In this document: positions 1-64,000 of the stretch, piece after piece
Position numbering within the stretch: position 1 is the first letter of the stretch
Layout of the letters: every line of letters starts with the position of its first letter
Assembly: GCA_963969365.1 (NCBI GenBank)
Contig: OZ017759.1
Coordinates: 806,001 to 870,000, forward strand
Source: Asterochloris sp. CNOR1
Lineage: Eukaryota > Chlorophyta > Trebouxiophyceae > Trebouxiales > Trebouxiaceae
Direction of reading: 5' to 3'
DNA: 64,000 bases
Made by a program: the position numbers and the translations under genes
Notes under the pieces: model-generated
Seen by the model: the letters and a program-made list of their open reading frames with translations, nothing else
The model's database searches: none
What the model was told of the DNA's origin: nothing

Positions 1-28
1 CATTCACAGCATTCCTGACACCAAATGC

Positions 29-1795
29 TCAACTTGAGCAGCAGCACACCCACTGTGCCTTTGGCCAAGACTGCAGCAAGGTGGCTGCATGCACATCACC
101 AGCTCCTATGCAGTCACACCAGCACAACCCACAGCGCCAGTGCTGAAGCCCACCTTGCCATTGGCCTGGGCTGCTGGCTTGTCTACTTCCTCCTTCTTCT
201 TTTCAGCGGGCGGGGGTGTCTTACCCTGCAGCGCAGTCAAGCACAAAGACATCACCCGAGATGTTGCTGTTGGCGCCCTGCTGTTTAAGCTCGCATCATC
301 CCAAAAGGCCTTACCTGTGAGCAGCACAGCCTGGCCAGCAGCATTGATGTGCTGCATGGAGCAGCAGATGCAGATCAGACATCTGCCGCTCCATGCACCA
401 CTCAGGCAGCAGGTGTCATCCACAGAGCGGGCATGCAAGGGCTCAGAGCCCTCGCCGTTGCCACCTCATCCCCGTCACAGCAAGCCTCCCAGGCCACCGT
501 CTGTTCACCCCCGTCCACCCCACGACTGCATCACCTCGCACCTCCACTGCACTCATAGAGCATCCCTCTGGCCCCCTCGCACCACGCCTCACCTTGCTGG
601 CGGCAGGCTTGCTGGCCCCCGCCTTGTCCTCCCCCTTGTGAGCGGCGCCCTTCTCCTCAGTGACCTCCAGCTCAGAGCCACGCTTCACGACGGGGTTGCC
701 CTCTGCAGCAGGCACACATCTGTGAGAGGCACCGAGCAGAGAGAGAGAGACCATACGCCACCAAGTGTCCTCTGCAGCAGGCACGGGGTTGCGCAGATGA
801 CCTCGCAGGGCAATCACATGGATGCAGCACCACACTGAGCTCTGCAGGGATCGTTTGATGTGCTGGAGCCTCCCTTGTCATGCAACAGCATGGCAGCACC
901 AGTGGGTTCTGCTGCTGGTAGCCTCTGCAGCAGGAGGCAGGGGCGAGGGGACCCTGTTATGGGTCGCTCTTTTGTCTGTCTGGCCTCCATGACCCGGGTA
1001 GCTGACCCAGCTCAGAAGTTTGGCAGCTCACTCTTTGTCTGCTCCACAAAGTAGCCTGGGTTCTCAGGGTCAGCATTCTTCTTGATGTCCTTGCCCTTGA
1101 TATGGGCATGCACCTCCCCCTCCTCCTTCTTATCCTTCACGACACCCTCAATGGAGCTGCAGCACAGATTCAGGGGTGAATGTAGACAGACCAGCAACAA
1201 TCTGATGACGGCTGCAGGCAGCAACAGAGCAAGGGCTGTGAATGACGCACCCTGAGTGTGGCTGCAGACAGCAGCAGCAAGTTGCAGGCAATGCGGAGGG
1301 GAAGGCCAGTACACAACAGTCTTAATGAAGCCGCAGGCAGCAGCACCACAGCTCGCACAGAGCGAGTGAAGGGGCAGCAGCAAAGGCGGCCGCCAGCATC
1401 AACAAGAGACACGGAAGAGGCTGCGTCAAGCCAAGTAGTACATGTGATGGCCGCACGTGTCAGCAAACAGACCACCAGCTACTGGCCCCCTGATTTGTTG
1501 CATGTGGAGGACACCATGGCTGGCTTATGATGCAGGGTCCACCAGGCACAGCAGACTGCACCAGCCAGTCTCTAGACTCATACTCAGCTCCACCGAGTGC
1601 ACGAGGCGAGGTACCGACATGGCGTCACCATCTTTCCACTGACAGTTGGTGCCACTGAGCTATGCTGTGAAACCATGGCGCGGCAGGTGATGATGTGGCC
1701 CAGCCTCCCCTCTGGGCCTGACACATCGGGGTGCCCCACCTTTGTCCCCACTTCCACTCGACCTTGTCCCCCACTTCAGGCTTCCCCTCAGACAT
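29..1795 (-). CDS. HVA1/DUF2945 Tudor-like small basic protein
   Basis: Five exons on the minus strand join in phase: 1795 to about 1742 (starts MSEGKPEVGDKVEWKWGQ), 1156-1032, 702-593, 225-154 and a probable last exon 70-29 ending in TGA. The joined protein has the pattern of the HVA1 (hypervirul.-associated) TUDOR/DUF2945 family: an N-terminal GDKVEWKWG strand, a central KDIKKNADPENPGYFVEQ and then KKGNPVVKRGSELEV. In that family this is a small beta-barrel fold of unsettled function, found in bacteria, fungi and algae. Here it carries a Lys/Glu/Ala-rich disordered tail (residues after about 85, with repeated AEKKKEE-like acidic-basic stretches). The first intron is about 585 bp. The start is the first ATG in the exon that opens the domain. 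I am confident of exons 1-4; the last exon could be longer or different. Confidence 0.8.
741..752. repeat. (GA)n microsatellite
   Basis: A short GA run inside an intron of the HVA1-like gene. Confidence 0.8.
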
Positions 1796-4308
1796 GTCTG
1801 CTCAGTTCTGGAGGTCCTGCAGCCAGGGGGTGCAGGATGGCTGGCTGCCCACCCAAACTGGTCCCTGGCCCAACTATGAGGCATCACAGCACAGCATAGC
1901 ACACTCAGTTGAGATGTCTCTGGCTGTCACGCAGACACAACAGAATTGGGCCTTGACGGAGTCAAAGTTCTCTGAGCTCAGAAGCTGCTCTCAGAGTCCG
2001 TCAGACTCTGGGCCACCACACGCATGCGCTGCAAAGTGTCTCTTGCAGACCTTACAGGTAAACAGAGGCAGTGCCTGTTGGCAGCACCCAGGAACTGACC
2101 TCTGCTATTATGCCTTCAGGTTTCAGCTGGAAGCGAGTGGGTTGGGTCCCGGCTACAGCAGTGTTTTACAGCACCGAGGCAGTACGGGTCAAAGGTGCAA
2201 CTGCCGCCGCTGCGGCAGCAGCAGAACGCCGGCTCATCCAGCTCAACTGTGGTCGACATGTATGCTGCGGCAAGACAAAGCAATCTGCCAGCGCTCCAGA
2301 CAATCTGGGATGACTAGCCTTGGGAGGACTCCGACCACTTCATATGCCTGGCGTCAGGCACCTGGCTCTGGGACAGGCAGCAGACAGGTCCCCTGGCAGC
2401 CCACAAGAACAACCTTTAGCTTCTGCGGTGGGCTTGCCAGCAGCATACTCCATGCCCTTTGTGGGGGTCAGCTGAATCCCAAGTGGAGTTGCCTCGTCTG
2501 TGCATTTGCTGATGTGACGCATGCGCAACACAAACCTGCATGGACGGGAGCTTGAGCGCTCTGAGATCAGGAAGCTTCCAATGGCAGCAAGCAGTAAGCA
2601 CACCATTTGATGCTGGTGTCCAACTCTGATGAGAGCGAGGGTTACCAGCTGAGGCCCCATGCAGCCACTCAAGGTGCCAACAGGGCGCCCGCAATGACTG
2701 TGCCCAGCCTGGACATTGCTGTGCCCGCTTCTTGATGCCTCCAAGATGGCTGTTATCAGAGACTGCTATATCTAGCATGCGTTGATACCGTGCTTACCGA
2801 GAAGGCAAGGCCCTGCGTCACCAAAGCAGATCTGAGATGACAGCTTGGTTGACGTGCTCCCAAAGGTGGTAAACTTCCATGCAAACCCGTAGTCAAAGTG
2901 GAAGTGGGGAACCTGCCGGAGGAGATTCCCACTTGCCATAGTCAAGACCTACTGCGCAAGTGTTTATTGACTCAACAAGGATCAAAGAGCTGGAGCATTT
3001 ATTTCAAGTGCAAGGTACAGCTCCAGCTTGTTGCCTGGGCCTGATGAGCATGGACAGATGGCAGCGGTTGTGCGAGGAGCACCTGCCAACATGGATCAGC
3101 GCCTGAAAATGCAGTACTTGTCAAGCCAAACAACTGCTACTTCAAAACAATTGCTACTTGAAAAGGTCGGCCAGAAGGTCTATGCCAACTGCGCGTGGTC
3201 TTGTCTTGCTGGGCAAAAATTGTGCTGCTGATGTTCATGCAGTTGAACAAAGGACATGGGCAGATTTCGTGAGCTGCGCAAGTCCCCTACAGAAGAAGCG
3301 CATCCAGCTCGCAGGTGGCCGACTGCCTGCCATGCGCAGACTCCCCACGAGGCTGTGCAGGGCGCTCCTGCTGCTGCTGCAGCTGCTGGCGGTGCATGAC
3401 CCATACCCCAGTCTGCGCCGCACAGTCCTGCTCGTTGTCCTCTTTGAGGTGCCAGAAGCCTGACATGCCGAGGGAGTCCACGCGCCCCACAAAATCCACA
3501 GTGAGCTACAGACGATACATTTCAGCATCAGGCAGTGAGCAGTGGGGACAGGCCTCAAGCAGGCATGGCAGGCTGCACTTTGGGCAGCAAATGGTGGGTG
3601 AAGGGGCAGAGGCTAGAAGGGCACGTAATCTAATTCCCACACAGACCCCACTGCCAGCTGCCGGCATGCCATACAGCAGTAGAGCCAGCCGGAGGCACAG
3701 GCCCACACGCACAGGCGCACACGCAGGGTCACGACCACACACCTACCAGCCTCGGGCACTCTGCCTTCATCACAGGCAGCCCTCCCAACAGCTTTCTCAT
3801 TTGGATGGCGTGCAGGCAGGCTGCAGACGTAAGTGTGCCCACAGACGATGAGCCACAGGGTCCAGCCCTGCCAGGCCTGAGAGGCTCCAGTGGACTGGCA
3901 AGGATGGGTCGACCTTCAAGCAGCCTCTTTCACACGCTAGCCACCTGTCCAGCAGCCCACCTGATGGTAAGACGGTAGGCAGTCTGGCTTCAGCAGGATG
4001 CGCAGCATGTGCCCCCGAAACTTGAGCCTGCCTAGAGGGGCCAGCTCCCCGGGTGCTCCACCCATGAAAGCCACTGGCTGAGCCGCTGCCAGCTCAGCAG
4101 CCCCATCATCCCTGCCCACAGCCCCTGCACCAGCTCCACATCCAAGTCAGACAGAGATGGTGCCAGTGGGCTGCATGGACGCACAATGCTGACCTTTGCT
4201 GCATTGGCCATCTCACGGCCAGTGCAAGGTCAGCCCTGATGTTAGTATGGGGGCCAGGCAGGTTGCGCTGCCAGTCACAAGGACAGTACAGAGCACATAA
4301 TGACGAAC
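1796..4308. other. No confident gene; scattered exon-like pieces
   Basis: I see no frame here that resembles a known family. Two minus-strand stretches look codon-like. One is about 4110-3960 (an Ala/Gly/Leu-rich piece with PVAFMGGAPGELAPLGRLKF). The other is about 3520-3290 (VDFVGRVDSLGMSGFWHL, then a Gln run). They could be the last exons of the F-box gene that lies immediately to the right on the same strand, but the splice phase from the exon ending at 4309 does not join cleanly to either. The long plus-strand open frame at 1731-2555 has no recognisable domain and is probably chance in GC-rich DNA. Confidence 0.35.
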
Positions 4309-7300
4309 CTGTGGCAGCAGACTCCTGTGCTTGCCCTGAGCTGGCAGAATCTGGCTGCTGAGCCAGCTGCTTGCTGCTGGAACGAGACAGGGAAGTGTTT
4401 GAGAGACTGAGGCGCGCCATCATGCTCCAGCGGCGCAGGGATTGCCTGCTCTGCTGTTTGGGGCTGCCAGGCGCCTGCAAACAAGCCTAGATGTGGGCAG
4501 GGTGCATCTGCAGTCTACCCACATTCACATTGTCCAGCAGCGCAGGAAGGCTCGGTCTGCGCCTTGGGGTCAGGTGCCCGCAATCAGCCCTTGTGCGAGT
4601 TCGCACGCGTGGGTGAGGTGGGCGTCTTGTTGAGCTGCAGCACAGATGCTGATGTGCAGGCACAACAACCCCGCAGACAGCCCACAGGGCTTACTCAAAA
4701 GGTCAGATAAGCAGCTCTCAAGCTTCCCAAGCAGCTGGCTTGCACCCAAAAAGCAGACTGCTCGACTGCTGTCTGCAGCCTTACACTGCACATGCGCCAA
4801 CAGATTCCAATAGATGCAGCAAGAGCCAAACAAGTGCCATCCCCCACAACATAAAGATGTGATACGCACGGATGACCCCCACCCAGAGCAAATACAAAAG
4901 AATAAGCACCTGAGCCGGCGCCACAGCATCCAGACTGCGTCTGCTTGTGCTCTTCCGAAGCTGCTGTGCCACGCTGCCCTTCACATGCAGGCCTCCCAGT
5001 ACCCCAGTGGCAGATCCAATGAAGCGCCCAGACTCGTCAACACGCAGCTGCACTTCGCCAGAGGTCTCCTGCAGGACACAGTATGCAAACTGGAGCAGGA
5101 GGCTGAAGTTCAAACATTGCCAGAGTAATCAATGCAGCTGCACCTCGCCAGAGGTCTCCTGCCAGCAAAATGATGGAAACGTGAACAGGTTGCTGTGTAG
5201 CTCCCTTCCTTGCCTGAAGTCAACCCCGACAGCCCCGACAGGCCATCAAGACAACGCCAGGCCTGCCCCAAGTCACTTCGAAAGTCTATGCGCCACAACC
5301 CATGAACATTGCGTTCAACTTGCTGCATCTCATGATGGCCACAGACGCTGGAGAGCCTTCGGCAACAGCTTGGAGAACCTTGCATAGAAGGCATGAACGC
5401 CTGTGTTCCAACCTGAATGGCACACACCTGAGGGATGACCTCCACGGCTGCAGTCTCACTCTCCAGAAAGCTCTGTGCCATCATATGGAGCTCCCAGGGG
5501 CCAGACAGGCACTCCAGTGTCAGCTTCTGCAGGCATCAACACACCCTTGAGCAACACTCATCACACTGCAAGAGCCATCCTGTGAAGCTCCCAGGGGCCA
5601 GAGAGGCAATCCAGTGTCAGCATCTGCAGGCATGAAACCAGCCTTGAGCAACGCCCATCATACTGCATGAGCTTCTGCAGGTGCTCGCCGAGCTCCCATA
5701 TGGATGCGAAATCCTGACTGCCAGCATGAGCGCAGCATCAGCACACGACCGGGCTGCAATGGAAGGGCACCCCAGAAGGACAGTGTCAGCCAGCTGCCTT
5801 GCGACAGAGCCCCCACACCTTTCATGCTCAATGCAGTGCCACAGCAGCTCATGAAGGCCAGTCTTGAGTGGCCTGCTGCTTTGCCCCGCAGCAGCCCCTC
5901 TCTCTGACTGCTCAGCCCTGAAACTCCTTTCCCTATTCCCCCTCTGAGAAGGAGGCTTCCAAAGGGCTCCCCTGCAGAAGGGGCTTGCATGGGCGCTGCC
6001 TAGGCTCGAACCCCAAAGCCCTGACTCTCAGCCTGCCACAGGAAGAGCCCCGGCAGCTGGCCAGGAGGCTCACTCACCTCCTCGCCGTCGCCTGAGAGGG
6101 GGCGCCCGCCCTGCAGGGACAGCTTCCGCAGCAGCTGCCGCGACTCGGATGCCATCCTGCGCAGGGGGCCCCCGCTGCTGCGCTTGGCCAGCTGCTGCTC
6201 CTGCTTGGCCATGAGGCGCCCATGGATGTCGTTGCCCACGACATTCCCCATGCTGCACGGCACAGCAGCGCCCCTCAGTTGCGCCAGAGGGGGGGGCAGC
6301 TCTTGCACAGGAGGCCCCCATGCCCCGGACACTGCCCATGCTGCACACCACAGCAGCGCTCTGGTGTCACAGAACTGGCTGCACTCACCTGCGGATGTCC
6401 AGGTTGTGCATCAGCAAACGCCGCCCATTCTGCAGCACAGAATGAACAACACCTCAGGCTGACACACCAGCAGCGACTGCTTGACGGCACACATCTTGTC
6501 ATGCAGCACGGCAAGCAACTGACATGATCGTAGACGCAGTTGTCAAGAAGTATGGTGGACGACTAACAACCATCGCAGTCCGAGCCTGGCTGCAGATCCA
6601 CAGGCCCCGCAGCTGCGCACAAAGCTTGTGCTGGCTGGTGCCAGGCCTGATCTCCTCGCTGGACGCCAGTCTGCAGCAGACACCGACACCGACCCAAGCC
6701 TTCCCTTGCGCAGGGCGCTGCCAGGCCTGACCACCTCACTAGCACCAGTCTGCAGCTTGGCAAACCAACGCAGCACAGACCTGGCAGCAGCACTTGCTGT
6801 CACTGACCTGAGCCTTGACTTGCACTGGCCGCTTTCAGACTTGCCTACTTTGCTGGCGCAGGCGTGGGGCTTGACAGGCCACCCCAGCACAGGCCTGGCA
6901 CAGAATGCACTGCCACAGGCCCAAGCCTCACCTTGCGCTGGCTCTTAGACCGGACCGCTTTGCTTGCGTCGGAGTGGGGCCTGACAGGCCATCCCAACAC
7001 CGGCCCCTGAGGCTGGCAGGCCCCCAGCTTGCGTGCTTTGATGACCCCCAGCACGCCCAACAGACTGGCTGCGCTCAAGCGCACCTCCTGGCAGCTCAGC
7101 AGCGGCTGCAGGGCACTTGGTGTTGGTTGGTTTGGCATCTTGTGCCCCATAGGAGAGCAGAGTCAGCACTCATCTATCTGTGCACTGCCAGGCAGCCCCC
7201 TGAGGAGGGTGCCGGGACGCATGTTCGCACTCTTTAGACATCCAGCGAGATGAACACCAGAGCACATCAGTTGGTGCTAGGCACAGCCAAGAACTGAGCC

Positions 7301-9923
7301 TGATGCGACCGCAGAGCACTGCAGAGACATATGCCTCTGTCCAGCACTGGACAGACCCATGCCTCAGCCCAAAACCACAAAGAAGCAGAGTTCAGCCCAG
7401 CACTGCAGAGACCCATGCCTCAACCCAGCACTGCAGGCAACCATGCCTCAGCCCCGCACTGCAGACGCTGCAGAAACCCCAGACATGGCACAGCCTCACG
7501 CAGCCTCACCTCATGCTCTGCTTGCAAGAGCGCGATGAGCATCTGTGTCAGCGCATGGGTCTCCTTATCACCTCCTGCAGGGATTCAGGAGGGAGCTCAC
7601 AAGTCTACTGCCTAGGCAATGCCAGAATGCGCAGTGCAGGTCTGGCTTGCAGTAGGAAGGTGCCGCTAATGCCAGCATTAAGCGCAAGCCTAGATGTAAC
7701 TTGAGCTGCACACACACCAAAGCATGCCCACAATGCCAGCAGCAGCCTGACAGTCTGCAAGATGAACGTCAGGCATGTCACGGCAGGCATCATTGTTACG
7801 CAAATGCCAACCATGCTTGCCTGGAAACAACAGGCTGGGCAGCGCCTCGGCAGGAAGTGCCCAACGCCAGAGCAGCGTCTCAAAGGCCTGCAACAGTGGC
7901 CATCTTACTGGGCAAACAGCTTTGAACAATACACTGGAGCATGCAAACTGAACATTCAGGCAGCCGCGTGACATGGCCTGGCAGCCTGTCTGCCGCCCCA
8001 ATGCCAGGAGGAGCTCTGTCATCATTGGCAATCCACTGTCAATGCACAAAGCCTGTAGCAATGCGCAGCTCGAGGCAGGCAGAGTGAGCACATCAGGCAG
8101 GCAGGCTCCCACCTGAATCAGGCGCTGCAAGTTCCCACAGCACAAAAACGGTGGCAGGAGAGGGCTGCAATAGGCAGAAGTGGCCCCAGTGGCAAGCAGG
8201 CACACCTCACCTGAAGCCAGCGCTGGGGTGTTGCAGCACCCAACCTAGCATAGTGTGCACAGCAGGCTGGCCTGCCAGCCTTGACCTGAGCAGGCACTGC
8301 CGCCAAGGCAGCTGGGGTAATCCTGCTCTCATATTGTGAGCCTATAAACAGAGCATCCCAGGCAGGCCAGCCTGAGCCTACACCAAACAAAAACCCACTA
8401 CAGCCCAGGTTGGCCCTCCCTTGGCATACCTCTTGCATACTGACACGCAGCTTCCCACCTGAAGCAGTCGCTGCAGCCCAGGCAGCTTGCTGCGTCTCGC
8501 CCGCACGGCTGCAGCTGCAGCCCTCTCATCCGAAGAAGCCCTGCACAGCAGCGTGTCTCTCTCATGCAGACTGCTGCTTCAGAGGCCCTCATCACGCATC
8601 ACGACATCCTGTCTGCCACGAACACCGCCAACTAAGCTGACATTCTGGCGTGGTAGTGGGCATGACATGGTGACAGCATGTTGCTGAGAGATGCCCCTTA
8701 GCTGAAGCAACAACTACTGACCTGATGGCAGGCTGGCCAACCTTTCCGGCGCCATCACCACCCTGCTGTACAGCTTCAGCAGGACCAGCAGCGGCAGGTA
8801 CTCGGCCTGCTAAAGCAGGGCCACCTGTCTGCAACCTGTTTCGGTCAGCAGGGCTGGCTGCAGGAGAGGAACCTCAGCAGCCTCAAGGCAGATATGCTTC
8901 ACGCGCTGGCTGCCCACCTGTCTGGTATCAGCACTAGTCTAATGTGCAGCGTCAGCAGGGCCAGCAGCAGCAGGGGGATCCCAGCACTGGCCAGTGTCTC
9001 GCAAGACCTCACGGAGGACCCCAGGCCACACAGCAGCGCCGTCAGGTCTGCAGACAGGGCTGACAGTGACTTTTTTAAGTCTCTGTGAAAGTGGGCTCAT
9101 AAAGCTGGGCATGCTGCACTTCAGGGCCAGAAAATAGCTGAGGCTCCAGGTTTGTCCTGAATGCCTCTGACTGTTGCAGAAGCGCTGCCATAACTTGTCT
9201 GGCTAGCAGCTACCTACCACCTGCACGGGCGAGCCATCAGGAGAAACTGAGCTGCAGCAGTCTGGCCCAGCATGCCTGCAGTGCCCCGCACCTGGCAAGC
9301 GCTGCTGAAAGAAGCGAGTCCACTCTCCCTGGGTGTAGACTGGGCTCAGAATGATTGTGTTCCAGCTCTCCTTCTCCCAGTCAGGACTGAGCAGCTGCTC
9401 GCAACAGTCCTACATGACATTAGATGGCATCATTACAATGTGGGCACTCAGGAGGACCCTGCTGCGCAAAGAATGTGCGGTGCAGGTGAGGTGCTAGTGT
9501 TGATACAGACAGGCGACTTGCCTGCAGACTGGCACTGCGGCTGAGTTTCAGCAGGAGGGCTGCGGTCTGGTCGAGGGAGTGCAGCAAAGCCTCCCGCCTG
9601 AACAGCAGCAGCTTGTATGGCGTCCTGGTGCCTGCAGCTGCTGTGGGCTGGTCCCAATTTGCCAGGAAGAGGAGTGCCCACAACGGTGCATCTGGCATAG
9701 CCAGGGCTCTGCAGACACAGCAGGTTGTCAGCCTCTGAGGCCCACAGGCGGCTCTTTCCGATGCCGATTGTGGCAGTGCCAGATGTGCCTGAGGAACGTT
9801 GTCCCAACCTCACCTGCATGTCGAAGTGAGATTGCAGAGATCTCGAGTCCCCAAGCGCAGCAGAATGCCTGCCAGCACGTCCTCGTTCAGCTCCAGGATT
9901 CCCGCTGATCCGGAAGTGCTCAT
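4309..9923 (-). CDS. F-box protein with helical (ARM-like) repeats and a beta-rich C-terminal domain
   Basis: Exon 1 (9923-9814) starts MSTSGSAGILELNEDVLAG and continues ILLRLGTRDLCNLTSTCR, a clear F-box, which normally binds Skp1 in SCF ubiquitin ligases. Exons 2-4 (9708-9522, 9394-9292, 9047-8918) follow in phase and give Leu-rich helices such as LTALLCGLGSSVRSCETL. Further helical exons lie at 8806-8722, 8124 to about 7980 and 7105-6932. A second phase-perfect chain runs 7105-6932, 6429-6389, 6252-6078, 5526-5428, 5068-4910, 4474-4309. It encodes a part with alternating beta pattern (GPWELHMMAQSFLE, then GEVQLRVDESGRFIG) and a Ser-rich tail. The intron after 9522 starts GCAAGT (GC-AG). The joins 8918 to 8806 and 8722 to 8124 are out of phase, so one or two exons there are missing or misplaced. 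The 3' end is not fixed. The substrate is unknown; a role in protein turnover is inferred from the F-box alone. Confidence 0.75.
5121..5165 (-). repeat. Decayed copy of acceptor and start of F-box gene exon 5068-4910
   Basis: On the minus strand the piece GGAGACCTCTGGCGAGGTGC is nearly identical to the first bases of the true exon at 5068, including the AG before it, but after about 30 bases it diverges into a stop. It lies about 90 bp upstream of the true acceptor. Confidence 0.85.
5586..5640 (-). repeat. Decayed copy of acceptor and start of F-box gene exon 5526-5428
   Basis: The minus strand reads CTGCAG then MLTLDCLSGPWELHRMAL, against KLTLECLSGPWELHMMAQ in the true exon 95 bp downstream. 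A third, weaker copy (WLTLSFWGALPL) lies near 5790. Confidence 0.85.
6305..6350 (-). repeat. Decayed copy of acceptor and start of F-box gene exon 6252-6078
   Basis: GTGCAGCATGGGCAGTGTCC on the minus strand copies the true exon edge GTGCAGCATGGGGAATGTCG about 90 bp upstream of it. Confidence 0.75.
6560..6931 (-). repeat. Three decayed tandem copies of the 3' end of F-box gene exon 7105-6932
   Basis: The exon ends with PVLGWPVRPHSDASKAVRSK and a GTGAGG donor. Downstream in the intron follow PVLGWPVKPHACASKVGKSE, then SVLRWFAKLQTGASEVVRPG with ALRKGRLGSV, then a weaker RRSGLAPAST piece. Spacing is roughly 125 bp. Each copy keeps a donor-like end. Confidence 0.8.
7308..7480. repeat. Short tandem repeat in F-box gene intron
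   Basis: A unit of about 35-45 bp with the core GCACTGCAGAGACCCATGCC occurs four to five times with drift. Each unit holds a CTGCAG, so on the minus strand it is a row of acceptor-like sites. Confidence 0.7.
8205..8480 (-). repeat. Two decayed copies of the start of F-box gene exon beginning at 8124
   Basis: The true exon begins RLIQVGACLPDVL after TTGCAG. Copies at about 8235-8205 (CAGCGCTGGCTTCAGGTGAG) and 8480-8430 (CAGCGACTGCTTCAGGTGGG) match its first 25-40 bases. Confidence 0.75.
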
Positions 9924-10695
9924 GGTGTAAGTAGCAGGAGTTCTGCGGGAGGCTTATGACAAACCCAAACACCTGGCCCTGCTCAGTGAGAGCCACTGAC
10001 ACTCCTAGCCTGCGTGGAGCAAGCAAGAAAGTTCTACGCTATCAGATACGAGAACTTGTTGCAAAACTGCTTGAAAGTAATGTCAGCCGTAAGATGATGT
10101 GGGTCACAACACGCTATTCTGTTGACTGCATCTGCAAGCCAGCAGGCTGAGCTGCTAGTGAATCGACTGTCAATGTGGCCGTGGTGAGCCTTGTCCGCTA
10201 CCGCATCACTCACTTACCTGGAGGGGCAACTTAGCACCTTCTTGCTGCTTGCAAGAGGATTTGATTGCAGCACAGTGCAGGCCTATAAGGCAGGCATGTG
10301 ACAGGGCCTGTAGAGATCCCAGTCTTGTGGCAGCCTCATTGTGGCCTCTGCACTGGTGATGCAGGGCAGGGTCTGCCACGCAGTAACTTAACTGTAAGTG
10401 CAATATTAAGGAAGGGGCCTCAGAATCCTAGTCGTAGGGCCACCAGCTGTGGCCTGTTCAACGATGGTAGTTAGCTTGTAAGACTACAAGTCGTCAGCAT
10501 ATATCTCCAGACAGATGAGCCCAGCTGTACGGGCTGATAATACAGTATATGGAGCTGCAGGCTGTGCGGAGGAAACAGGAGTGTAAAGCTGCCAGGAGCT
10601 CAGCATGCTGGCACTCAGCATGCCAGAGCAGCACAACTTGCACTCGCTGAACAGAGAAAGCTGGAACAGGCAGAAGGCAGAACATCAGAGGGCGT
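9924..10695. other. Intergenic: promoter side of F-box gene and 3' flank of next gene
   Basis: Nothing coding is supported. The stretch separates the start codon of the F-box gene (9923, minus) from the stop of the glycosyltransferase-like gene (10696, minus), so it should hold the F-box promoter and the terminator of the next gene. I see no clear TATA box or other named site. Confidence 0.5.
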
Positions 10696-13136
10696 TCATG
10701 GCGGATTGATGAAAGCATTCGCAGCATGCCGAACCCTATGCAGCAGAGTCACAGGCATCTTGTGCACCCGGCCCCCATGTACAGGGGCCGGCTCAGGCGC
10801 CTCCAGTGGGGTGGCCACGCGGTCAGGAGCAAGGAGGGCCTGCTGCACGCGATGCAGCAGGTCTTCGTATCGCTTGACGACCTCCACAGTCCCCTTGTTC
10901 CTTGTGAGCTTGGTGTGGAACACATCAAACTCCCAATGGTTTTCCTCAATGCTGTCGGTGGAAGCATACACAATGTTGTGGCCAGCAAAATAGCTGGCAA
11001 TGACAGCATTGCCGCCTGCAGTAATTGCACTGGGTCAGCAAGATGCTCATACCGCGGTAAGCACAGATGTTTTGATTCAGGCCTACAACCTTACCGTACA
11101 CGCTAATGTAATTGTCGCAAGCGACGTGCACTTGCATCTGCAGCCACATGGCGGAGAAAATTCTGGTGTCTATATTTCCGAGGGACTGTTAGGTGCGGGC
11201 AACACCTCCGGACAATATGAGAAACTGCTGCTGGAAATGCAATATGAGGCTGGCACAGCAGATAAATGTAAACGGGCTCCAGCAAGCGCACCAGAACATC
11301 ATTCCATGTAGCGCCAGGCCTCTCAGCCAGCAGGTCCTGGAACAATACAAGCTCTGGATGGGCTCCCTTGAGCTGTGCATGGTCGTCCAGGTCTGGCATG
11401 TTGTCCCCCTACATGTGCACAGGCTGGCCGTGAGTTTTGAACGCCATCTCCATGCGTACCAGCTCCCTGCTCCAGACTGCAGCGCTGCCAGCAGGCTTCC
11501 TCCCCTGGACGGCACCGCCATGGCCAAGCAGAGCAGCACACCTCAGACCCATGGAATGAAGACAGCCACCTGAGCCCTGACTTGCCTCGGAGCCATCTGC
11601 AGCGTAGCCTGCGTCCACAGACTTGTACTGCCCCCCTGGCCGAATGTACACGACTGTGTAGTAGGGGGTGAGCATCTCTGCAAGTGTCATCAGTGTGGGG
11701 ATATCCAGGAAGTTCTCTGGAGAGCGTTCCCTGCAGGTTCACTTCAAAGCTGGGTGCAAGGAGGAGCAGCAGGGTTGGGTGCAGGTCGGGGGTGAGCTGC
11801 AGGGTCGGGCCATCACAGCGGCAGGTTCTTGTGCTAACCCAAGAGGGGTGCTCACCATTCAGGGGCGTACTTGTTGTGGATGACGACTGAAGGTTTGTCA
11901 AAAGAAATGCTGTTGGCTGAGTAGTGTTTCTTATAGGGCGGCGGAGTCCAGGCATGGTAGTCAAAATTATGGAAGAAATGTGGGGATGGCCTGCAGGCAG
12001 GCAAGCAGCGGACGGCTCCAGGAGCAAACCAGGCCCTTTGGAATGGAAGCCGATCCCCCTTTCCGTGCCCTGAATTTCACAGCAGGCAGCTTGCAGAGCC
12101 TTGCAATGCAGGGCGCGCAATTTGGCAGTGCAGCTGGTTGACTTTTCAAAGGGCTGCACTGAAGGGCCTGCCAGCAGAGCAGTACGGCTGCTGTTCAGCT
12201 GGGGGCATGCTTGACATGCCCAGCTTTAGCAAACCTTGTTGGGGGGCCTGTGCACCACTTTCTGGGGATGCTGAGCTCCTGATGCTGAGGTGAGAAATAC
12301 ATCTGCAGAGCAACATGGGTCCTGCTGTGTGGGGCTGCACCTTCACAGCAACATGCATTTGCTGTGCAGACAAGCCTTCAAAGATGCTTGATGGGCAGCA
12401 TCATGTCTGCAGTGTGGACTGCATGGCCACTGCAGCTCCTCATCGGAGGCAGGTTTTCACTTTCGTCTCATGGGTACGCAGCTGCGCAAACCTACCCAGG
12501 TGCTAGATCCCAGACTGCCAGCCGTCCTGTTCAACATGCCGTGAGCGTGCAGGTGATACAGATACGGGGCCACCAGCTGCAATTCATAGCCAAGCTGCAG
12601 CACAGGCGAGCATGACCGATAATCAGAGCTGTGGAGCAATGATTGCCAAGCTGCAGAACACAAGAGCGGCAAAGACACTTTGGGGCAGTTAAAATGACAG
12701 CAGCAGTGCATGCCCTGACTGCAGAGCAGCATACAATGACTGCAAGCAAGCAGGACAACAAGCAAAGCTGCAGGGCAACGCTAGCCCCATAGCCTGCCTT
12801 TCAAGCCACATGATTTGCTCAGATGAATACGCTTGCTGATTACCTCTCCAAAATAGGCTGCAGATGCCTGAAGCTTTTTGTCGTGAAGATCATAGCAGAG
12901 ACAGAGGCAGTCCTTCCTGGCAAAGCACTCTCCGCTGAAGCCGATGTCCTTCGTACACCACTGCTGTTCCTCGGATGGCCGCTTCCAGTCGCTGTCACCA
13001 TGCCTCTCAGGCACAAGAGCCTGCAGCAGCATTTGAAGGACTTTGTTATGCTTGAGGAAGCCTGGTATCTCAGTACATGTACTGAAGATCGCACCAGGGT
13101 CACCAGGACCACAAGGTTGAGGCTGAGGCCTCGCAT
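10696..13136 (-). CDS. Glycosyltransferase-like protein of an uncharacterised conserved family
   Basis: Exons that join in phase: 11990-11856 (PHFFHNFDYHAWTPPP, then VVIHNKYAPEW), 11730-11586 (ENFLDIPTLMTLAEML, then YYTVVYIRPGG), 11408-11274 (NMPDLDDHAQLKGAHPEL, then VLFQDLLAERPG), 11137-11095 (ACDNYISVYG) and 11015-10696 (GNAVIASYFAGHNIVYAS to the stop). An upstream exon 12594-12496 reads LQLVAPYLYHLHAHGML, and 12844 and up holds a Cys-rich piece (WCTKDIGFSGECFARKDC). From memory, the order HNF-Y, NKY-EW, YIRP, QDLL and SVxGGN-xxASYF is conserved in uncharacterised microbial proteins that resemble GT-B/fucosyltransferase-like enzymes; the reaction is not established. The intron after 11586 starts GCAAGT. 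The N-terminus is unclear: the ATG at 13136 opens a hydrophobic signal-like run (MRGLSLNLVVLVTLV) in a different frame from the domain exon that overlaps it. Confidence 0.65.
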
Positions 13137-14038
13137 GCTGCCACCTAGCGGTCAGCTGCCATAGTGCTTCAGGTTCTCAGAGATTTAGATCTGCCTTGCC
13201 TGTTCAGCAGTTACCCGCTTTCTGACAGCTTTCTGAGGTAAGCAGTTGGATGATTTGACCCCCTCAAGATCAAGCGGACTGGTAGAGTGCGGCTGAGTGA
13301 AGGGGGAGCGAGTGGCCTCGGACTTTGAGCGAGCCAGTCTGACACCAAATCTGGCCACTCGACTCACCTGAAGTTTGCCTCCAGAATGTTTGCAGCACAT
13401 GTTCTGGCAGATCTTGATTGGTGCTGTTCTTGCTTCAACTTGTCAGCACGTTACACTGCCCCCCACCCACCACGCCTCCAGGCTGCAGCCATGCGCAATG
13501 CCTTGACCTGCCTCAAACAGAAGGAAGGTAGCCACTAGGACACGAGAGCTCTGCGTCTGCAGCAGGGAAGGGGCGCCAGGGCATCTGCTGCCCACACCCA
13601 GACTGCAGCTCTTGTGAGATGCTCGCAAAACTCATATAATGCTCCAGACGCATGTGCGTGGGTTCCACTGGGAATGCTGGACAGCTGACAAGCGGCACAG
13701 GCTGCACTGCAAGAGGCAGATGAAAGCCTCACAGCATGCACCATGGCCTGCAGCTGCCCAAGTCAATTCACACTAAGCCTGGGATGATTCATCTATAGAA
13801 CTGGATGAACTGAATCGCAGGCTGCCTGAATGACATGCACACCTTGTTATCGAACTTTTGACTCCAGCAGGCTGCGACCAGCACAGAAGATATCACGGCA
13901 AACAGTGACATATTCTTACAGCAGGGCTGGTATCAGCAGGGACGCAGAGTCTGCAGCTTTTCTGCAGTTGGCGATGAGGGCACAGCAATGGTCACAGTGT
14001 TGGCAAGGTTTGCCTGCAGGCTCTCTGCCCGTCCGCCA
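13137..14038. other. Unassigned spacer between two minus-strand genes
   Basis: This holds the upstream region of the glycosyltransferase-like gene and the 3' flank of the methyltransferase-like gene. A minus-strand open stretch at 13400-13185 (KLQVSRVARFGVRLARSKSE) could be a 5' exon, but no splice join supports it. I see no RNA gene or mobile element. Confidence 0.3.
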
Positions 14039-15597
14039 TCACTGCATCTGCAGCACCATTTTTCTCCTGATGGAGCTGTGAGCTCTGCTGCTCAACAGCT
14101 TCTTCACTGGGTCTGGATCAAGCAGCCCAGCCTGGGCTGAGAGCGCCAAGCTGAATTCCTTGGGCTTCAGCACCACCAGTGTCTGTCCTGAGTAGATGCC
14201 TGCCACCCTGTCATAGTACTTGTCTGCAATAGGATGGTAATGTCCCCTCTGCAGCGGCAAAAGGAGACTGTGCACAATGTCTTCGCAAGGCCAGGCAGGG
14301 CTGAATTAGGTGCACGGCATAGCTGCCTGCCGTCAGCATGCGCAGGCACACAGGTGAGGCTGGCAACCCTGCACAGGCCTGCTGTTTGCCTTCAGCCTGC
14401 CCCAGCACACCGCCTCAGGCCGACCACCAGCCAGTCCATGCTGTGCCTCCTTGCCTTCACACTACATTATGCAGACTGGCACAGGATGCTGCCTCACCGG
14501 GAAGAAGTCATGCCAGAAGACGAGGCTGGTGTTCGTCAGCCAGGGCAGAATGTGCTCAGCGCAGGGACTCCTGGCGCGCCCATCGATCAAAACCCTGTCA
14601 AAGTGGCTCACATTGAACCGCTTTACTGCCCCAGTGTAGTCGCGGAACTGCTCAGCTGTACCTGGCCTGCATGACAACCAGCAGGGGACCTCACAATTCA
14701 ACTTGCAGCAGGAGGAAGGCCATAGAAGGCCACCTACATGCATTATCATCAAGCCAGGGTCTGCATGCCCTCGGTTGCTGGCAGGCAGAGCAATGTGTGC
14801 AATATGGCAGCTCACCCGCCAGGCCACCCCCGGTGCCCCACAGGCACCTCCTCCTGCAGCACAACAAGTGGGAGTGCAGTTGGGTGGCAAAGCTGAGCCA
14901 GGACGTTCATCACGGCAATGCAAGGAATTGACATTGGCAAACAAACCAGAGCTGCTGTGGTGCCAAAGCCTGCTCAGCATGGCTGCATCCTTGCCAGGCA
15001 GTCCTTGGGTACACATACCAGCAGCATGTGTACATTCTGGGCAGCGTTGTCCTCTTCTAGCTTTGCCTGGATTTGCTCAAACCAGCTGCCGTTGTGCTCA
15101 ATGCTGTAGTAGTCCTGCAGGCAGCAATCAATTTGACTACAGCAGCTGCAAGCTGCAGGGATGAGCCTCCGACAGGCAAGTGGCTGATGTGTTGCTGAGG
15201 AGTCGCGCAATGGCAGGACTGAGGCGGCGATACATGCTTCCAGGTGCATCTGATCAGCAGCCCCAAGCTTGATGCAGTGGGTGGCCCAAGCTGTGTGCTA
15301 CCCCACCCTCCCAGGCCGGTGCAGTGTGCATCTGCATGAAGAGTAATGCCAGAGGTGCTGCACTGCTTGCACCAGCCACTGGCACACCTTCACAAAGCTG
15401 CTGAACCAGGAGGTTGAGCCTCCTGCACCATACTCCAGCATGACATGGTGGGGCCTGCAGAGAGTCAGGAACAGCACTCATGCACTGCATAGTACATCTT
15501 CTGCACTGCATGGCCACCTTGAGAGCCCTTCAGCCAGCATGCAGGCTCACTCCAAGAAAGTCTCAATGGTCACCACCTCTTCAAAGCTCATCCACAC
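14039..15597 (-). CDS. Class I SAM methyltransferase-like protein (5' end incomplete)
   Basis: Five exons join in phase on the minus strand: 15597-15551 (VWMSFEEVVTIETFLE), 15454-15388 (HHVMLEYGAGGSTSWFSSFV), 15114-15015 (YYSIEHNGSWFEQIQAKL), an exon starting near 14660 (EQFRDYTGAVKRF, then RVLIDGRARSPCAEHIL) and 14248-14039 (YYDRVAGIYSGQTLVVLKPK to the TGA). EYGAGGST matches the glycine-rich SAM-binding loop, SIEHN the acidic residue at the end of strand beta2, and VLIDGRAR the following active-site strand. This layout is typical of a methyltransferase-like family common in algae and protists. The substrate is unknown; close linkage on the same strand to a sugar-transfer-like gene hints at glycan modification, which is inference. 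Exons upstream of 15597 that carry the start or any signal peptide were not fixed. Confidence 0.7.
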
Positions 15598-16797
15598 CTG
15601 TGGAGGGCAAGCGCAGGGGTCAGCGCCAGCTTGAGAACAGCCCTTTTAGGCGCATGGCAAGACCAGCCCATGGCAATACCAGCCAACTTGTCACCAACCA
15701 TCGGACTAGACTGAACAGTTGGACAGGTGGCCAGGAGGGGCAACTTGCGCCCAGGCCAAGCATATGCCAAGCAGCTGCCGCGTGATAATGTGCTGGATGG
15801 GTGGAGCAAGGGCTGGGATGGAAGATCACCTGTTCTGCGCCCTGATGGGCAGCAGCATAGAGGCGTTTCAAGTGGGCTGCCTCGGCCGCGCTGCTCTCTG
15901 CAAAACTGATACAGAGGCTGACCAGGTGGACCAGCTGATAAATGCTAGACCTTGTGAGCCCATGCATAGCTTAATGCAGATGAGCAAGTGCTGTTTAATA
16001 AGTGATTGGTTCCACCAAGAAAGTTAGAACCCCTTGCTGTGGGGCTGCCGGTCCACAACCAGAGCAGGTCCGCCATGGCAGCAGAGGCAATAAGAGGTTG
16101 TAGACCGCAGCAGTATTGCCCTTTGCCATGGCCTGCTCCAATCGCATACTCTTAAACAAGCGCTCCAGCGCCTGCTCCAGGGCAAGCAGCCCAAGAGGCT
16201 GTCCCACTCAGACCTGCAGCTGATGTACTGCTGGGGGCAAAGCTTGCTACAGGCTGCACAGAAGCCCTGCTGTGCCTCTGGGCAGCTGCCATGGGCCATG
16301 CCATGGCCAGCTTCAGAGGGCAGGATGGCAGCCTGAAGGTGGCTAACTTCTCTCCAGGGCTGCTAGAGCATCAGTCAGCTTTGAGCTGCGTGGCGATGCG
16401 CCTGATTCGCCTCTCTGCTGTTGTCTTCAACTTCTGTTGGACACCACTGTTGATGATGCTGCAGGAGCTGCCATCGACAGCCACTGTTGGTACATGCTGC
16501 ATGCTGGCCTTCAGAGCCACCGTCAAGCTCCAGCCTGTCTGAGCAGGGAGACTGGTTGCTGTAAGATGGGGAGGGCTCTGCGCCAGCAGAGACAGCGCCG
16601 GCTGATCATGTGATGCTGATGCTCTCACAAATGCTGGAAGATCGTCTGGAGAAGCTACGACAATTGCGCATTTTGCAATTAAGCAGGAAGGGCCAAAGGC
16701 CAGCGCAGCATGTCAGGGGATTTCATGCAATGCCCACAACTAGTGCAGCTCGGTGCGCTGGCTGAGACCAACATCCAGGAGCTGACTCATCATAGGT
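15598..16797. other. Probable 5' exons/promoter of the methyltransferase-like gene and promoter of the USP gene
   Basis: Two minus-strand stretches look codon-like: about 15910-15820 (SSAAEAAHLKRLYAAAH) and 16170-16050 (LEQALERLFKSMRLEQAM, helical). Either could belong to the methyltransferase-like gene, but I could not join them by phase. The right part lies upstream of the plus-strand USP gene, making this a divergent promoter region. Confidence 0.3.
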
Positions 16798-18243
16798 ATG
16801 AGCTCCTCGGCCATTGAATGGCATCCGCTGGCGGTGGGCAGGTAGTAGCTCAAAGAGGGGGCTTAGTCCTCGTCGCATGCGACAATTCCCAGGTCAGCAC
16901 TGGGTCCCGGCGTTTTCACTGCTCCCTATGGCCGATGCTCACACTTCCAATCAATGGCCCAGCAAGCCTCCTCATTGCATGCAGAGTGCTCTGAAGTGCC
17001 TACAGTACGCACTGCAGGCATATCAGGGTGAGCTCCCAACTTGCTCTGTGTCTGCCATGGCCGATCATAGCTCATGTAGCGACCATGGTGCAGGCTATGA
17101 ATTCCAGCTGCTCCATGTCATGCATCGCCAGCACATGGAGCTTGCAGGCTACCCTGACGTGCCGTCAAATGGCAAGCAGCTGGAGGTGATGGTCCAGCAG
17201 ATACCATTTAAGCTCAGCAATGCAGCACAGTGTTGTACTTGATGCACCTGTGGCCGACCTTGGCCACTATGTGCCCTGTGAAAGGCTTCAGCTGCCTTCA
17301 CACTGTGCCACCCAGCAATGCAGCAGACTCAATGATGTGCATGGTGCTCTTGTTTGCTATTTGATTATGTACAGGTGCTTTCCCTCAATGCAGCTCAGCC
17401 CTGCAGCGTAGCCCTGCAGTGCTGCTCATGATGCCCCTTCCAGCTGACGGTGTTCCGAGTGTCACCAGCCTTGAACTCGCCCCGTCAGCCTTTCCAGAGC
17501 CCTCAGCCCCTGGCATGCCTTCCTTTGGCGCAGACTGTACCACAGATCAGATAGGTACCCTGCTTCTGCAGATTGAGGACTCGAGCAACTTCATCAGCAA
17601 GAAGCTGCTGCCCATCTGCGACAGCTCTGGCGTTCCAAACAACAAAGTCGCCGTGAGCCGATGTGCTGCTGCTGCATCCTGCCTAGATAGTCACCATGGT
17701 TTGTATGTTTACACCTGCACAAAGCTCGTCAGGGCCTTGTTATTCTTGCGGCATGCCACCTGTATGTGTTCATGTTCAAGCATCCCTCAACCTGAGCTGT
17801 GCCTCAGGGGCCTTCTAAAACATGCTGCAGCCCAATCTGAGGCGCCACCTCATGGCAACGCAATGCGTGGCAATGCATGGCAATGCAATGCATGGCAATG
17901 CGTTGCGCCAATGAGGCTTTTACATTGTGGTGCGCCTCTCTTGGTTGGCCACCCTCATGTTTGCTGCCCGCCTTCTCGTTGGGGCAGTGCTTCGTCAGCA
18001 AACTGCTGGCTACCCCCAATTTCAGCAAATGAATGGATGGTGCTGCAGGCATTCCTGATTGGCGCGGACAGCAGCGGCTCCTCTGCCATTGGCAAGGCAA
18101 TCTGCCAGAGAGCTGAGGACGTCAATGCTGATGTTGTGATTGCATCACGACATAGCAAGGAGGTGCTGGCAGAGGGAATCATGGGGAGCACAAGCGTCTA
18201 TCTGGCCAGGCGCTGCACTAAACCGCTCGTACTGCTGCCTTGA
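16798..18243 (+). CDS. Universal stress protein (UspA fold)
   Basis: Exons 16985-17027, 17094-17185, 17572-17652 and 18049-18243 join in phase. They encode the usual UspA order: a helix SALKCLQYALQAYQ, a strand EFQLLHVMHRQHMEL, a helix with SSNFISKKLLPICDSSG, then AICQRAEDVNADVVIASRHS and the C-terminal EGIMGSTSVYLARRCTKPL followed by VLLP and TGA. The GSTSVYLARR part corresponds to the GS-(V)-(S/T)-xx-V nucleotide-binding loop of ATP-type USPs, though the canonical G-2X-G-9X-G is only partly visible. The first exon, possibly starting ATG at 16798 (MSSSAIEWHPLAVG), should hold the first strand and is uncertain. USPs bind ATP or AMP and act as stress-linked regulators; plant and algal members are cytosolic. 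The stop lies only 132 bp before the NFU start. Confidence 0.8.
17855..17908. repeat. Short GGCAATGCAATGC tandem repeat in USP intron
   Basis: A 10-15 bp unit (CAATGCATGGCAATGC) is repeated about four times just before the last USP exon. It is partly self-complementary. Confidence 0.8.
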
Positions 18244-18375
18244 GTCAGCTTCTTTACAACAGCTGGCCGCCACCAACTCTCGATGACACCGACTGCCTGC
18301 ATGACAACAGCCAGTTTCCACCAATTAGGTCTGCTTTAGGTTTCTGCAAGAAGGATACTTGCAGATCGCCTCGGC

Positions 18376-21300
18376 ATGATGAACATGAATTTCCAGAGCC
18401 AGCAACTGCAGTCAGCGCAGCAGGCTCTGCATGCTCCATGCTGCTCAGCTCGCACACGCACGGCATGTGCGCACAGACATCAAAGATTTGCTTGCCACAG
18501 CTCCCAGCAGGGTGCTACAACTGCAGTGGTAACAGATGTAGCTATCCCTGAAGGCCACAAGGGGCTGCACCAGGCGCTTTATGGAGAGGGCAGCGAGGAG
18601 GCGCACTCTGCTGCGCAGTACGCGCTGAGAAAGGTCTGCTTGCGCTGTGACAGGTGCCACAGACTATCAGCTGGACTTCACCTCAAGCGGTGTCAAGCTT
18701 TCATGCAAGGATGGTCAGGCTTGCCTGATGGAACCAGCAGTGCTGCTCGCTGCAGCCTCACCTTGCTGCAATAGCCAGAAGCATTTTCATGCATGAGGGG
18801 CACTCCGATGCATGCACAGTCGTACGCTGTGCAAGACTTCCCTGCCTGCAGGGTCAGGTTGCGTGGTGCTCAGTTGCGTGACAGCACTACGTTGCCTGCA
18901 GCTGCAGTGCAGGTCTGCCTGAATGCAGGCTGCAGCGCTGGATGCAGGGAGCTGGAGAGGTTGTGCACTTGAGTAAGCGTGCAGGGACTGCACTCCACCT
19001 GGAACCTCCCCTGTGCAGTTCACTATGAACCTCCAAGCTGAATTGCTGAATGTGCATTGCCTGCAGGGAGAGGATGAGGGGCGCTCCCTGGTGCAAGTGA
19101 CAGAGTACATCCTGTCGCGAGATGGAGCCAAGCCTGTGGGCGTGTATGCGCTGTATGACAGCCAGCAGCAGCTGCAATACATTGGACTGGCCCGCAACAT
19201 GGTCCTGGCCATAAAGGTAAGCATCCCCCAGCTGTCAGCAGCAGGGCTTACACAGGTGCCCCTGCTTGAGCACAGAAGTCAGCATCCTGCAGTCATGAGC
19301 CAGCACAATGTTGCGCTGAGCCAGGACACAGCATAGCCACATGGCATGGGTTGCAGGCCCAAGTCATGCATGCACCCCTCATTGCACTACGCGATGCCCT
19401 CCCCATAGGCCAGGCCTACACTGAGCTCTGGCCACTTTATAGCTCAGTGTGGCCGCCCAAAAGGTCAATGAAGGCCTGCAACTCTGGTCGGTTGCATCTC
19501 ATCTGTTCTGTTCTGTTCTGAAAACCCCAGTCCTGTGGCCCTTACCCTGCATGCATACCTTTCGGCTCCGGGGCTCTGCGCCTTCATGCAGGCCAAGGTC
19601 TGTTCAACACAGCACTTGCACTGCTCAGCCTCCCCAGAGGCAGGGGCCCAGTCTGTGCGCCTTCATGCCAATTCTTCTGCGTTGCACAGTCCAAGCTGAG
19701 AGCTGCTCATGCTCTGTAGGGGCACCTCACGCGTGTGGGACCTGAGCTTTGTGCTTATGTAAGGGCCAAGGTCTTCACTGACAGAGCCCTGACATCTCGC
19801 ACCAACCTGGATGCCCAGAGGCAAGCCTGGATCAAGGAGGCAGGCTTCACACCAGCGGGCAATGCTCAGGACCAGGCTTTCTGGGAGGTGAGCCCTGCCT
19901 GGTGTTCGTCAGCATTGTCACATCTGGTATCATCAACCCCCCTCGTGGTGGGTTGTCGCCACCATCTGACAACACGGTGCACCACCTGAGAAAAGCATCA
20001 GTGTGATGCACCACAACGGGTGTTGCCTGTCATTGCAGGAAACATGCTGTGCACGGGCTGCACAAGCTCTGTCAGCACTGCTCTCGCAGGCAGCTGCTTC
20101 AGGGCTGACAAGCAACAGTAGGCTGCTGAGGGGCTAGGCATGTGGAGAAGCATGGATAAATGCAGAGACAGTTGCTTGTGCAATGCTGCGCAACACTCAG
20201 GGGCTCTCGCCGAGGTCGAGCGTGCTTGGTGTGAGGCCATGCTTATCCACTGGGGCAGACAAGAGACGCTCTGTGCGGCTCAGCGGCCCGCTCAAAATTG
20301 CTCTTGTGATCAGCGTTCAAGTCTGGTTGAGTGGCAGTCTTGGCAGCCTGGCAGAGTACAAAGCAGGGCTCTCTGGCCAATTTGGTGTACTGATCTGGCC
20401 CCACAGTCTGGCTGTGTGCCTGCAGGTGTCAGGCAGCAACCTCATCCCCCAGGCCTGACACCTGCAGGCACACAGCCAGAGCCCCATACCTGCTGCCCCT
20501 GCACTGCGGTTGCAGCAATGAATGGTGTTCATGTCTTGGAGGCCTCCTGCTTGCTGCAGGTGTCAGGCAGCAAGGTCATGTCCCAGGCTGAGAGGGAGGA
20601 GTACGAGGACAAGCGTCTTAAAATGAGGAAAGCCATGGGGGACAAGCTGCATGATGAGGCCGCGGCAGCAGAAGTGTCAGGTGGGCTGCTGCACTGCTTA
20701 CGTTTGAGTGTACAGGGCCATGGGGGACAGACAATGCCAATGCAGAGGTGTGACATGCGCTGCTGCACCTGCGCACCCATCTGAAGCCTATGCCAAAACC
20801 TGCACAAGCCCATGCGGGAGAAGCTGCACGCCGAGGCTGCCTCAGCAGAGCCCTCAGGTGGGCTGCTGCGCTGTTTCCCTATGACCACGCAGGTCAGAGG
20901 CTGCTGGTGCAGCCTAGTCCTGTCATGAGGGCACCCACGGCATCTCAAAACCCTCTGGGGCCGCGGCCTTGTCAGCTTGGCTGCTGTAGCTCCTCTCCCT
21001 GTGCAGGCGACCAGCGGCGCCAGAACATGATTGACGCTCTCAGCAAGGATGACTGGAGTGCAGTTATTGAGCAGCAGACCGAGCAGACACTAGGCTCTGG
21101 CGCTGCTGCTGCAAATGGAGCACCACAGGCAAGTCCGTCGATGTCCTGTGGGGGCCAGCTTAGAACACAGCCCTGTGAGTCTAGCCAATCACTGCCGCTT
21201 GGGTTTGCGGTGCACTCCAAAGGTGGCCAAAGCAAAGGCCATGAACCAGTTGGCAAATGCGGGTGGTATGCTTGATGTGCCTCTGCACTGGTGCTTCAGT

Positions 21301-23299
21301 CAATGCCACTGTCTCTGTGCAGAGCCAGCTTAGGTGCGGGCCTTCCCTGACCCGCTTTTAAGGACTTCGGTGCACCTACTGGCTGACACATGCTCAGGCT
21401 ATCGTTCATCAGCTTACATCACCTCTTCCTGCTCAGGCAACAGGGAAAGGCAGCACAACCCTCTTATGCGAGCAGCTCAGCAGATGACAGCACCCTCTCC
21501 CCCTGCAGATTCCTGCAGACACTGCGACGACCAGCGGGCAGGGTAGTGCAGTGCAGCCGCAGCCGGCCATCACCAGCCCCTTTGCATCTTCAGGGGCCCA
21601 GGATGCCGCAGGTGGGGCTGCATAAACAACCTCACTGTCTCCTGCAGTGGTGGGCAGCTGTGCTGCTGAGGCCAGATGCTTTGTGCCGCATGCCAAGGGG
21701 GACATCAATCAGGCATCACGTGGCAGCTGTAGGACTCCTGCATCTGAATCCACCAGAGCACGGCTGCCTGCCTGCATCCTGCAGCTGCGCCTGTTTCCAT
21801 GGGCTGCACCCCCAGAATGACAGTCTCTGATGAACTGCCACATGCGGGACGCCTGCATTGCTGCTGTGACTCTGTGCCCTTGTGTCCTGCGGGGGCACCT
21901 GCCTTCTCTCGGCAGCACCCCGGAGACAATACTTGACCCGGTCTTCGCTGCCCTGCCTACAAGCTGCAGCTCCTATGTGACCCTGAGAGCTGAAACCGGA
22001 CCAACTTGTTATCAGTCTCTGGCTGCTGCAGATGCGCCTGCTTCCATGGGCAGCGCCCCAGAGATGACAGTGGAGTCAGTGGACGCGGCTCTGGATAAGG
22101 TGCGCCCCTACCTAATAGCCGACGGCGGCAATGTCGGGGTGGTGGACGTGAGCAAAGGCATTGTGGAGCTGCAGCTGCAGGTGGGCATGAGTGAAGTGCT
22201 GTTCAATACGTAATCATCAAGTTGAACTTCAGCAAACATTGCTGTGACTGCATGCCTATGCCCGTTCCCTGCGTGGCAGGCATTTCACCTGCATGGCTGT
22301 GCCTGCCTGGCAGGTGGCTGCTCTCCCGGCCTGGCGTTTGCAGGGCCTCACACCAAGCTGCAGCTGCAAGTGGGCAGACTTGTACAGTGCTGCTGGTGCC
22401 CTGCCGCACTGATTGCCTTGCTGCTGTGGCTGGCCACCTGGCCTGGCAGTGCCTGCATGGCAGTGCATGCAGCTAGCAACTGTGCCTGATCACTCTGCCT
22501 CCTGATCTCAGGCCTGCTAGTCACAAGCCTTGCATGCTGGCTTCTAGGTGTGCTGGCAAAACAGTTGCGCAAGTTGAGCTGTTTGCCAGCACCATGCCGT
22601 GTTGCAGGCAGTATCTGTTTGTCTGAAAGGAGGGCTTCTGGTGCAGGGGGCCTGTGGGACTTGTGCAGCATCATCGGCCACGATGAAGGAAGGCATTGAG
22701 CGCTGCCTGGAGGTGCGTGCACTCATCACAGCAGCTGCTCACTGACTGTGGCATGCTGGATGCCTGCTGACAGTTGCTCACAAACCAGCCGCACTTCCGC
22801 CATCAGCCTCAGTGAAAGCGGTATATGGATGCCGCTGCGCGCCGGCTGCAGCCCTTGCTCCAGTGTGGCATGCTGGTGTTGATGCCAGCCTTGACCTGGG
22901 TGCTGCACACGTGTAACAGCAGCCGCCTCAGGGCTCGACTGAGGGACGCTGCTGTGCAGCCTGCCAAGTAGCAGGCTCTTGCAGCACGCTGCCTATGGGC
23001 AGCCTGATTTGTGCGCCCTGAGCTGTCTTCGCTGCCTGCAGGGCGTGTTTGGGAGCAGCCTGAAGGGTGTGGTGCAGTCAGGCGGGGGTCAGGACAACTC
23101 CGCCTCAAAGGGCCGCGTAAATACCCATCTGGATATGCTGCGTCCAGCCATCCATTCGTATGGGGGCAAGGTTGATGTGCTCTCAGTGGAGGCTGGCAAA
23201 TGCATAGTTCACTTTGAGGGGCCCCCGCCCATTGGTGAAGGTATCAAGGCAGCCATCAAAGATAAATTCCCGGACCTCCAAGCTGTGGAGCTGGTGTAG
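18376..23299 (+). CDS. NFU: NFU-type iron-sulfur scaffold with GIY-YIG-like N-terminal domain (plastid)
   Basis: Nine exons join in phase: 18376-18633, 19067-19216, 19720-19887, 20560-20680, 21007-21128, 21509-21611, 22032-22180, 22647-22712 and 23042-23299 (TAG). The N-terminus (MMNMNFQSQQLQSAQQAL, Arg/Ser-rich, few acids) fits a plastid transit peptide. Next is a GIY-YIG-like segment (GVYALYDSQQQLQYIGLARN). A helical linker follows (QAEREEYEDKRLKMRKAMGD), then a complete NifU C-terminal domain (VRPYLIADGGNVGVVDV, then QGACGTCAASSATMKEGIE) with the CxxC that holds the Fe-S cluster. The last exon is a second, degenerate NFU domain (LDMLRPAIHSYGGKVDVL) without CxxC, as in plastid NFU proteins of plants. 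These proteins pass 4Fe-4S clusters to photosystem I and other targets. The intron after 21128 starts GCAAGT. Three introns carry decayed copies of exon edges. Confidence 0.9.
20785..20885 (+). repeat. Decayed copy of NFU exon 20560-20680 3' end with donor
   Basis: PMREKLHAEAASAEPS followed by GGTGGGCTGCTGC copies the true exon end AMGDKLHDEAAAAEVS followed by the same donor bases, about 180 bp downstream of it. The copy is still open and spliceable in principle. Confidence 0.85.
21770..21965 (+). repeat. Two decayed copies of acceptor and start of NFU exon 22032-22180
   Basis: The true exon begins CTGCAG then DAPASMGSAPEMTVESV. Copy 1 (from 21774) keeps the acceptor and reads APVSMGCTPRMTVS. 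Copy 2 (from 21893) reads LGSTPETILDPVFAAL. Spacing is about 120-140 bp. Confidence 0.85.
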
Positions 23300-23512
23300 G
23301 CAGCATCATCAGATTACAGCACTGCTTACTGGATCCAACAATCTTGAGGTTTCTGAACGCAGAGTGGCATGCCTTTCCAGCGCCAATGAGGCGCTCAGTC
23401 AAGCATTGAAAGCTAATGTAAAGTCAGATTCTGAGTGTTATATGCAGTGCTACAGCGTGCTGTAGATGGCTACTGCTGAGCAATGGCTCGCCATGCAGAG
23501 TGGTCCTGACGG
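23300..23512. other. Convergent 3' intergenic spacer (213 bp)
   Basis: This separates the NFU stop (plus) and the FBXO21-like stop (minus). It must hold both polyadenylation regions. Each strand has a possible TGTAA-type signal only in weak form; none is certain. Confidence 0.4.
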
Positions 23513-26500
23513 TCAGTTCTGGGGGAAGCGATGCTTCATGTAAGCGTTCAGCTGATATCTGATGTCATTGCTGGGGATGCCGTCAAAGTGGATGCCGACC
23601 TGCATATCGAAAATGCAGCTATCAGCTGCCGAAAGCACAGGAAATTCTGCTGTCAGATGGTTGCTGTAGCACTGACCTGGTTATTGCTGACCTTAAAGGG
23701 CCCTGGGCCCTCCACAGGAACGATGTTCTCCTGCAGGCAAGAGGCATTGCCGCTGAGAATACCAGGATCCTGCAGACCTCTCCCAAGCTGAGAGGCCTCT
23801 CATGCCCATCAGAAAGCAACTTGCCTGTGCTACATAGGTGCTCTGGTGCCCTGGGCGATCCTTGATGTCAACCTGCAGATGCGGCAGGCAGCTTCCACCA
23901 CAGCTCTGTACATAGTTGATGCTGCTCACAGCTATCTCAGCGTCATGCAGTACTCACCAACACATGATAGAATGGCTGATGCCGGCCGCCTGCACACCGA
24001 GTTGCAGTCCTGAGGTCAGGAGTTCGGTCAAGCATCCTCTTGGTATCATGCAGCACAACCTCAAGCAGCACAGTGCACAATCTCAAGCAGCACAGTGCCG
24101 TCTTGTCATGTCACAGACAGGCAGGCCCTGGATTGATGACTCCACATCATTGTCTGAGGCAGCTGCAGCTGCTGCACTGACCTGGCAGGCTGTCAACCCC
24201 CATCTGCTGGATCCACTGGTCAGAAGCCTTGCATTGCGGGTCCCAGTCTGTGATCACTCCTGCATGCACACAACTGTGTGACTGACATGATGTGCTGCAG
24301 CACTTCTTGAGGGAGCCCACCTGTCCGCCGGGTGCAAAAGGAGGGCAGCTTTGACATTGCGGTTTAGCGGCCATACGGAGTGGTTCTCAATCTGTATGTG
24401 CTGACACGCTGGACCACACCGACAAGGCATCTGCAGGGCAGCATTGCCCACACCATATCTGGCATGCCTTCACATGCACTTCAGTGCCCATGCTTGTGGC
24501 TCAGTAGCGCTGGTAGCAGCGCCAATGCGCCCAAATGGTTAGCACCACTGCCTTTGTGCCACAGCCATATCAAACAATTCAGTGTCAACTACCCAAAGAT
24601 CACCTAAGTAGTCATATCGGCGGTGGGTCATCACAGTGCCAATGCGAAATATCACCTCCTGACTGGGTCTGAGCTTTACCCTACACAAGCAGAGATGCCT
24701 TGCTGAGAGGCTGCCCAAGTACTTCATCAGCGTCAGTGTGATCCCACAGACTCAGAGCGCCCAGCGCGAGCAGCAACAAGCAGGGTGCCTGCCAGTATGG
24801 CCTCCTGAAGCAGGCACAGGGCGGCAGCAGGAGCTGCCTGCAAGAGCAGCCGCCAGGAGCAATCAGCAAAGGCAAGTGCCTCCCGTGTGGCCCCCTGAAG
24901 CGGACTGCAAAGGGAGGCAACAGCAGGTGCCCAACACAGAGACCTCCAGGAGCAGGCAGCAAAGGGAAGCAGAGCCTGATGTTGAGCTGTATGCATGGCG
25001 TCCACTCGCAATCAGGTACGGCAAGCAGCACCTCCTGAGGTGGCTGCCGATGACGTGTCCCAGGACAAAGCAGGTACAGCAAGCAACAGCCGGCAAGGCC
25101 TTGGCCACGGACAGGCGCTTGTGGCTTTGTGGAATGAGCTGTCAAGCAGGTCCATTGAGCAGCTTAGCACAATGCATCTCAGTGTGGTGTGCTCCGCTCA
25201 TGCTCAGCCTGCTCCCGATGGCTGGGTGCGACACTGAGCAGCAAACAGAGCTCACCGTCCATGCGCAGCCTGCCTGGCCCCTGTGGTCTCCCAGGGTCAA
25301 GGTGGTCTCAGTCTGCAGCATGGACCAGCTCACCGGGCTTTGTCCATCTCGTGCACGACCTGCTCCCTGCCGATAAGCTCTGCCATTCTGGCGGCCGTCA
25401 GCTGAATGTTAGGGGGCGCTGAGGGGCTGGCCAGCTCCTGCAGCACCTCCTGTGCAGCCTCCCAGTCCTCTGAAGCAGCGCAGGCCTGCAGGCCACAGTG
25501 GCTGGGGGTCACGCAGCAGCCCCATACAATACAGGCCAGCAGGTTGGGGTTCAGGTAGCGCTGCAGGCACAAAGCTGCAGACCACCGAGACACTGGTCAT
25601 CGGTCAGGCACCAGCTCAGCCAGCAGGCGTCGGGTAGCACAAAAGATGCAGGGCCGGCCAGCAGATCACCAGGGGTGTGAGCCAAGTCACAGCTCTGCAG
25701 GCCTCAGTGTAGGCTTGCAGGGGTTGTGATCAAGGCGCAGCTCAATTGAAGGGGGGTCTGCAGCTGCTGGAAGTGCAGGCCAGACTGTCAACAGTTCTGG
25801 GCAGCAGCTCTCATGCAGTAGAGGCTAGCAGGCCGCCATTGCCAGGGCTTGACTGCAGCTTGGATGCAGCACAGGCCTGCTGATGCCTTGCATGGATGCC
25901 GCAGCTGCAACGCTTACCTGGACATACATCAGCATCATGCCCCCTGTATCCTGGTCTGCGGGCATGCACAGCGGCTTGACCACCTCCAGCAGCAGCCTCA
26001 GGCTGACGATGTCTGCCTCCTGCCTGTGCCAACTGAGGAGATCTCCGCTCAGTGGAAGGAATGGATAGGTGCTGAAACATTCTGAACGTGAGTCTGTTGG
26101 CTACATGCAACAGTCTTTAGCGCTTTGCCCAGACGCAAGCATTCAGTGGGGCTGTCAACAAGTGCAATCTACACTCCCTGACATACAGTGCCATACAGTG
26201 CTTGGCACAAAGCCCTCTGAGTCATGCCTGTCCTCAGCAGCAGGCATGCGAGGGCATACTGCTGCCATTCAAAGCTAGACTAAACTCAGTGCAAGGCAGC
26301 CACGCTTACCGGTATATATTGAGCAGATTTCTGGCCTGCCGCACGTAGACCTCAGTGGCAGACAACCCCTTGAGCACCCGCAGGTCACGCACAGGGAACT
26401 CCAGAAAGCCCTGGAGCTGGTCCCTGCAAGTGCCAATTTTGGGCGTCAAGGAGCACAGCAGAAATGGAGAGGTACATGCCCCTCAGGTTGTGAGGGGCAT

Positions 26501-29500
26501 CAGGGCTGCTTGAGGCAGGCAGAGGGACAAGCTAGTGGCGGCATGCCACCAGCCAGTAGCACAAAAAGTCTGCGCACAGCATCTGTGTAATGTGATGACC
26601 TGGGGATATACCCCTAAGAAAACATCCTGGCTCAGGTATGCACAGCTTCAGGTCTAAATCATTCCAGATCAGCTTTCAGCTATCAGATCAGTCTTCTAGC
26701 TGCCTCACTCGCGTATAGCATTCCGAGTAGACAGATTGATTGCAAAAGCCTCCAGACAGCAGCACCGCAGCAACGAGGGCTCGTGATGCAGCACAGCGAA
26801 GCAAATGAAAAGGGAGCTCAACCTCACCACCTTGTGGCAAGTTTCTGATGCAACAAAAAAAAAAAGCAGCTGTCAAGCTCACCAGCTCATGATGCGCCCC
26901 TGGTCAAAAACATCAATGAAGATGCTGTCGGATGGGCCAGATTCCCTTTCTCGCAGCTGTGCAACAACATGCCCTGGCAGACCTGCAGGGCAGCAAGGCT
27001 TGCCAAGGACTATCACAGGCATATGACGAAGGGTCAGCTGATGGTAGGGTGAGGAGCATAGCACCAGGCAACGCCAGGCTCCAGCACAGCACGCCTTGTG
27101 ACTTCTCCAGCCAGAAGTTATGCATGCTGCCTGATCATCTGCAATGCTTACTTCGACAACTGCGCGGGAAGGCTCATGCAATGTTGAGTCCGCCACACAC
27201 CACACCCTGTCAGCTGTGCTTGTCAATCAGCCTGATGCCATGACAACTCATGCCTGATGCAAAATGCCTGATGCAAAGAAGCCTGTTGCATAAAGAAATA
27301 GCAGCTGTGGACCTCCAGGGGCGGCTCATAGGCCAGGCAGCATACAGTGCTTGTCTCATCTTGCATCCACCTATCCAACTCTCTGACAGTCAGGGGTGCC
27401 TGTCTGCAGAAAGCACATGACTGGCAGCCCCAGCCCCAACTCCCCAAGGCGGCTTCCACCCGAAGATCTTGCCGCAAGCGACCATTGGCCAGCGTCTCAG
27501 CAAACAGACAGCGCCCACCTCACCCAGGCAAGGGGCACATCAGCGGTGGCACTGCACAAGCTGCAGCGAAGCTATGCTCCTGAGGTTCCAGCCCCCCAGA
27601 TGCCCCCCAGATGGAGCCAGATCACAACCTTCAAAGTTTCGAAGCTTGCATCATAACTGCTCTGCAGTCCTACACCATCTAGGAGCAGGCCTGTTCTGTC
27701 CTCAACTGTACAAGGCCTCATGGATGCCCAAAAGAGGCTCAGTGTCCTGGGACAACCACATCAGAACCCTCAGGCAGCTCATGACATCAGGACTTTCAGG
27801 GGCAGCTCACCGACGCAGTCCAGGGGCAGGCCAGCCCTGCGGCCCACTGCCACATAGATCACTGCCAGGCTGATGGGGATGCCCAGGCCCGTCTTGAACA
27901 CGCAGGGCAGCAGGGAGTTGGCAAGGTCATAGTAGTTGGCTGTGTTGCCCTGCAGGGGATTATAGAGGTGAGGTTATGAACAAGAGGTTGAAGAAACAAA
28001 CATGTGTTAGCGAGTATGCCGACTGTAAAATGTTAGGGGCAAGCACCCAGTGCAATGCAGGGCAGGCGAGGCCGGTACTGGACCGCCATGTGGACCTCTG
28101 GACCAGCGTTGGCTGGCTGCATGAGAATGGCAGGCCCCAATGTGGGGTCAGGGGCGGCTGTGCTGCGTGCAGGCTTCACTGCCTCGTTTTGTTTGAACAT
28201 ATTAGGTGGCCCCTACATGCAGGCAAGCATCAGGCTGAGATGAAACATGGTTCCGGGTACCTTGAGCCCCAAACCATGGCCAGCCGCTGGCACATGCAGC
28301 CAAGACGGCAGCTGGACCTGTTCTGAGCCTGCGCCATCCTCACCACTGCAGTGCAGGGGTTTAGGGTTGGCTGGCTGTCAACAGGCAACTTGCAGCTTCA
28401 TGCAACAGCAGATAAGCAGCAGCCAGGGAGCGATGCTGCCCAGGGTCAGGGCACGATTGTAATGTAAGCACAACTTGGCAACAGGCTTCATGCAAAACTG
28501 TGTGCCCTCGACTGCTCCCACGCAACAAGCCAGACAGCAATGTGTGTGCAGGCTGGCGAAACTGCCTGCGCCACGCACCTGTTTGACTGCTCGCGTGGCC
28601 CAAACAGGAGCGCGTTGAGCACGCGAAGCCGCTCTATATGGGTCTCTGCCTTGACTGCTGCAAGGCGCTCTCTGCACTCAGTGCCCAATCGGTCTAGCAG
28701 TCCGGTTGTCAGCGTCAGGTCGCTGCTTAGCACCTCAGTCTGGGCCTGCACAAGTTGAGGATCCTTGTGACAGCCGTCAGGACAAGCTGGGCAGCGCTTC
28801 AATGCTGAGGCAGCTGCGCAATCAGTTGTCTGGCTTCAGGTGCGGCCTGCAGCATCTGAGCTTGCAGTGGTACAGGAGGAGCATGGCCACCTGCTGTGCA
28901 GATGGGAAAGGGTTGTTCAACCTGGCAACGATTGAGCAGCACGCTGGTATGAGGCTGCGCTTCAGCACCTTGAAGCCGGCAGTCCACAAAGCCTGTGCCA
29001 CCTACAGAGTGTGTCCAGCACTGCACAGCGTCAGCACAGCGACCCGCCAGCACGGCTCTCCCCACATGCCTCCCAACGAGCCTCACTCCAGAGCATGCGA
29101 AGCGCAACGACTCGGCTCCCCAGCTTCGGTCGTCCCTAGACCATGAATTGACCTCAGGCTTGGCCCAGCAAGCACAGTGCAGCGCTGGGTGCTGTGTCAA
29201 GACATGCTCCTTTGCCTCATAGCCAGGCGCGGCCCCAGATGATGGACTACAGTGGGGTGCCCCCAAGCATGAGACTTACAATGACGAGGCTCCCCAGCTC
29301 CAGCCGTTCCTCCGCCAGGACTGGCTGGGACTTGAGCTGCATCATGGTCTCAGCAGCCAGCCGCGCCCTCACCAGCTGCAGCGCCTTTCTGGCCCAATGT
29401 CGGCGCCCCTCTGTCAATGGGCCCTGCAGATGCGGCAGCAGATTGACGGTCAGAAGAGCTGAGGTTGCTGCAGGCTGGCCTACATGGGCTGCCTGCACAG

Positions 29501-30734
29501 TGACCAGGGGGGCAGACTGGCTCGCTGCCTCACAGCCAGACAGAAGCAGCAACTTGACAACTGAGGTGCACTGCAGGTCAAGCAAAAGGATCTCCAATGG
29601 CTGCCTGCACAGTGACAGGCGAGAGAGGCCACTGCAGTTGAGCAGAGCAGCATCCTGTGCAACGCCTGCACAGTGATGAGAGAGACAGGCTGCATCTGCT
29701 GCAGTTGAGCAGAAGCATCCAGTGCAATGCCTGCACAAAGGTCAGCGAGAGAGCCTGGGACTGCTGCATTTGAGCAGCGGAGCGGGATGCAATGGGATGC
29801 CTGCACAGCAACAAGCAGGAGTCTATGCAGCTCTGCTGCATGTCATAAGCCTCACTACTCAGGTGGTACCTGCATTGTGGCCATGTGCTTGGCAATGTGC
29901 CGCAACTGCTGAGATTTCTGCCCCAAAAGACACTGACATCAGTTGCCCATCAACAACAAACAGGGGTGTCCGAGGCCTTGATGCCACCCACCTGGGCTGC
30001 TGCCAAATCTTGCTGCACCTCAGCAGGGAACTCTGCTGCTCTGGCACCTGATGCAGGAGCTTTTGAGGGTGCATCACAGTCTCGAAGCCTCTGCAGCACA
30101 GCTTCAGGGTAGACCAGATGTTGCAGCACATCCTGCAAGAAGTCGTGAAGAGGTCTGGCGGGTGGCAGGGCTGCTTGGCAAATGTGCTCCAGTTCAATGG
30201 TGTATGCATGGTGGCTGATGCCCCACCTCCTGAGTGTCAGTTGAGCTGATGCTGAGAACCACAGAATGGTGCAGCAATGAGAGACTCAAGCTGACAGCAG
30301 GGCACATCGCACCAGTGCATGCCTCCCCTGCTGACCCATCCATCTTATGTGGTTGTAGGTGTGATGGGGCCAGCAGAGCTCGTCCACTTTCTGCCGCAGC
30401 TGCCTGTCCACCTGTCACAGCAAGCCACTGTGAATGTCACAGAGACATGCGGCTGGCAGGCAGCGCTGCCAAGTGCACTCACCAAATGGCGTTGAGAGTA
30501 CATGCCGTGCCAATCAGCTTGGGAGGTCAACATTTCTCTGCATCCTTCATTCCAATTGCGCCACCGCTGGAGGCTGAGCAGCTCCCAGGCTGATGCTGAG
30601 GCCACCACATCCCGGAGCAATTTATTCACCTGGGCCAGGCTGCACAATGATTGCAGATCCAGCAGGCACGATATGTGGGTGCTCAACAAGGACACCGGCA
30701 CATCTGTCAGTGTCGCTTCTGCACTGTCCGACAT
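23513..30734 (-). CDS. FBXO21-like protein: F-box, SirB1/transglutaminase-like and YccV (hemimethylated-DNA-binding-like) domains
   Basis: Exon 1 (30734-30483) starts MSDSAEATLTDVPVSLLS with an F-box (SLCSLAQVNKLLRDVVASA). Later exons give a SirB1-type region: LRVLNALLF near 28600; 27949-27811 NTANYYDLANSLLPCVF and GLGIPISLAVIYVAVGRR; 26982-26883 GLPGHVVAQL and IFIDVFDQGR; 26423-26310; 26071-25918; 25560-25334. The YccV domain follows in 24680-24604 (FRIGTVMTHRRYDYL), 24259-24182 (GVITDWDPQCKASDQW), 23989-23958 (RHQPFYHVL), 23872-23825 (STYVAQ), 23730-23692 (ENIVPVEGPGPFK) and 23599-23513 (RYQLNAYMKHRFPQN, stop). Every join from 27949 to the stop is in phase. The order matches animal and plant FBXO21, an SCF substrate receptor. 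The catalytic Cys of true transglutaminases is not evident, as in SirB1 proteins. The intron after 23825 starts GCAAGT. Exons between 30336 and 28560 are approximate, and the join into 27949 is out of phase, so a small exon is missing. Confidence 0.88.
24780..24975. repeat. Two-copy tandem repeat (about 92 bp) in FBXO21-like intron
   Basis: The sequence around GTGCCTGCCAGTATGGCCTC is repeated as GTGCCTCCCGTGTGGCCCCC, and the downstream AGCAGGCAGCAAAGG parts also match. The repeat lies in the intron between exons 25560-25334 and 24680-24604. Confidence 0.6.
29585..29820 (-). repeat. Four-copy tandem repeat (about 68 bp) with acceptor-like ends in FBXO21-like intron
   Basis: Units contain GCCTGCACAGTGA and CTGCAGTTGAGCAGA. 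On the minus strand each carries CACTGTGCAGGC, the same acceptor found directly before the coding stretch near 29500, so these appear to be upstream copies of that exon edge. Confidence 0.75.
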
Positions 30735-30916
30735 GCTGAATATGTGCCGACTGGGCCCACTCGGGTGCTTTTCTTCTTCGTGAAAGTGTGCCTCATGTGC
30801 ACAAGGAGAGCTCCTCAAGGATCGTTTCTCATTTCACTAGTGGAGTGTTTCATATATGTATGCAAGGTCAATGGTGCTCGACATTGTCCAGGCTGCTGAG
30901 AGGCAACAGAGTGCAA

Positions 30917-33900
30917 TTAGAGGGGCAGATAATGCATGGCAGCGGCCGCATGCCTGGCTGCCACATAACGCCTGTGCTGCAGTGCAAGGGAAAGGAGGGA
31001 GGCACCTGCAAGTCAAAGTAGCACAGAATCAGCAAGCAGCTGCAGAAGAGCAGCAGATGCAGGGATGCAGATGCCAGACACGCAGCAGGCCTTTCCCTCA
31101 CCGGCAATGGCGACAGCGCAGGCCAGGGCACCAAAGAATATGTAGAAGGCTGGGGGCAGTGATGGTGCTGCTGGTGCTGGCCTGTGCGCCTCGGCTGTCA
31201 GTGCTGAAGCGTCAATGACGTCCTCGAGTGTGTCGCCCTGTGCAATGTGTGGTCCCTGCAGGTCAACAAATGTTGCCGTGTGAGTCACAATGCAGTACAG
31301 GAAGCAGGACAGGCGTCTTGCAACCCATGTAGTGTCGCTGCCTGGCTGTAAAGTCACCAGCCTCTGGTGGTGCCTCACCTGCTGCATGTGTCTGGTGCTG
31401 AACACCCGCTCGTCGTCAAAGAGGACGCTGGCCTCCTCAGCAAAGCAGCCACAGGTGTCCAGCTTCAGCTGAAGGTACTGCTGCAGGATGGCGCGCCTGA
31501 GAGCCCCCTGGGCTGCCTGCAAGCACAGAGGCATGTCTTATGGGCAGGGGCATGTGAGGGAGGCAGGAAGGTGCCTGAGTGGCATGAAGTAGGGCTGGCG
31601 ATCCCTCCTGGCACAAAGGGCTGCATGCAGGCACGCTGCTGACACATCTGGTGTGGGGCTCGATGATGACACCGGGCTACTTTGCGTAACAATTACCATC
31701 AAGAGCAAATACAGTGGCGGGGCAGGCACCATATAGCTAGTGCCCTAGGCACTGGGGCAGGCAGGCAGCTATGATGAAACAGATGTGATGAAGTGGTTTG
31801 ACACACAGCATCAGCGGCTGGCGAGCATGCAGAGGGTGCTCACCGCAGGGGAGGTGACCTGCAGCTCCATGGTCACAGACAGGTGGTGCTGTCCCTGTGC
31901 AGCTGCAAATGCTGCTTCCAGCGCCTGGGCGGGCTGCGTCTGCAGCCCCAGGCTGCCTGATGCTGCGGCGGCGTTGCTGCTGGCGGCCTGGCCTGCTGAG
32001 AGGGCCCATGAGGAGTCGTGGAGTTCTGTCACTGATGCACTGGCTGTGGAGTCCTGCTGCCGGCTAAGGGTGCTGTAGCTTGCCCATGCTGAGGGCTGTG
32101 TCCCACTTGGCGGAGCTGCTGGCAGGGCTGAGATGTCACTGAACAGGTCTGCACCGGCAAGGTGGCCAGGGTCCTGTAACACAGCCAGAGAAGCCTGAGT
32201 TTGGACACAGACTTGCAGCAAATGCAGCCAGAGATGCCAAAGTCGACAGCGAAAGCGAGCTCCAGGGCTGTCTGCGCAGCTGTAGGGAACAGACATGGCC
32301 TCCCATGCAGACATGTGCTGGGCACCTATGGTGTGTGCTGCAGCTGCATGCAAACTGCCTGCTTGACTCAGACAATAGCAAATCCAATGCTTGGTCAGGC
32401 GCAGTCAGCTTGCATCATACAGAATGCAGCAGCAGGGGGCAGGCACTCACCTGCTGAATGCCCCACAGCAGGTCCTGCAGCGCTGCGATAACCTGGCCCA
32501 GCAGGGCAGCCTGCCCCTCTGGCTCTCCCTTCACATCAGATGTGGCCTCCTCCTGCAGCAGCAGCAGCAGCACGTCAGCACAAGCTGGCTGCGGGGTGCT
32601 GCCACTTCCCCAAACACAACACATCCTGAGAGGCAGAAAGCCCACCCACAAGCTGAAAAAACAGGCCGCCAGGTCCTGCCAGTCATGGCATGCGCAACAC
32701 AAGCAGTGCCCACCTGAGCTCTTTGTGCCTGGGAGGCCTGCTGAATGGCCTCCTTTGCAGCTGAGCTGCTGTGCATGACTTGGTCTGTTGCAAGGGGTGC
32801 AGGCTGCTGCGGCTGAAGATTTCCCACAACAGCTGAATTGCTTTGGCTGCTGCTGTCCTGCTGGAGCCTCCACATTTTGAGGATGAAAGGCAGCTCCTCC
32901 TCCTCCAGGAACACCTCCGGGAGCTCCTCAGGCAGCTGAACAGGATTGTCAGAGCGCTCAGCCTCACGGGCCGCTTCCAAGGCTGTGCTGTCTGCCTCTG
33001 CCCTGTCAACAATGGCTACAGCCTCCCCTCTGATCCACTCAAACAGCTCTGCCGGGTTGTCAAAGTCGTCCAGGTCCAGCCCCAGAGCTGTGGCCGCTGC
33101 CAAGTGGAGTGCACTTTGCAGCTGCTGGACGACAGCAGAACGTGCAGCCCCGTCGATGGTTGTGTCTGGACCCAGGCCGCCTGTGGCTGCCGGCACCTCT
33201 CCAGCTGACAGTGCATCAGCTGCAGCCATCTGAGCTGTGGCGTGGTCCCCAGAACCGGCGGCAGCTCTCTTCTGGGCTGCAGCTGACTGAGTGCCAGCAC
33301 TGCCAGCTTGGCTGCGGAGCAGTGGTGACAGCCTCTTGGCAGCCGCGAGAGCCCAGGCAGGTAGGTCGAGCTGGGAATCCACAGTCAGGGGAGAGCTGTC
33401 TGCAGGCAGAGGGGACTGGGTCACTGGTGGGCTATCAGGGAGACCAGACATGTCAGGCCTGAAATTGGCTGCATGCAGAGATGCTGCAGGACTACATTGT
33501 GGAGTGGCCAAGCGAACGCATGCTCGCAGTACGCAGGAGGTCAGCCTGCAGAGCTACAAGGACACGAGGAGCTGGTAGCATGTGCTCACAGGAGGCAGGT
33601 CACTGACAGTGCTGCCAAAAGGGACAGCGCGCAGCACACCTTCTGGGTGGAGGAGGCCATGCAGGGACCGCCCAGGCTTGACTTTTGTGATGTCCCTTGG
33701 CAAAGGTGGCGATCGGGCCACAGCACGTATATCCACTGCTGACTCCTCCAGATTCTGCACCAGGCATTCAGAGTATGAGTGGCAGAGGCTGCAGACAGTT
33801 CTCAGGGTCTGCTGTGGTCTCTGGCACACCATGGAGGGAGGCAGCGCCAGGGTGCGCAAGCTGTTCCCGCTCAAAGTGTGATCCATGGCTGAATCTGGGC

Positions 33901-34282
33901 TGGCAATGCATGCCTGCTGCAGCTCGTAGGCAGCTTGCAGGTACATGCTTCACAACTGTGCTGGTCTTGTCAGGCACCAATGTTGGATATGTATAGGAAT
34001 CCCCAAACACAATCTGGCCAGTGCGGCTTACCAGCACATCAGCAACAGCTTGGACGACAGTGTTGACTGGCACATGGCAGCCGGTTGTGGCCAACTGCAC
34101 AGTGGTATAGAGCGTGCCTGCACAGCAGGCTGCATCATTGAGCATAACCATGCCCAACAGGGTTCACTCAATCATGGTGGGCAGCATCTCAGCAGTCAGC
34201 GGTGATACGCAGTGGCCTCACCAGGTTCACATCGGCATGCAGTCATCAGGCCGAAGAGGAGGACCGCTGTTGTCAGCAGCAT
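30917..34282 (-). CDS. Secretory-pathway single-pass membrane protein, unknown function
   Basis: Exon 1 (34282-34222) is a classic signal peptide: MLLTTAVLLFGLMTACRCEP. Exon 2 from 34117 (TLYTTVQLATTGCHVPVNT) joins in phase. Further exons lie at about 33930-33590 (VCQRPQQTLRTVCSLCHSY, Cys-rich), 33470-32712 (long, acidic and Ala-rich, with LPEELPEVFLEEEELPFIL), about 32560-32450 (LLGQVIAALQDLLWGIQQ), about 32175-31860, about 31520-31380 and 31265-31105. The last coding pieces give a transmembrane helix (PPAFYIFFGALACAVAIAG) that joins in phase to the final exon 31005-30917 (ASLLSLALQHRRYVAARH, stop). So the predicted layout is a lumenal or extracellular body with a C-terminal membrane anchor and a short basic cytosolic tail. 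I recognise no family. The layout resembles nuclear-envelope fusion proteins of the Kar5/GEX1 type, but I see no sequence match. Confidence 0.6.
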
Positions 34283-36331
34283 GCTGACTGCAGGCCGTGT
34301 GGACAGTGTAGCTGACCGCTGGTGCTGGCTTAACCCTCCTGCAGCAATGAACTGACAGGTTGAGGCCCTCCTTGGGGTCTTGTCACTTGGTATGCTACTG
34401 CGGTACGTCTCTCGAATGCTTTCTTTTGCATATGGCAGTCCTCATAGCGGCGTTGCTGGTGTCATCTCCTCACCTGAGCGGGAATCTGCCTGACAATGGC
34501 AGCAGTGATCAACTTTGGTTGTCTGACTAGACAGAATGACGGAGCTCCTGCCTGCACTGCAGCTTTTGACGTGATGGCTGTATCAAATGGCGGGTGCTGC
34601 ACTTGCAAAATGTGGGAATCAACTTCAAACATTGCACGTCATTTCAATATATTTATCTACATCAATCGTCATTTTTTGCAAGGGCTTTTGAAACCGTCTC
34701 CAAGACCAGGTGCTGCATTACTGTGTGTCTCTGGGACGGTGCTAGCGCTGAAGGTCGTAAGAACCACATACCATGTCTCTGGAGAGACTACGTGAAGGCC
34801 TGGGTACCCCTGCATTGCGCTCACATCAGTCAGAATGACTGCACAGCTGCTGCCCGCTGGGTGGGAGGCGCACAGCTGCATGCTAGGACAGTCTGTGGCT
34901 CGAGCAGCCAGGTGTGGTGGCTGAACATGATGCCATAAATGCTGGGCCAGATAGGGCTACAGGGGCAGTGCCTGGGAAGGCTCCGAAGTCAGGAGGGGCA
35001 ACAGCTCCTGCAGGGCAGGAGGAGGGAGGCAGTCCAGCGGCCCCATGCAGCAGCTGATGGTGGCACTGACGAGGGTGCCCCTCCTGCAGACATCAAAGCT
35101 CGCTGCCAGGAGATGGCGGGCCGCAGCTCATGCACAGTACTTGCAGCTGCGTCACTGATGGCACAGGCCAGGACATGAGCAGAGGAGGCTCTTCAATGCT
35201 GCAGGGCACACAGCATGAGAATGCTTACCTACAGTAACAAGCAACGCGGCGCAGCACTCATGGCATGGCTACGTGTGACTAGCGTAAGCGGGCAATCAAG
35301 TGCAGGGGGGTCTACCAAGCAGTGAGCATGATGCATTTACGTGGCCACCACCATTGACTGCTGGACAACTTCAGAAGGCCTGCAGAGCTCCTCATCTCCT
35401 CGCGCTGCAGACTTTTGGTGCGCCTTCTTGCTAGAGGGCTGCAGGAGCAAGCTTCAGGGCTCATGTGTTGGCCGATTTGTCTCCAGCTGCCAGGTGCTCC
35501 GCTGGCTTGTCAGGGAGTGTGTCTGCTGAGGACATTGTCTGGCCCTGAGGTTGCCAGCAGGGTAGGACTGGGCTGGACAGGCAGGCAGGCGTGGTGCATG
35601 TGATTAAGACGAGCTGTTGATGCCACAGCCCAATGCCCTGCTGGCCATGCCTAGCTGGCTGAGGTTCTGCAGGCGTGAAGGGCTGAAGTTTTGCAGCCAT
35701 CGCCTGAATGCAAGCTGCCAAATAGGAGCAGCAGGATGGCTGCTGGCCAGAGGGCAGTGTCTACATGCCATCTGTGGTGTGTCAGAGGTGAGCAGGCTCA
35801 AGAAACATACAGAAGTGTTCACAACAGCAACCGCAGTCTCACACTTGATGTTACATTCTGACAGATGTTGAAGAAAATTTGTCAAGCGGGTTCAGGCTGA
35901 GGGCAGACATGCTGATTGGGTGCATGTATGCTTGTATGTAACGTCAAGGCGCCTGTAAATTGGTACACACATAAGCAAGGATTGCAAAAACAATCTTCAT
36001 CCCGTTTGCGCTGGGCCAATATTTCCTGCATTCTCTCCTGCACCGGGTTCCTGAGTCATAGGCTCCTCGGAGAGTGAGCATGCTCATGTGGCATGCATGC
36101 GTCGGCCTCGATGATCAATATTTCTTGTTGCCTGATAGAAGCTTTCTCAGCTTCGCAACAGCATGAGCCCCAGTTTGTTGCAGCGGCTGGACCGCTGCCT
36201 GTACCTGCACATCAGTGACCACGCCATCAGCATGCACCAGATGTTTGCAGTGCATCAAGCTGAAGAGACGCGGCACATGCAAGCAGTCCAGCAGCCCTCC
36301 AATGACTTGAGCAACTTTGTTGGCTTTGCGG
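34283..36331. other. Mostly non-coding; one candidate minus-strand terminal exon
   Basis: A minus-strand stretch from about 35450 to 35339, after a CTGCAG acceptor, reads SSKKAHQKSAARGDEELCR and ends in TAA. It could be the hydrophilic C-terminal tail exon of the PHT4-like gene to the right, or a separate small gene. A plus-strand stretch at 35000-35178 (PPADIKARCQEMAGRSSCT, then TGA) is another weak candidate. The rest shows nothing I can support. Confidence 0.3.
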
Positions 36332-39300
36332 TCAGCTCAAGGGATCAGGCTGCAACAGCTTGGCAGCTAGGGTAGACGAACAGGCAGGGCCAGCGAGGCA
36401 GCCAGCATGGATGTGTGACCCGTTACCAGAGACCATTGTGTGCTCGCCTGCTGGGCAAGCAGGTCTGTGCATGCAGCAGGTGCGTGGATGCAGCAGGTGC
36501 GCAGATGCAGGTCGACAGGGCCAGCGTACCTGGGCTGGGACCTGCTTGAACTGCCCAAGCGTGCTGTACACTGGTTGCAGGTGCTTCTCAAATCCAAACG
36601 GAGCGTTGTTGCTGAGGTCCTGCTGCTCACTGCTGCCCCAGATCGTGAACACTGCGGCGCCAGTCACAAAGAAAAAGGCTGAGGGTGCAAAGAGCGCCAT
36701 CTCCCAGCTGCCTGTCTGATCAAGGATGGCACCTGCGTGGCACATTGAAAGGATCAGGAGTTGGTAAAGAATACCATGCAGCCCAGGAGGCCGGGCCGGG
36801 GTTCATTACATTGGCAGCAGCTGCATGCCCTCAGGGTGCGATACCGTCAACTATGCATTGCGTACACACAGAAAACTGCGCAGGCTGCTGCATCATGCAG
36901 CCCACAGCAGGTGCCACAAGCTGAAGGCCACACAGGCTTACCATGCAGCTTAGAGAATTATTGCCCCTCGCACCTGAGATCACCACGCCGATGATGCCTG
37001 GGACAGCGCCAGACGTATTGGTCAGCCCCAGCAGCACTGGGGCATAGCGAGGGGACAGGTCTGCGTGATTGCAGTACAGCCCTGCCAGGGAGAAGCTAGC
37101 CAGCCCCAGAGCAGCAGTGATCAAGCCTGCAGGTGGGAGACATGTGCATCAGCGAGCTGAGCATGACTGCATGAGCCACCATGCAGGCATCGTGAGCATG
37201 CCACTTGAGGTTCGCAGTGGCCATGTCATTTCAGAGGCAGGGACGCTGCAGGGCACTGCGTTCAGGGGATGCAGCACCCCTGCTGTGAGGTGCACTTGTT
37301 TTAATCAGTGCCTCAGTCCTCAACCAGAGAGGTTTGGACTCTTCCCTCGAGTCTTGGCAGATCTGCTACAGAGTGGGCATGCAACCCAGGTGCTCACCAA
37401 CTGTGAGGGTGGAATCTTCAGTCCAGGTAGCCCCTGCCAGGCACAGCGTGGGCAGCAGAAAGGCTGTACACTGCGCCAGCTTGCGCACAACAGCCACCGG
37501 GACATTCCTGCTGATCAGGGCATCTCCCCCCGTGCCAGCGATTGAGGAGGCCACTATGGCTGCCATTGGTGGCAGCAGGGACAGCTGGGCCGCCTGTGTC
37601 AGGTCCAGAGAGAGGGTGTCGCTGAAGTAGGTGGGCAGCCAAGCCATCATGGTGTAGTGGAACCTGCGGAGTGGCAGACATGCTGGTCGGCGTGCTGGTT
37701 GCAGCAAGCAGTGCCGGAGGGACCAGCAGCCTGCAGTTTCCTGATGACCATCCTCTCGCAGCTCAAGCTACACAAGACACAGGTCTGGATTGTCGCAAAG
37801 CATTGAGCAACGATGTCTGCGGCACTGCACAGGTCAGGACCAGGCTGTGGAAGGGCTAGAGCACCAAGTACTCTGGGAACAGCAGAGCAGCAGCAACTGC
37901 TGCTGCACAGCCACCCACCAGTTGTTACAGAAGTGGGTGTACGCCAAAGCGCGCACAGGAGTGTTCCTCAGGAAGGCTCTCCAGGGGACCTCATCACCGC
38001 CCTCGGCGACTGTGGCGTCAGGCTGCCGGGCCACACCTTCCAGCTTAGCTGCAGTCTCAGGGTCAGTCTCGAGGATGCGCCCCTGGACGTGCTCAAACCA
38101 GATGGCCCAGGCAACACCTGCGTACAGGTTTACATCGCGGTGAGGCTCTGCTAGCTCCAGGATGCCTAGCAGTCATGTCAACAGGCGAAACAGGCAACAG
38201 CTTCAGAATGCTGTGAGGGTCTCCTGGCTGCAGGATGCGCCCCTGCAAGTGCTCAAACCAAGCAGTCCAGGCAACGCCTGCAGCCAGGGTTGTAGCACAG
38301 TACACTGCTGCTGCCTGCAGCAAGATACCCTCCCACAACACTAGTCTGTGAATGTCCAGAAATGGCGCAGCAATGACCTGCTTCCAGCAGAGCAACATGG
38401 CACACCATCTACATGGACAGGAGGTGCCTCAGTAACAGAGTAACAGCGCTTGCTAGCGCAAACTGCTGAGCACCTCAACACCTGAGCACCACCACTGTCT
38501 CATACAAGCAGACACGAGCAGCGGCAGCAATCCAGCCTGTCTGACCGACGCCTCACCTAGGCCGCCAAAGGCGTAGAACACAGTCTGCCAGCCAAAGCGC
38601 TCTATGAGCGCAGGCGCCACCAGGAGGCCCAGCAGGCTGCCCACATGCAGCCCCCCGAAGATGAAGCTCATGGCTCGTGAGCGCTCCTCGTTGGGGATGA
38701 CTCGTGCCACCATGTCGCTGGCTGATGAGGGGGCCACACCCTCGCCCAGCCCCACTGCCGCCCTCGAGGCAAACAGGCCTGCAGCAGGGGCATGTTGGTT
38801 GCTGTTGGAATTGCAGTACACTGACTGCCATGGAGGAGGGGTGGTCATGCCCTTGCCCACCCCGACTGCAGCCCTTGAGGCAAACAGGTTTGCACCAGGG
38901 GCAGAATTGTTGCTGGGGGGGTCAAATCGCACTGGCTGCAGATGACAAGGGGTGGCCAATGCCCCTGGCGCACCCCTACTGCCGCCCTAAGGCTAGCCTG
39001 CAGAACAGGCGCTCACTGAGCTTTTTACGTGACACAGGCACACACTGAATCAAGGCCACAACCTCGCCCGGCGTCACTGCTGCTCATGAGGCAGACAAGC
39101 CTGCAGCACAAGCGCCCATGAGCTCAGACATGACACAGGCTGACACATTGTCAAAGCCACTCATTTGCCAAACACCTGGATGCACATTCAGTACACCCTG
39201 ATGCCCGTGAGGCAAACGGCAGCAGGCGCATTTTCTGGCACGCTCAGACGGGCCCCCTTGCAGCCTGTGAGGGACTCTTTCAAGTAGCCTAAGACCTGAC

Positions 39301-40969
39301 ACCCATAATGGTTGACGTGTTCACCACCGCCGCCACCACGCAGCAGCAATGCATATGTGCCGGTACGCGCGCAGAGCTGTCAGACGCCAGACATCCTGGC
39401 GCTCTGCGGCCCTGCTGCCAAGGAAGGGCAGGGGCCCTGCTGCGCCCTTGCGCAGGCGGTGTACAGGCGATACACAGATGTCCATGATGAAGCCTCACCT
39501 GGCATGGAGCCTGCCAGAACAGGCACAGCTGCAGTGGCTGCCGACCAGAGGCCCACGCCCACCGGCAGGATGCGTCTGCCACCAGCACGCGATACCACGT
39601 AGCCACCAGGTATCTGGCTCAGCATGTAGCCGAAGAAGAAGCTGGACTGCACAAAGCCTGAGGTGGTGGGGCTCCACCCAAAGTCCTGAGCCATGGGGAT
39701 GATGGCCACGCTGATGTTCACCTTGTCCTGCAGGGCAATATGGGAGCCAGCTCTGATTGACATACTGACAGGTCCCAGGGCCGCGTGTTGTGTGGAGGAA
39801 GCACGCAACAAGGGCGCAAGAAGCAGATGCAAGAAAAGCGGAAGAAGGGGTTGTTGTGCCCTTCTTGCGTGCTTTTATTCACATGCTCTGTTGGCAATTG
39901 ATGGATGTCCAGGCAAGCCTCATTGATGTGGACCTTCCTGCAGAGGAGGGCACAAAGAACAGAGGGAGGTCTAAGGGTGCATGCTGTCCCATGCCTGCTG
40001 GGCAAGCTTCCGCGAAGGTCCAGTCGTGGTGCTGATATGAGTGTCGCCGTGTTGGCAAAAGCCTACTACAGCAGTCAGCAGCAGCTGTGATGCAGCAGCC
40101 CATAAAGGCAGATGCAGCCTGCCTGCTGCTGATCGGCACCAAGGCTGCCATTCTTGAGCGGCCTGTTTGCTACCACATATACACCCGGCAGGCTGCATAC
40201 TGATGTCAGTGCTCACCATGTTACATAGCACGAAGGCCATGGCGCTGGTGACCACCAGCTTGTAGCGGCTGGGCAGGGCTTCCCAGTGCTTGCCCAGCAG
40301 CTGGTGAGCCAGGTTTGCCAGCGCAGCCACGGGGGCTGGGAGCTCCCTGGACTCGATCATCTGAGAGGTGCGCGACAGGGCTGTCGAAGAAGGGCCCCGC
40401 CGGCCCATCTTACACTCCAGGGGCGGGGGCTTGGCCTGGCTGCTGCCAGGCGCAAACTCAGATTCCCATTCCTGCTCCCTATGCTGCTTGTACAGGGTGC
40501 TTCGTGCACGGCCAGCCTGCCTCTGTGTCTGCTGGTGAGCTGCAGCCCTCACCCTGAGGGCTGAACGCTGCAGCCTCCTGCAGTGAGGGGAAGCATGCTA
40601 GCTGGCAGGTGTCGGGGCTGGCAACTGTGTGCGTCACGCATATGGCTCAGCCTCTGTGCTGGATGTGCAACATATATGCAGCACAGCAAACTTGATTGCA
40701 GCAGGCAGTGCATTGGGACTTGAGCAGCTGATGCCCGCATCGGGCCCGCTGGCGCCAGCTGTTCCACCACAAGTCTTGCAGTAGACGCTGAGCACACACC
40801 TGGATATGAGGAGCCCCTGCCCTTGCAGCAGAGACTTCTGCATGACATTGTAAGGCGCCCAGCTTCCGCGGTTAAACTGGCTCGCTTCCTGCTTGAGCAT
40901 CAGCCTGTGCTCAGCGGGGTTTAAGGTGGCTCTGGTCACTTTGAACGACTTGGCACTGAGTGTGATCAC
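36332..40969 (-). CDS. PHT4/ANTR-family anion (phosphate) transporter, plastid-targeted
   Basis: Eight exons join in phase: 40969-40800, 40577-40217, 39727-39499, 38778-38557, 38117-37919, 37663-37398, 37126-36974 and from 36732. The first two give a long transit peptide (MITLSAKSFKVTRATLN) with a VRAAA cleavage-like site. The body is a 12-helix MFS protein of the SLC17/PHT4 type: LCNMDKVNISVAIIPMAQDF, GYMLSQIPGGYVVSRAGGRR, FASRAAVGLGEGVAP, HVGSLLGLLVAPALIERFGW, FHYTMMAWLPTYFSDTL, YAPVLLGLTNTSGAVPGIIG and LFAPSAFFFVTGAAVFTIW. The DKVNIS and RAAVGLGEG motifs are typical of the family, whose plant members move phosphate, ascorbate or other anions across plastid membranes. Substrate choice cannot be read here. 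The 3' end is unsure: the frame stays open to a stop at 36332, or a donor near 36535 leads to a further exon. Two introns carry decayed copies of the next exon's start. Confidence 0.88.
38225..38290 (-). repeat. Decayed copy of acceptor and start of PHT4 exon 38117-37919
   Basis: The minus strand reads GVAWTAWFEHLQGRILQPGD, against the true GVAWAIWFEHVQGRILETDP 170 bp downstream. Confidence 0.9.
38865..39115 (-). repeat. Three decayed copies of acceptor and start of PHT4 exon 38778-38557
   Basis: The true exon starts LFASRAAVGLGEGVAP. Copies read LFASRAAVGVGKGMTTP (about 38900), SLRAAVGVRQGHWP (about 38995) and GLSAS-stop-AAVTPGEVVAL (about 39100). Decay increases with distance from the true exon. 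Confidence 0.88.
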
Positions 40970-41800
40970 GAAGCTTCAGTCAGGCTGAGGTTCTGGGGCC
41001 TGCCTCAACACTTGTGACACCAATTGCTTGAAGCCACCCGGCAGTTTAAAGATCTGGAAGGGAATGGGCAATATATGGAAAGTGACAGGCCTGCAGAGCA
41101 CCTGACAACGGGCTTCCCCGCACTTCATGTCAGCCCTGCCAAGCTGCAGTGCACAGCTGACTGCTCAAATCTGAAATGGAGTGCCAATAGCTGCATGAGG
41201 CCCAGTGGAGCATCATTGGTGGACAGTGGGTGCAGATGCTGGACATCTTTTGCCTGTCAAAGTCCTCACATGTGTTGCCCAGTAATGTGTTTACATGCAG
41301 ATATGAGTCTCTCAAGTCCTGACAGGTCAGTCCACCCGTCACCTGGAGTTCAATAACTTAATGAACAGGTCTCATGTACCACAATCAGTGAGCAATATCA
41401 AGGGCAACACAAGGATAGCATGGTGTCTTGAGTAGGGCAGGCAACAAGCAATGCATCAGCTGATGCGCATCTGCATAATTCCAGTCTTAGACCATTAGCA
41501 TGTGGATGACCCACCTGAGCTCTCAGCAAGCTCTGTGCCCAGTTCAAACTTTACACTGGCTGTCGACCCCACTTGACACAAGCATCAATTTCAAAAGATA
41601 GGTGGGCTACACAAGCAGGTCATCACAGACAAAGCACAAACAAAGGGGCCATACAGAAGATACACACAGATGTTGAATACATACAGGCGTGCAGCAAGAC
41701 ACTTTCAGCATGGTGAAGCTGTACACTAAGAAAAGGACGAGAGTCGGACACAGCAAAACGAATCTTTTGAAGAGAAACAACAACCAAGATTGATGCCAGG
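40970..41800. other. Intergenic spacer
   Basis: This lies between the PHT4-like start (40969, minus) and the stop of the acidic protein gene (41801, minus). Base composition is more AT-rich than the genes. No exon, RNA gene or repeat was recognised, and it should contain the PHT4-like promoter. Confidence 0.5.
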
Positions 41801-44800
41801 CTACAGGCCAGCAAGCCGCCTTGCCACCACGCTGCTGGGTAGCAGGTGCATCAGCCCTGCGGGATCGTCACCATGCCTCTGCCAGATCAGATATGGGTCA
41901 CTCTGCGGAGCAGGCACACAAACAAGTCAGGCTTGAACATGGCTGAAGCTGGCTTTGCCTGAGGACTATAATTGAAGAGTCAGCTGCTGTCGCACTGCCT
42001 TTCACACAAGAACACCTGCTTGACGTACTTTGTGGCGCAGGAGAGAGGACCTGCCCCATGCAACGGCCAAGGGCTGCATACATCCTTGCTGATTGGCCTA
42101 CATGCAACACAGTAGCACAGTATCATCTGCCCACAAAAGGTGCCAGATCCTCCAAGTGGTACAGACTCGCCTGCTTGACACGGTGGTACAGCATGAAGCC
42201 CCTGCCCAGGGCTGTGGCCAGGGATTGCAGGCGGTTGTAGTGGTCCTCCAGGTCGGGCTCCAGTTGCTCCACCTCGCTTTCATCCAGCTTTAGCACTGCA
42301 GCCTGCAGGGCAAGGGGGCAGCACTGCCAACCTCCCATGGAAGTACCTGTCAAGCGGCGGGAAGGGAGTGCACCAGGACGCTGCCACTTCAGGGCGTAGG
42401 GCAGGCGCCAGTTCCACCATCCTGCCTCACCACTGCCACCTGCGGGTGATGTGTAGCTCGAGCACTGCCAGGCGAGGAGGTTGCCTTCCTTGTTCGAATC
42501 TTTCTAGAGACGACATAAAGGGGCAAGGGCCAGGAGGAGTACTCAAACTCGGAAACATGGTGTGAGAGTGAGGAGCAGGCCTTTTTGTCCAGCCACATCA
42601 CATGACAGTATGGTGGAACACGTGTGCATGTTTCCCAGTGACATGCACGCCTAGACAAGTGATCACATCAGGCCAGGAAGATCAGGCACCGTTGCAGCCG
42701 CCACAGAGCGGCCCACAAACAGGCAAATGGCAAAACACTCCATCTGCATGCCCAGCAAATGTCAGCCTCAGACACTGGCCAAGTGCTTGGCAAGGTCACG
42801 CATATGTGCGGTGTTTGAGTCAGGCTGGCAGGTGGGGGCTACCAGGTGGAGGCCCTGTGGCACCTCAAGCACCAGATACAGGCCCTGTAGGCATCATGGG
42901 CTGGCACTTGGCAGAGGGTCTTAGTCTCACCAGGTAGTAGGCAAGGTCTGGGGCATAGCCAGCTGGCAGCTTGCAGGTGTTGATCAGCTTGGAACACAGC
43001 TCGCTGACTGCGATGCGCTGGCTGGGGGCCAGCTGTGCATAGGCCTGCAGCGGCATGCCATCACCGTGAGACCGGCTCAATGTCGGGCCTGGGTGGGCCA
43101 CTGGCGCTGGTGCACCAAATGCATGTGATAAGCCTGCAGCAGTACTCTACAGCCCACGGAGGGTACCAATCAACAGGGTCACTGCAGGCAGTGCCTGGGA
43201 GGCTTTCACTGAGACACAGGAAGTGCGTGACCAGCTGCCAGTTGTTCTTGGCCAGCTATACACCATCAGGGTCTGTCCCCATCTGACAAGCACTTGACAG
43301 AGCTGCACAAGCCACACGGCGTGCTCAGCAGGTGGTGAGATGCTCACTGACGTCTAGACACTGCCCGTGCTGTGCATGCAGCACAGGATCTGTGACCCCT
43401 CACAAAGTGTCCTATACAGGGGCACAATTCCAGGCTGCCCCACCTCCAGGAACTGCGGCCAGCGCCCCTTGAGGTCCACCTTGCCAGTTATTGTGTTGTA
43501 GCTGCCGTAGATGGTTGACTCGTCAATGGCACTAGGGGCTCTCGCAGCCTCTGCAGCCTGCAGGACATGACGCAACATCCTCACTCCCATGATGAGCCAG
43601 CGTGATGCACCTGTGATCGCATCCTGCTGCAGGTCTGTGCAGACTGCAGGCACCACACTGTGTCTTAGTCTGTGCAACAATGGCTTCCAGCTGATCACGC
43701 TCCCATCATGGCCTCTCTGCAGCCCCTGCAGCACTCAGTCTTGAGCCTGCCTGCATGCATGATGCTAGTGGGGCCATGAAGAAAGCACACAGTATTGAGC
43801 CTGCCTGCATTGATGGTGCTGGTGGGGCCATGAAGATTGCACACAGTAGTGACCCTGCCTGCATTGATGGTGCTGGTGGGGCCAGGCTGCAGCCTGCAGC
43901 AGGGTGGGGTACGGAGGACCCCAGCAGGGCCCCAGCCAGCAACACACGATGTCAGCTGCCGCAGAGCCTCTCAACCCCTGAGAGGCCCGTGGCCGTACCT
44001 GGCTGCAGCATGCGGTGGGGGGCCCCCCCTGGAGTTGCACTCCACAAGCCAGCACGCCAGCCATGCTGCACCCACCTGTCAGTGTCCAGCCATGCGCTTT
44101 GCAACCACTTCTGAGAAGGTGCTTTCACTCACCGCCTCGGGCAGCAGCTCAGCTGCAACATCGACGGCCACCTCATTGCCATCCTCTGGTCCATTCAGGT
44201 CTGTCACTGCAAAGCTGGTCGGGTGCTCGGCATCGCTGGTCCAGATGCCGGCACTGCTCATTGCACCCTACACATGCCAAAGGAAGAGTGTCAAGAGTTG
44301 GCCGCGCATAGCGACATCCTGATGGCAGGGCCCTGGTGCATGAGCTGCAAGTTTGCAGGCACAGGATGCAGGGAGGTCACATGGATGACCATACATGATG
44401 GCAGCAAGCTTGCAGGGCCGCGCCTGCAGGGCACTGGAAAAAGGCAGGCGAGGCGTGAGATGGATGATCGTGCGTGTTGCTGCAAAGCTGGCAGGGCCCC
44501 GTGCCCTGCAGGCCGAGGGTTCAGCACCGCATCAAGCATTGAGGTGCTCACATCGCAGCTCTGTAGCGCAGTGGCAAGCAAATGGCTGGTCACACAGGTC
44601 AGGCACCCTTGACCAGCTCAAACACACACCCCGTCGTAGGCCGCAGCTCTGGGGCCACCGCCATAGTCACAGAGCGAGCCTGCAGGCCAGCTGCAGAGGC
44701 CCCCTGCGGTTCTGCAGCCCCACAGAGATTGGGCTGTTTCCTTGCCACAAGATGTAGCTGCCATGATGTGCCATTCAACAGGAGTGAGCTGCCCCAGCGG

Positions 44801-46850
44801 CTTCAGGCGCCGTGAGTGCCTTCTGCCCCATTGGCCCAGGTCTTCAGCTGACATCGTGCCCATGGCGCACATGAAGTCGTTGCTGCAAAAATACCTCTGA
44901 AAATTGTCTACAGCCGACTGGCTTGCACAGCAGCAGCCCAGTTGACACCCCGTAGCAGCTGCTCTGTCAGGGTCATCAGGTGCCCACGCACTCTGCACAG
45001 AGACCCACCTGCCCAGGCAGCAGCTCAGGGGCAACTGCCACTTCCACAGAGCCATCTCCCTCCTGGTTCGATGCCTTGGAATCCTCATTGGAGTCACGGG
45101 TGGTGTCGACCTGCAGAACAAGCAGGGCACAGATGTGGGCAAGTCAGCATGGCGGGTCATGCCAGGCTCCATGCCTTTGAGAGGCCATGCTGGGTGGAGG
45201 GGAAGGCACCAGGCTGCAAAGCCGCTTCAGGGCTGCAACCTTTCAGAGGCCGCCAGGCAGCCTGATCCTAGGCAGGGAAGAGCTGTTGCAGTTGCAAAAC
45301 AGTGAAATCACGACTGCCATCTCGCACCTGCCTGCTGCAAAGTGACCCCAAGAACAGGAACAATGAACAGATGATGGAAAGGCACAGAGCATGATCCCGG
45401 GGACAATTGGGATCTGCAGCCTATGTCACAGCTTGCCTGCCAGAATGCAGGCCCAAGACGCGGGGCATCTGACAGGCATCCCATCCTACTGCAGCCTCAA
45501 CCTGTCAGCCAGGCCTGCCGCTGACATTCGATCAAGTCAAGCCCAGATTGCGGGTATTACATCCTGTTGCAGACTCCGACCTGTGCCGTGCCTGCTGTTG
45601 GGGTTCATGTCAGCCAGCCTACGCTGATGCAGGCACTGAGCACACCTCCAACTCTGCAGTCCCACCTCATCAGGTCGTTTCCCAGAGCCTGCGCCCAGTC
45701 TGCGTAGTGACATCGGGTCATGGGCTAGTCTTTTTGTGCATCAGACAGGGTCAGTTCCCAGGCATGGCCCTTGACGACCAGGCAAGGGGCGATGCATGAA
45801 CGTGGGCAGCCTGCCTGTCACAGGTGCTTCCTCAATAGCATTATATGTATACAGACGGTGTATTTACCTGAACGACTGCAACCTCCTCATCGTCAGAGCT
45901 GCTTTCTCCAGCGGCCACGTCAGTGTTGTTGGCACCCAGGTTGTCGGCATCCTGCTGGCACTCCTCATCAGGGCCACAACTGTTGACCAAGGCTGTTTCC
46001 TCAGCCACAAAGCCCCAGCGGTCCTCAGCATCTGAATCCTCTGCACCTGTGGGGCAGGGTAGCAGTCAGAGAGCTACTGAAGGTTTGTGGCGCTTGCGCA
46101 GCCACAAAGCCCCTGCAGTCTCTTGAGTAAGGGTCTCCTGAACATCTGCACAGCAAAATGGCAGACGGAGCGGCTGACAATGGGTTGGTGTGACCGTCAG
46201 CCCCAGCGGTCCTGTACAAGCGAGTCATCCGCAACTGCTTAGCAAGATGGCAGTCAGCGCTGCTGCCAGACTACTGACAACCCCTCACCGCACCAGAGCC
46301 CTGTGCATGCAGGGCAGGGCAGCAGTCGACAAAGTTGTTTTGGCGTAGCCACAAAGTGCAGCAGTCCCCATCATCTGAGAGTCCGGCTCTTCAGGGCACT
46401 CCTGCAGGGTGGCGGAGCAGGCAAGGATGCAGACGCTGGAAATGGCAGAGCCACAATACAGGTGCTGCCAATGCTGCTGAAGGCAGCACTGCTGTTATGT
46501 CTACAGTCTAGGAGGCTGCTGACAGCAGGAGGGAGGTGCAGGCATTGCCGCTGTCAGTGCACCATCACGGGCCAGTCCCCCATACAACACACACACACAC
46601 ACAGGGATCGGAACTCTGTTGGGAGCAACAGGCCTGTCCTTGTGGCCTTCATACAATGTAGTGCCACAGCAGGCCTCGCGCCCACCTGACTCCTCTGCAT
46701 CTGGGTCCTCTGCACCTGAGTCCTCTGCATCTGAGCCCTCTGCCTTTGAGTCTTCAGCATCTGAGCCAACCTGCACCCATCCCATGAGTATTCTGAGATG
46801 TCCTGCAACGTGGCTGGATTCTCTACCATCCTCATCCCGCAGAAGGCTTA
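41801..46850 (-). CDS. Acidic protein of unknown function
   Basis: A series of minus-strand exons reads consistently. About 46790-46690 is an acidic repeat (GSDAEDS three times, with KAE, GAE and DPDAEES variations). About 46040-45870 reads AEDSDAEDRWGFVAEETA. About 45115-45005 reads GDGSVEVAVAPELLPGQ. About 44898-44760 reads NDFMCAMGTMSAEDLGQW. About 44270-44135 reads GNEVAVDVAAELLPEA. About 43570-43440 reads DESTIYGSYNTITGKVDLKG. About 43255-43150 reads NNWQLVTHFLCLSESLPG. About 43050-42935 reads RIAVSELCSKLINTCKLP. About 42300-42135 reads EQLEPDLEDHYNRLQSL. The last exon 41902-41801 reads SDPYLIWQRHGDDPAG and ends in TAG. The N-terminal half looks disordered and acidic, the C-terminal half folded and helical. 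I recognise no family; an acidic N-terminus would suit a nuclear or chromatin protein, but that is only a guess. Exon borders other than the last are approximate, and the 5' end is not fixed. Confidence 0.55.
43738..43882. repeat. Three-copy 51-bp tandem repeat
   Basis: The unit has the core GAGCCTGCCTGCATTGATGG and GTGGGGCCATGAAG. Copies begin near 43745, 43798 and 43852 and differ at few bases, so this array is young. It lies in an intron of the acidic protein gene. Confidence 0.9.
46588..46603. repeat. (CA)n microsatellite
   Basis: Eight CA dinucleotides in a row inside an intron of the acidic protein gene. Confidence 0.95.
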
Positions 46851-47879
46851 CCTTCCTCAAAAGTGGTCAAATAGAGTCTTCAACACAGAGGCAGCTTGCT
46901 CTGTGATCAGATCAATGCTGTTGGGACGGCGGGCCTGCCCCTAGCCTGCAGCTGCCCCGCCATGTCTCAACTGCGGTATGTCTGGCCAGCCAGCCAGCAA
47001 GATGTGCAGGCAGCGCCGTGGTCCACAGCATCGAAAGCAGGCTAGGGTAAAGCAGGTTGCAGTAGAGGGTGGAGCGGGAGCAAACCAGCCCCTGATCTGC
47101 CTGCTTCACTTGACAGCAGGCCCCAACAGTCCACACACACACTGTGCTCATGTTGAGAGGCAGCTTCAATGAAACCAGGAGACAAGCTGCTGTTTGCAAG
47201 CAGATGCACAGCACATCAGACTTTGTGTGAGCTTGCGCACTCGTGCATGGCACCACTCTGGTAGCAACTTTTGCACAGGCCTCCAGTCGTGCAGGTGTCA
47301 CACCAGAGCCTAGCATACCTGTCACCTTGGGCTCTGCCCACTCAGCTTGGCCGAGCATGCAACCAAAGCTGAAACTCTGCACACCATCTAGATGTAGAGG
47401 CTCTGCCTGCTCCCTCTGACCTTGCACAGGGCTTGAGCTGTTGTGCAGCTGCCACAACAGAAGCCGTAACCCTATGCAGCTGCACCTTTGGCGCTGCTTT
47501 GCCAGGCATGCCATCAATCCTGACTCGTGCACATGATCCAGCGGCAGAGGCATGTCATGCTGTCAACAGCACAGCAACCTGCATCCTGGGCTCTGCCTGA
47601 GCTGCCTGCGCTGCAGCCTCAATCATTCAGCAACTACAAACCTGCCTGGGCATCAAATGTGCAGCCACCATTGCAATGCACCGGCACCTCTGTCTTGTTG
47701 GGACCTTGCTGCTCTCTCAGACACGACAGAGAGCATGCAACAACTCTTGCTCCAGCCCCGTTCTGTTGCCCCAGACGGAGCAGGGCACTGCACACCAGGA
47801 AATGCATAGGACAATGTCAAATCAGCTACATTCCAGTGCCTCAGACGGCAGGGGACTGCACACCTTCCACTTGTACCCT

Positions 47880-50800
47880 ACCTGCTGCACCCTCTCCCTC
47901 AGAGACGACACCTTGGCCTCCAGATTGGCCTGCCGTTCTTCAGACTCTGCCTTCAGCTTCTCACACTCGTCAAGTAGCTCAGCCTGCCGTTCTTTTGAGT
48001 CCTCCTCCAGCATCCCATAGTCGTCTTGCAGCTCCTCAAATTCATCCCGCAGGTCCTCGAACTCGTCCTGCAGCTCCTCATGGTCTGCCAGCAGCTGGCT
48101 GTGCTCAGCAGCCTGCCTCTCCAGCTCCAGCCCCAAGTCTGCCTGCAGCTGCTGGCGCTCAGTAGCCTGCTGCTCCAATTGACGGCGCAGGTGAGCCTGC
48201 TGGGCCTCTGAGCCTGCCAGAGCAGCCTGCAGCAGGGGCACAGCAGCCTCTGGAGCCTGACCTCTGCGGCAGTGTGCAGCCGCCTATCCAGCAGCTTGCT
48301 GGATCAGTTGTTGGACCTGTTCTCCCTGCTGGGCCTCTGAGGCAGACGGCAGGCTGTGATGTCCAACAGGCTGTCTGATTTCTGAAGGAGCCTGCAGGTG
48401 CTCATGGCCTGCCCACAGCTTCCAGTGAGCCTGTGATGCGGCCTTGAAAGAGCCCAGACGGGGAGCAGCTCCTTTTGCTCAAGGCGCTAGGTGTGCAAGT
48501 CAGCCGGTACCTCCTCAGGGGGGGCCACTGTACCTTGGCTGTATGTTGTGGCAATGCAGCTCTGCCTCTTGGCTGATCAGGCAGCGGGCAGCTGCTCGGC
48601 AGCACCTGCGACTCGTCCTGCTCATGTGGGCTGTGTCATGCCAACACAGCTATGCCTGCTTGGCCAATGAGGCAGCCTGCAGCTGCTCAGCGGGACCCTA
48701 CAGATTGAGTCCCTCATCTTGGCCTGCGCCGTTGGGCAACATGGCTCAACATGGTCGGCCACTGCGGCAGCCTGCAATTGCTCAACGGTGCTGTGACACC
48801 CCACTAACCTGCTCCTGCTCCAATTGGTGGACCAGAACTGCCTGCTTGGCCTCTGACGCAGCCTTCAGCTCGATGTCGTCTGCCTGCAGCACAGACAACT
48901 GGGGCCATTGTGCCATGCATAACATGATGCAAAGTCTGCATAGAGAGCCTGCAACGTATCATGCACGTCAGCAATGCAAAGCCAGCAAGCACGGCTGTTG
49001 AAGACCAAGCATGTCACATTGCTGAGGTGGCGAGCACGCGTGTCAAAGCGCGCACCTCCCGCTGATTTTCAAAATGCTGCACAGCAGCCTGGTGGGCCAC
49101 GTCTTTGGCCTTCAAAGCTGCCTGCAGATGGACAGGGGTATCCTGAGGCAGCCGCCATGTGACACGAGACATCAGCACAGTGACATGGTCACAGATGGGC
49201 CAGATGTTTGCCAGGAACAGTAGCTTGGACCTGCAGCAGAAGCTGACCTCAGCCTAGCAAGCAGACTGCACTCAGACAGGGTCTGCCAGAAGCTGCCATC
49301 ATGTCAAAACTTACAGTAACAGCAGGCTCTGGGGCTGCAGCCCAAAGCCTGAAGGTGCCTGGTGGGGCAGATGCCCGGCCTTCTTGGCAACCTGCAGGCC
49401 AACATGGTCCAAAGGCGGCCGGCACGCAGGTTCTGCAGCTGCTTGGCTTGCTGTGTTGCAACCAACTCCAGACTGGCCCACAGGTGCTCCGCGCTGACCT
49501 GCATCAGAGCCTGACAAAGCCGCCATCCGGAACGCTCGCACATTGTTCTCTGACTCATGCCCGACAATCCCAGCAGCAAGCAGCCTACTGCACTGTGGGC
49601 CTCAGCGCTTCCTGTGTTGGCACCCACCCTCTACAGACCCTCCCACCCTGGCAGCCCAAGTCAAGAGCACTGTGTCTATGAAACCATGAGTTGGCCTGGC
49701 GGCCTCTGCATTACCCCAGACCCGCTTGATCCTCCTGTGCACACCTGGGCCTGCTCCAGATGGAGCACCAGGTCAGCCTGCTCCCCCTTCTGCAGCTCGG
49801 CCGCCGCCTTCAGCTCCTGCACGTCCGCCAGGGCGCCCTGCAGTTTCTTGTCCAAGTCCTGCTTCTGCAGCTCCTCTGCACGCAGCTGTCGCTGCACTGT
49901 GTCCAGCTGGCGCTGCACGGAGGAGGCAGCTGTGGAGCCACTGGCAGCCACTACCTGCAGTGTGTGGGGGGCTGGTTGCAAACTGGCAAGGAGCATGGGT
50001 CTGCACATCCTCTGTGTGCAGCCGGCTCTGTGCAGGGGAGGCGGCCGCCACCTGCAGTCCAAAAGCTGCTGTGGGGTTTTGAGATGCAGTGCTTATACAG
50101 CACATTACGGACAGGGAGCAGCTTTCCTGCTGCATCGTGTCCTGCTGGCACTGCATGGGGGAGGCAGCGTGAGCGGCCACCACCTGCCGCAGTGCAGGGC
50201 CCATTTGTGAAGTGCCAGCAAGTCTTGCAGGAAGCAAGGTGTTGTTGCCAATCCTGCATACACAGCCCCCAACATAGTACGAGTGCCCACGAATGGTCAC
50301 TCACATGGTCCAGAGCTGAGTGCCACACACAAAATAGGCGCCCTTACACACCAGACAGCCCCCACCCGCCTGCGTACAGCCACCTCATTTATGCCGTATC
50401 CGCAAAACGGCTTCCCCAGTCAAGCCCCAAAGCCACCACACCCCAGTGATTGTTCCCAACTGCTTGCGTACAGCCACCTTATGCATGCCGCTTTCTCCTC
50501 TGAGACAGCACGCTCCACTGTTAAGCCCCAAAGCCACCTGCTTTGGTGATGGCCCCACCTGCTTGCGCACTGCCTCTAACTCCCTCCGCAGCATCTTGTT
50601 CAGCGTCTCTAAGTCAGAGATGTGCCGGTGGTCGGTTTCCTGCATATCTTGAGCCTGCAGGCACCCACAGTGCACAGTGACTGGGGCAAAAAGGACAGAT
50701 GCCTGCCTGTCGGCTTTGACATGTGCTCAAACGTCTGGTCAGTGCTTGAATGAGTCGTCTGCACAGTGAGCACAGCACCTGGCATGCAGTGCTGGCTAAG

Positions 50801-53800
50801 CTTCTGGGTATGCACCAGACAGCACAGGGGCCCATTGGACAAGCTGAAAAGTGGCTTGGGACCTGCTCGCTGCAGGGCACAGGCATGCCTGGGGCCTCAT
50901 GCCTCCAGGGCTACCATCCTGCACCTCACAGCTGTTGCAGAGCAGACAAGAGTAGCAACCTAGGAACAGGCCTGCCGGGGAGGTGCATCCAATGATCAAC
51001 CTGCCACAAACGAAATTGAGACTAGACGCTGCTGACCTGCTTGGCAGCCGCATCCAGCTTCTGTTGCAGCTCATCCTCCTGCTTGGCAGCCACAACTAGC
51101 TTCTGTTGCAACTCCTCCTTCTGCTGCACTGCGTCGCCGAAATCATGGATCACTTTGTGGCTGAAGACCTGCAGGCAGGTGGGCCTGCTGCTGCACAGCA
51201 GTTACAGTGTGGAGGCTGCGGCCTTGTTGCAGAGCGATACCCTTATGAGGAGCCAGTACCCCTCATGGGAGCAAGCAGGCTGTGGGAAGCCATGCCAGTG
51301 CAAAGGAATGCCAAGCATAACCATCAGCACCAGCCATGCAGGTGCAGTTGGCAGGCTGTAGGCACATGTAGCAAGAGGCCTGCGCCCTGCGCCTCCGCAG
51401 GACATCCATCAGGGGCGCCAGCAGTGTCAGATTCACCAATGGGCTGCAGTACACATCGCGGGATGAAGCAGAACCCAGACTGCTCAGAGACTTTGGCCAA
51501 GCATGTGCAATCCTGCAGCAGATGGCACGATCCCATTTGCAAAAGGCAAGAGCTGGCCGGGCAGTTGCAGCTGCAGATGCATGCAGGAGGCGTGCCTCAC
51601 GCAGCACACCACTCAACAATCTGCCTCCTGCAAGTGCATAAAGGGCCCAGAACAACACCACCTGGGCGGCTGGGTGCCGTGGCTGCCAGGCAGGTGTGCG
51701 CTGCAGAGCCAGGTGTAGAAGGCATGCAGCCTCCCAGCCAGGCCAGTGACAAGAGCTCCCGCTGGCAAGGATAGAGAACAACTTCCTTGAAGTTGGCCAG
51801 GTCAGCTGGCAACTCCTGATGCACAATTGGCAGTCTGCCTCACCCCCAGGATGTTGACGAAGCTCCCAATGGCGTTGTAGGGCAGATCCTTGTTCATGAT
51901 GTTGGCCAGCACTTCCTCAACGTTGGCCAGCTCATGTTGCAGGGCAGCATCCGGGTCAGCCACCCCCCATAAGGTGCGTACCATTGCTCTGCTCTGGGCG
52001 TGCAGCAACCCTAGGCCTCTGTCGACCTGCTTCTGCAAAGAGGGTAGAAGAAAGCCATCAGGGCTTGCCCAGAACATGCAGTAAGGCTTGCCTGAGAGCA
52101 TGCAGAAAGCCGGAGGTTTGAGCATCTCTGCAGCCACACAGAGAAGCACTGGGCTTGATTGCTGCACGGGTCGCAGCTGTGCTGAGAGCAGGCATCTGAC
52201 AAGCTCCTCCTGCTGCAGGCGTGAGAGAAAGGATGCTGCACAAGGCCGCACATGCGCTTTAATGATGGAGCTTCAGAGTCCTGTCCATTGTGATTCTCTA
52301 GCAACTGCACTGCCGCTGTCTTGCAAGTGCATCCCCTGGCCATGTGGCACTTGTTGCTGGCCAGCTCCAAGATATGGCTTGTGCTCTGGCGTCCAATATC
52401 CTGAGGCAGGCTGGTGATAGACCAGCCAAGCAGGCCGTATGGGACATTGCAACCCTACTCCAATGTTGCTGACGACTCCCACCTTGTAGCCCTCTATTGC
52501 CCATTCATGATCATCGTGTCCTGCCATATGATCCAGCATTGCCTGCAGGTAGAAGGGAATGCCATCTCGAGGACAGTCTGAGATGCTGAGCGCCACAGAA
52601 GCACATGTGGACATTGCAGGAGCATGTATGTACTGGGCCTGCTTACTGCAAATGCTGAGGCTTCCTGCTGGCCTCCGTGACCAGAGACTGGCTGCACCTG
52701 AGCCCAGGGGCACCCACCTTGTCTTGCTGGATGGATGCCGCTTTACACAACAGCGTCTGGAATCTGGCAGCCTCTGAGCTTGGGCTAGACACCTCCACAA
52801 TCACGGCACTGGATGGCACATCACCATGCTCCGGCTTCTGCAACAATCTCATAGGTGAATCAGTCACTGCACCACGCCAGGCAGGCACCCGCAGCCCGCG
52901 AGCTGTTAGTTCTGGGCTTGGCTTTGCAACACAGGAGGAATGGCTGCCCCAAAAAAGTGAGTGCTGATTCAAGCAAGCTTCTGTGGCTGGCCCCACAGCA
53001 GAGAGCATTAGTAGAATAGTGTGCTGCGGCAGGTGCAGGCAGTCAGTGTTACACTTGACACAGCCTTAAACCTGCCAGGCACTGTTGTGCAGCTCATGAA
53101 GGTCTCACCTGAGGGGTTGAGGACGTAGCTTTATCAACTGCATCTCCACCAGCAAGCTGCCCGGCCGCCTGCCACTCAGGCAGCACATGCGGCATGCCCA
53201 GCGGCAGGGTGGCATGCAGCTCCTGCCCCTGCTGCAGCCAGTTCTCCACAGGCCGCCCACTGCTGCTGCTGCTGCTCCCGCCAGCCGCGCCCTCCTGGAT
53301 GGAGACTTCAGCTGCTGCAGGCAGGTGGCCCAGCATTGGCTAAAGGATTCCAAAATGCATTGAAAGGCAGTTGCCGCAACGCTCCTGTCCCATCTGGGAG
53401 CTGCTGACACAGGCCAAGCGGCTGCCCTTGCCAAGCCCACCAGATGCAGTGGCAGCAGGACGCTCTGCAGGCATGGGGACGTCTTTGTCGCCCTGGTCGG
53501 AGCAGTGCAGGGTGTGCCAGCACAGGGGCAAACCACTTTGCAGCAACGCCCGCGTCATCTGGTCCCTGGTCAGGCAGCATGAGATGTGTGCTGACACACC
53601 CGTATTATGCTCCAGTACAGCAGCCTGATGCCAAACAGACTGCCAGCAAGCTTGCTGACAGGTACTCTGCACACCTGGAGCAGCCTCAGCAGGCGCATGG
53701 CTCTGCTTGCTGCCGCTGGCAGGCTGCACGCTCTTCATGCCAGGCTGTGCCGTCTCAGCTTTGGAGTACCCCAACATCCACAGGGCCACCAAGCTGACGA

Positions 53801-55177
53801 CCTTCTCAAAAACATTGCGCGTCCCTGCAGGCACGGCCAGGCAATTCATCTGTCTGCAGGCATGGCAGCCTCTTCTGTGGAATACAGTGTGACAGCTGCC
53901 ACGCATCAGGGGCACAGCTCGAAGTCAGGTACGATGCCCATTGCGTGTGCTCGGACTGCACCCAGTTGCCTCACACAAGCTGCAGCTGGCTCCATTTGAC
54001 ACCAGGCTGTCGGGCACAACCCTGCAGTGAGCCCACCTGCTGCAGGTGTTGCGCGGCAAGTGAACAGCACCTGAACCACGCACATGACCAGCGTTGCCTG
54101 CAGACACCCCAGCACAGGAATTTAGCGCTTGCCACACTGCTCATACCAGGCATATAAGCCGACGTGCCATGGTGCCATAGGGGCTCACAAAGCTGTGAGC
54201 ACCACAGGTGAGGATTAAAGCCATCAGCTGTGATGCATTTGGACCAAAGGAGGTACGATCTCAGTCGTCAAAGCCTCACCAGGAATGCCCAGGCAGCCCA
54301 CACTTCTGGCATTACTGAGTGAAAGCCGAAGGGTATTTTGAAGACGCTGGCATGTTGCCATATCCAGCTCTCCACTGCAGCTGGCACCTGCAGTCATAGC
54401 TCATGGCAGTCCTCCAAAGGCTTGTCGCAGTGCAGGCGCTGATTACTGCTGGCATGACTACTGCAGCTGGCACTGGGCCCCGAGACACATGTCACTCATG
54501 ATGGCTCTGAGATGGTCCAGCACCCAAGCTGCAAAATGTGTCCAGCACATTCCTCAGCAGTCTGCTATCATACTGAGCTAATGCCAAGCAAGCAGCACAT
54601 CCTTGGGCTCAGCCAGTTGCTTGTAAGCTTTTGGATGCAGCATCCACACAGCAGATGCTCACAGCGAGCACAGGCTACCCCAACTCACCCAGAGGTGTAT
54701 GCGCAGTGGATCATAGGCGAACAGCACCTTTACCATGGACAGGGGCACAGCCAGGGCAGCCTGCGCAAGCCAGTGGGCTGCTGCCAGCCATACAGCTGAG
54801 AGGCCCACAGCCACGAGCATGGGCAGCCGCTTGCGCAGCACAACCTGCGTGGCCATGGCTGCTTGCGACAGGGGCAGCAGGGTGGCCAGCTGCTGGGCCA
54901 GCCAGAAAGCCAACAGAGCTTTGCCTGCATGCCAGCAGCGCACCTGGTACAGTGAGTCAATTTATTGCGCATAGTCATTCCATGCAGCTGAAGGCGCACA
55001 GCTTACGGGCTGGCATGACTGCTTACCTTTGCCATCTGTGAAGGGAATGCACCAGAGTCCTGCAATCAGCAGTCCACTTACGGCCAGTGCCTGCACAACC
55101 TTCGGTGCAAATTGTCTAGAGTTGGGGGCAAGCCCGCTGACCCCAGCGGCGCCGCCTGGACCTGACAGTTCAAGGCC
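47880..55177 (-). CDS. Multi-pass membrane protein with long C-terminal coiled coil (5' incomplete)
   Basis: Exons 55177-55027, 54924-54689, 54097-54037 and 53824-53666 join in phase. They encode four to five hydrophobic helices (LAVSGLLIAGLWCIPF; LLAFWLAQQLATLLPLS; MLVAVGLSAVWLAAAHWL; ATLVMCVVQVLF; KVVSLVALWMLGY). A Ser-rich linker follows (about 53330-53105), then helical exons near 52950-52700, 52640-52490 (GIPFYLQAMLDHMAGHDDHE) and 52030-51850. From 51175 leftwards the protein is coiled coil: KEELQQKLVVAAKQEDELQQ, ISDLETLNKMLRRELEAV, VQRQLDTVQRQLRAEEL and, at about 48240-47893, a heptad-rich exon with EELQDEFEDLRDEFEELQDD. The layout suggests a membrane-anchored tether or structural protein. 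I recognise no named family. The 3' end is near 47880 or one exon further, and the start codon lies above 55177. Confidence 0.6.
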
Positions 55178-55816
55178 CTGCAGGCACAGCTCATGTTCAC
55201 CATTTGCATGGGGTGTGGCAAGGCACCACCACCTGGCCTGGAGGGCTGAGGCATCACCCACTAAGCAAGGCCAGCACTTTTGATCATGTCTGCCTGCGGC
55301 AGTGCTTAGACTGATCTGGGTTCACCTGCGCACCCCCTGCTGCTGCACATGCAGATGGCCAGATCGTGCGAGCGGCTCGTCTCAAGCGAGGATGGGTGGC
55401 TGGCCTGAGCAGCAGCCTGGAACGGGATCCCCATGCAGGTTTGGGCGATCTGAGACCTGCTCGTCTGAGCTGGCAAGGGAGTCTGTCTCCGGTGTCCAGC
55501 ACCCTCAGCATGATGTCTAGCGCCGGGAGCTTGCACCAAGGAAGCCAGCTTGCTCCTTCAACACATTGACCAGATTCATGACTTATATTGGAAACGCCAG
55601 CAAATCGAGAAGGAGTGGAAGGATGAAGAGGTTCACTTGCCAGCTCGTGACCAGCACACCAACCTCTGATTAAGTGACTGAGCCGTGTGCCAATGTTCCA
55701 TGCAGGGACTCCTCATCTGGGCAGGCTTTGCAGCCCATGCAGGTGAACCTCCGCTGCTAATCCAGTCCATGTGCTTGAACTGCTGCTCAACACACATCAC
55801 CCTGCATCCTCTGCAG
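55178..55816. other. Divergent promoter region with a candidate exon
   Basis: This sits between the leftward membrane/coiled-coil gene and the rightward SLC44 gene. A plus-strand stretch at about 55523-55671 reads DQIHDLYWKRQQIEKEWKDE and ends in TGA; it has convincing coding character and could be the last exon of a small gene or a rejected SLC44 5' exon. The start codons of both flanking genes probably lie here. I could not fix either. Confidence 0.3.
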
Positions 55817-58800
55817 GTCAATGTGCAGCCTCGCAGCAATGCAGGTGCGCCGGCTGGCAGCATATCAAACTTCTCAAGAAATCTGGGCCTGATTGCTGCT
55901 GGCCCAGACGCCAACCCGGGTAATACAAGCGCCTTGGGGCTGGCAACCCTTGGGTCTGCCGATGGCAAACCTCAGGCATTCTCAGTCGGAGCAGGCTTGC
56001 TGGGAAGTAGCGTCCCCAGCCCTGCGCAGGATGCAGCTGCATCGAGTATCTCTCTGAAGGTCACATTGGAAAATGGCGATGCGCCAGCAGCAGAGGGCAG
56101 CTCTGCCACACCAGGTGAGCGCGCCAGGCACCTTTGCATGTTGTGTTCCTTGATGGTGTAACGAGCTGGTAGCCGGGCCCAGCAGCAGAAGCACTGTGCA
56201 TCATTGGCAGCTGCATCTGTAGCTCCTGTCCCCGTGCGCCGCATTCCGCCACAGCCAGCAAACATCATTGCCAGACCTGCAGTGCCGCAGCAGAAGCGGC
56301 AGATTGGCTGTCCAGGGCAGCATAGCCCTGCATGTGGCACCGCTGTGTTGATTGGGGCGCAAAGGAGGCAGCAACACTTTTGCCTGCGGTGCTGGAGGCC
56401 CGCCAGGCCGTCTGAGGAGGACAGCACCAGGTGCAGTATGCTTGGGTGTGCACAGCTGACTGCCTTCTGGACGTGCAGTGCGAGATAGGCAGCACCAGCC
56501 CCGGCTGTCCAAGCAGCAGAGCACAGCTGCAGGGTCCAATCCCTCGCTGTGGACAAAGCTGGGTCTGGCTGATGAGGAGCAGGCAGACTCCTCACCCCTG
56601 GTGTACGATGCGCGCTTCCATGGGCCGTCCAGTGCAAGCCGTGAGTAAGTTGGCTGTCAACGCCGGCACCTTGCTCAACTAATGCTTCCTGCAGTTGAAA
56701 CGCCACCTGTCTCGCTTACAGTGGTCACTGGGTCCCAGTTAACGTGCAATGCAGTACCTGCAGGCCTGCAATGCAAGCTGTGGGTTTGACCACTTGGCTG
56801 GCTGTGCCGGATGGGCTTGTCATAGCCTCAGCTTTTATGTGCCAAGCCTACAGGAGCCTACCGCCATGGTGGCCACAGTTTGTTGCTTGAGCATTTAAGC
56901 TACTGATTGCATAAGCGCTGGCCCGTCCTGTACCCTCTGGCGCAGCTGGCAACGCAGACAATTAGCTTGCTGCATGAGGTCCAGGGGATGTTGGCTGTCG
57001 CAGCATCGCCCGCGCCTGCACCCTGGCTGGCAAACTGGGGTGCCTGCACTGCAGGTACCAGGACTGGGTGGGAGGTGTGCTCATCACTCTGGTCTGGGTC
57101 CTGGTGCTGCTGCTCTTCCTCTGGACGCTGGTGCGCGGGGAGCCCCTGTGGCTGCAGCACCCAGCCAACACAGCGCAGCAGCTGTGTGGCACTGCCAGCA
57201 ACACAGCCCAGCTGCCTTATCTGTTCTGGCCCAGCTACACAGCCACAGGGCAATCATACTGCGTGTCGGCGTGCCCTACCAGCACAGGTGAAGCCTGCAG
57301 CTTGACTCAGCGGGCTGCTGGAACCAGGCAATGCAGTGAGGCCTGCAACAACAGCCGTGAGGTTCAACCCTCTGGGATCAAGCTGTTCCTGTAGGACTGA
57401 TGGTCCGTCAGAGCTGAGGAACACATGGAATGCTTAGTGCAAGGGTCCCACACCCTGATGCCTGTGGCCTGTTGCAACATGCAGTCAACCTGAAGCACAG
57501 CCAGCAACTTCGACACCCTCTGTGCTCCTGCAGGCAGCTTATGTGTCAACAGCACAAGCTACCTTGAAACAACAGATGGCAGCTGCAGCACCTCCGTAGC
57601 AACCTATGCCAGTCAGCAGTATATGGGCTACTGCCTACCCCAGAACACCAGCAGTGCTGCCTGGGCAGCCCTTAGCCCCACAGTGGGCAATGCCAAGGTG
57701 GATTGGTCCATTTCTGCACTCATCGGCGCCCCAGAGAGCTGCCCTGATGCGTGCTGTGCTTGACTGGTGATGCTGCAGACTGGCACCAGCGCATGGCAGC
57801 CACAACAATGGCAGATCAGCACCTGCTCCGCAGCTGGCAGCTGCCAGCATGAGCTGAGCTGCGCTGCTCATGTAGATGATGCAAACTTGAATGTCATGCT
57901 GATGTGATCTGGATTGTGTTTTCCCTTGTCTGCCGCTGGTCATGCTAGGCGACAGAAAGCAGGCCCTACAAATCCTTGGTTGGCCCCTGCTGACAGTGGT
58001 TCCCAGTGCAGCTATCATTGCGCTACCCTGCCTGCTGCAGACATTGTGAAGGAGTAAGTACACGGGCCCAGCCTGAGCCATGCAGCCCCGTTGCTGCAGT
58101 CTATCGGCTCAGCCCATGCCCTACGTGCTGCTGGCCACTCTGAAGGTCATGTTGGAACATTGGTAGCCCACAGGGCGGTGGTGTCAGCAATGCCGGTGGC
58201 CGCTCTGCCAGCTGCACACACCTTCATACAGGAGCCCCAGCCCCTTAGCCAACCCATGTCTCCTGTCTGCTGCAGACCATTGTGAAGGTTATGCTGGGGG
58301 ACGCGTGGCAGGCGTGGTGGGTGGTGCTGTCGGGGACAGCGGTGGCAGTCCTGCTGGGCGTCCTGGCACAGGCCATCCTGGCCCAGGAGGCTCGCGCCTT
58401 CATGCCCATCTCTGCACTGGGAGGGCTGGGCTTCCTCGTGCTGCTGGGGTGCATCATACTGTTCCAAGGTGGGCCACTGCTCCAAGGCAGGCCACTTTCC
58501 CAAGGCAGGCCGTTGTGCTTGGGGCAGGCCGCGGTGCTTGGGGCAGGCGACTGTTCCAAGGCAGGCCGCTGTGCTGGGGGCAGGCTGCTGTGATGCGCTG
58601 CACTGCTTGCTTGGCACTGCGTCAGCATCATCTGCCAAGCTGCGCAGGTGCAGGTGGCAGACTCATGACTTGTCTTGTGATGAATGCTGCATTGGGAGGG
58701 CTGGGCTTCATCGTGCGGCGGGATTGCATCATCCTTCTCAACATCAGCCCCGGCGCTGGAACACAGCATACAGCAAACTGTTGCTGGGCACAGCGTCAGC

Positions 58801-61800
58801 ATTGCCTGCCAAGCTGGGCTGTTGCTGGTGGAGGCACTCTCTTGAGCCTGTCACTGCACTGGCAGGATGGGCCGCCTGACGCTGCTGGGTGCATTACACT
58901 GTCTCAGTGTCCCAAGATGGCCCACTGACGCAGGCATGCTGGCCTGTGATGCTGACCAATACACAGTGTGCTGTTCAGCCTGACACTTCATAGACATGCA
59001 CCAATGCGTGGGCATGGTCCTGCTGAAGCTGCAAGTCATCACTGGTCGCAGCCTGCAGAGCTGCCGAGCAGGCTTGAGGATTGAGGCGCACCATGCAGCT
59101 CCTTGCAGGACACTGCCACATGGAGTTGTAGAGTGCAATCTCCCTGCCTGTCAATGGTCTTCCATGTAATGCTTGCCACTGACTACACAGCCCTGATAAC
59201 GACACGCCAGGTGGCAGCGCCCTGCCTGTATGCCTTCTCAGTGTGCAGCAAGCAGCCAGGCCTGCTTGCTGGCAGGCAACCAGGACAGCGCTGCCATTAC
59301 TGGCTTCATAGACCTGAGAGCGATTTGCAGCACCCAAGTCCACAGCGCCCTGCCTGCTTGTGCTCTCAGCGCACAATGGGCAGCCCAGCCCACAGCCCTG
59401 CAGGCAGCCAGCACGCTGCTGCCCACACTGATCAAACAGCCCACAGTACATCCAAGCAGGAGGCGTTCTCAATTCACAGCGCCTTGTCTGCCCAAGCTCT
59501 CAGTGCATAACAGACAGCCCAGCCCACAGCTCTGCAGGTGGTGGGGACAATGCCGGCCCCACTGATCACACAGCTCCCAGTGCATACGATCAGATGGCGA
59601 CATCTCAATTACAATGCCTGCAAGCTTTCAGTACACAACAAGTAGCCCAGCCCAGTGCCTTGCAGGTGGCCAGGACAACGCTGCCCCAACTGTCTACACC
59701 GCCCTGAAGGCTATCCGCGACATCAGGGAATTTGCATTTGCCCTGGGCCTGACCCTGATGGGCTGTGCCGGCCTGCTGTTGCTGAGCAGCTGCCTGCGCC
59801 TGATGTCTGGGCAGCTCTGGCGGGGCGCCAAGCTGCTCAACTGCGCTGTGGCAGTGGTTGGGGAGCTTCACTACGTCATGGTGCTGCCATGTGTGGCCTG
59901 CGCCCTGCTGGTGGTGCTTGGCGTCTTTGCCTACTGCATCGGTGAGGCCCTGTTGTCTGATGATAGGCCACGTATGTGTGTGTTTGCTGAACTGCCTCTG
60001 CCAGGTGCCCGCATTCAGAAGCCCCAGGCTGATGGGGCCACCCAGCAAGTGCAGGGCAGCAAGCCATGGAGTCTGCGTCCTAGTGCTTCACTGCATCGCT
60101 GCCCTGCAGATGGTGTGCAGGTCTTCTGCATGCTGCACCATTGTGCCTGTTTCTGCCATCAGGCTGGAAGGTACATCCACATCCTGGGGTGCCTGTGCCA
60201 GGTGCCCACATGAAGTTGATCCCAGTCCACATTGCACATGTGGGCATGGGCTCAGCGGTGCACCTTGTGAGCCCAGATGTTCCTGTCTTAGTGCCATGCG
60301 TGGCCTGTCTTGGTGCCATGCGTGGCCTGCGCCCCATACGTGTGGTATGCGTGCCGAGGGCCCAAGTCTGCAAGGGCATGACAACAGGACTGGCATGGAT
60401 TGCAGCATGTTGCCTGGCGGCCTGAAGCCTGCTGCTGCACCTGTCTGCAACTGGATGCCAGGCCAGGCGGCGCATAGGCACCTCCTGCTGTACAGTGCCC
60501 TGTTTCTTGCTGCCCACTCCCACCCCATGTTCGCCATTGCGTGTGCACTGTGCAGCTGACACCTGCCCTGCTGCCTGCAGCCACCCCATGTTTGCCGTGC
60601 AAGTGCACTGCCTACTCAGCTCACAGCAGGCCTGCCTTACTGTGCAGCCCAATCACCCCTGCCCTGATGCCTGCAGCCATCCGCATGTTTGCCATGCAAG
60701 TGCGCTACCGAGCAGCTGACGGGGGCCCCACCTTCGTGCACTTCCTGTGGCTGCTGACGCCCATCCATGCCTTCGGCGTCCTCTGGCTGGCTGCCTGGGT
60801 CCTGGCCACCATGCGCCTGACGGTCGCCATCGTGGTTGCCATATGGTGTGTCCCTGGCATCCTCTGCAACCCCAACATCATCATGCAACATTGACGAAAC
60901 TTTGGGTCCTGAAGGGCATCATTTGCAATCACCTCTGCGTATGACAGCCCACAGGCCTGCCAGAAGCCATCATGGCTGACATCTGTTGACTCAGACAGAG
61001 GGAGGTCAGTGCCAAGCACATTACTCTGCTGCAGCCCCAAGATCAGGGCCAGCAACCTCCTACTCAGCAAGCAGGACAAGGCTTTTTGAGCTTGACTGCT
61101 TATCCTCTGAATGCGTGCCATGCCGGCTCATTTGTATCAGGCACCCCCTCTGCCTGCAGGCTTTGCTGCTGGAGTGGAGCGGCGCTTGACATCCACTTTC
61201 TCTCTGTTGGTGCTGTGCTCCAGAGCCCAAAGTTGAAGACACTGCAGTGCAAGGCACGTGAGTGTGTGCGGTATCCCCACATTGCATGTTCCTCTGCAGG
61301 TACTGGACTCCAGAGCCCAAGGACGACAAGATCGAGGCCCTCGTAGTGCCAGTAGCGCTGATGCAGGCGCTGCAGTTCCATGGCAGCAGCCTGGCCTTGT
61401 GTTCGCTCGTGTTCAGCCTCCTGATGCCGCTGAGGGTGAGCGCAGCCAGCCTGCCTGCGCGGTCACACTCTGCCTGCCTGCATGGGATGCACCTGTTCTG
61501 CCATGCCCAGGAACTGCTGCACCCAGTGTAATAGCCCTGCTATGCCATTGTGAAGCAGTGAACCCTATCAATCATCCAAATGCACATGGTGCACCCCATT
61601 TTGTAGCCGTGCTGCTGTGCAGTGGGTCGTCAACATCCTGCCAGCCAGCTGGATCCCCCCAGCTGTGAGGGTCAAGGTCCCTCACTTCAGCTGCACAGCC
61701 TATGCACAGATGGCGCTGCATGGCTACAGCATGGGGGAGTCTGTCACAAAGGCGGCGCAGCTGGCCCAGCGCCACAGGCAGAGGATGGCCGCCTGCTCGG

Positions 61801-62847
61801 GGGCGGCCCACGCAGTGCTCGTCCCAGCTCAGGTGAAGTCTTTTTGCACTAGCTTTGCTTGAAGTGTTGAAACATCCGAGATTCCACAGCCAAAGCAGCT
61901 CAGCTGGCACAGTGCCAATGGGCAGAGTGTGGCAGCTTGCAGAGCCCATGCACCCTCCGCGTATGGTGCCTGCCTGCTAGCACCCCTCATTGAGCTGATC
62001 CAGGCACAGGGGTGCAGCTTGCTGCACGCTTGATGCTCAGCTCAGGCTGTGCTCATGCCTGCAGAGTTGTGCACAGAGCTGTGCTGATTCCAGGTGAATG
62101 CAGTGCAGCCCGCATGGCTGTGCATGCAGCAAGGGGCAATTATTGGTGAACGCTTACATTCACAGCTACCTCCATCCACCAGATCGCCTTCCCTGGATGC
62201 AGATATGCATAACAACCATGGCCATTGTGGCAGCCTACCTGCTGGCACAGTATGCCATTGCCCACACCTTCACCATCGCCACTGTGGGCTGCGTGGCAGT
62301 CGGGGCGTTCATCACTGCCTGCGTGTGGCTCACAGTGCATGATCAGGTGAGCCCGGGCTGCAGGGGGCCTGCCCAGGCAGATGTGCTGTGCGCCCATCCA
62401 ATTGCGCATGCGAGTTGAAAGTGTGCTGTCAGGGTGCACACTGCTTTGGCTGACCTGCTGTCTGGCCATGCAAGCTGGCCATGCAAATCGTTGCAGGCCT
62501 GGTCTGAGACTGTGCTGCTGGTTGAGTGCCACACTGCCAGTGCGTTGTGGTGGATGCCAAGCGTGTGATTGGTGCTGCAGGCTGTTGAAACAATGCTGCA
62601 GTGTTTTTGCGAGGACTGCGAGCGCAATGACGGCTCCCCCATGCACCCCTTTTACATGCCCACCAAGCTGAAGCGCCTCATACTGGCATCAGACCAGCGA
62701 TTGCGGCAGCAGAATAAAAGCAGCAGCAGCTCAGCAGCAGGAGGCACTCCGGAGCATGCCCCCGGCCTCATGGGCAGGATCAGAGACAGCATCTTCACAC
62801 AACATGCATCGCCGAAGACGCAGCAGGTCTATGCTAGATTGACTTGA
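55817..62847 (+). CDS. SLC44 / choline-transporter-like (CTL) membrane protein
   Basis: Exons 55817-56114, 56533-56644, 57055-57287, 57534-57697, 58276-58468, 59666-59941, 60677-60845, 61300-61435, 61623-61832, 62203-62346 and 62581-62847 join in phase, apart from the join 57697 to 58276, where one exon is unplaced. The first exon is a disordered cytosolic N-terminus. YDARFHGPSSASREYQDWVG precedes the first membrane helix (VLITLVWVLVLLLFLWTLV). A Cys-rich extracellular loop follows (TASNTAQLPYLFWPSY, YCVSACPTSTG, SLCVNSTSYLETTDGSC), then the remaining helices, including QALQFHGSSLALCSLVF. The C-terminus (AVETMLQCFCEDCERNDGS) matches the conserved DTxxxCFxxD region of CTL proteins. Animal members move choline or ethanolamine; plant members act in membrane trafficking and sieve-plate formation. 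Several introns carry multiple decayed copies of adjacent exon ends. The true start codon lies upstream of 55817. Confidence 0.88.
58465..58600. repeat. About 18-21 bp tandem repeat directly after an SLC44 donor
   Basis: Units around CCAAGGCAGGCCACTTTCC are repeated about seven times, starting at the true donor (58469). Confidence 0.85.
58685..58930 (+). repeat. Two decayed copies of SLC44 exon 58276-58468 3' end
   Basis: The true end reads ALGGLGFLVLLGCIILFQ. Copies read ALGGLGFIVRRDCIILLN (from 58688) and a frameshifted one near 58857-58920 (CTGCTGGGTGCATTACACTG). Confidence 0.85.
59220..59665 (+). repeat. Three decayed copies (about 135 bp unit) of acceptor and start of SLC44 exon 59666-59941
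   Basis: Each unit has CAGCCCAGCCCACAGCCCTGC, then AG, then sequence like the true GTGGCCAGGACAACGCTGCC (for example GTGGTGGGGACAATGCCGGC at 59540). Units start near 59235, 59372 and 59508; the fourth merges into the real exon. Confidence 0.9.
60275..60345 (+). repeat. Two short copies of SLC44 exon 59666-59941 3' part
   Basis: GTGCCATGCGTGGCCTGTCT and GTGCCATGCGTGGCCTGCGC copy the exon segment GCTGCCATGTGTGGCCTGCG (about 59882). Confidence 0.7.
60495..60660 (+). repeat. Two decayed copies of acceptor and start of SLC44 exon 60677-60845
   Basis: The true edge reads CCTGCAGCCATCCGCATGTT. Copies read CCTGCAGCCACCCCATGTTT (about 60576) and CACTCCCACCCCATGTTCGC (about 60515), spaced 70-80 bp. 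Confidence 0.85.
61195..61260 (+). repeat. Decayed copy of start of SLC44 exon 61300-61435
   Basis: GCTCCAGAGCCCAAAGTTGA copies the true ACTCCAGAGCCCAAGGACGA 100 bp upstream of it. Confidence 0.75.
61880..61970 (+). repeat. Decayed copy of SLC44 exon 61623-61832 3' part
   Basis: AAAGCAGCTCAGCTGGCACA with the following GCCAATGGGCAGAGTGTGGC copies AAGGCGGCGCAGCTGGCCCA and GCCACAGGCAGAGGATGGCC in the exon. Confidence 0.75.
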
Positions 62848-62946
62848 TCATCTTTGGAGCAGGTTCATCTTGCTCACACTCAACTGAAACATTCAGAAAT
62901 GAAATTCAAATGTTGAGGCTGGGCAGGGGCCAGGTCAAGCGCATGG
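62848..62946. other. Convergent 3' spacer (99 bp)
   Basis: The SLC44 stop (plus) and the CHI-fold gene stop (minus) are separated by 99 bp, so the two transcripts probably overlap in their 3' untranslated parts. Confidence 0.5.
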
Positions 62947-63736
62947 TCAGCCGCTGCCACCCCTGCGAGAGGCGCGCCGAACTTCCTCGCTGTCCAGCAG
63001 TTGCCGTGCGCCCTTGGCCCAGGCGGCCTTGGCCTCTGGCACCACAGTGCTGCCCCCAAGGTACACCTCGAACAGGGCGCGGCACATTCCAGGGGAGTCT
63101 ATCCTCAGGTCAGGCTCCGCCTGCAGGCCGGTCAATAAAGTGGTGGCAACCTTTGACGGGCTGGTCCTTGCAAGCCTGATCTTGCACTGGTTGCCAACAC
63201 TGACAGCGTAACCACACTCAGAGCAGCTGCTGGCAGGCTGGGGTGTGCAGCTGCAAGAGTAGCGCTCTGAGGTAGCATGTGCTGTCAGGCGGCCCCCTAC
63301 TGCTGACAAGCTTCATTTTGCTAAGGTCAGACTCAGTCATCCTGGATGCAGTTGATGTCCCCAGTCTGCGCTGTCTTGACTACCAGGGCTTCTGCTGCTG
63401 CTAGGCAACAGGACAAGACAGCCTGTCGGACAGGCTCATTTAGGAGTGACAGCCGGACAAGTTCAACTCCACTGTTGCTGTCAGATGGACCACACAATAT
63501 GCCCCATAGGTCAATCAGCTGTAGGAGTCAGGCTGCTCAAGTCTGGCAGGGCTCACCCTGGCATAGCTGTCCCCAGCCTGCCCAGCCTTGACGTCTAGGC
63601 GCCCGCTGGGATTCCACAGCAGCACAACGTCGCTGCCCTTCTCCAGGGTTCTGCCCTCAAAGAATTGCTTGAACTTGTTCAGCTTTGCTGTCTCCCCTGA
63701 CAATTGCAGGCGGGGCGCCAGAGCCTCCTCGATGGC
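62947..63736 (-). CDS. Chalcone-isomerase-fold protein, likely fatty-acid-binding/CHI-like type (5' truncated by window)
   Basis: Exon 63736-63557 is 60 codons in phase (AIEEALAPRLQLSGETAKL, then NKFKQFFEGRTLEKGSDVVL) and ends AGR-type at a GTGAGC donor. The last exon, about 63205-62947, reads TTLLTGLQAEPDLRID, SPGMCRALFEVYLGGSTVVP and EAKAAWAKGARQLL, then stop. FKxxFxGxxLxKGS followed by CxALFxVYLGxxxVxPxAK is the pattern of the chalcone isomerase fold. Algae usually lack true flavonoid CHI, so a plastid fatty-acid-binding (FAP) or CHI-like role is more likely; the catalytic residues cannot be checked because the upstream half is outside the window. A middle exon near 63380-63340 (VVKTAQTGDINCIQ) is possible. 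A short exon near 63915 may precede it. Confidence 0.65.
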
Positions 63737-63754
63737 CTGCAGTCCAAAACATCT

Positions 63755-63835
63755 GGAAGCTTGCTCAGCCTGGCTGTCTCCGCAGACAGCTGCAGGGCGG
63801 GGGCCTGAGGCCCCTCGGTTGCCTGCAGCTCAGAG
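63755..63835 (-). repeat. Decayed copy of acceptor and start of CHI-fold exon 63736-63557
   Basis: The minus strand reads ATEGPQAPALQLSAETARLS after a CTGCAG, against the true AIEEALAPRLQLSGETAKLN about 90 bp downstream. Confidence 0.85.
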
Positions 63836-64000
63836 GGTTTTGCTTGGAGGGGGGGAACAGCAGGTGGCGGCCAGATGGCACCTGCCTGGCTAACCTTCAG
63901 AAATCATGGCTGCACTTGCAGCGTTGCAACAACCCCCTTATGAGCAAAGAACAGAATCAGCATGCAGCGTGTGATGTTCAATTGCACACTGTTATAGGCA

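What the first reader, a model, noticed from the sequence alone, without database searches (positions are those of the whole stretch)
4309..63836. Introns in many genes contain rows of decayed copies of the neighbouring exon edge
In seven genes (F-box, NFU, FBXO21-like, PHT4, SLC44, CHI-fold and probably the acidic protein gene), introns hold 1-4 tandem, degenerate copies that span an exon-intron boundary. Acceptor-side copies sit upstream of the true exon and donor-side copies sit downstream. Units are about 70-180 bp and decay rises with distance from the exon. Tandem duplication is a known route to intron gain, but systematic boundary-spanning arrays in most introns would be a distinct mode of intron growth. 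Inference: replication slippage or repair near splice-site-rich CTGCAG motifs repeatedly duplicates exon edges, leaving decoy splice sites.
Basis: partly seen in the sequence, partly recalled or inferred. Interest (0 to 1): 0.9.

Follow-up and report, generated by a model that had tools for sequence, protein, structure and literature searches.

The report
Fossil exon-edge duplications inside algal introns
In this green-alga genome about one exon edge in ten has a decayed copy of itself in the adjoining intron, most likely the remains of old tandem duplications of roughly 100 bases that spanned splice sites and survived because splicing removes the extra copy.

Summary
In 264 kb (window plus four 50-kb samples), 64 of 562 exon edges match their own adjoining intron at Smith-Waterman score 28 or more; controls: 11 of 3,372 other-intron pieces, 2 of 546 wrong-side introns, 2 of 562 reverse complements, 3 of 167 exon middles. 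A fifth sample with everything frozen gave 7 of 111 against 3 of 666. Copies show no coding constraint and keep AG or GT about half the time: neutral decay. Best reading: tandem duplications (units mostly 60-280 bp) filtered by selection, not splice-site targeting. Simulated old, uniformly placed duplications come close to the edge:other ratio (1.0 against 1.32), because the exon half decays more slowly. 'Most introns' is too strong: 59 of 255 hold a detectable array. CTGCAG is the commonest hexamer, but no hotspot was shown. Unexpected: of 73 arrays aligned over 40 bp or more, one reaches 90% identity and none 95%, where simulated constant birth predicts 31-58% at 90%. This suggests a past wave. 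Erosion of the intron half is stronger than simple models predict. No related genome could be compared.

The parts
5477..5672 (-).
   Evidence: 86% over 99 bp; intron side also homologous, z 10.9; sequence read
5044..5195 (-). Same gene: acceptor copy of exon 4910-5068, period 90
   Evidence: 77% over 62 bp; exon part 96% over 25
6233..6359 (-). Same gene: acceptor copy of exon 6078-6252, period 88
   Evidence: 85% over 39 bp; not among the copies scoring 28 or more
6687..7005 (-). Same gene: array of period 114 reaching the donor of predicted exon 6932-7105, an exon below my reliability cut
   Evidence: 70% over 209 columns
20420..20588 (+). Acceptor copy of exon 20560-20680 in the predicted gene that also holds the NFU exons, period 134, CTGCAG kept in the copy
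   Evidence: 89% over 35 bp
20633..20884 (+). Donor copy of the same exon, period 177, GTGGGC kept in the copy
   Evidence: 77% over 75 bp
21779..22071 (+). NFU gene: acceptor copy of exon 22032-22180, distance 247, CTGCAG kept, intron side not homologous
   Evidence: 87% over 47 columns; z -0.8; sequence read
24758..24969 (-). FBXO21-like gene: intron-internal array, period 93
   Evidence: 74% over 125 columns
29603..29807 (-). FBXO21-like gene region: non-exonic array, period 61
   Evidence: 75% over 146 columns
38724..39108 (-). PHT4-like transporter gene: three copies in a row of the acceptor edge of exon 38557-38778, at 111, 224 and 322 bp upstream
   Evidence: exon edge agrees with Trebouxia and Myrmecia proteins
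38072..38281 (-). PHT4-like gene: acceptor copy of exon 37919-38117, distance 160
   Evidence: 84% over 50 bp; a Trebouxia PHT4-like protein also aligns to the intronic copy, 38278-38099, E 2.7e-4; no intron homology, z -1.3
45868..46385 (-). Acidic-protein gene: weak acceptor-edge matches of exon 45868-46040 at 97, 188 and 343 bp
   Evidence: scores 34, 30, 33; weak, low-complexity coding sequence
49882..50168 (-). Coiled-coil gene: acceptor copy of exon 49745-49912, distance 236-238
   Evidence: 82% over 51 bp
58412..58920 (+). SLC44-like gene: donor-edge copies of exon 58276-58468 at 275 and 440 bp downstream; intron homology resumes beyond a junction-like minisatellite
   Evidence: 86% over 49 bp; z 6.5 when displaced homology is allowed; sequence read
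59341..59692 (+). SLC44-like gene: array of period 134 reaching the start of exon 59666-59941
   Evidence: 72% over 226 columns; counted as edge
60490..60709 (+). SLC44-like gene: two acceptor copies of exon 60677-60845 at 97 and 158 bp
   Evidence: 83% over 71 bp; sequence read
63674..63828 (-). CHI-fold gene: acceptor copy of exon 63557-63736, period 86
   Evidence: 78% over 69 bp; the HMM called this the first exon, so this edge was not in the acceptor count

Best explanation
These are remains of ordinary tandem duplications, units mostly 60-280 bp, placed without much regard to gene structure. When a duplicated unit contains an acceptor, the upstream copy falls into the intron; when it contains a donor, the downstream copy does; the protein is unchanged if the outer splice site is ignored. 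Units inside exons are purged. The copy then decays as neutral DNA, but its exon partner is held by purifying selection, so exon-edge pairs stay recognisable longer than intron-intron pairs and dominate what can still be seen. Most visible duplications are old (53 of 67 pairs at 70-84% identity), so the process ran as a past wave or has slowed sharply. Shown: excess, direction, direct orientation, neutral decay of copies, shortage of young arrays in the samples. Inferred: uniform placement, correct use of the outer splice site, the wave, the DNA-level cause (slippage or repair of adjacent nicks).
For: Edge matches concentrate in the adjoining intron in direct orientation; wrong-side and reverse-complement matches stay at control level (replicated). 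1 of 89 arrays has both copies in exons, 10 expected. Copies differ from the exon at codon positions 1, 2, 3 by 130/894, 117/888, 175/876, so they show no coding constraint, and the extra at position 3 fits synonymous change in the exon. Splice dinucleotides intact in 16 of 31 acceptor copies and 13 of 24 donor copies, about what neutral decay at 73-75% identity predicts (55 of 78 copies passed its filters). In 11 arrays with both parts alignable, exon part 325/387 identical, intron part 461/584. Simulated old uniform duplications (t 0.15-0.5) give edge:other 0.79-1.0 and 1% at 90% identity or more; constant birth gives about 0.5 and 31-58%; observed 1.32 and 1 of 67. Two intron stretches searched in the genome gave only themselves.
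Against: The intron half of edge copies is eroded more than simple models predict. Of 43 copies that could be tested (of 78), 12 have z above 2.5 and 26 z below 1.5 even when displaced homology is allowed; old-wave simulations give 40-66% and 23-47% at indel ratios 0.1-0.2, and only a ratio of 0.4 comes close, with 30-44% and 39-58%. In the first version of this test 6 of the 8 strongest copies lacked intron homology against 8% simulated; with displaced homology 3 of 8 still show none. Gapless identity falls to near random within about 12-18 bp on the intron side. Observed edge:other (1.32) is above every simulated value. Simulated rates, indel lengths and age ranges were my assumptions, and the erosion simulations used acceptors only. 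No orthologous introns, transcripts or population data were available.
Confidence: 0.75

Rival explanations
1. Exon-edge-limited copying: a process that copies the exon edge plus the splice-site hexamer but not the intron beyond it, for example transcription- or splicing-linked repair.
For: Loss of identity within about 12-18 bp on the intron side; 26 of 43 testable copies with z below 1.5; strong copies such as exon 22032 (92%, CTGCAG kept) with z -0.8; 6 of 8 strongest without homology at the expected place against 8% simulated.
Against: 12 of 43 copies do carry intron homology, among them 4 of the 8 strongest, with a fifth at z 2.4; the SLC44 donor case is explained by a minisatellite lying between exon and homologous intron; an old wave with many indels comes close to the pattern.
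Confidence: 0.1
2. Tandem duplication at a steady rate; young arrays are missing from the samples by chance, by assembly collapse or because identical repeats are quickly deleted.
For: Short-period arrays (12-50 bp) include young ones, 19 of 48 at 95% match or more; pairs aligned over less than 40 bp, left out of the age count, include a few at 95-96% such as C2 34706-34795; an assembly may collapse identical 100-bp repeats.
Against: 1 of 73 arrays at 90% identity or more, where simulated constant birth predicts 31-58%. Deletion or purging of young identical copies cannot cause the gap: by my algebra it raises the ratio of young to old arrays.
Confidence: 0.12
3. CTGCAG-mediated duplication: microhomology at the acceptor-like motif sets the unit ends.
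For: Array ends lie within 6 bp of CTGCAG 10.4% of the time against 5.4%; 180 of 297 acceptors end in CTGCAG.
Against: CTGCAG is about as abundant as its 5-mers predict (1,024 against 975); alignment ends at conserved splice sites create this association without any mechanism; donor-side copies are as common as acceptor-side ones (31 of 277 against 33 of 285).
Confidence: 0.05
4. The copies are functional alternative splice sites or exon extensions kept by selection.
For: Some copies keep a full CTGCAG or GTGAGC; one copy in C5 is open in frame with its exon (read by eye).
Against: Splice dinucleotides intact in only 29 of 55 copies; distance is a multiple of 3 in 12 of 32 acceptor copies and 7 of 25 donor copies, no excess; codon positions 1 and 2 diverge almost as much as 3.
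Confidence: 0.02
5. Chance similarity in GC-rich, CAG/CTG-rich sequence, or unmerged alleles.
For: Low-complexity composition.
Against: Other-intron pieces of the same composition match about 35-fold less often; reverse-complement and wrong-side introns are near zero; copies sit mostly 60-300 bp apart on one contig at 65-92% identity, not as kilobase-long near-identical blocks.
Confidence: 0.01

Closest known systems
[quoted passage not shown] PMC4974935, passages seen)
   Same: A tandem duplication spans an intron-exon boundary; the same gene also holds an 83-bp tandem duplication inside its first intron.
   Different: There one young duplication made a new intron; here many old duplications appear to enlarge existing introns and leave the protein unchanged.
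Rogers AGGT model of intron gain by exonic tandem duplication (as described in PMC3443670 and PMC4974935, passages)
   Same: Tandem duplication within a gene.
   Different: That model duplicates exonic sequence only and makes both splice sites from it; here the pre-existing splice dinucleotide is in register beside the copied exon edge in 29 of 55 copies.
Ubiquitous internal gene duplication, Gao and Lynch 2009 (seen only as cited in PMC3443670 and PMC4974935; the paper itself is not held)
   Same: Segmental duplications inside genes, some with whole introns.
   Different: Decayed exon-edge relics, their frequency per edge and their age distribution are what is measured here; I could not check whether that paper counted such relics.
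Introners (PMC9860276, title and start of abstract seen in the listing)
   Same: Mass change of introns.
   Different: Introners are copies of an element inserted in many genes; the two intron stretches tested here have no second copy in the genome.
About 100-bp tandem duplications after paired nicks in plants (Schiml, Fauser and Puchta 2016; recalled, not read)
   Same: Unit size and direct orientation fit.
   Different: No breakpoint in this data is young enough to test the mechanism.

Membership tests
Internal tandem duplication | Copies close together, direct, on the same strand | tested here: met
   73 direct pairs of 40 bits or more within 600 bp, 0 inverted within 2 kb
Internal tandem duplication | Unit includes sequence on both sides of the splice site | tested here: inconclusive
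   Intron-side homology in 12 of 43 testable copies, absent or eroded in the rest; splice dinucleotide kept in 29 of 55
Rogers AGGT intron gain | The unit is purely exonic and supplies both splice sites | tested here: inconclusive
   29 of 55 copies keep the pre-existing splice dinucleotide in register, which speaks against it for those; the Rogers layout itself was not searched for
Introner | Dispersed similar copies in many introns | tested here: not met
   Two intron stretches searched genome-wide (of about 500 predicted introns), only self matches; the tool calls its counts lower bounds
Active minisatellite | Near-identical copies | tested here: not met
   0 of 67 arrays aligned over 40 bp or more reach 95% identity
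Alternative splice site or exon | Splice signal and frame conserved in the copy | tested here: not met
Intron growth by duplication as shown by orthologues | Orthologous intron lacks the copy | not testable with these tools
   No related nuclear genome is held (one search states that G000 has no relatives here)

The most novel reading that the evidence does not exclude
A lineage-specific, now largely finished wave of roughly 100-bp tandem duplication supplied a sizeable part of intron DNA in a green alga of the Trebouxia-Asterochloris group (very roughly 9-38% of non-exonic sequence, by my arithmetic on the detection rates). Exon-edge copies are its built-in clock: one partner is fixed by selection, so each copy gives a nearly one-lineage, direction-known record of neutral change since the wave.
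Probability: 0.4. Interest if true: 0.7.

Novelty: new variant of a known kind. Interest (0 to 1): 0.55.

Why it matters
What sets intron length outside transposon-rich genomes is an open question. Here a single countable process, tandem duplication tolerated only where splicing hides it, leaves detectable marks in 59 of 255 introns. The exon-edge copies provide matched neutral and constrained halves of one event, so duplication rates, decay rates and the spectrum of intron mutation can be measured within one genome. An apparent pause in long-unit duplication, if it holds genome-wide, would tie intron growth to an episode in the lineage's history of DNA repair or replication.

Tried and rejected
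Unsupervised training of the gene finder drifted and merged genes; replaced by a seeded, two-strand HMM. A first exon-edge test on 151 strong exons gave 15 of 150 acceptor and 15 of 144 donor edges at score 32 or more and none in any control; superseded. Early tests that took copy age from exon identity or looked only at the expected place suggested that intron halves could not be eroded by decay: 27 of 43 with z below 1 against a simulated mean z of 18.6, and 6 of the 8 strongest without homology against 8% simulated. Allowing displaced homology and an old age range weakened that claim without removing it. Copying from spliced mRNA was set aside because many copies keep the splice hexamer. 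Functional alternative exons were set aside on codon and frame evidence. Dispersed repeats were not found for two intron stretches. Rfam (gathering cut-off) and tRNA scans of the window were empty. Eight paper searches listed work on intron gain by tandem duplication; no listed title or abstract start reported a genome-wide count of exon-edge relics. The library lacks most subscription journals and I saw only listings and passages, so this does not show that no such report exists.

Full report
Setting. The window is G000:C14:806001-870000 of a 56.4-Mb, 21-contig genome with 58% GC. Asterochloris glomerata has a 56-Mb genome with on average 9 introns per gene, mean gene 4,240 bp and mRNA 1,400 bp (PMC6652019, passages), broadly in line with my gene models (502 introns, mean 364 bp). 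That the genome is Asterochloris or a close relative is an inference.

Repeats. Self-BLAST of the window and of four 50-kb samples taken at round coordinates shows 73 direct pairs of 40 bits or more within 600 bp, 26 of them in the window, and no inverted pair within 2 kb. Periods are most often 90-99 bp and mostly between 60 and 280. Direct pairs further apart than 1 kb number 14, 11 of them in the C6 sample.

Gene models. A two-strand HMM trained on the sequence itself gave exons with donors like CAG|GTGAGC and acceptors like CTGCAG|G. Pfam supports MFS_1, NifU, YccV-like with Transglut_core2 and, below the curated cut-offs, Chalcone_2 and Choline_transpo; an SLC44 search found one relative at E 1e-40 or better, a Myrmecia choline-transporter-like protein. 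Exon edges of the PHT4 and SLC44 genes agree with tblastn of proteins from related algae; the Trebouxia protein also aligned to an intronic copy at 38278-38099 (E 2.7e-4).

Exon-edge test. For 310 reliable exons the first or last 60 nt were aligned to the adjoining intron. Score 28 or more: acceptor 33 of 285, donor 31 of 277. Controls: random other-intron pieces 5 of 1,710 and 6 of 1,662; reverse complement 2 of 285 and 0 of 277; intron on the wrong side 2 of 275 and 0 of 271; exon middles 2 of 85 and 1 of 82. With model and threshold frozen, the C10 sample gave 4 of 56 and 3 of 55 against 0 of 336 and 3 of 330; wrong side 0 of 110, reverse complement 0 of 111. The rate there is lower but the direction holds. 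Together 71 of 673 edges (10.5%).

What the copies look like. One search lists 78 copies at 64 edges; 11 edges have more than one and the nearest scores best in 9 of them. Divergence from the exon by codon position is 130/894, 117/888 and 175/876; 207 transitions and 215 transversions; 32 gaps in 2,658 columns. AG is intact in 16 of 31 acceptor copies and GT in 13 of 24 donor copies that passed the filters. This is what neutral decay of the copy with some synonymous change in the exon would give; there is no sign of selection for or against decoy sites.

Placement. Of 89 non-redundant arrays of 34 bits or more, 50 pair exon with non-exonic sequence (24.7 expected at random positions), 32 lie in introns (41.8), 6 outside genes (12.5) and 1 has both copies in exons (10.0). 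Simulated uniform duplications, with exon-internal and whole-exon units removed, give edge:other about 0.5 when ages run evenly from 0 to 0.5 substitutions per site, 0.54-0.98 for 0.1-0.3 and 0.79-1.0 for 0.15-0.5; observed 50:38. The edge excess is therefore mostly what slower decay of the constrained half produces. A modest additional preference for edges is not excluded.

Intron side. For 43 of the 78 copies the intron next to the splice site could be compared between copy and original, allowing displaced homology: 12 have z above 2.5, 26 below 1.5. For 22 acceptor copies aligned up to the edge, gapless identity is 0.88 at exon positions 1-6, 0.70 in the hexamer, 0.48 at -7 to -12 and 0.30-0.36 beyond; 11 donor copies behave alike. 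Old-wave simulations have z below 1.5 in 23-47% of cases at indel ratios of 0.1-0.2 and in 39-58% at 0.4. So strong erosion of the intron half is needed. At the SLC44 donor 58468 a cause is visible: a minisatellite resembling the junction separates the exon from intron sequence that is still homologous. This remains the weakest point of the tandem-duplication reading.

Age. Among 67 arrays aligned over 40 bp or more, identities fall at 65-69 (6), 70-74 (16), 75-79 (22), 80-84 (15), 85-89 (7) and 90-94 (1); none reaches 95%. C10 adds six at 74-83%. Pairs with shorter alignments were left out; a few of those are 95-96% identical over 21-26 bp. Exact tandem duplications were seen only with periods of 22-39 bp (4 in 264 kb). 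Simulated constant birth predicts 31-58% at 90% or more.

Extent. 59 of 255 introns between reliable neighbouring exons hold an array (23%); median length 585 bp with and 396 bp without, partly because longer introns offer more room; arrays cover 5.1% of non-exonic bases. Dividing observed arrays by simulated detection rates gives very roughly 9-38% of non-exonic sequence made by the process; this is my arithmetic with a mean unit of about 120 bp and depends on assumed rates. Regions differ: 25 arrays in the 64-kb window, 18, 15, 26 and 5 in the samples, 7 in C10.

CTGCAG. It ends 180 of 297 acceptors and is the commonest 6-mer, but a 4th-order Markov model already predicts 975 of the 1,024 seen. 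No role in duplication is shown.

Comparison. Tandem duplication is described as a route of intron gain, with a boundary-crossing case in potato (PMC4974935, passages; PMC3443670, passages). Here it seems to lengthen existing introns, leaves proteins unchanged and is countable across genes. I class it as a new variant of a known kind.

Noticed in passing
window 58461-58600: An 18-19 bp minisatellite whose unit resembles the exon-intron junction of the SLC44-like gene (CCAAG|GTGGGCCACTG), so a donor site seems to have been amplified in place.
   Followed up: partly
window and samples: CTGCAG is the commonest 6-mer (1,024 in 264 kb, about 11-14 times the mononucleotide expectation per region) although its 5-mers already predict 975; the TGCA-rich composition itself is unexplained.
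   Followed up: partly
G000:C2 sample, 39742-39839 and 39948-40043: Two exon-like copies 206 bp apart at 87% identity, a candidate tandem exon duplication.
   Followed up: no
G000:C6:500001-550000: Few arrays (5 in 50 kb), 11 direct matches 4-16 kb apart and a 601-bp tandem repeat with predicted exons; perhaps a local gene cluster.
   Followed up: no
window 48028-48080 and 51036-51125: Coiled-coil gene with in-frame internal repeats (periods 21 and 42 bp), the kind of exon-internal duplication that is tolerated.
   Followed up: no
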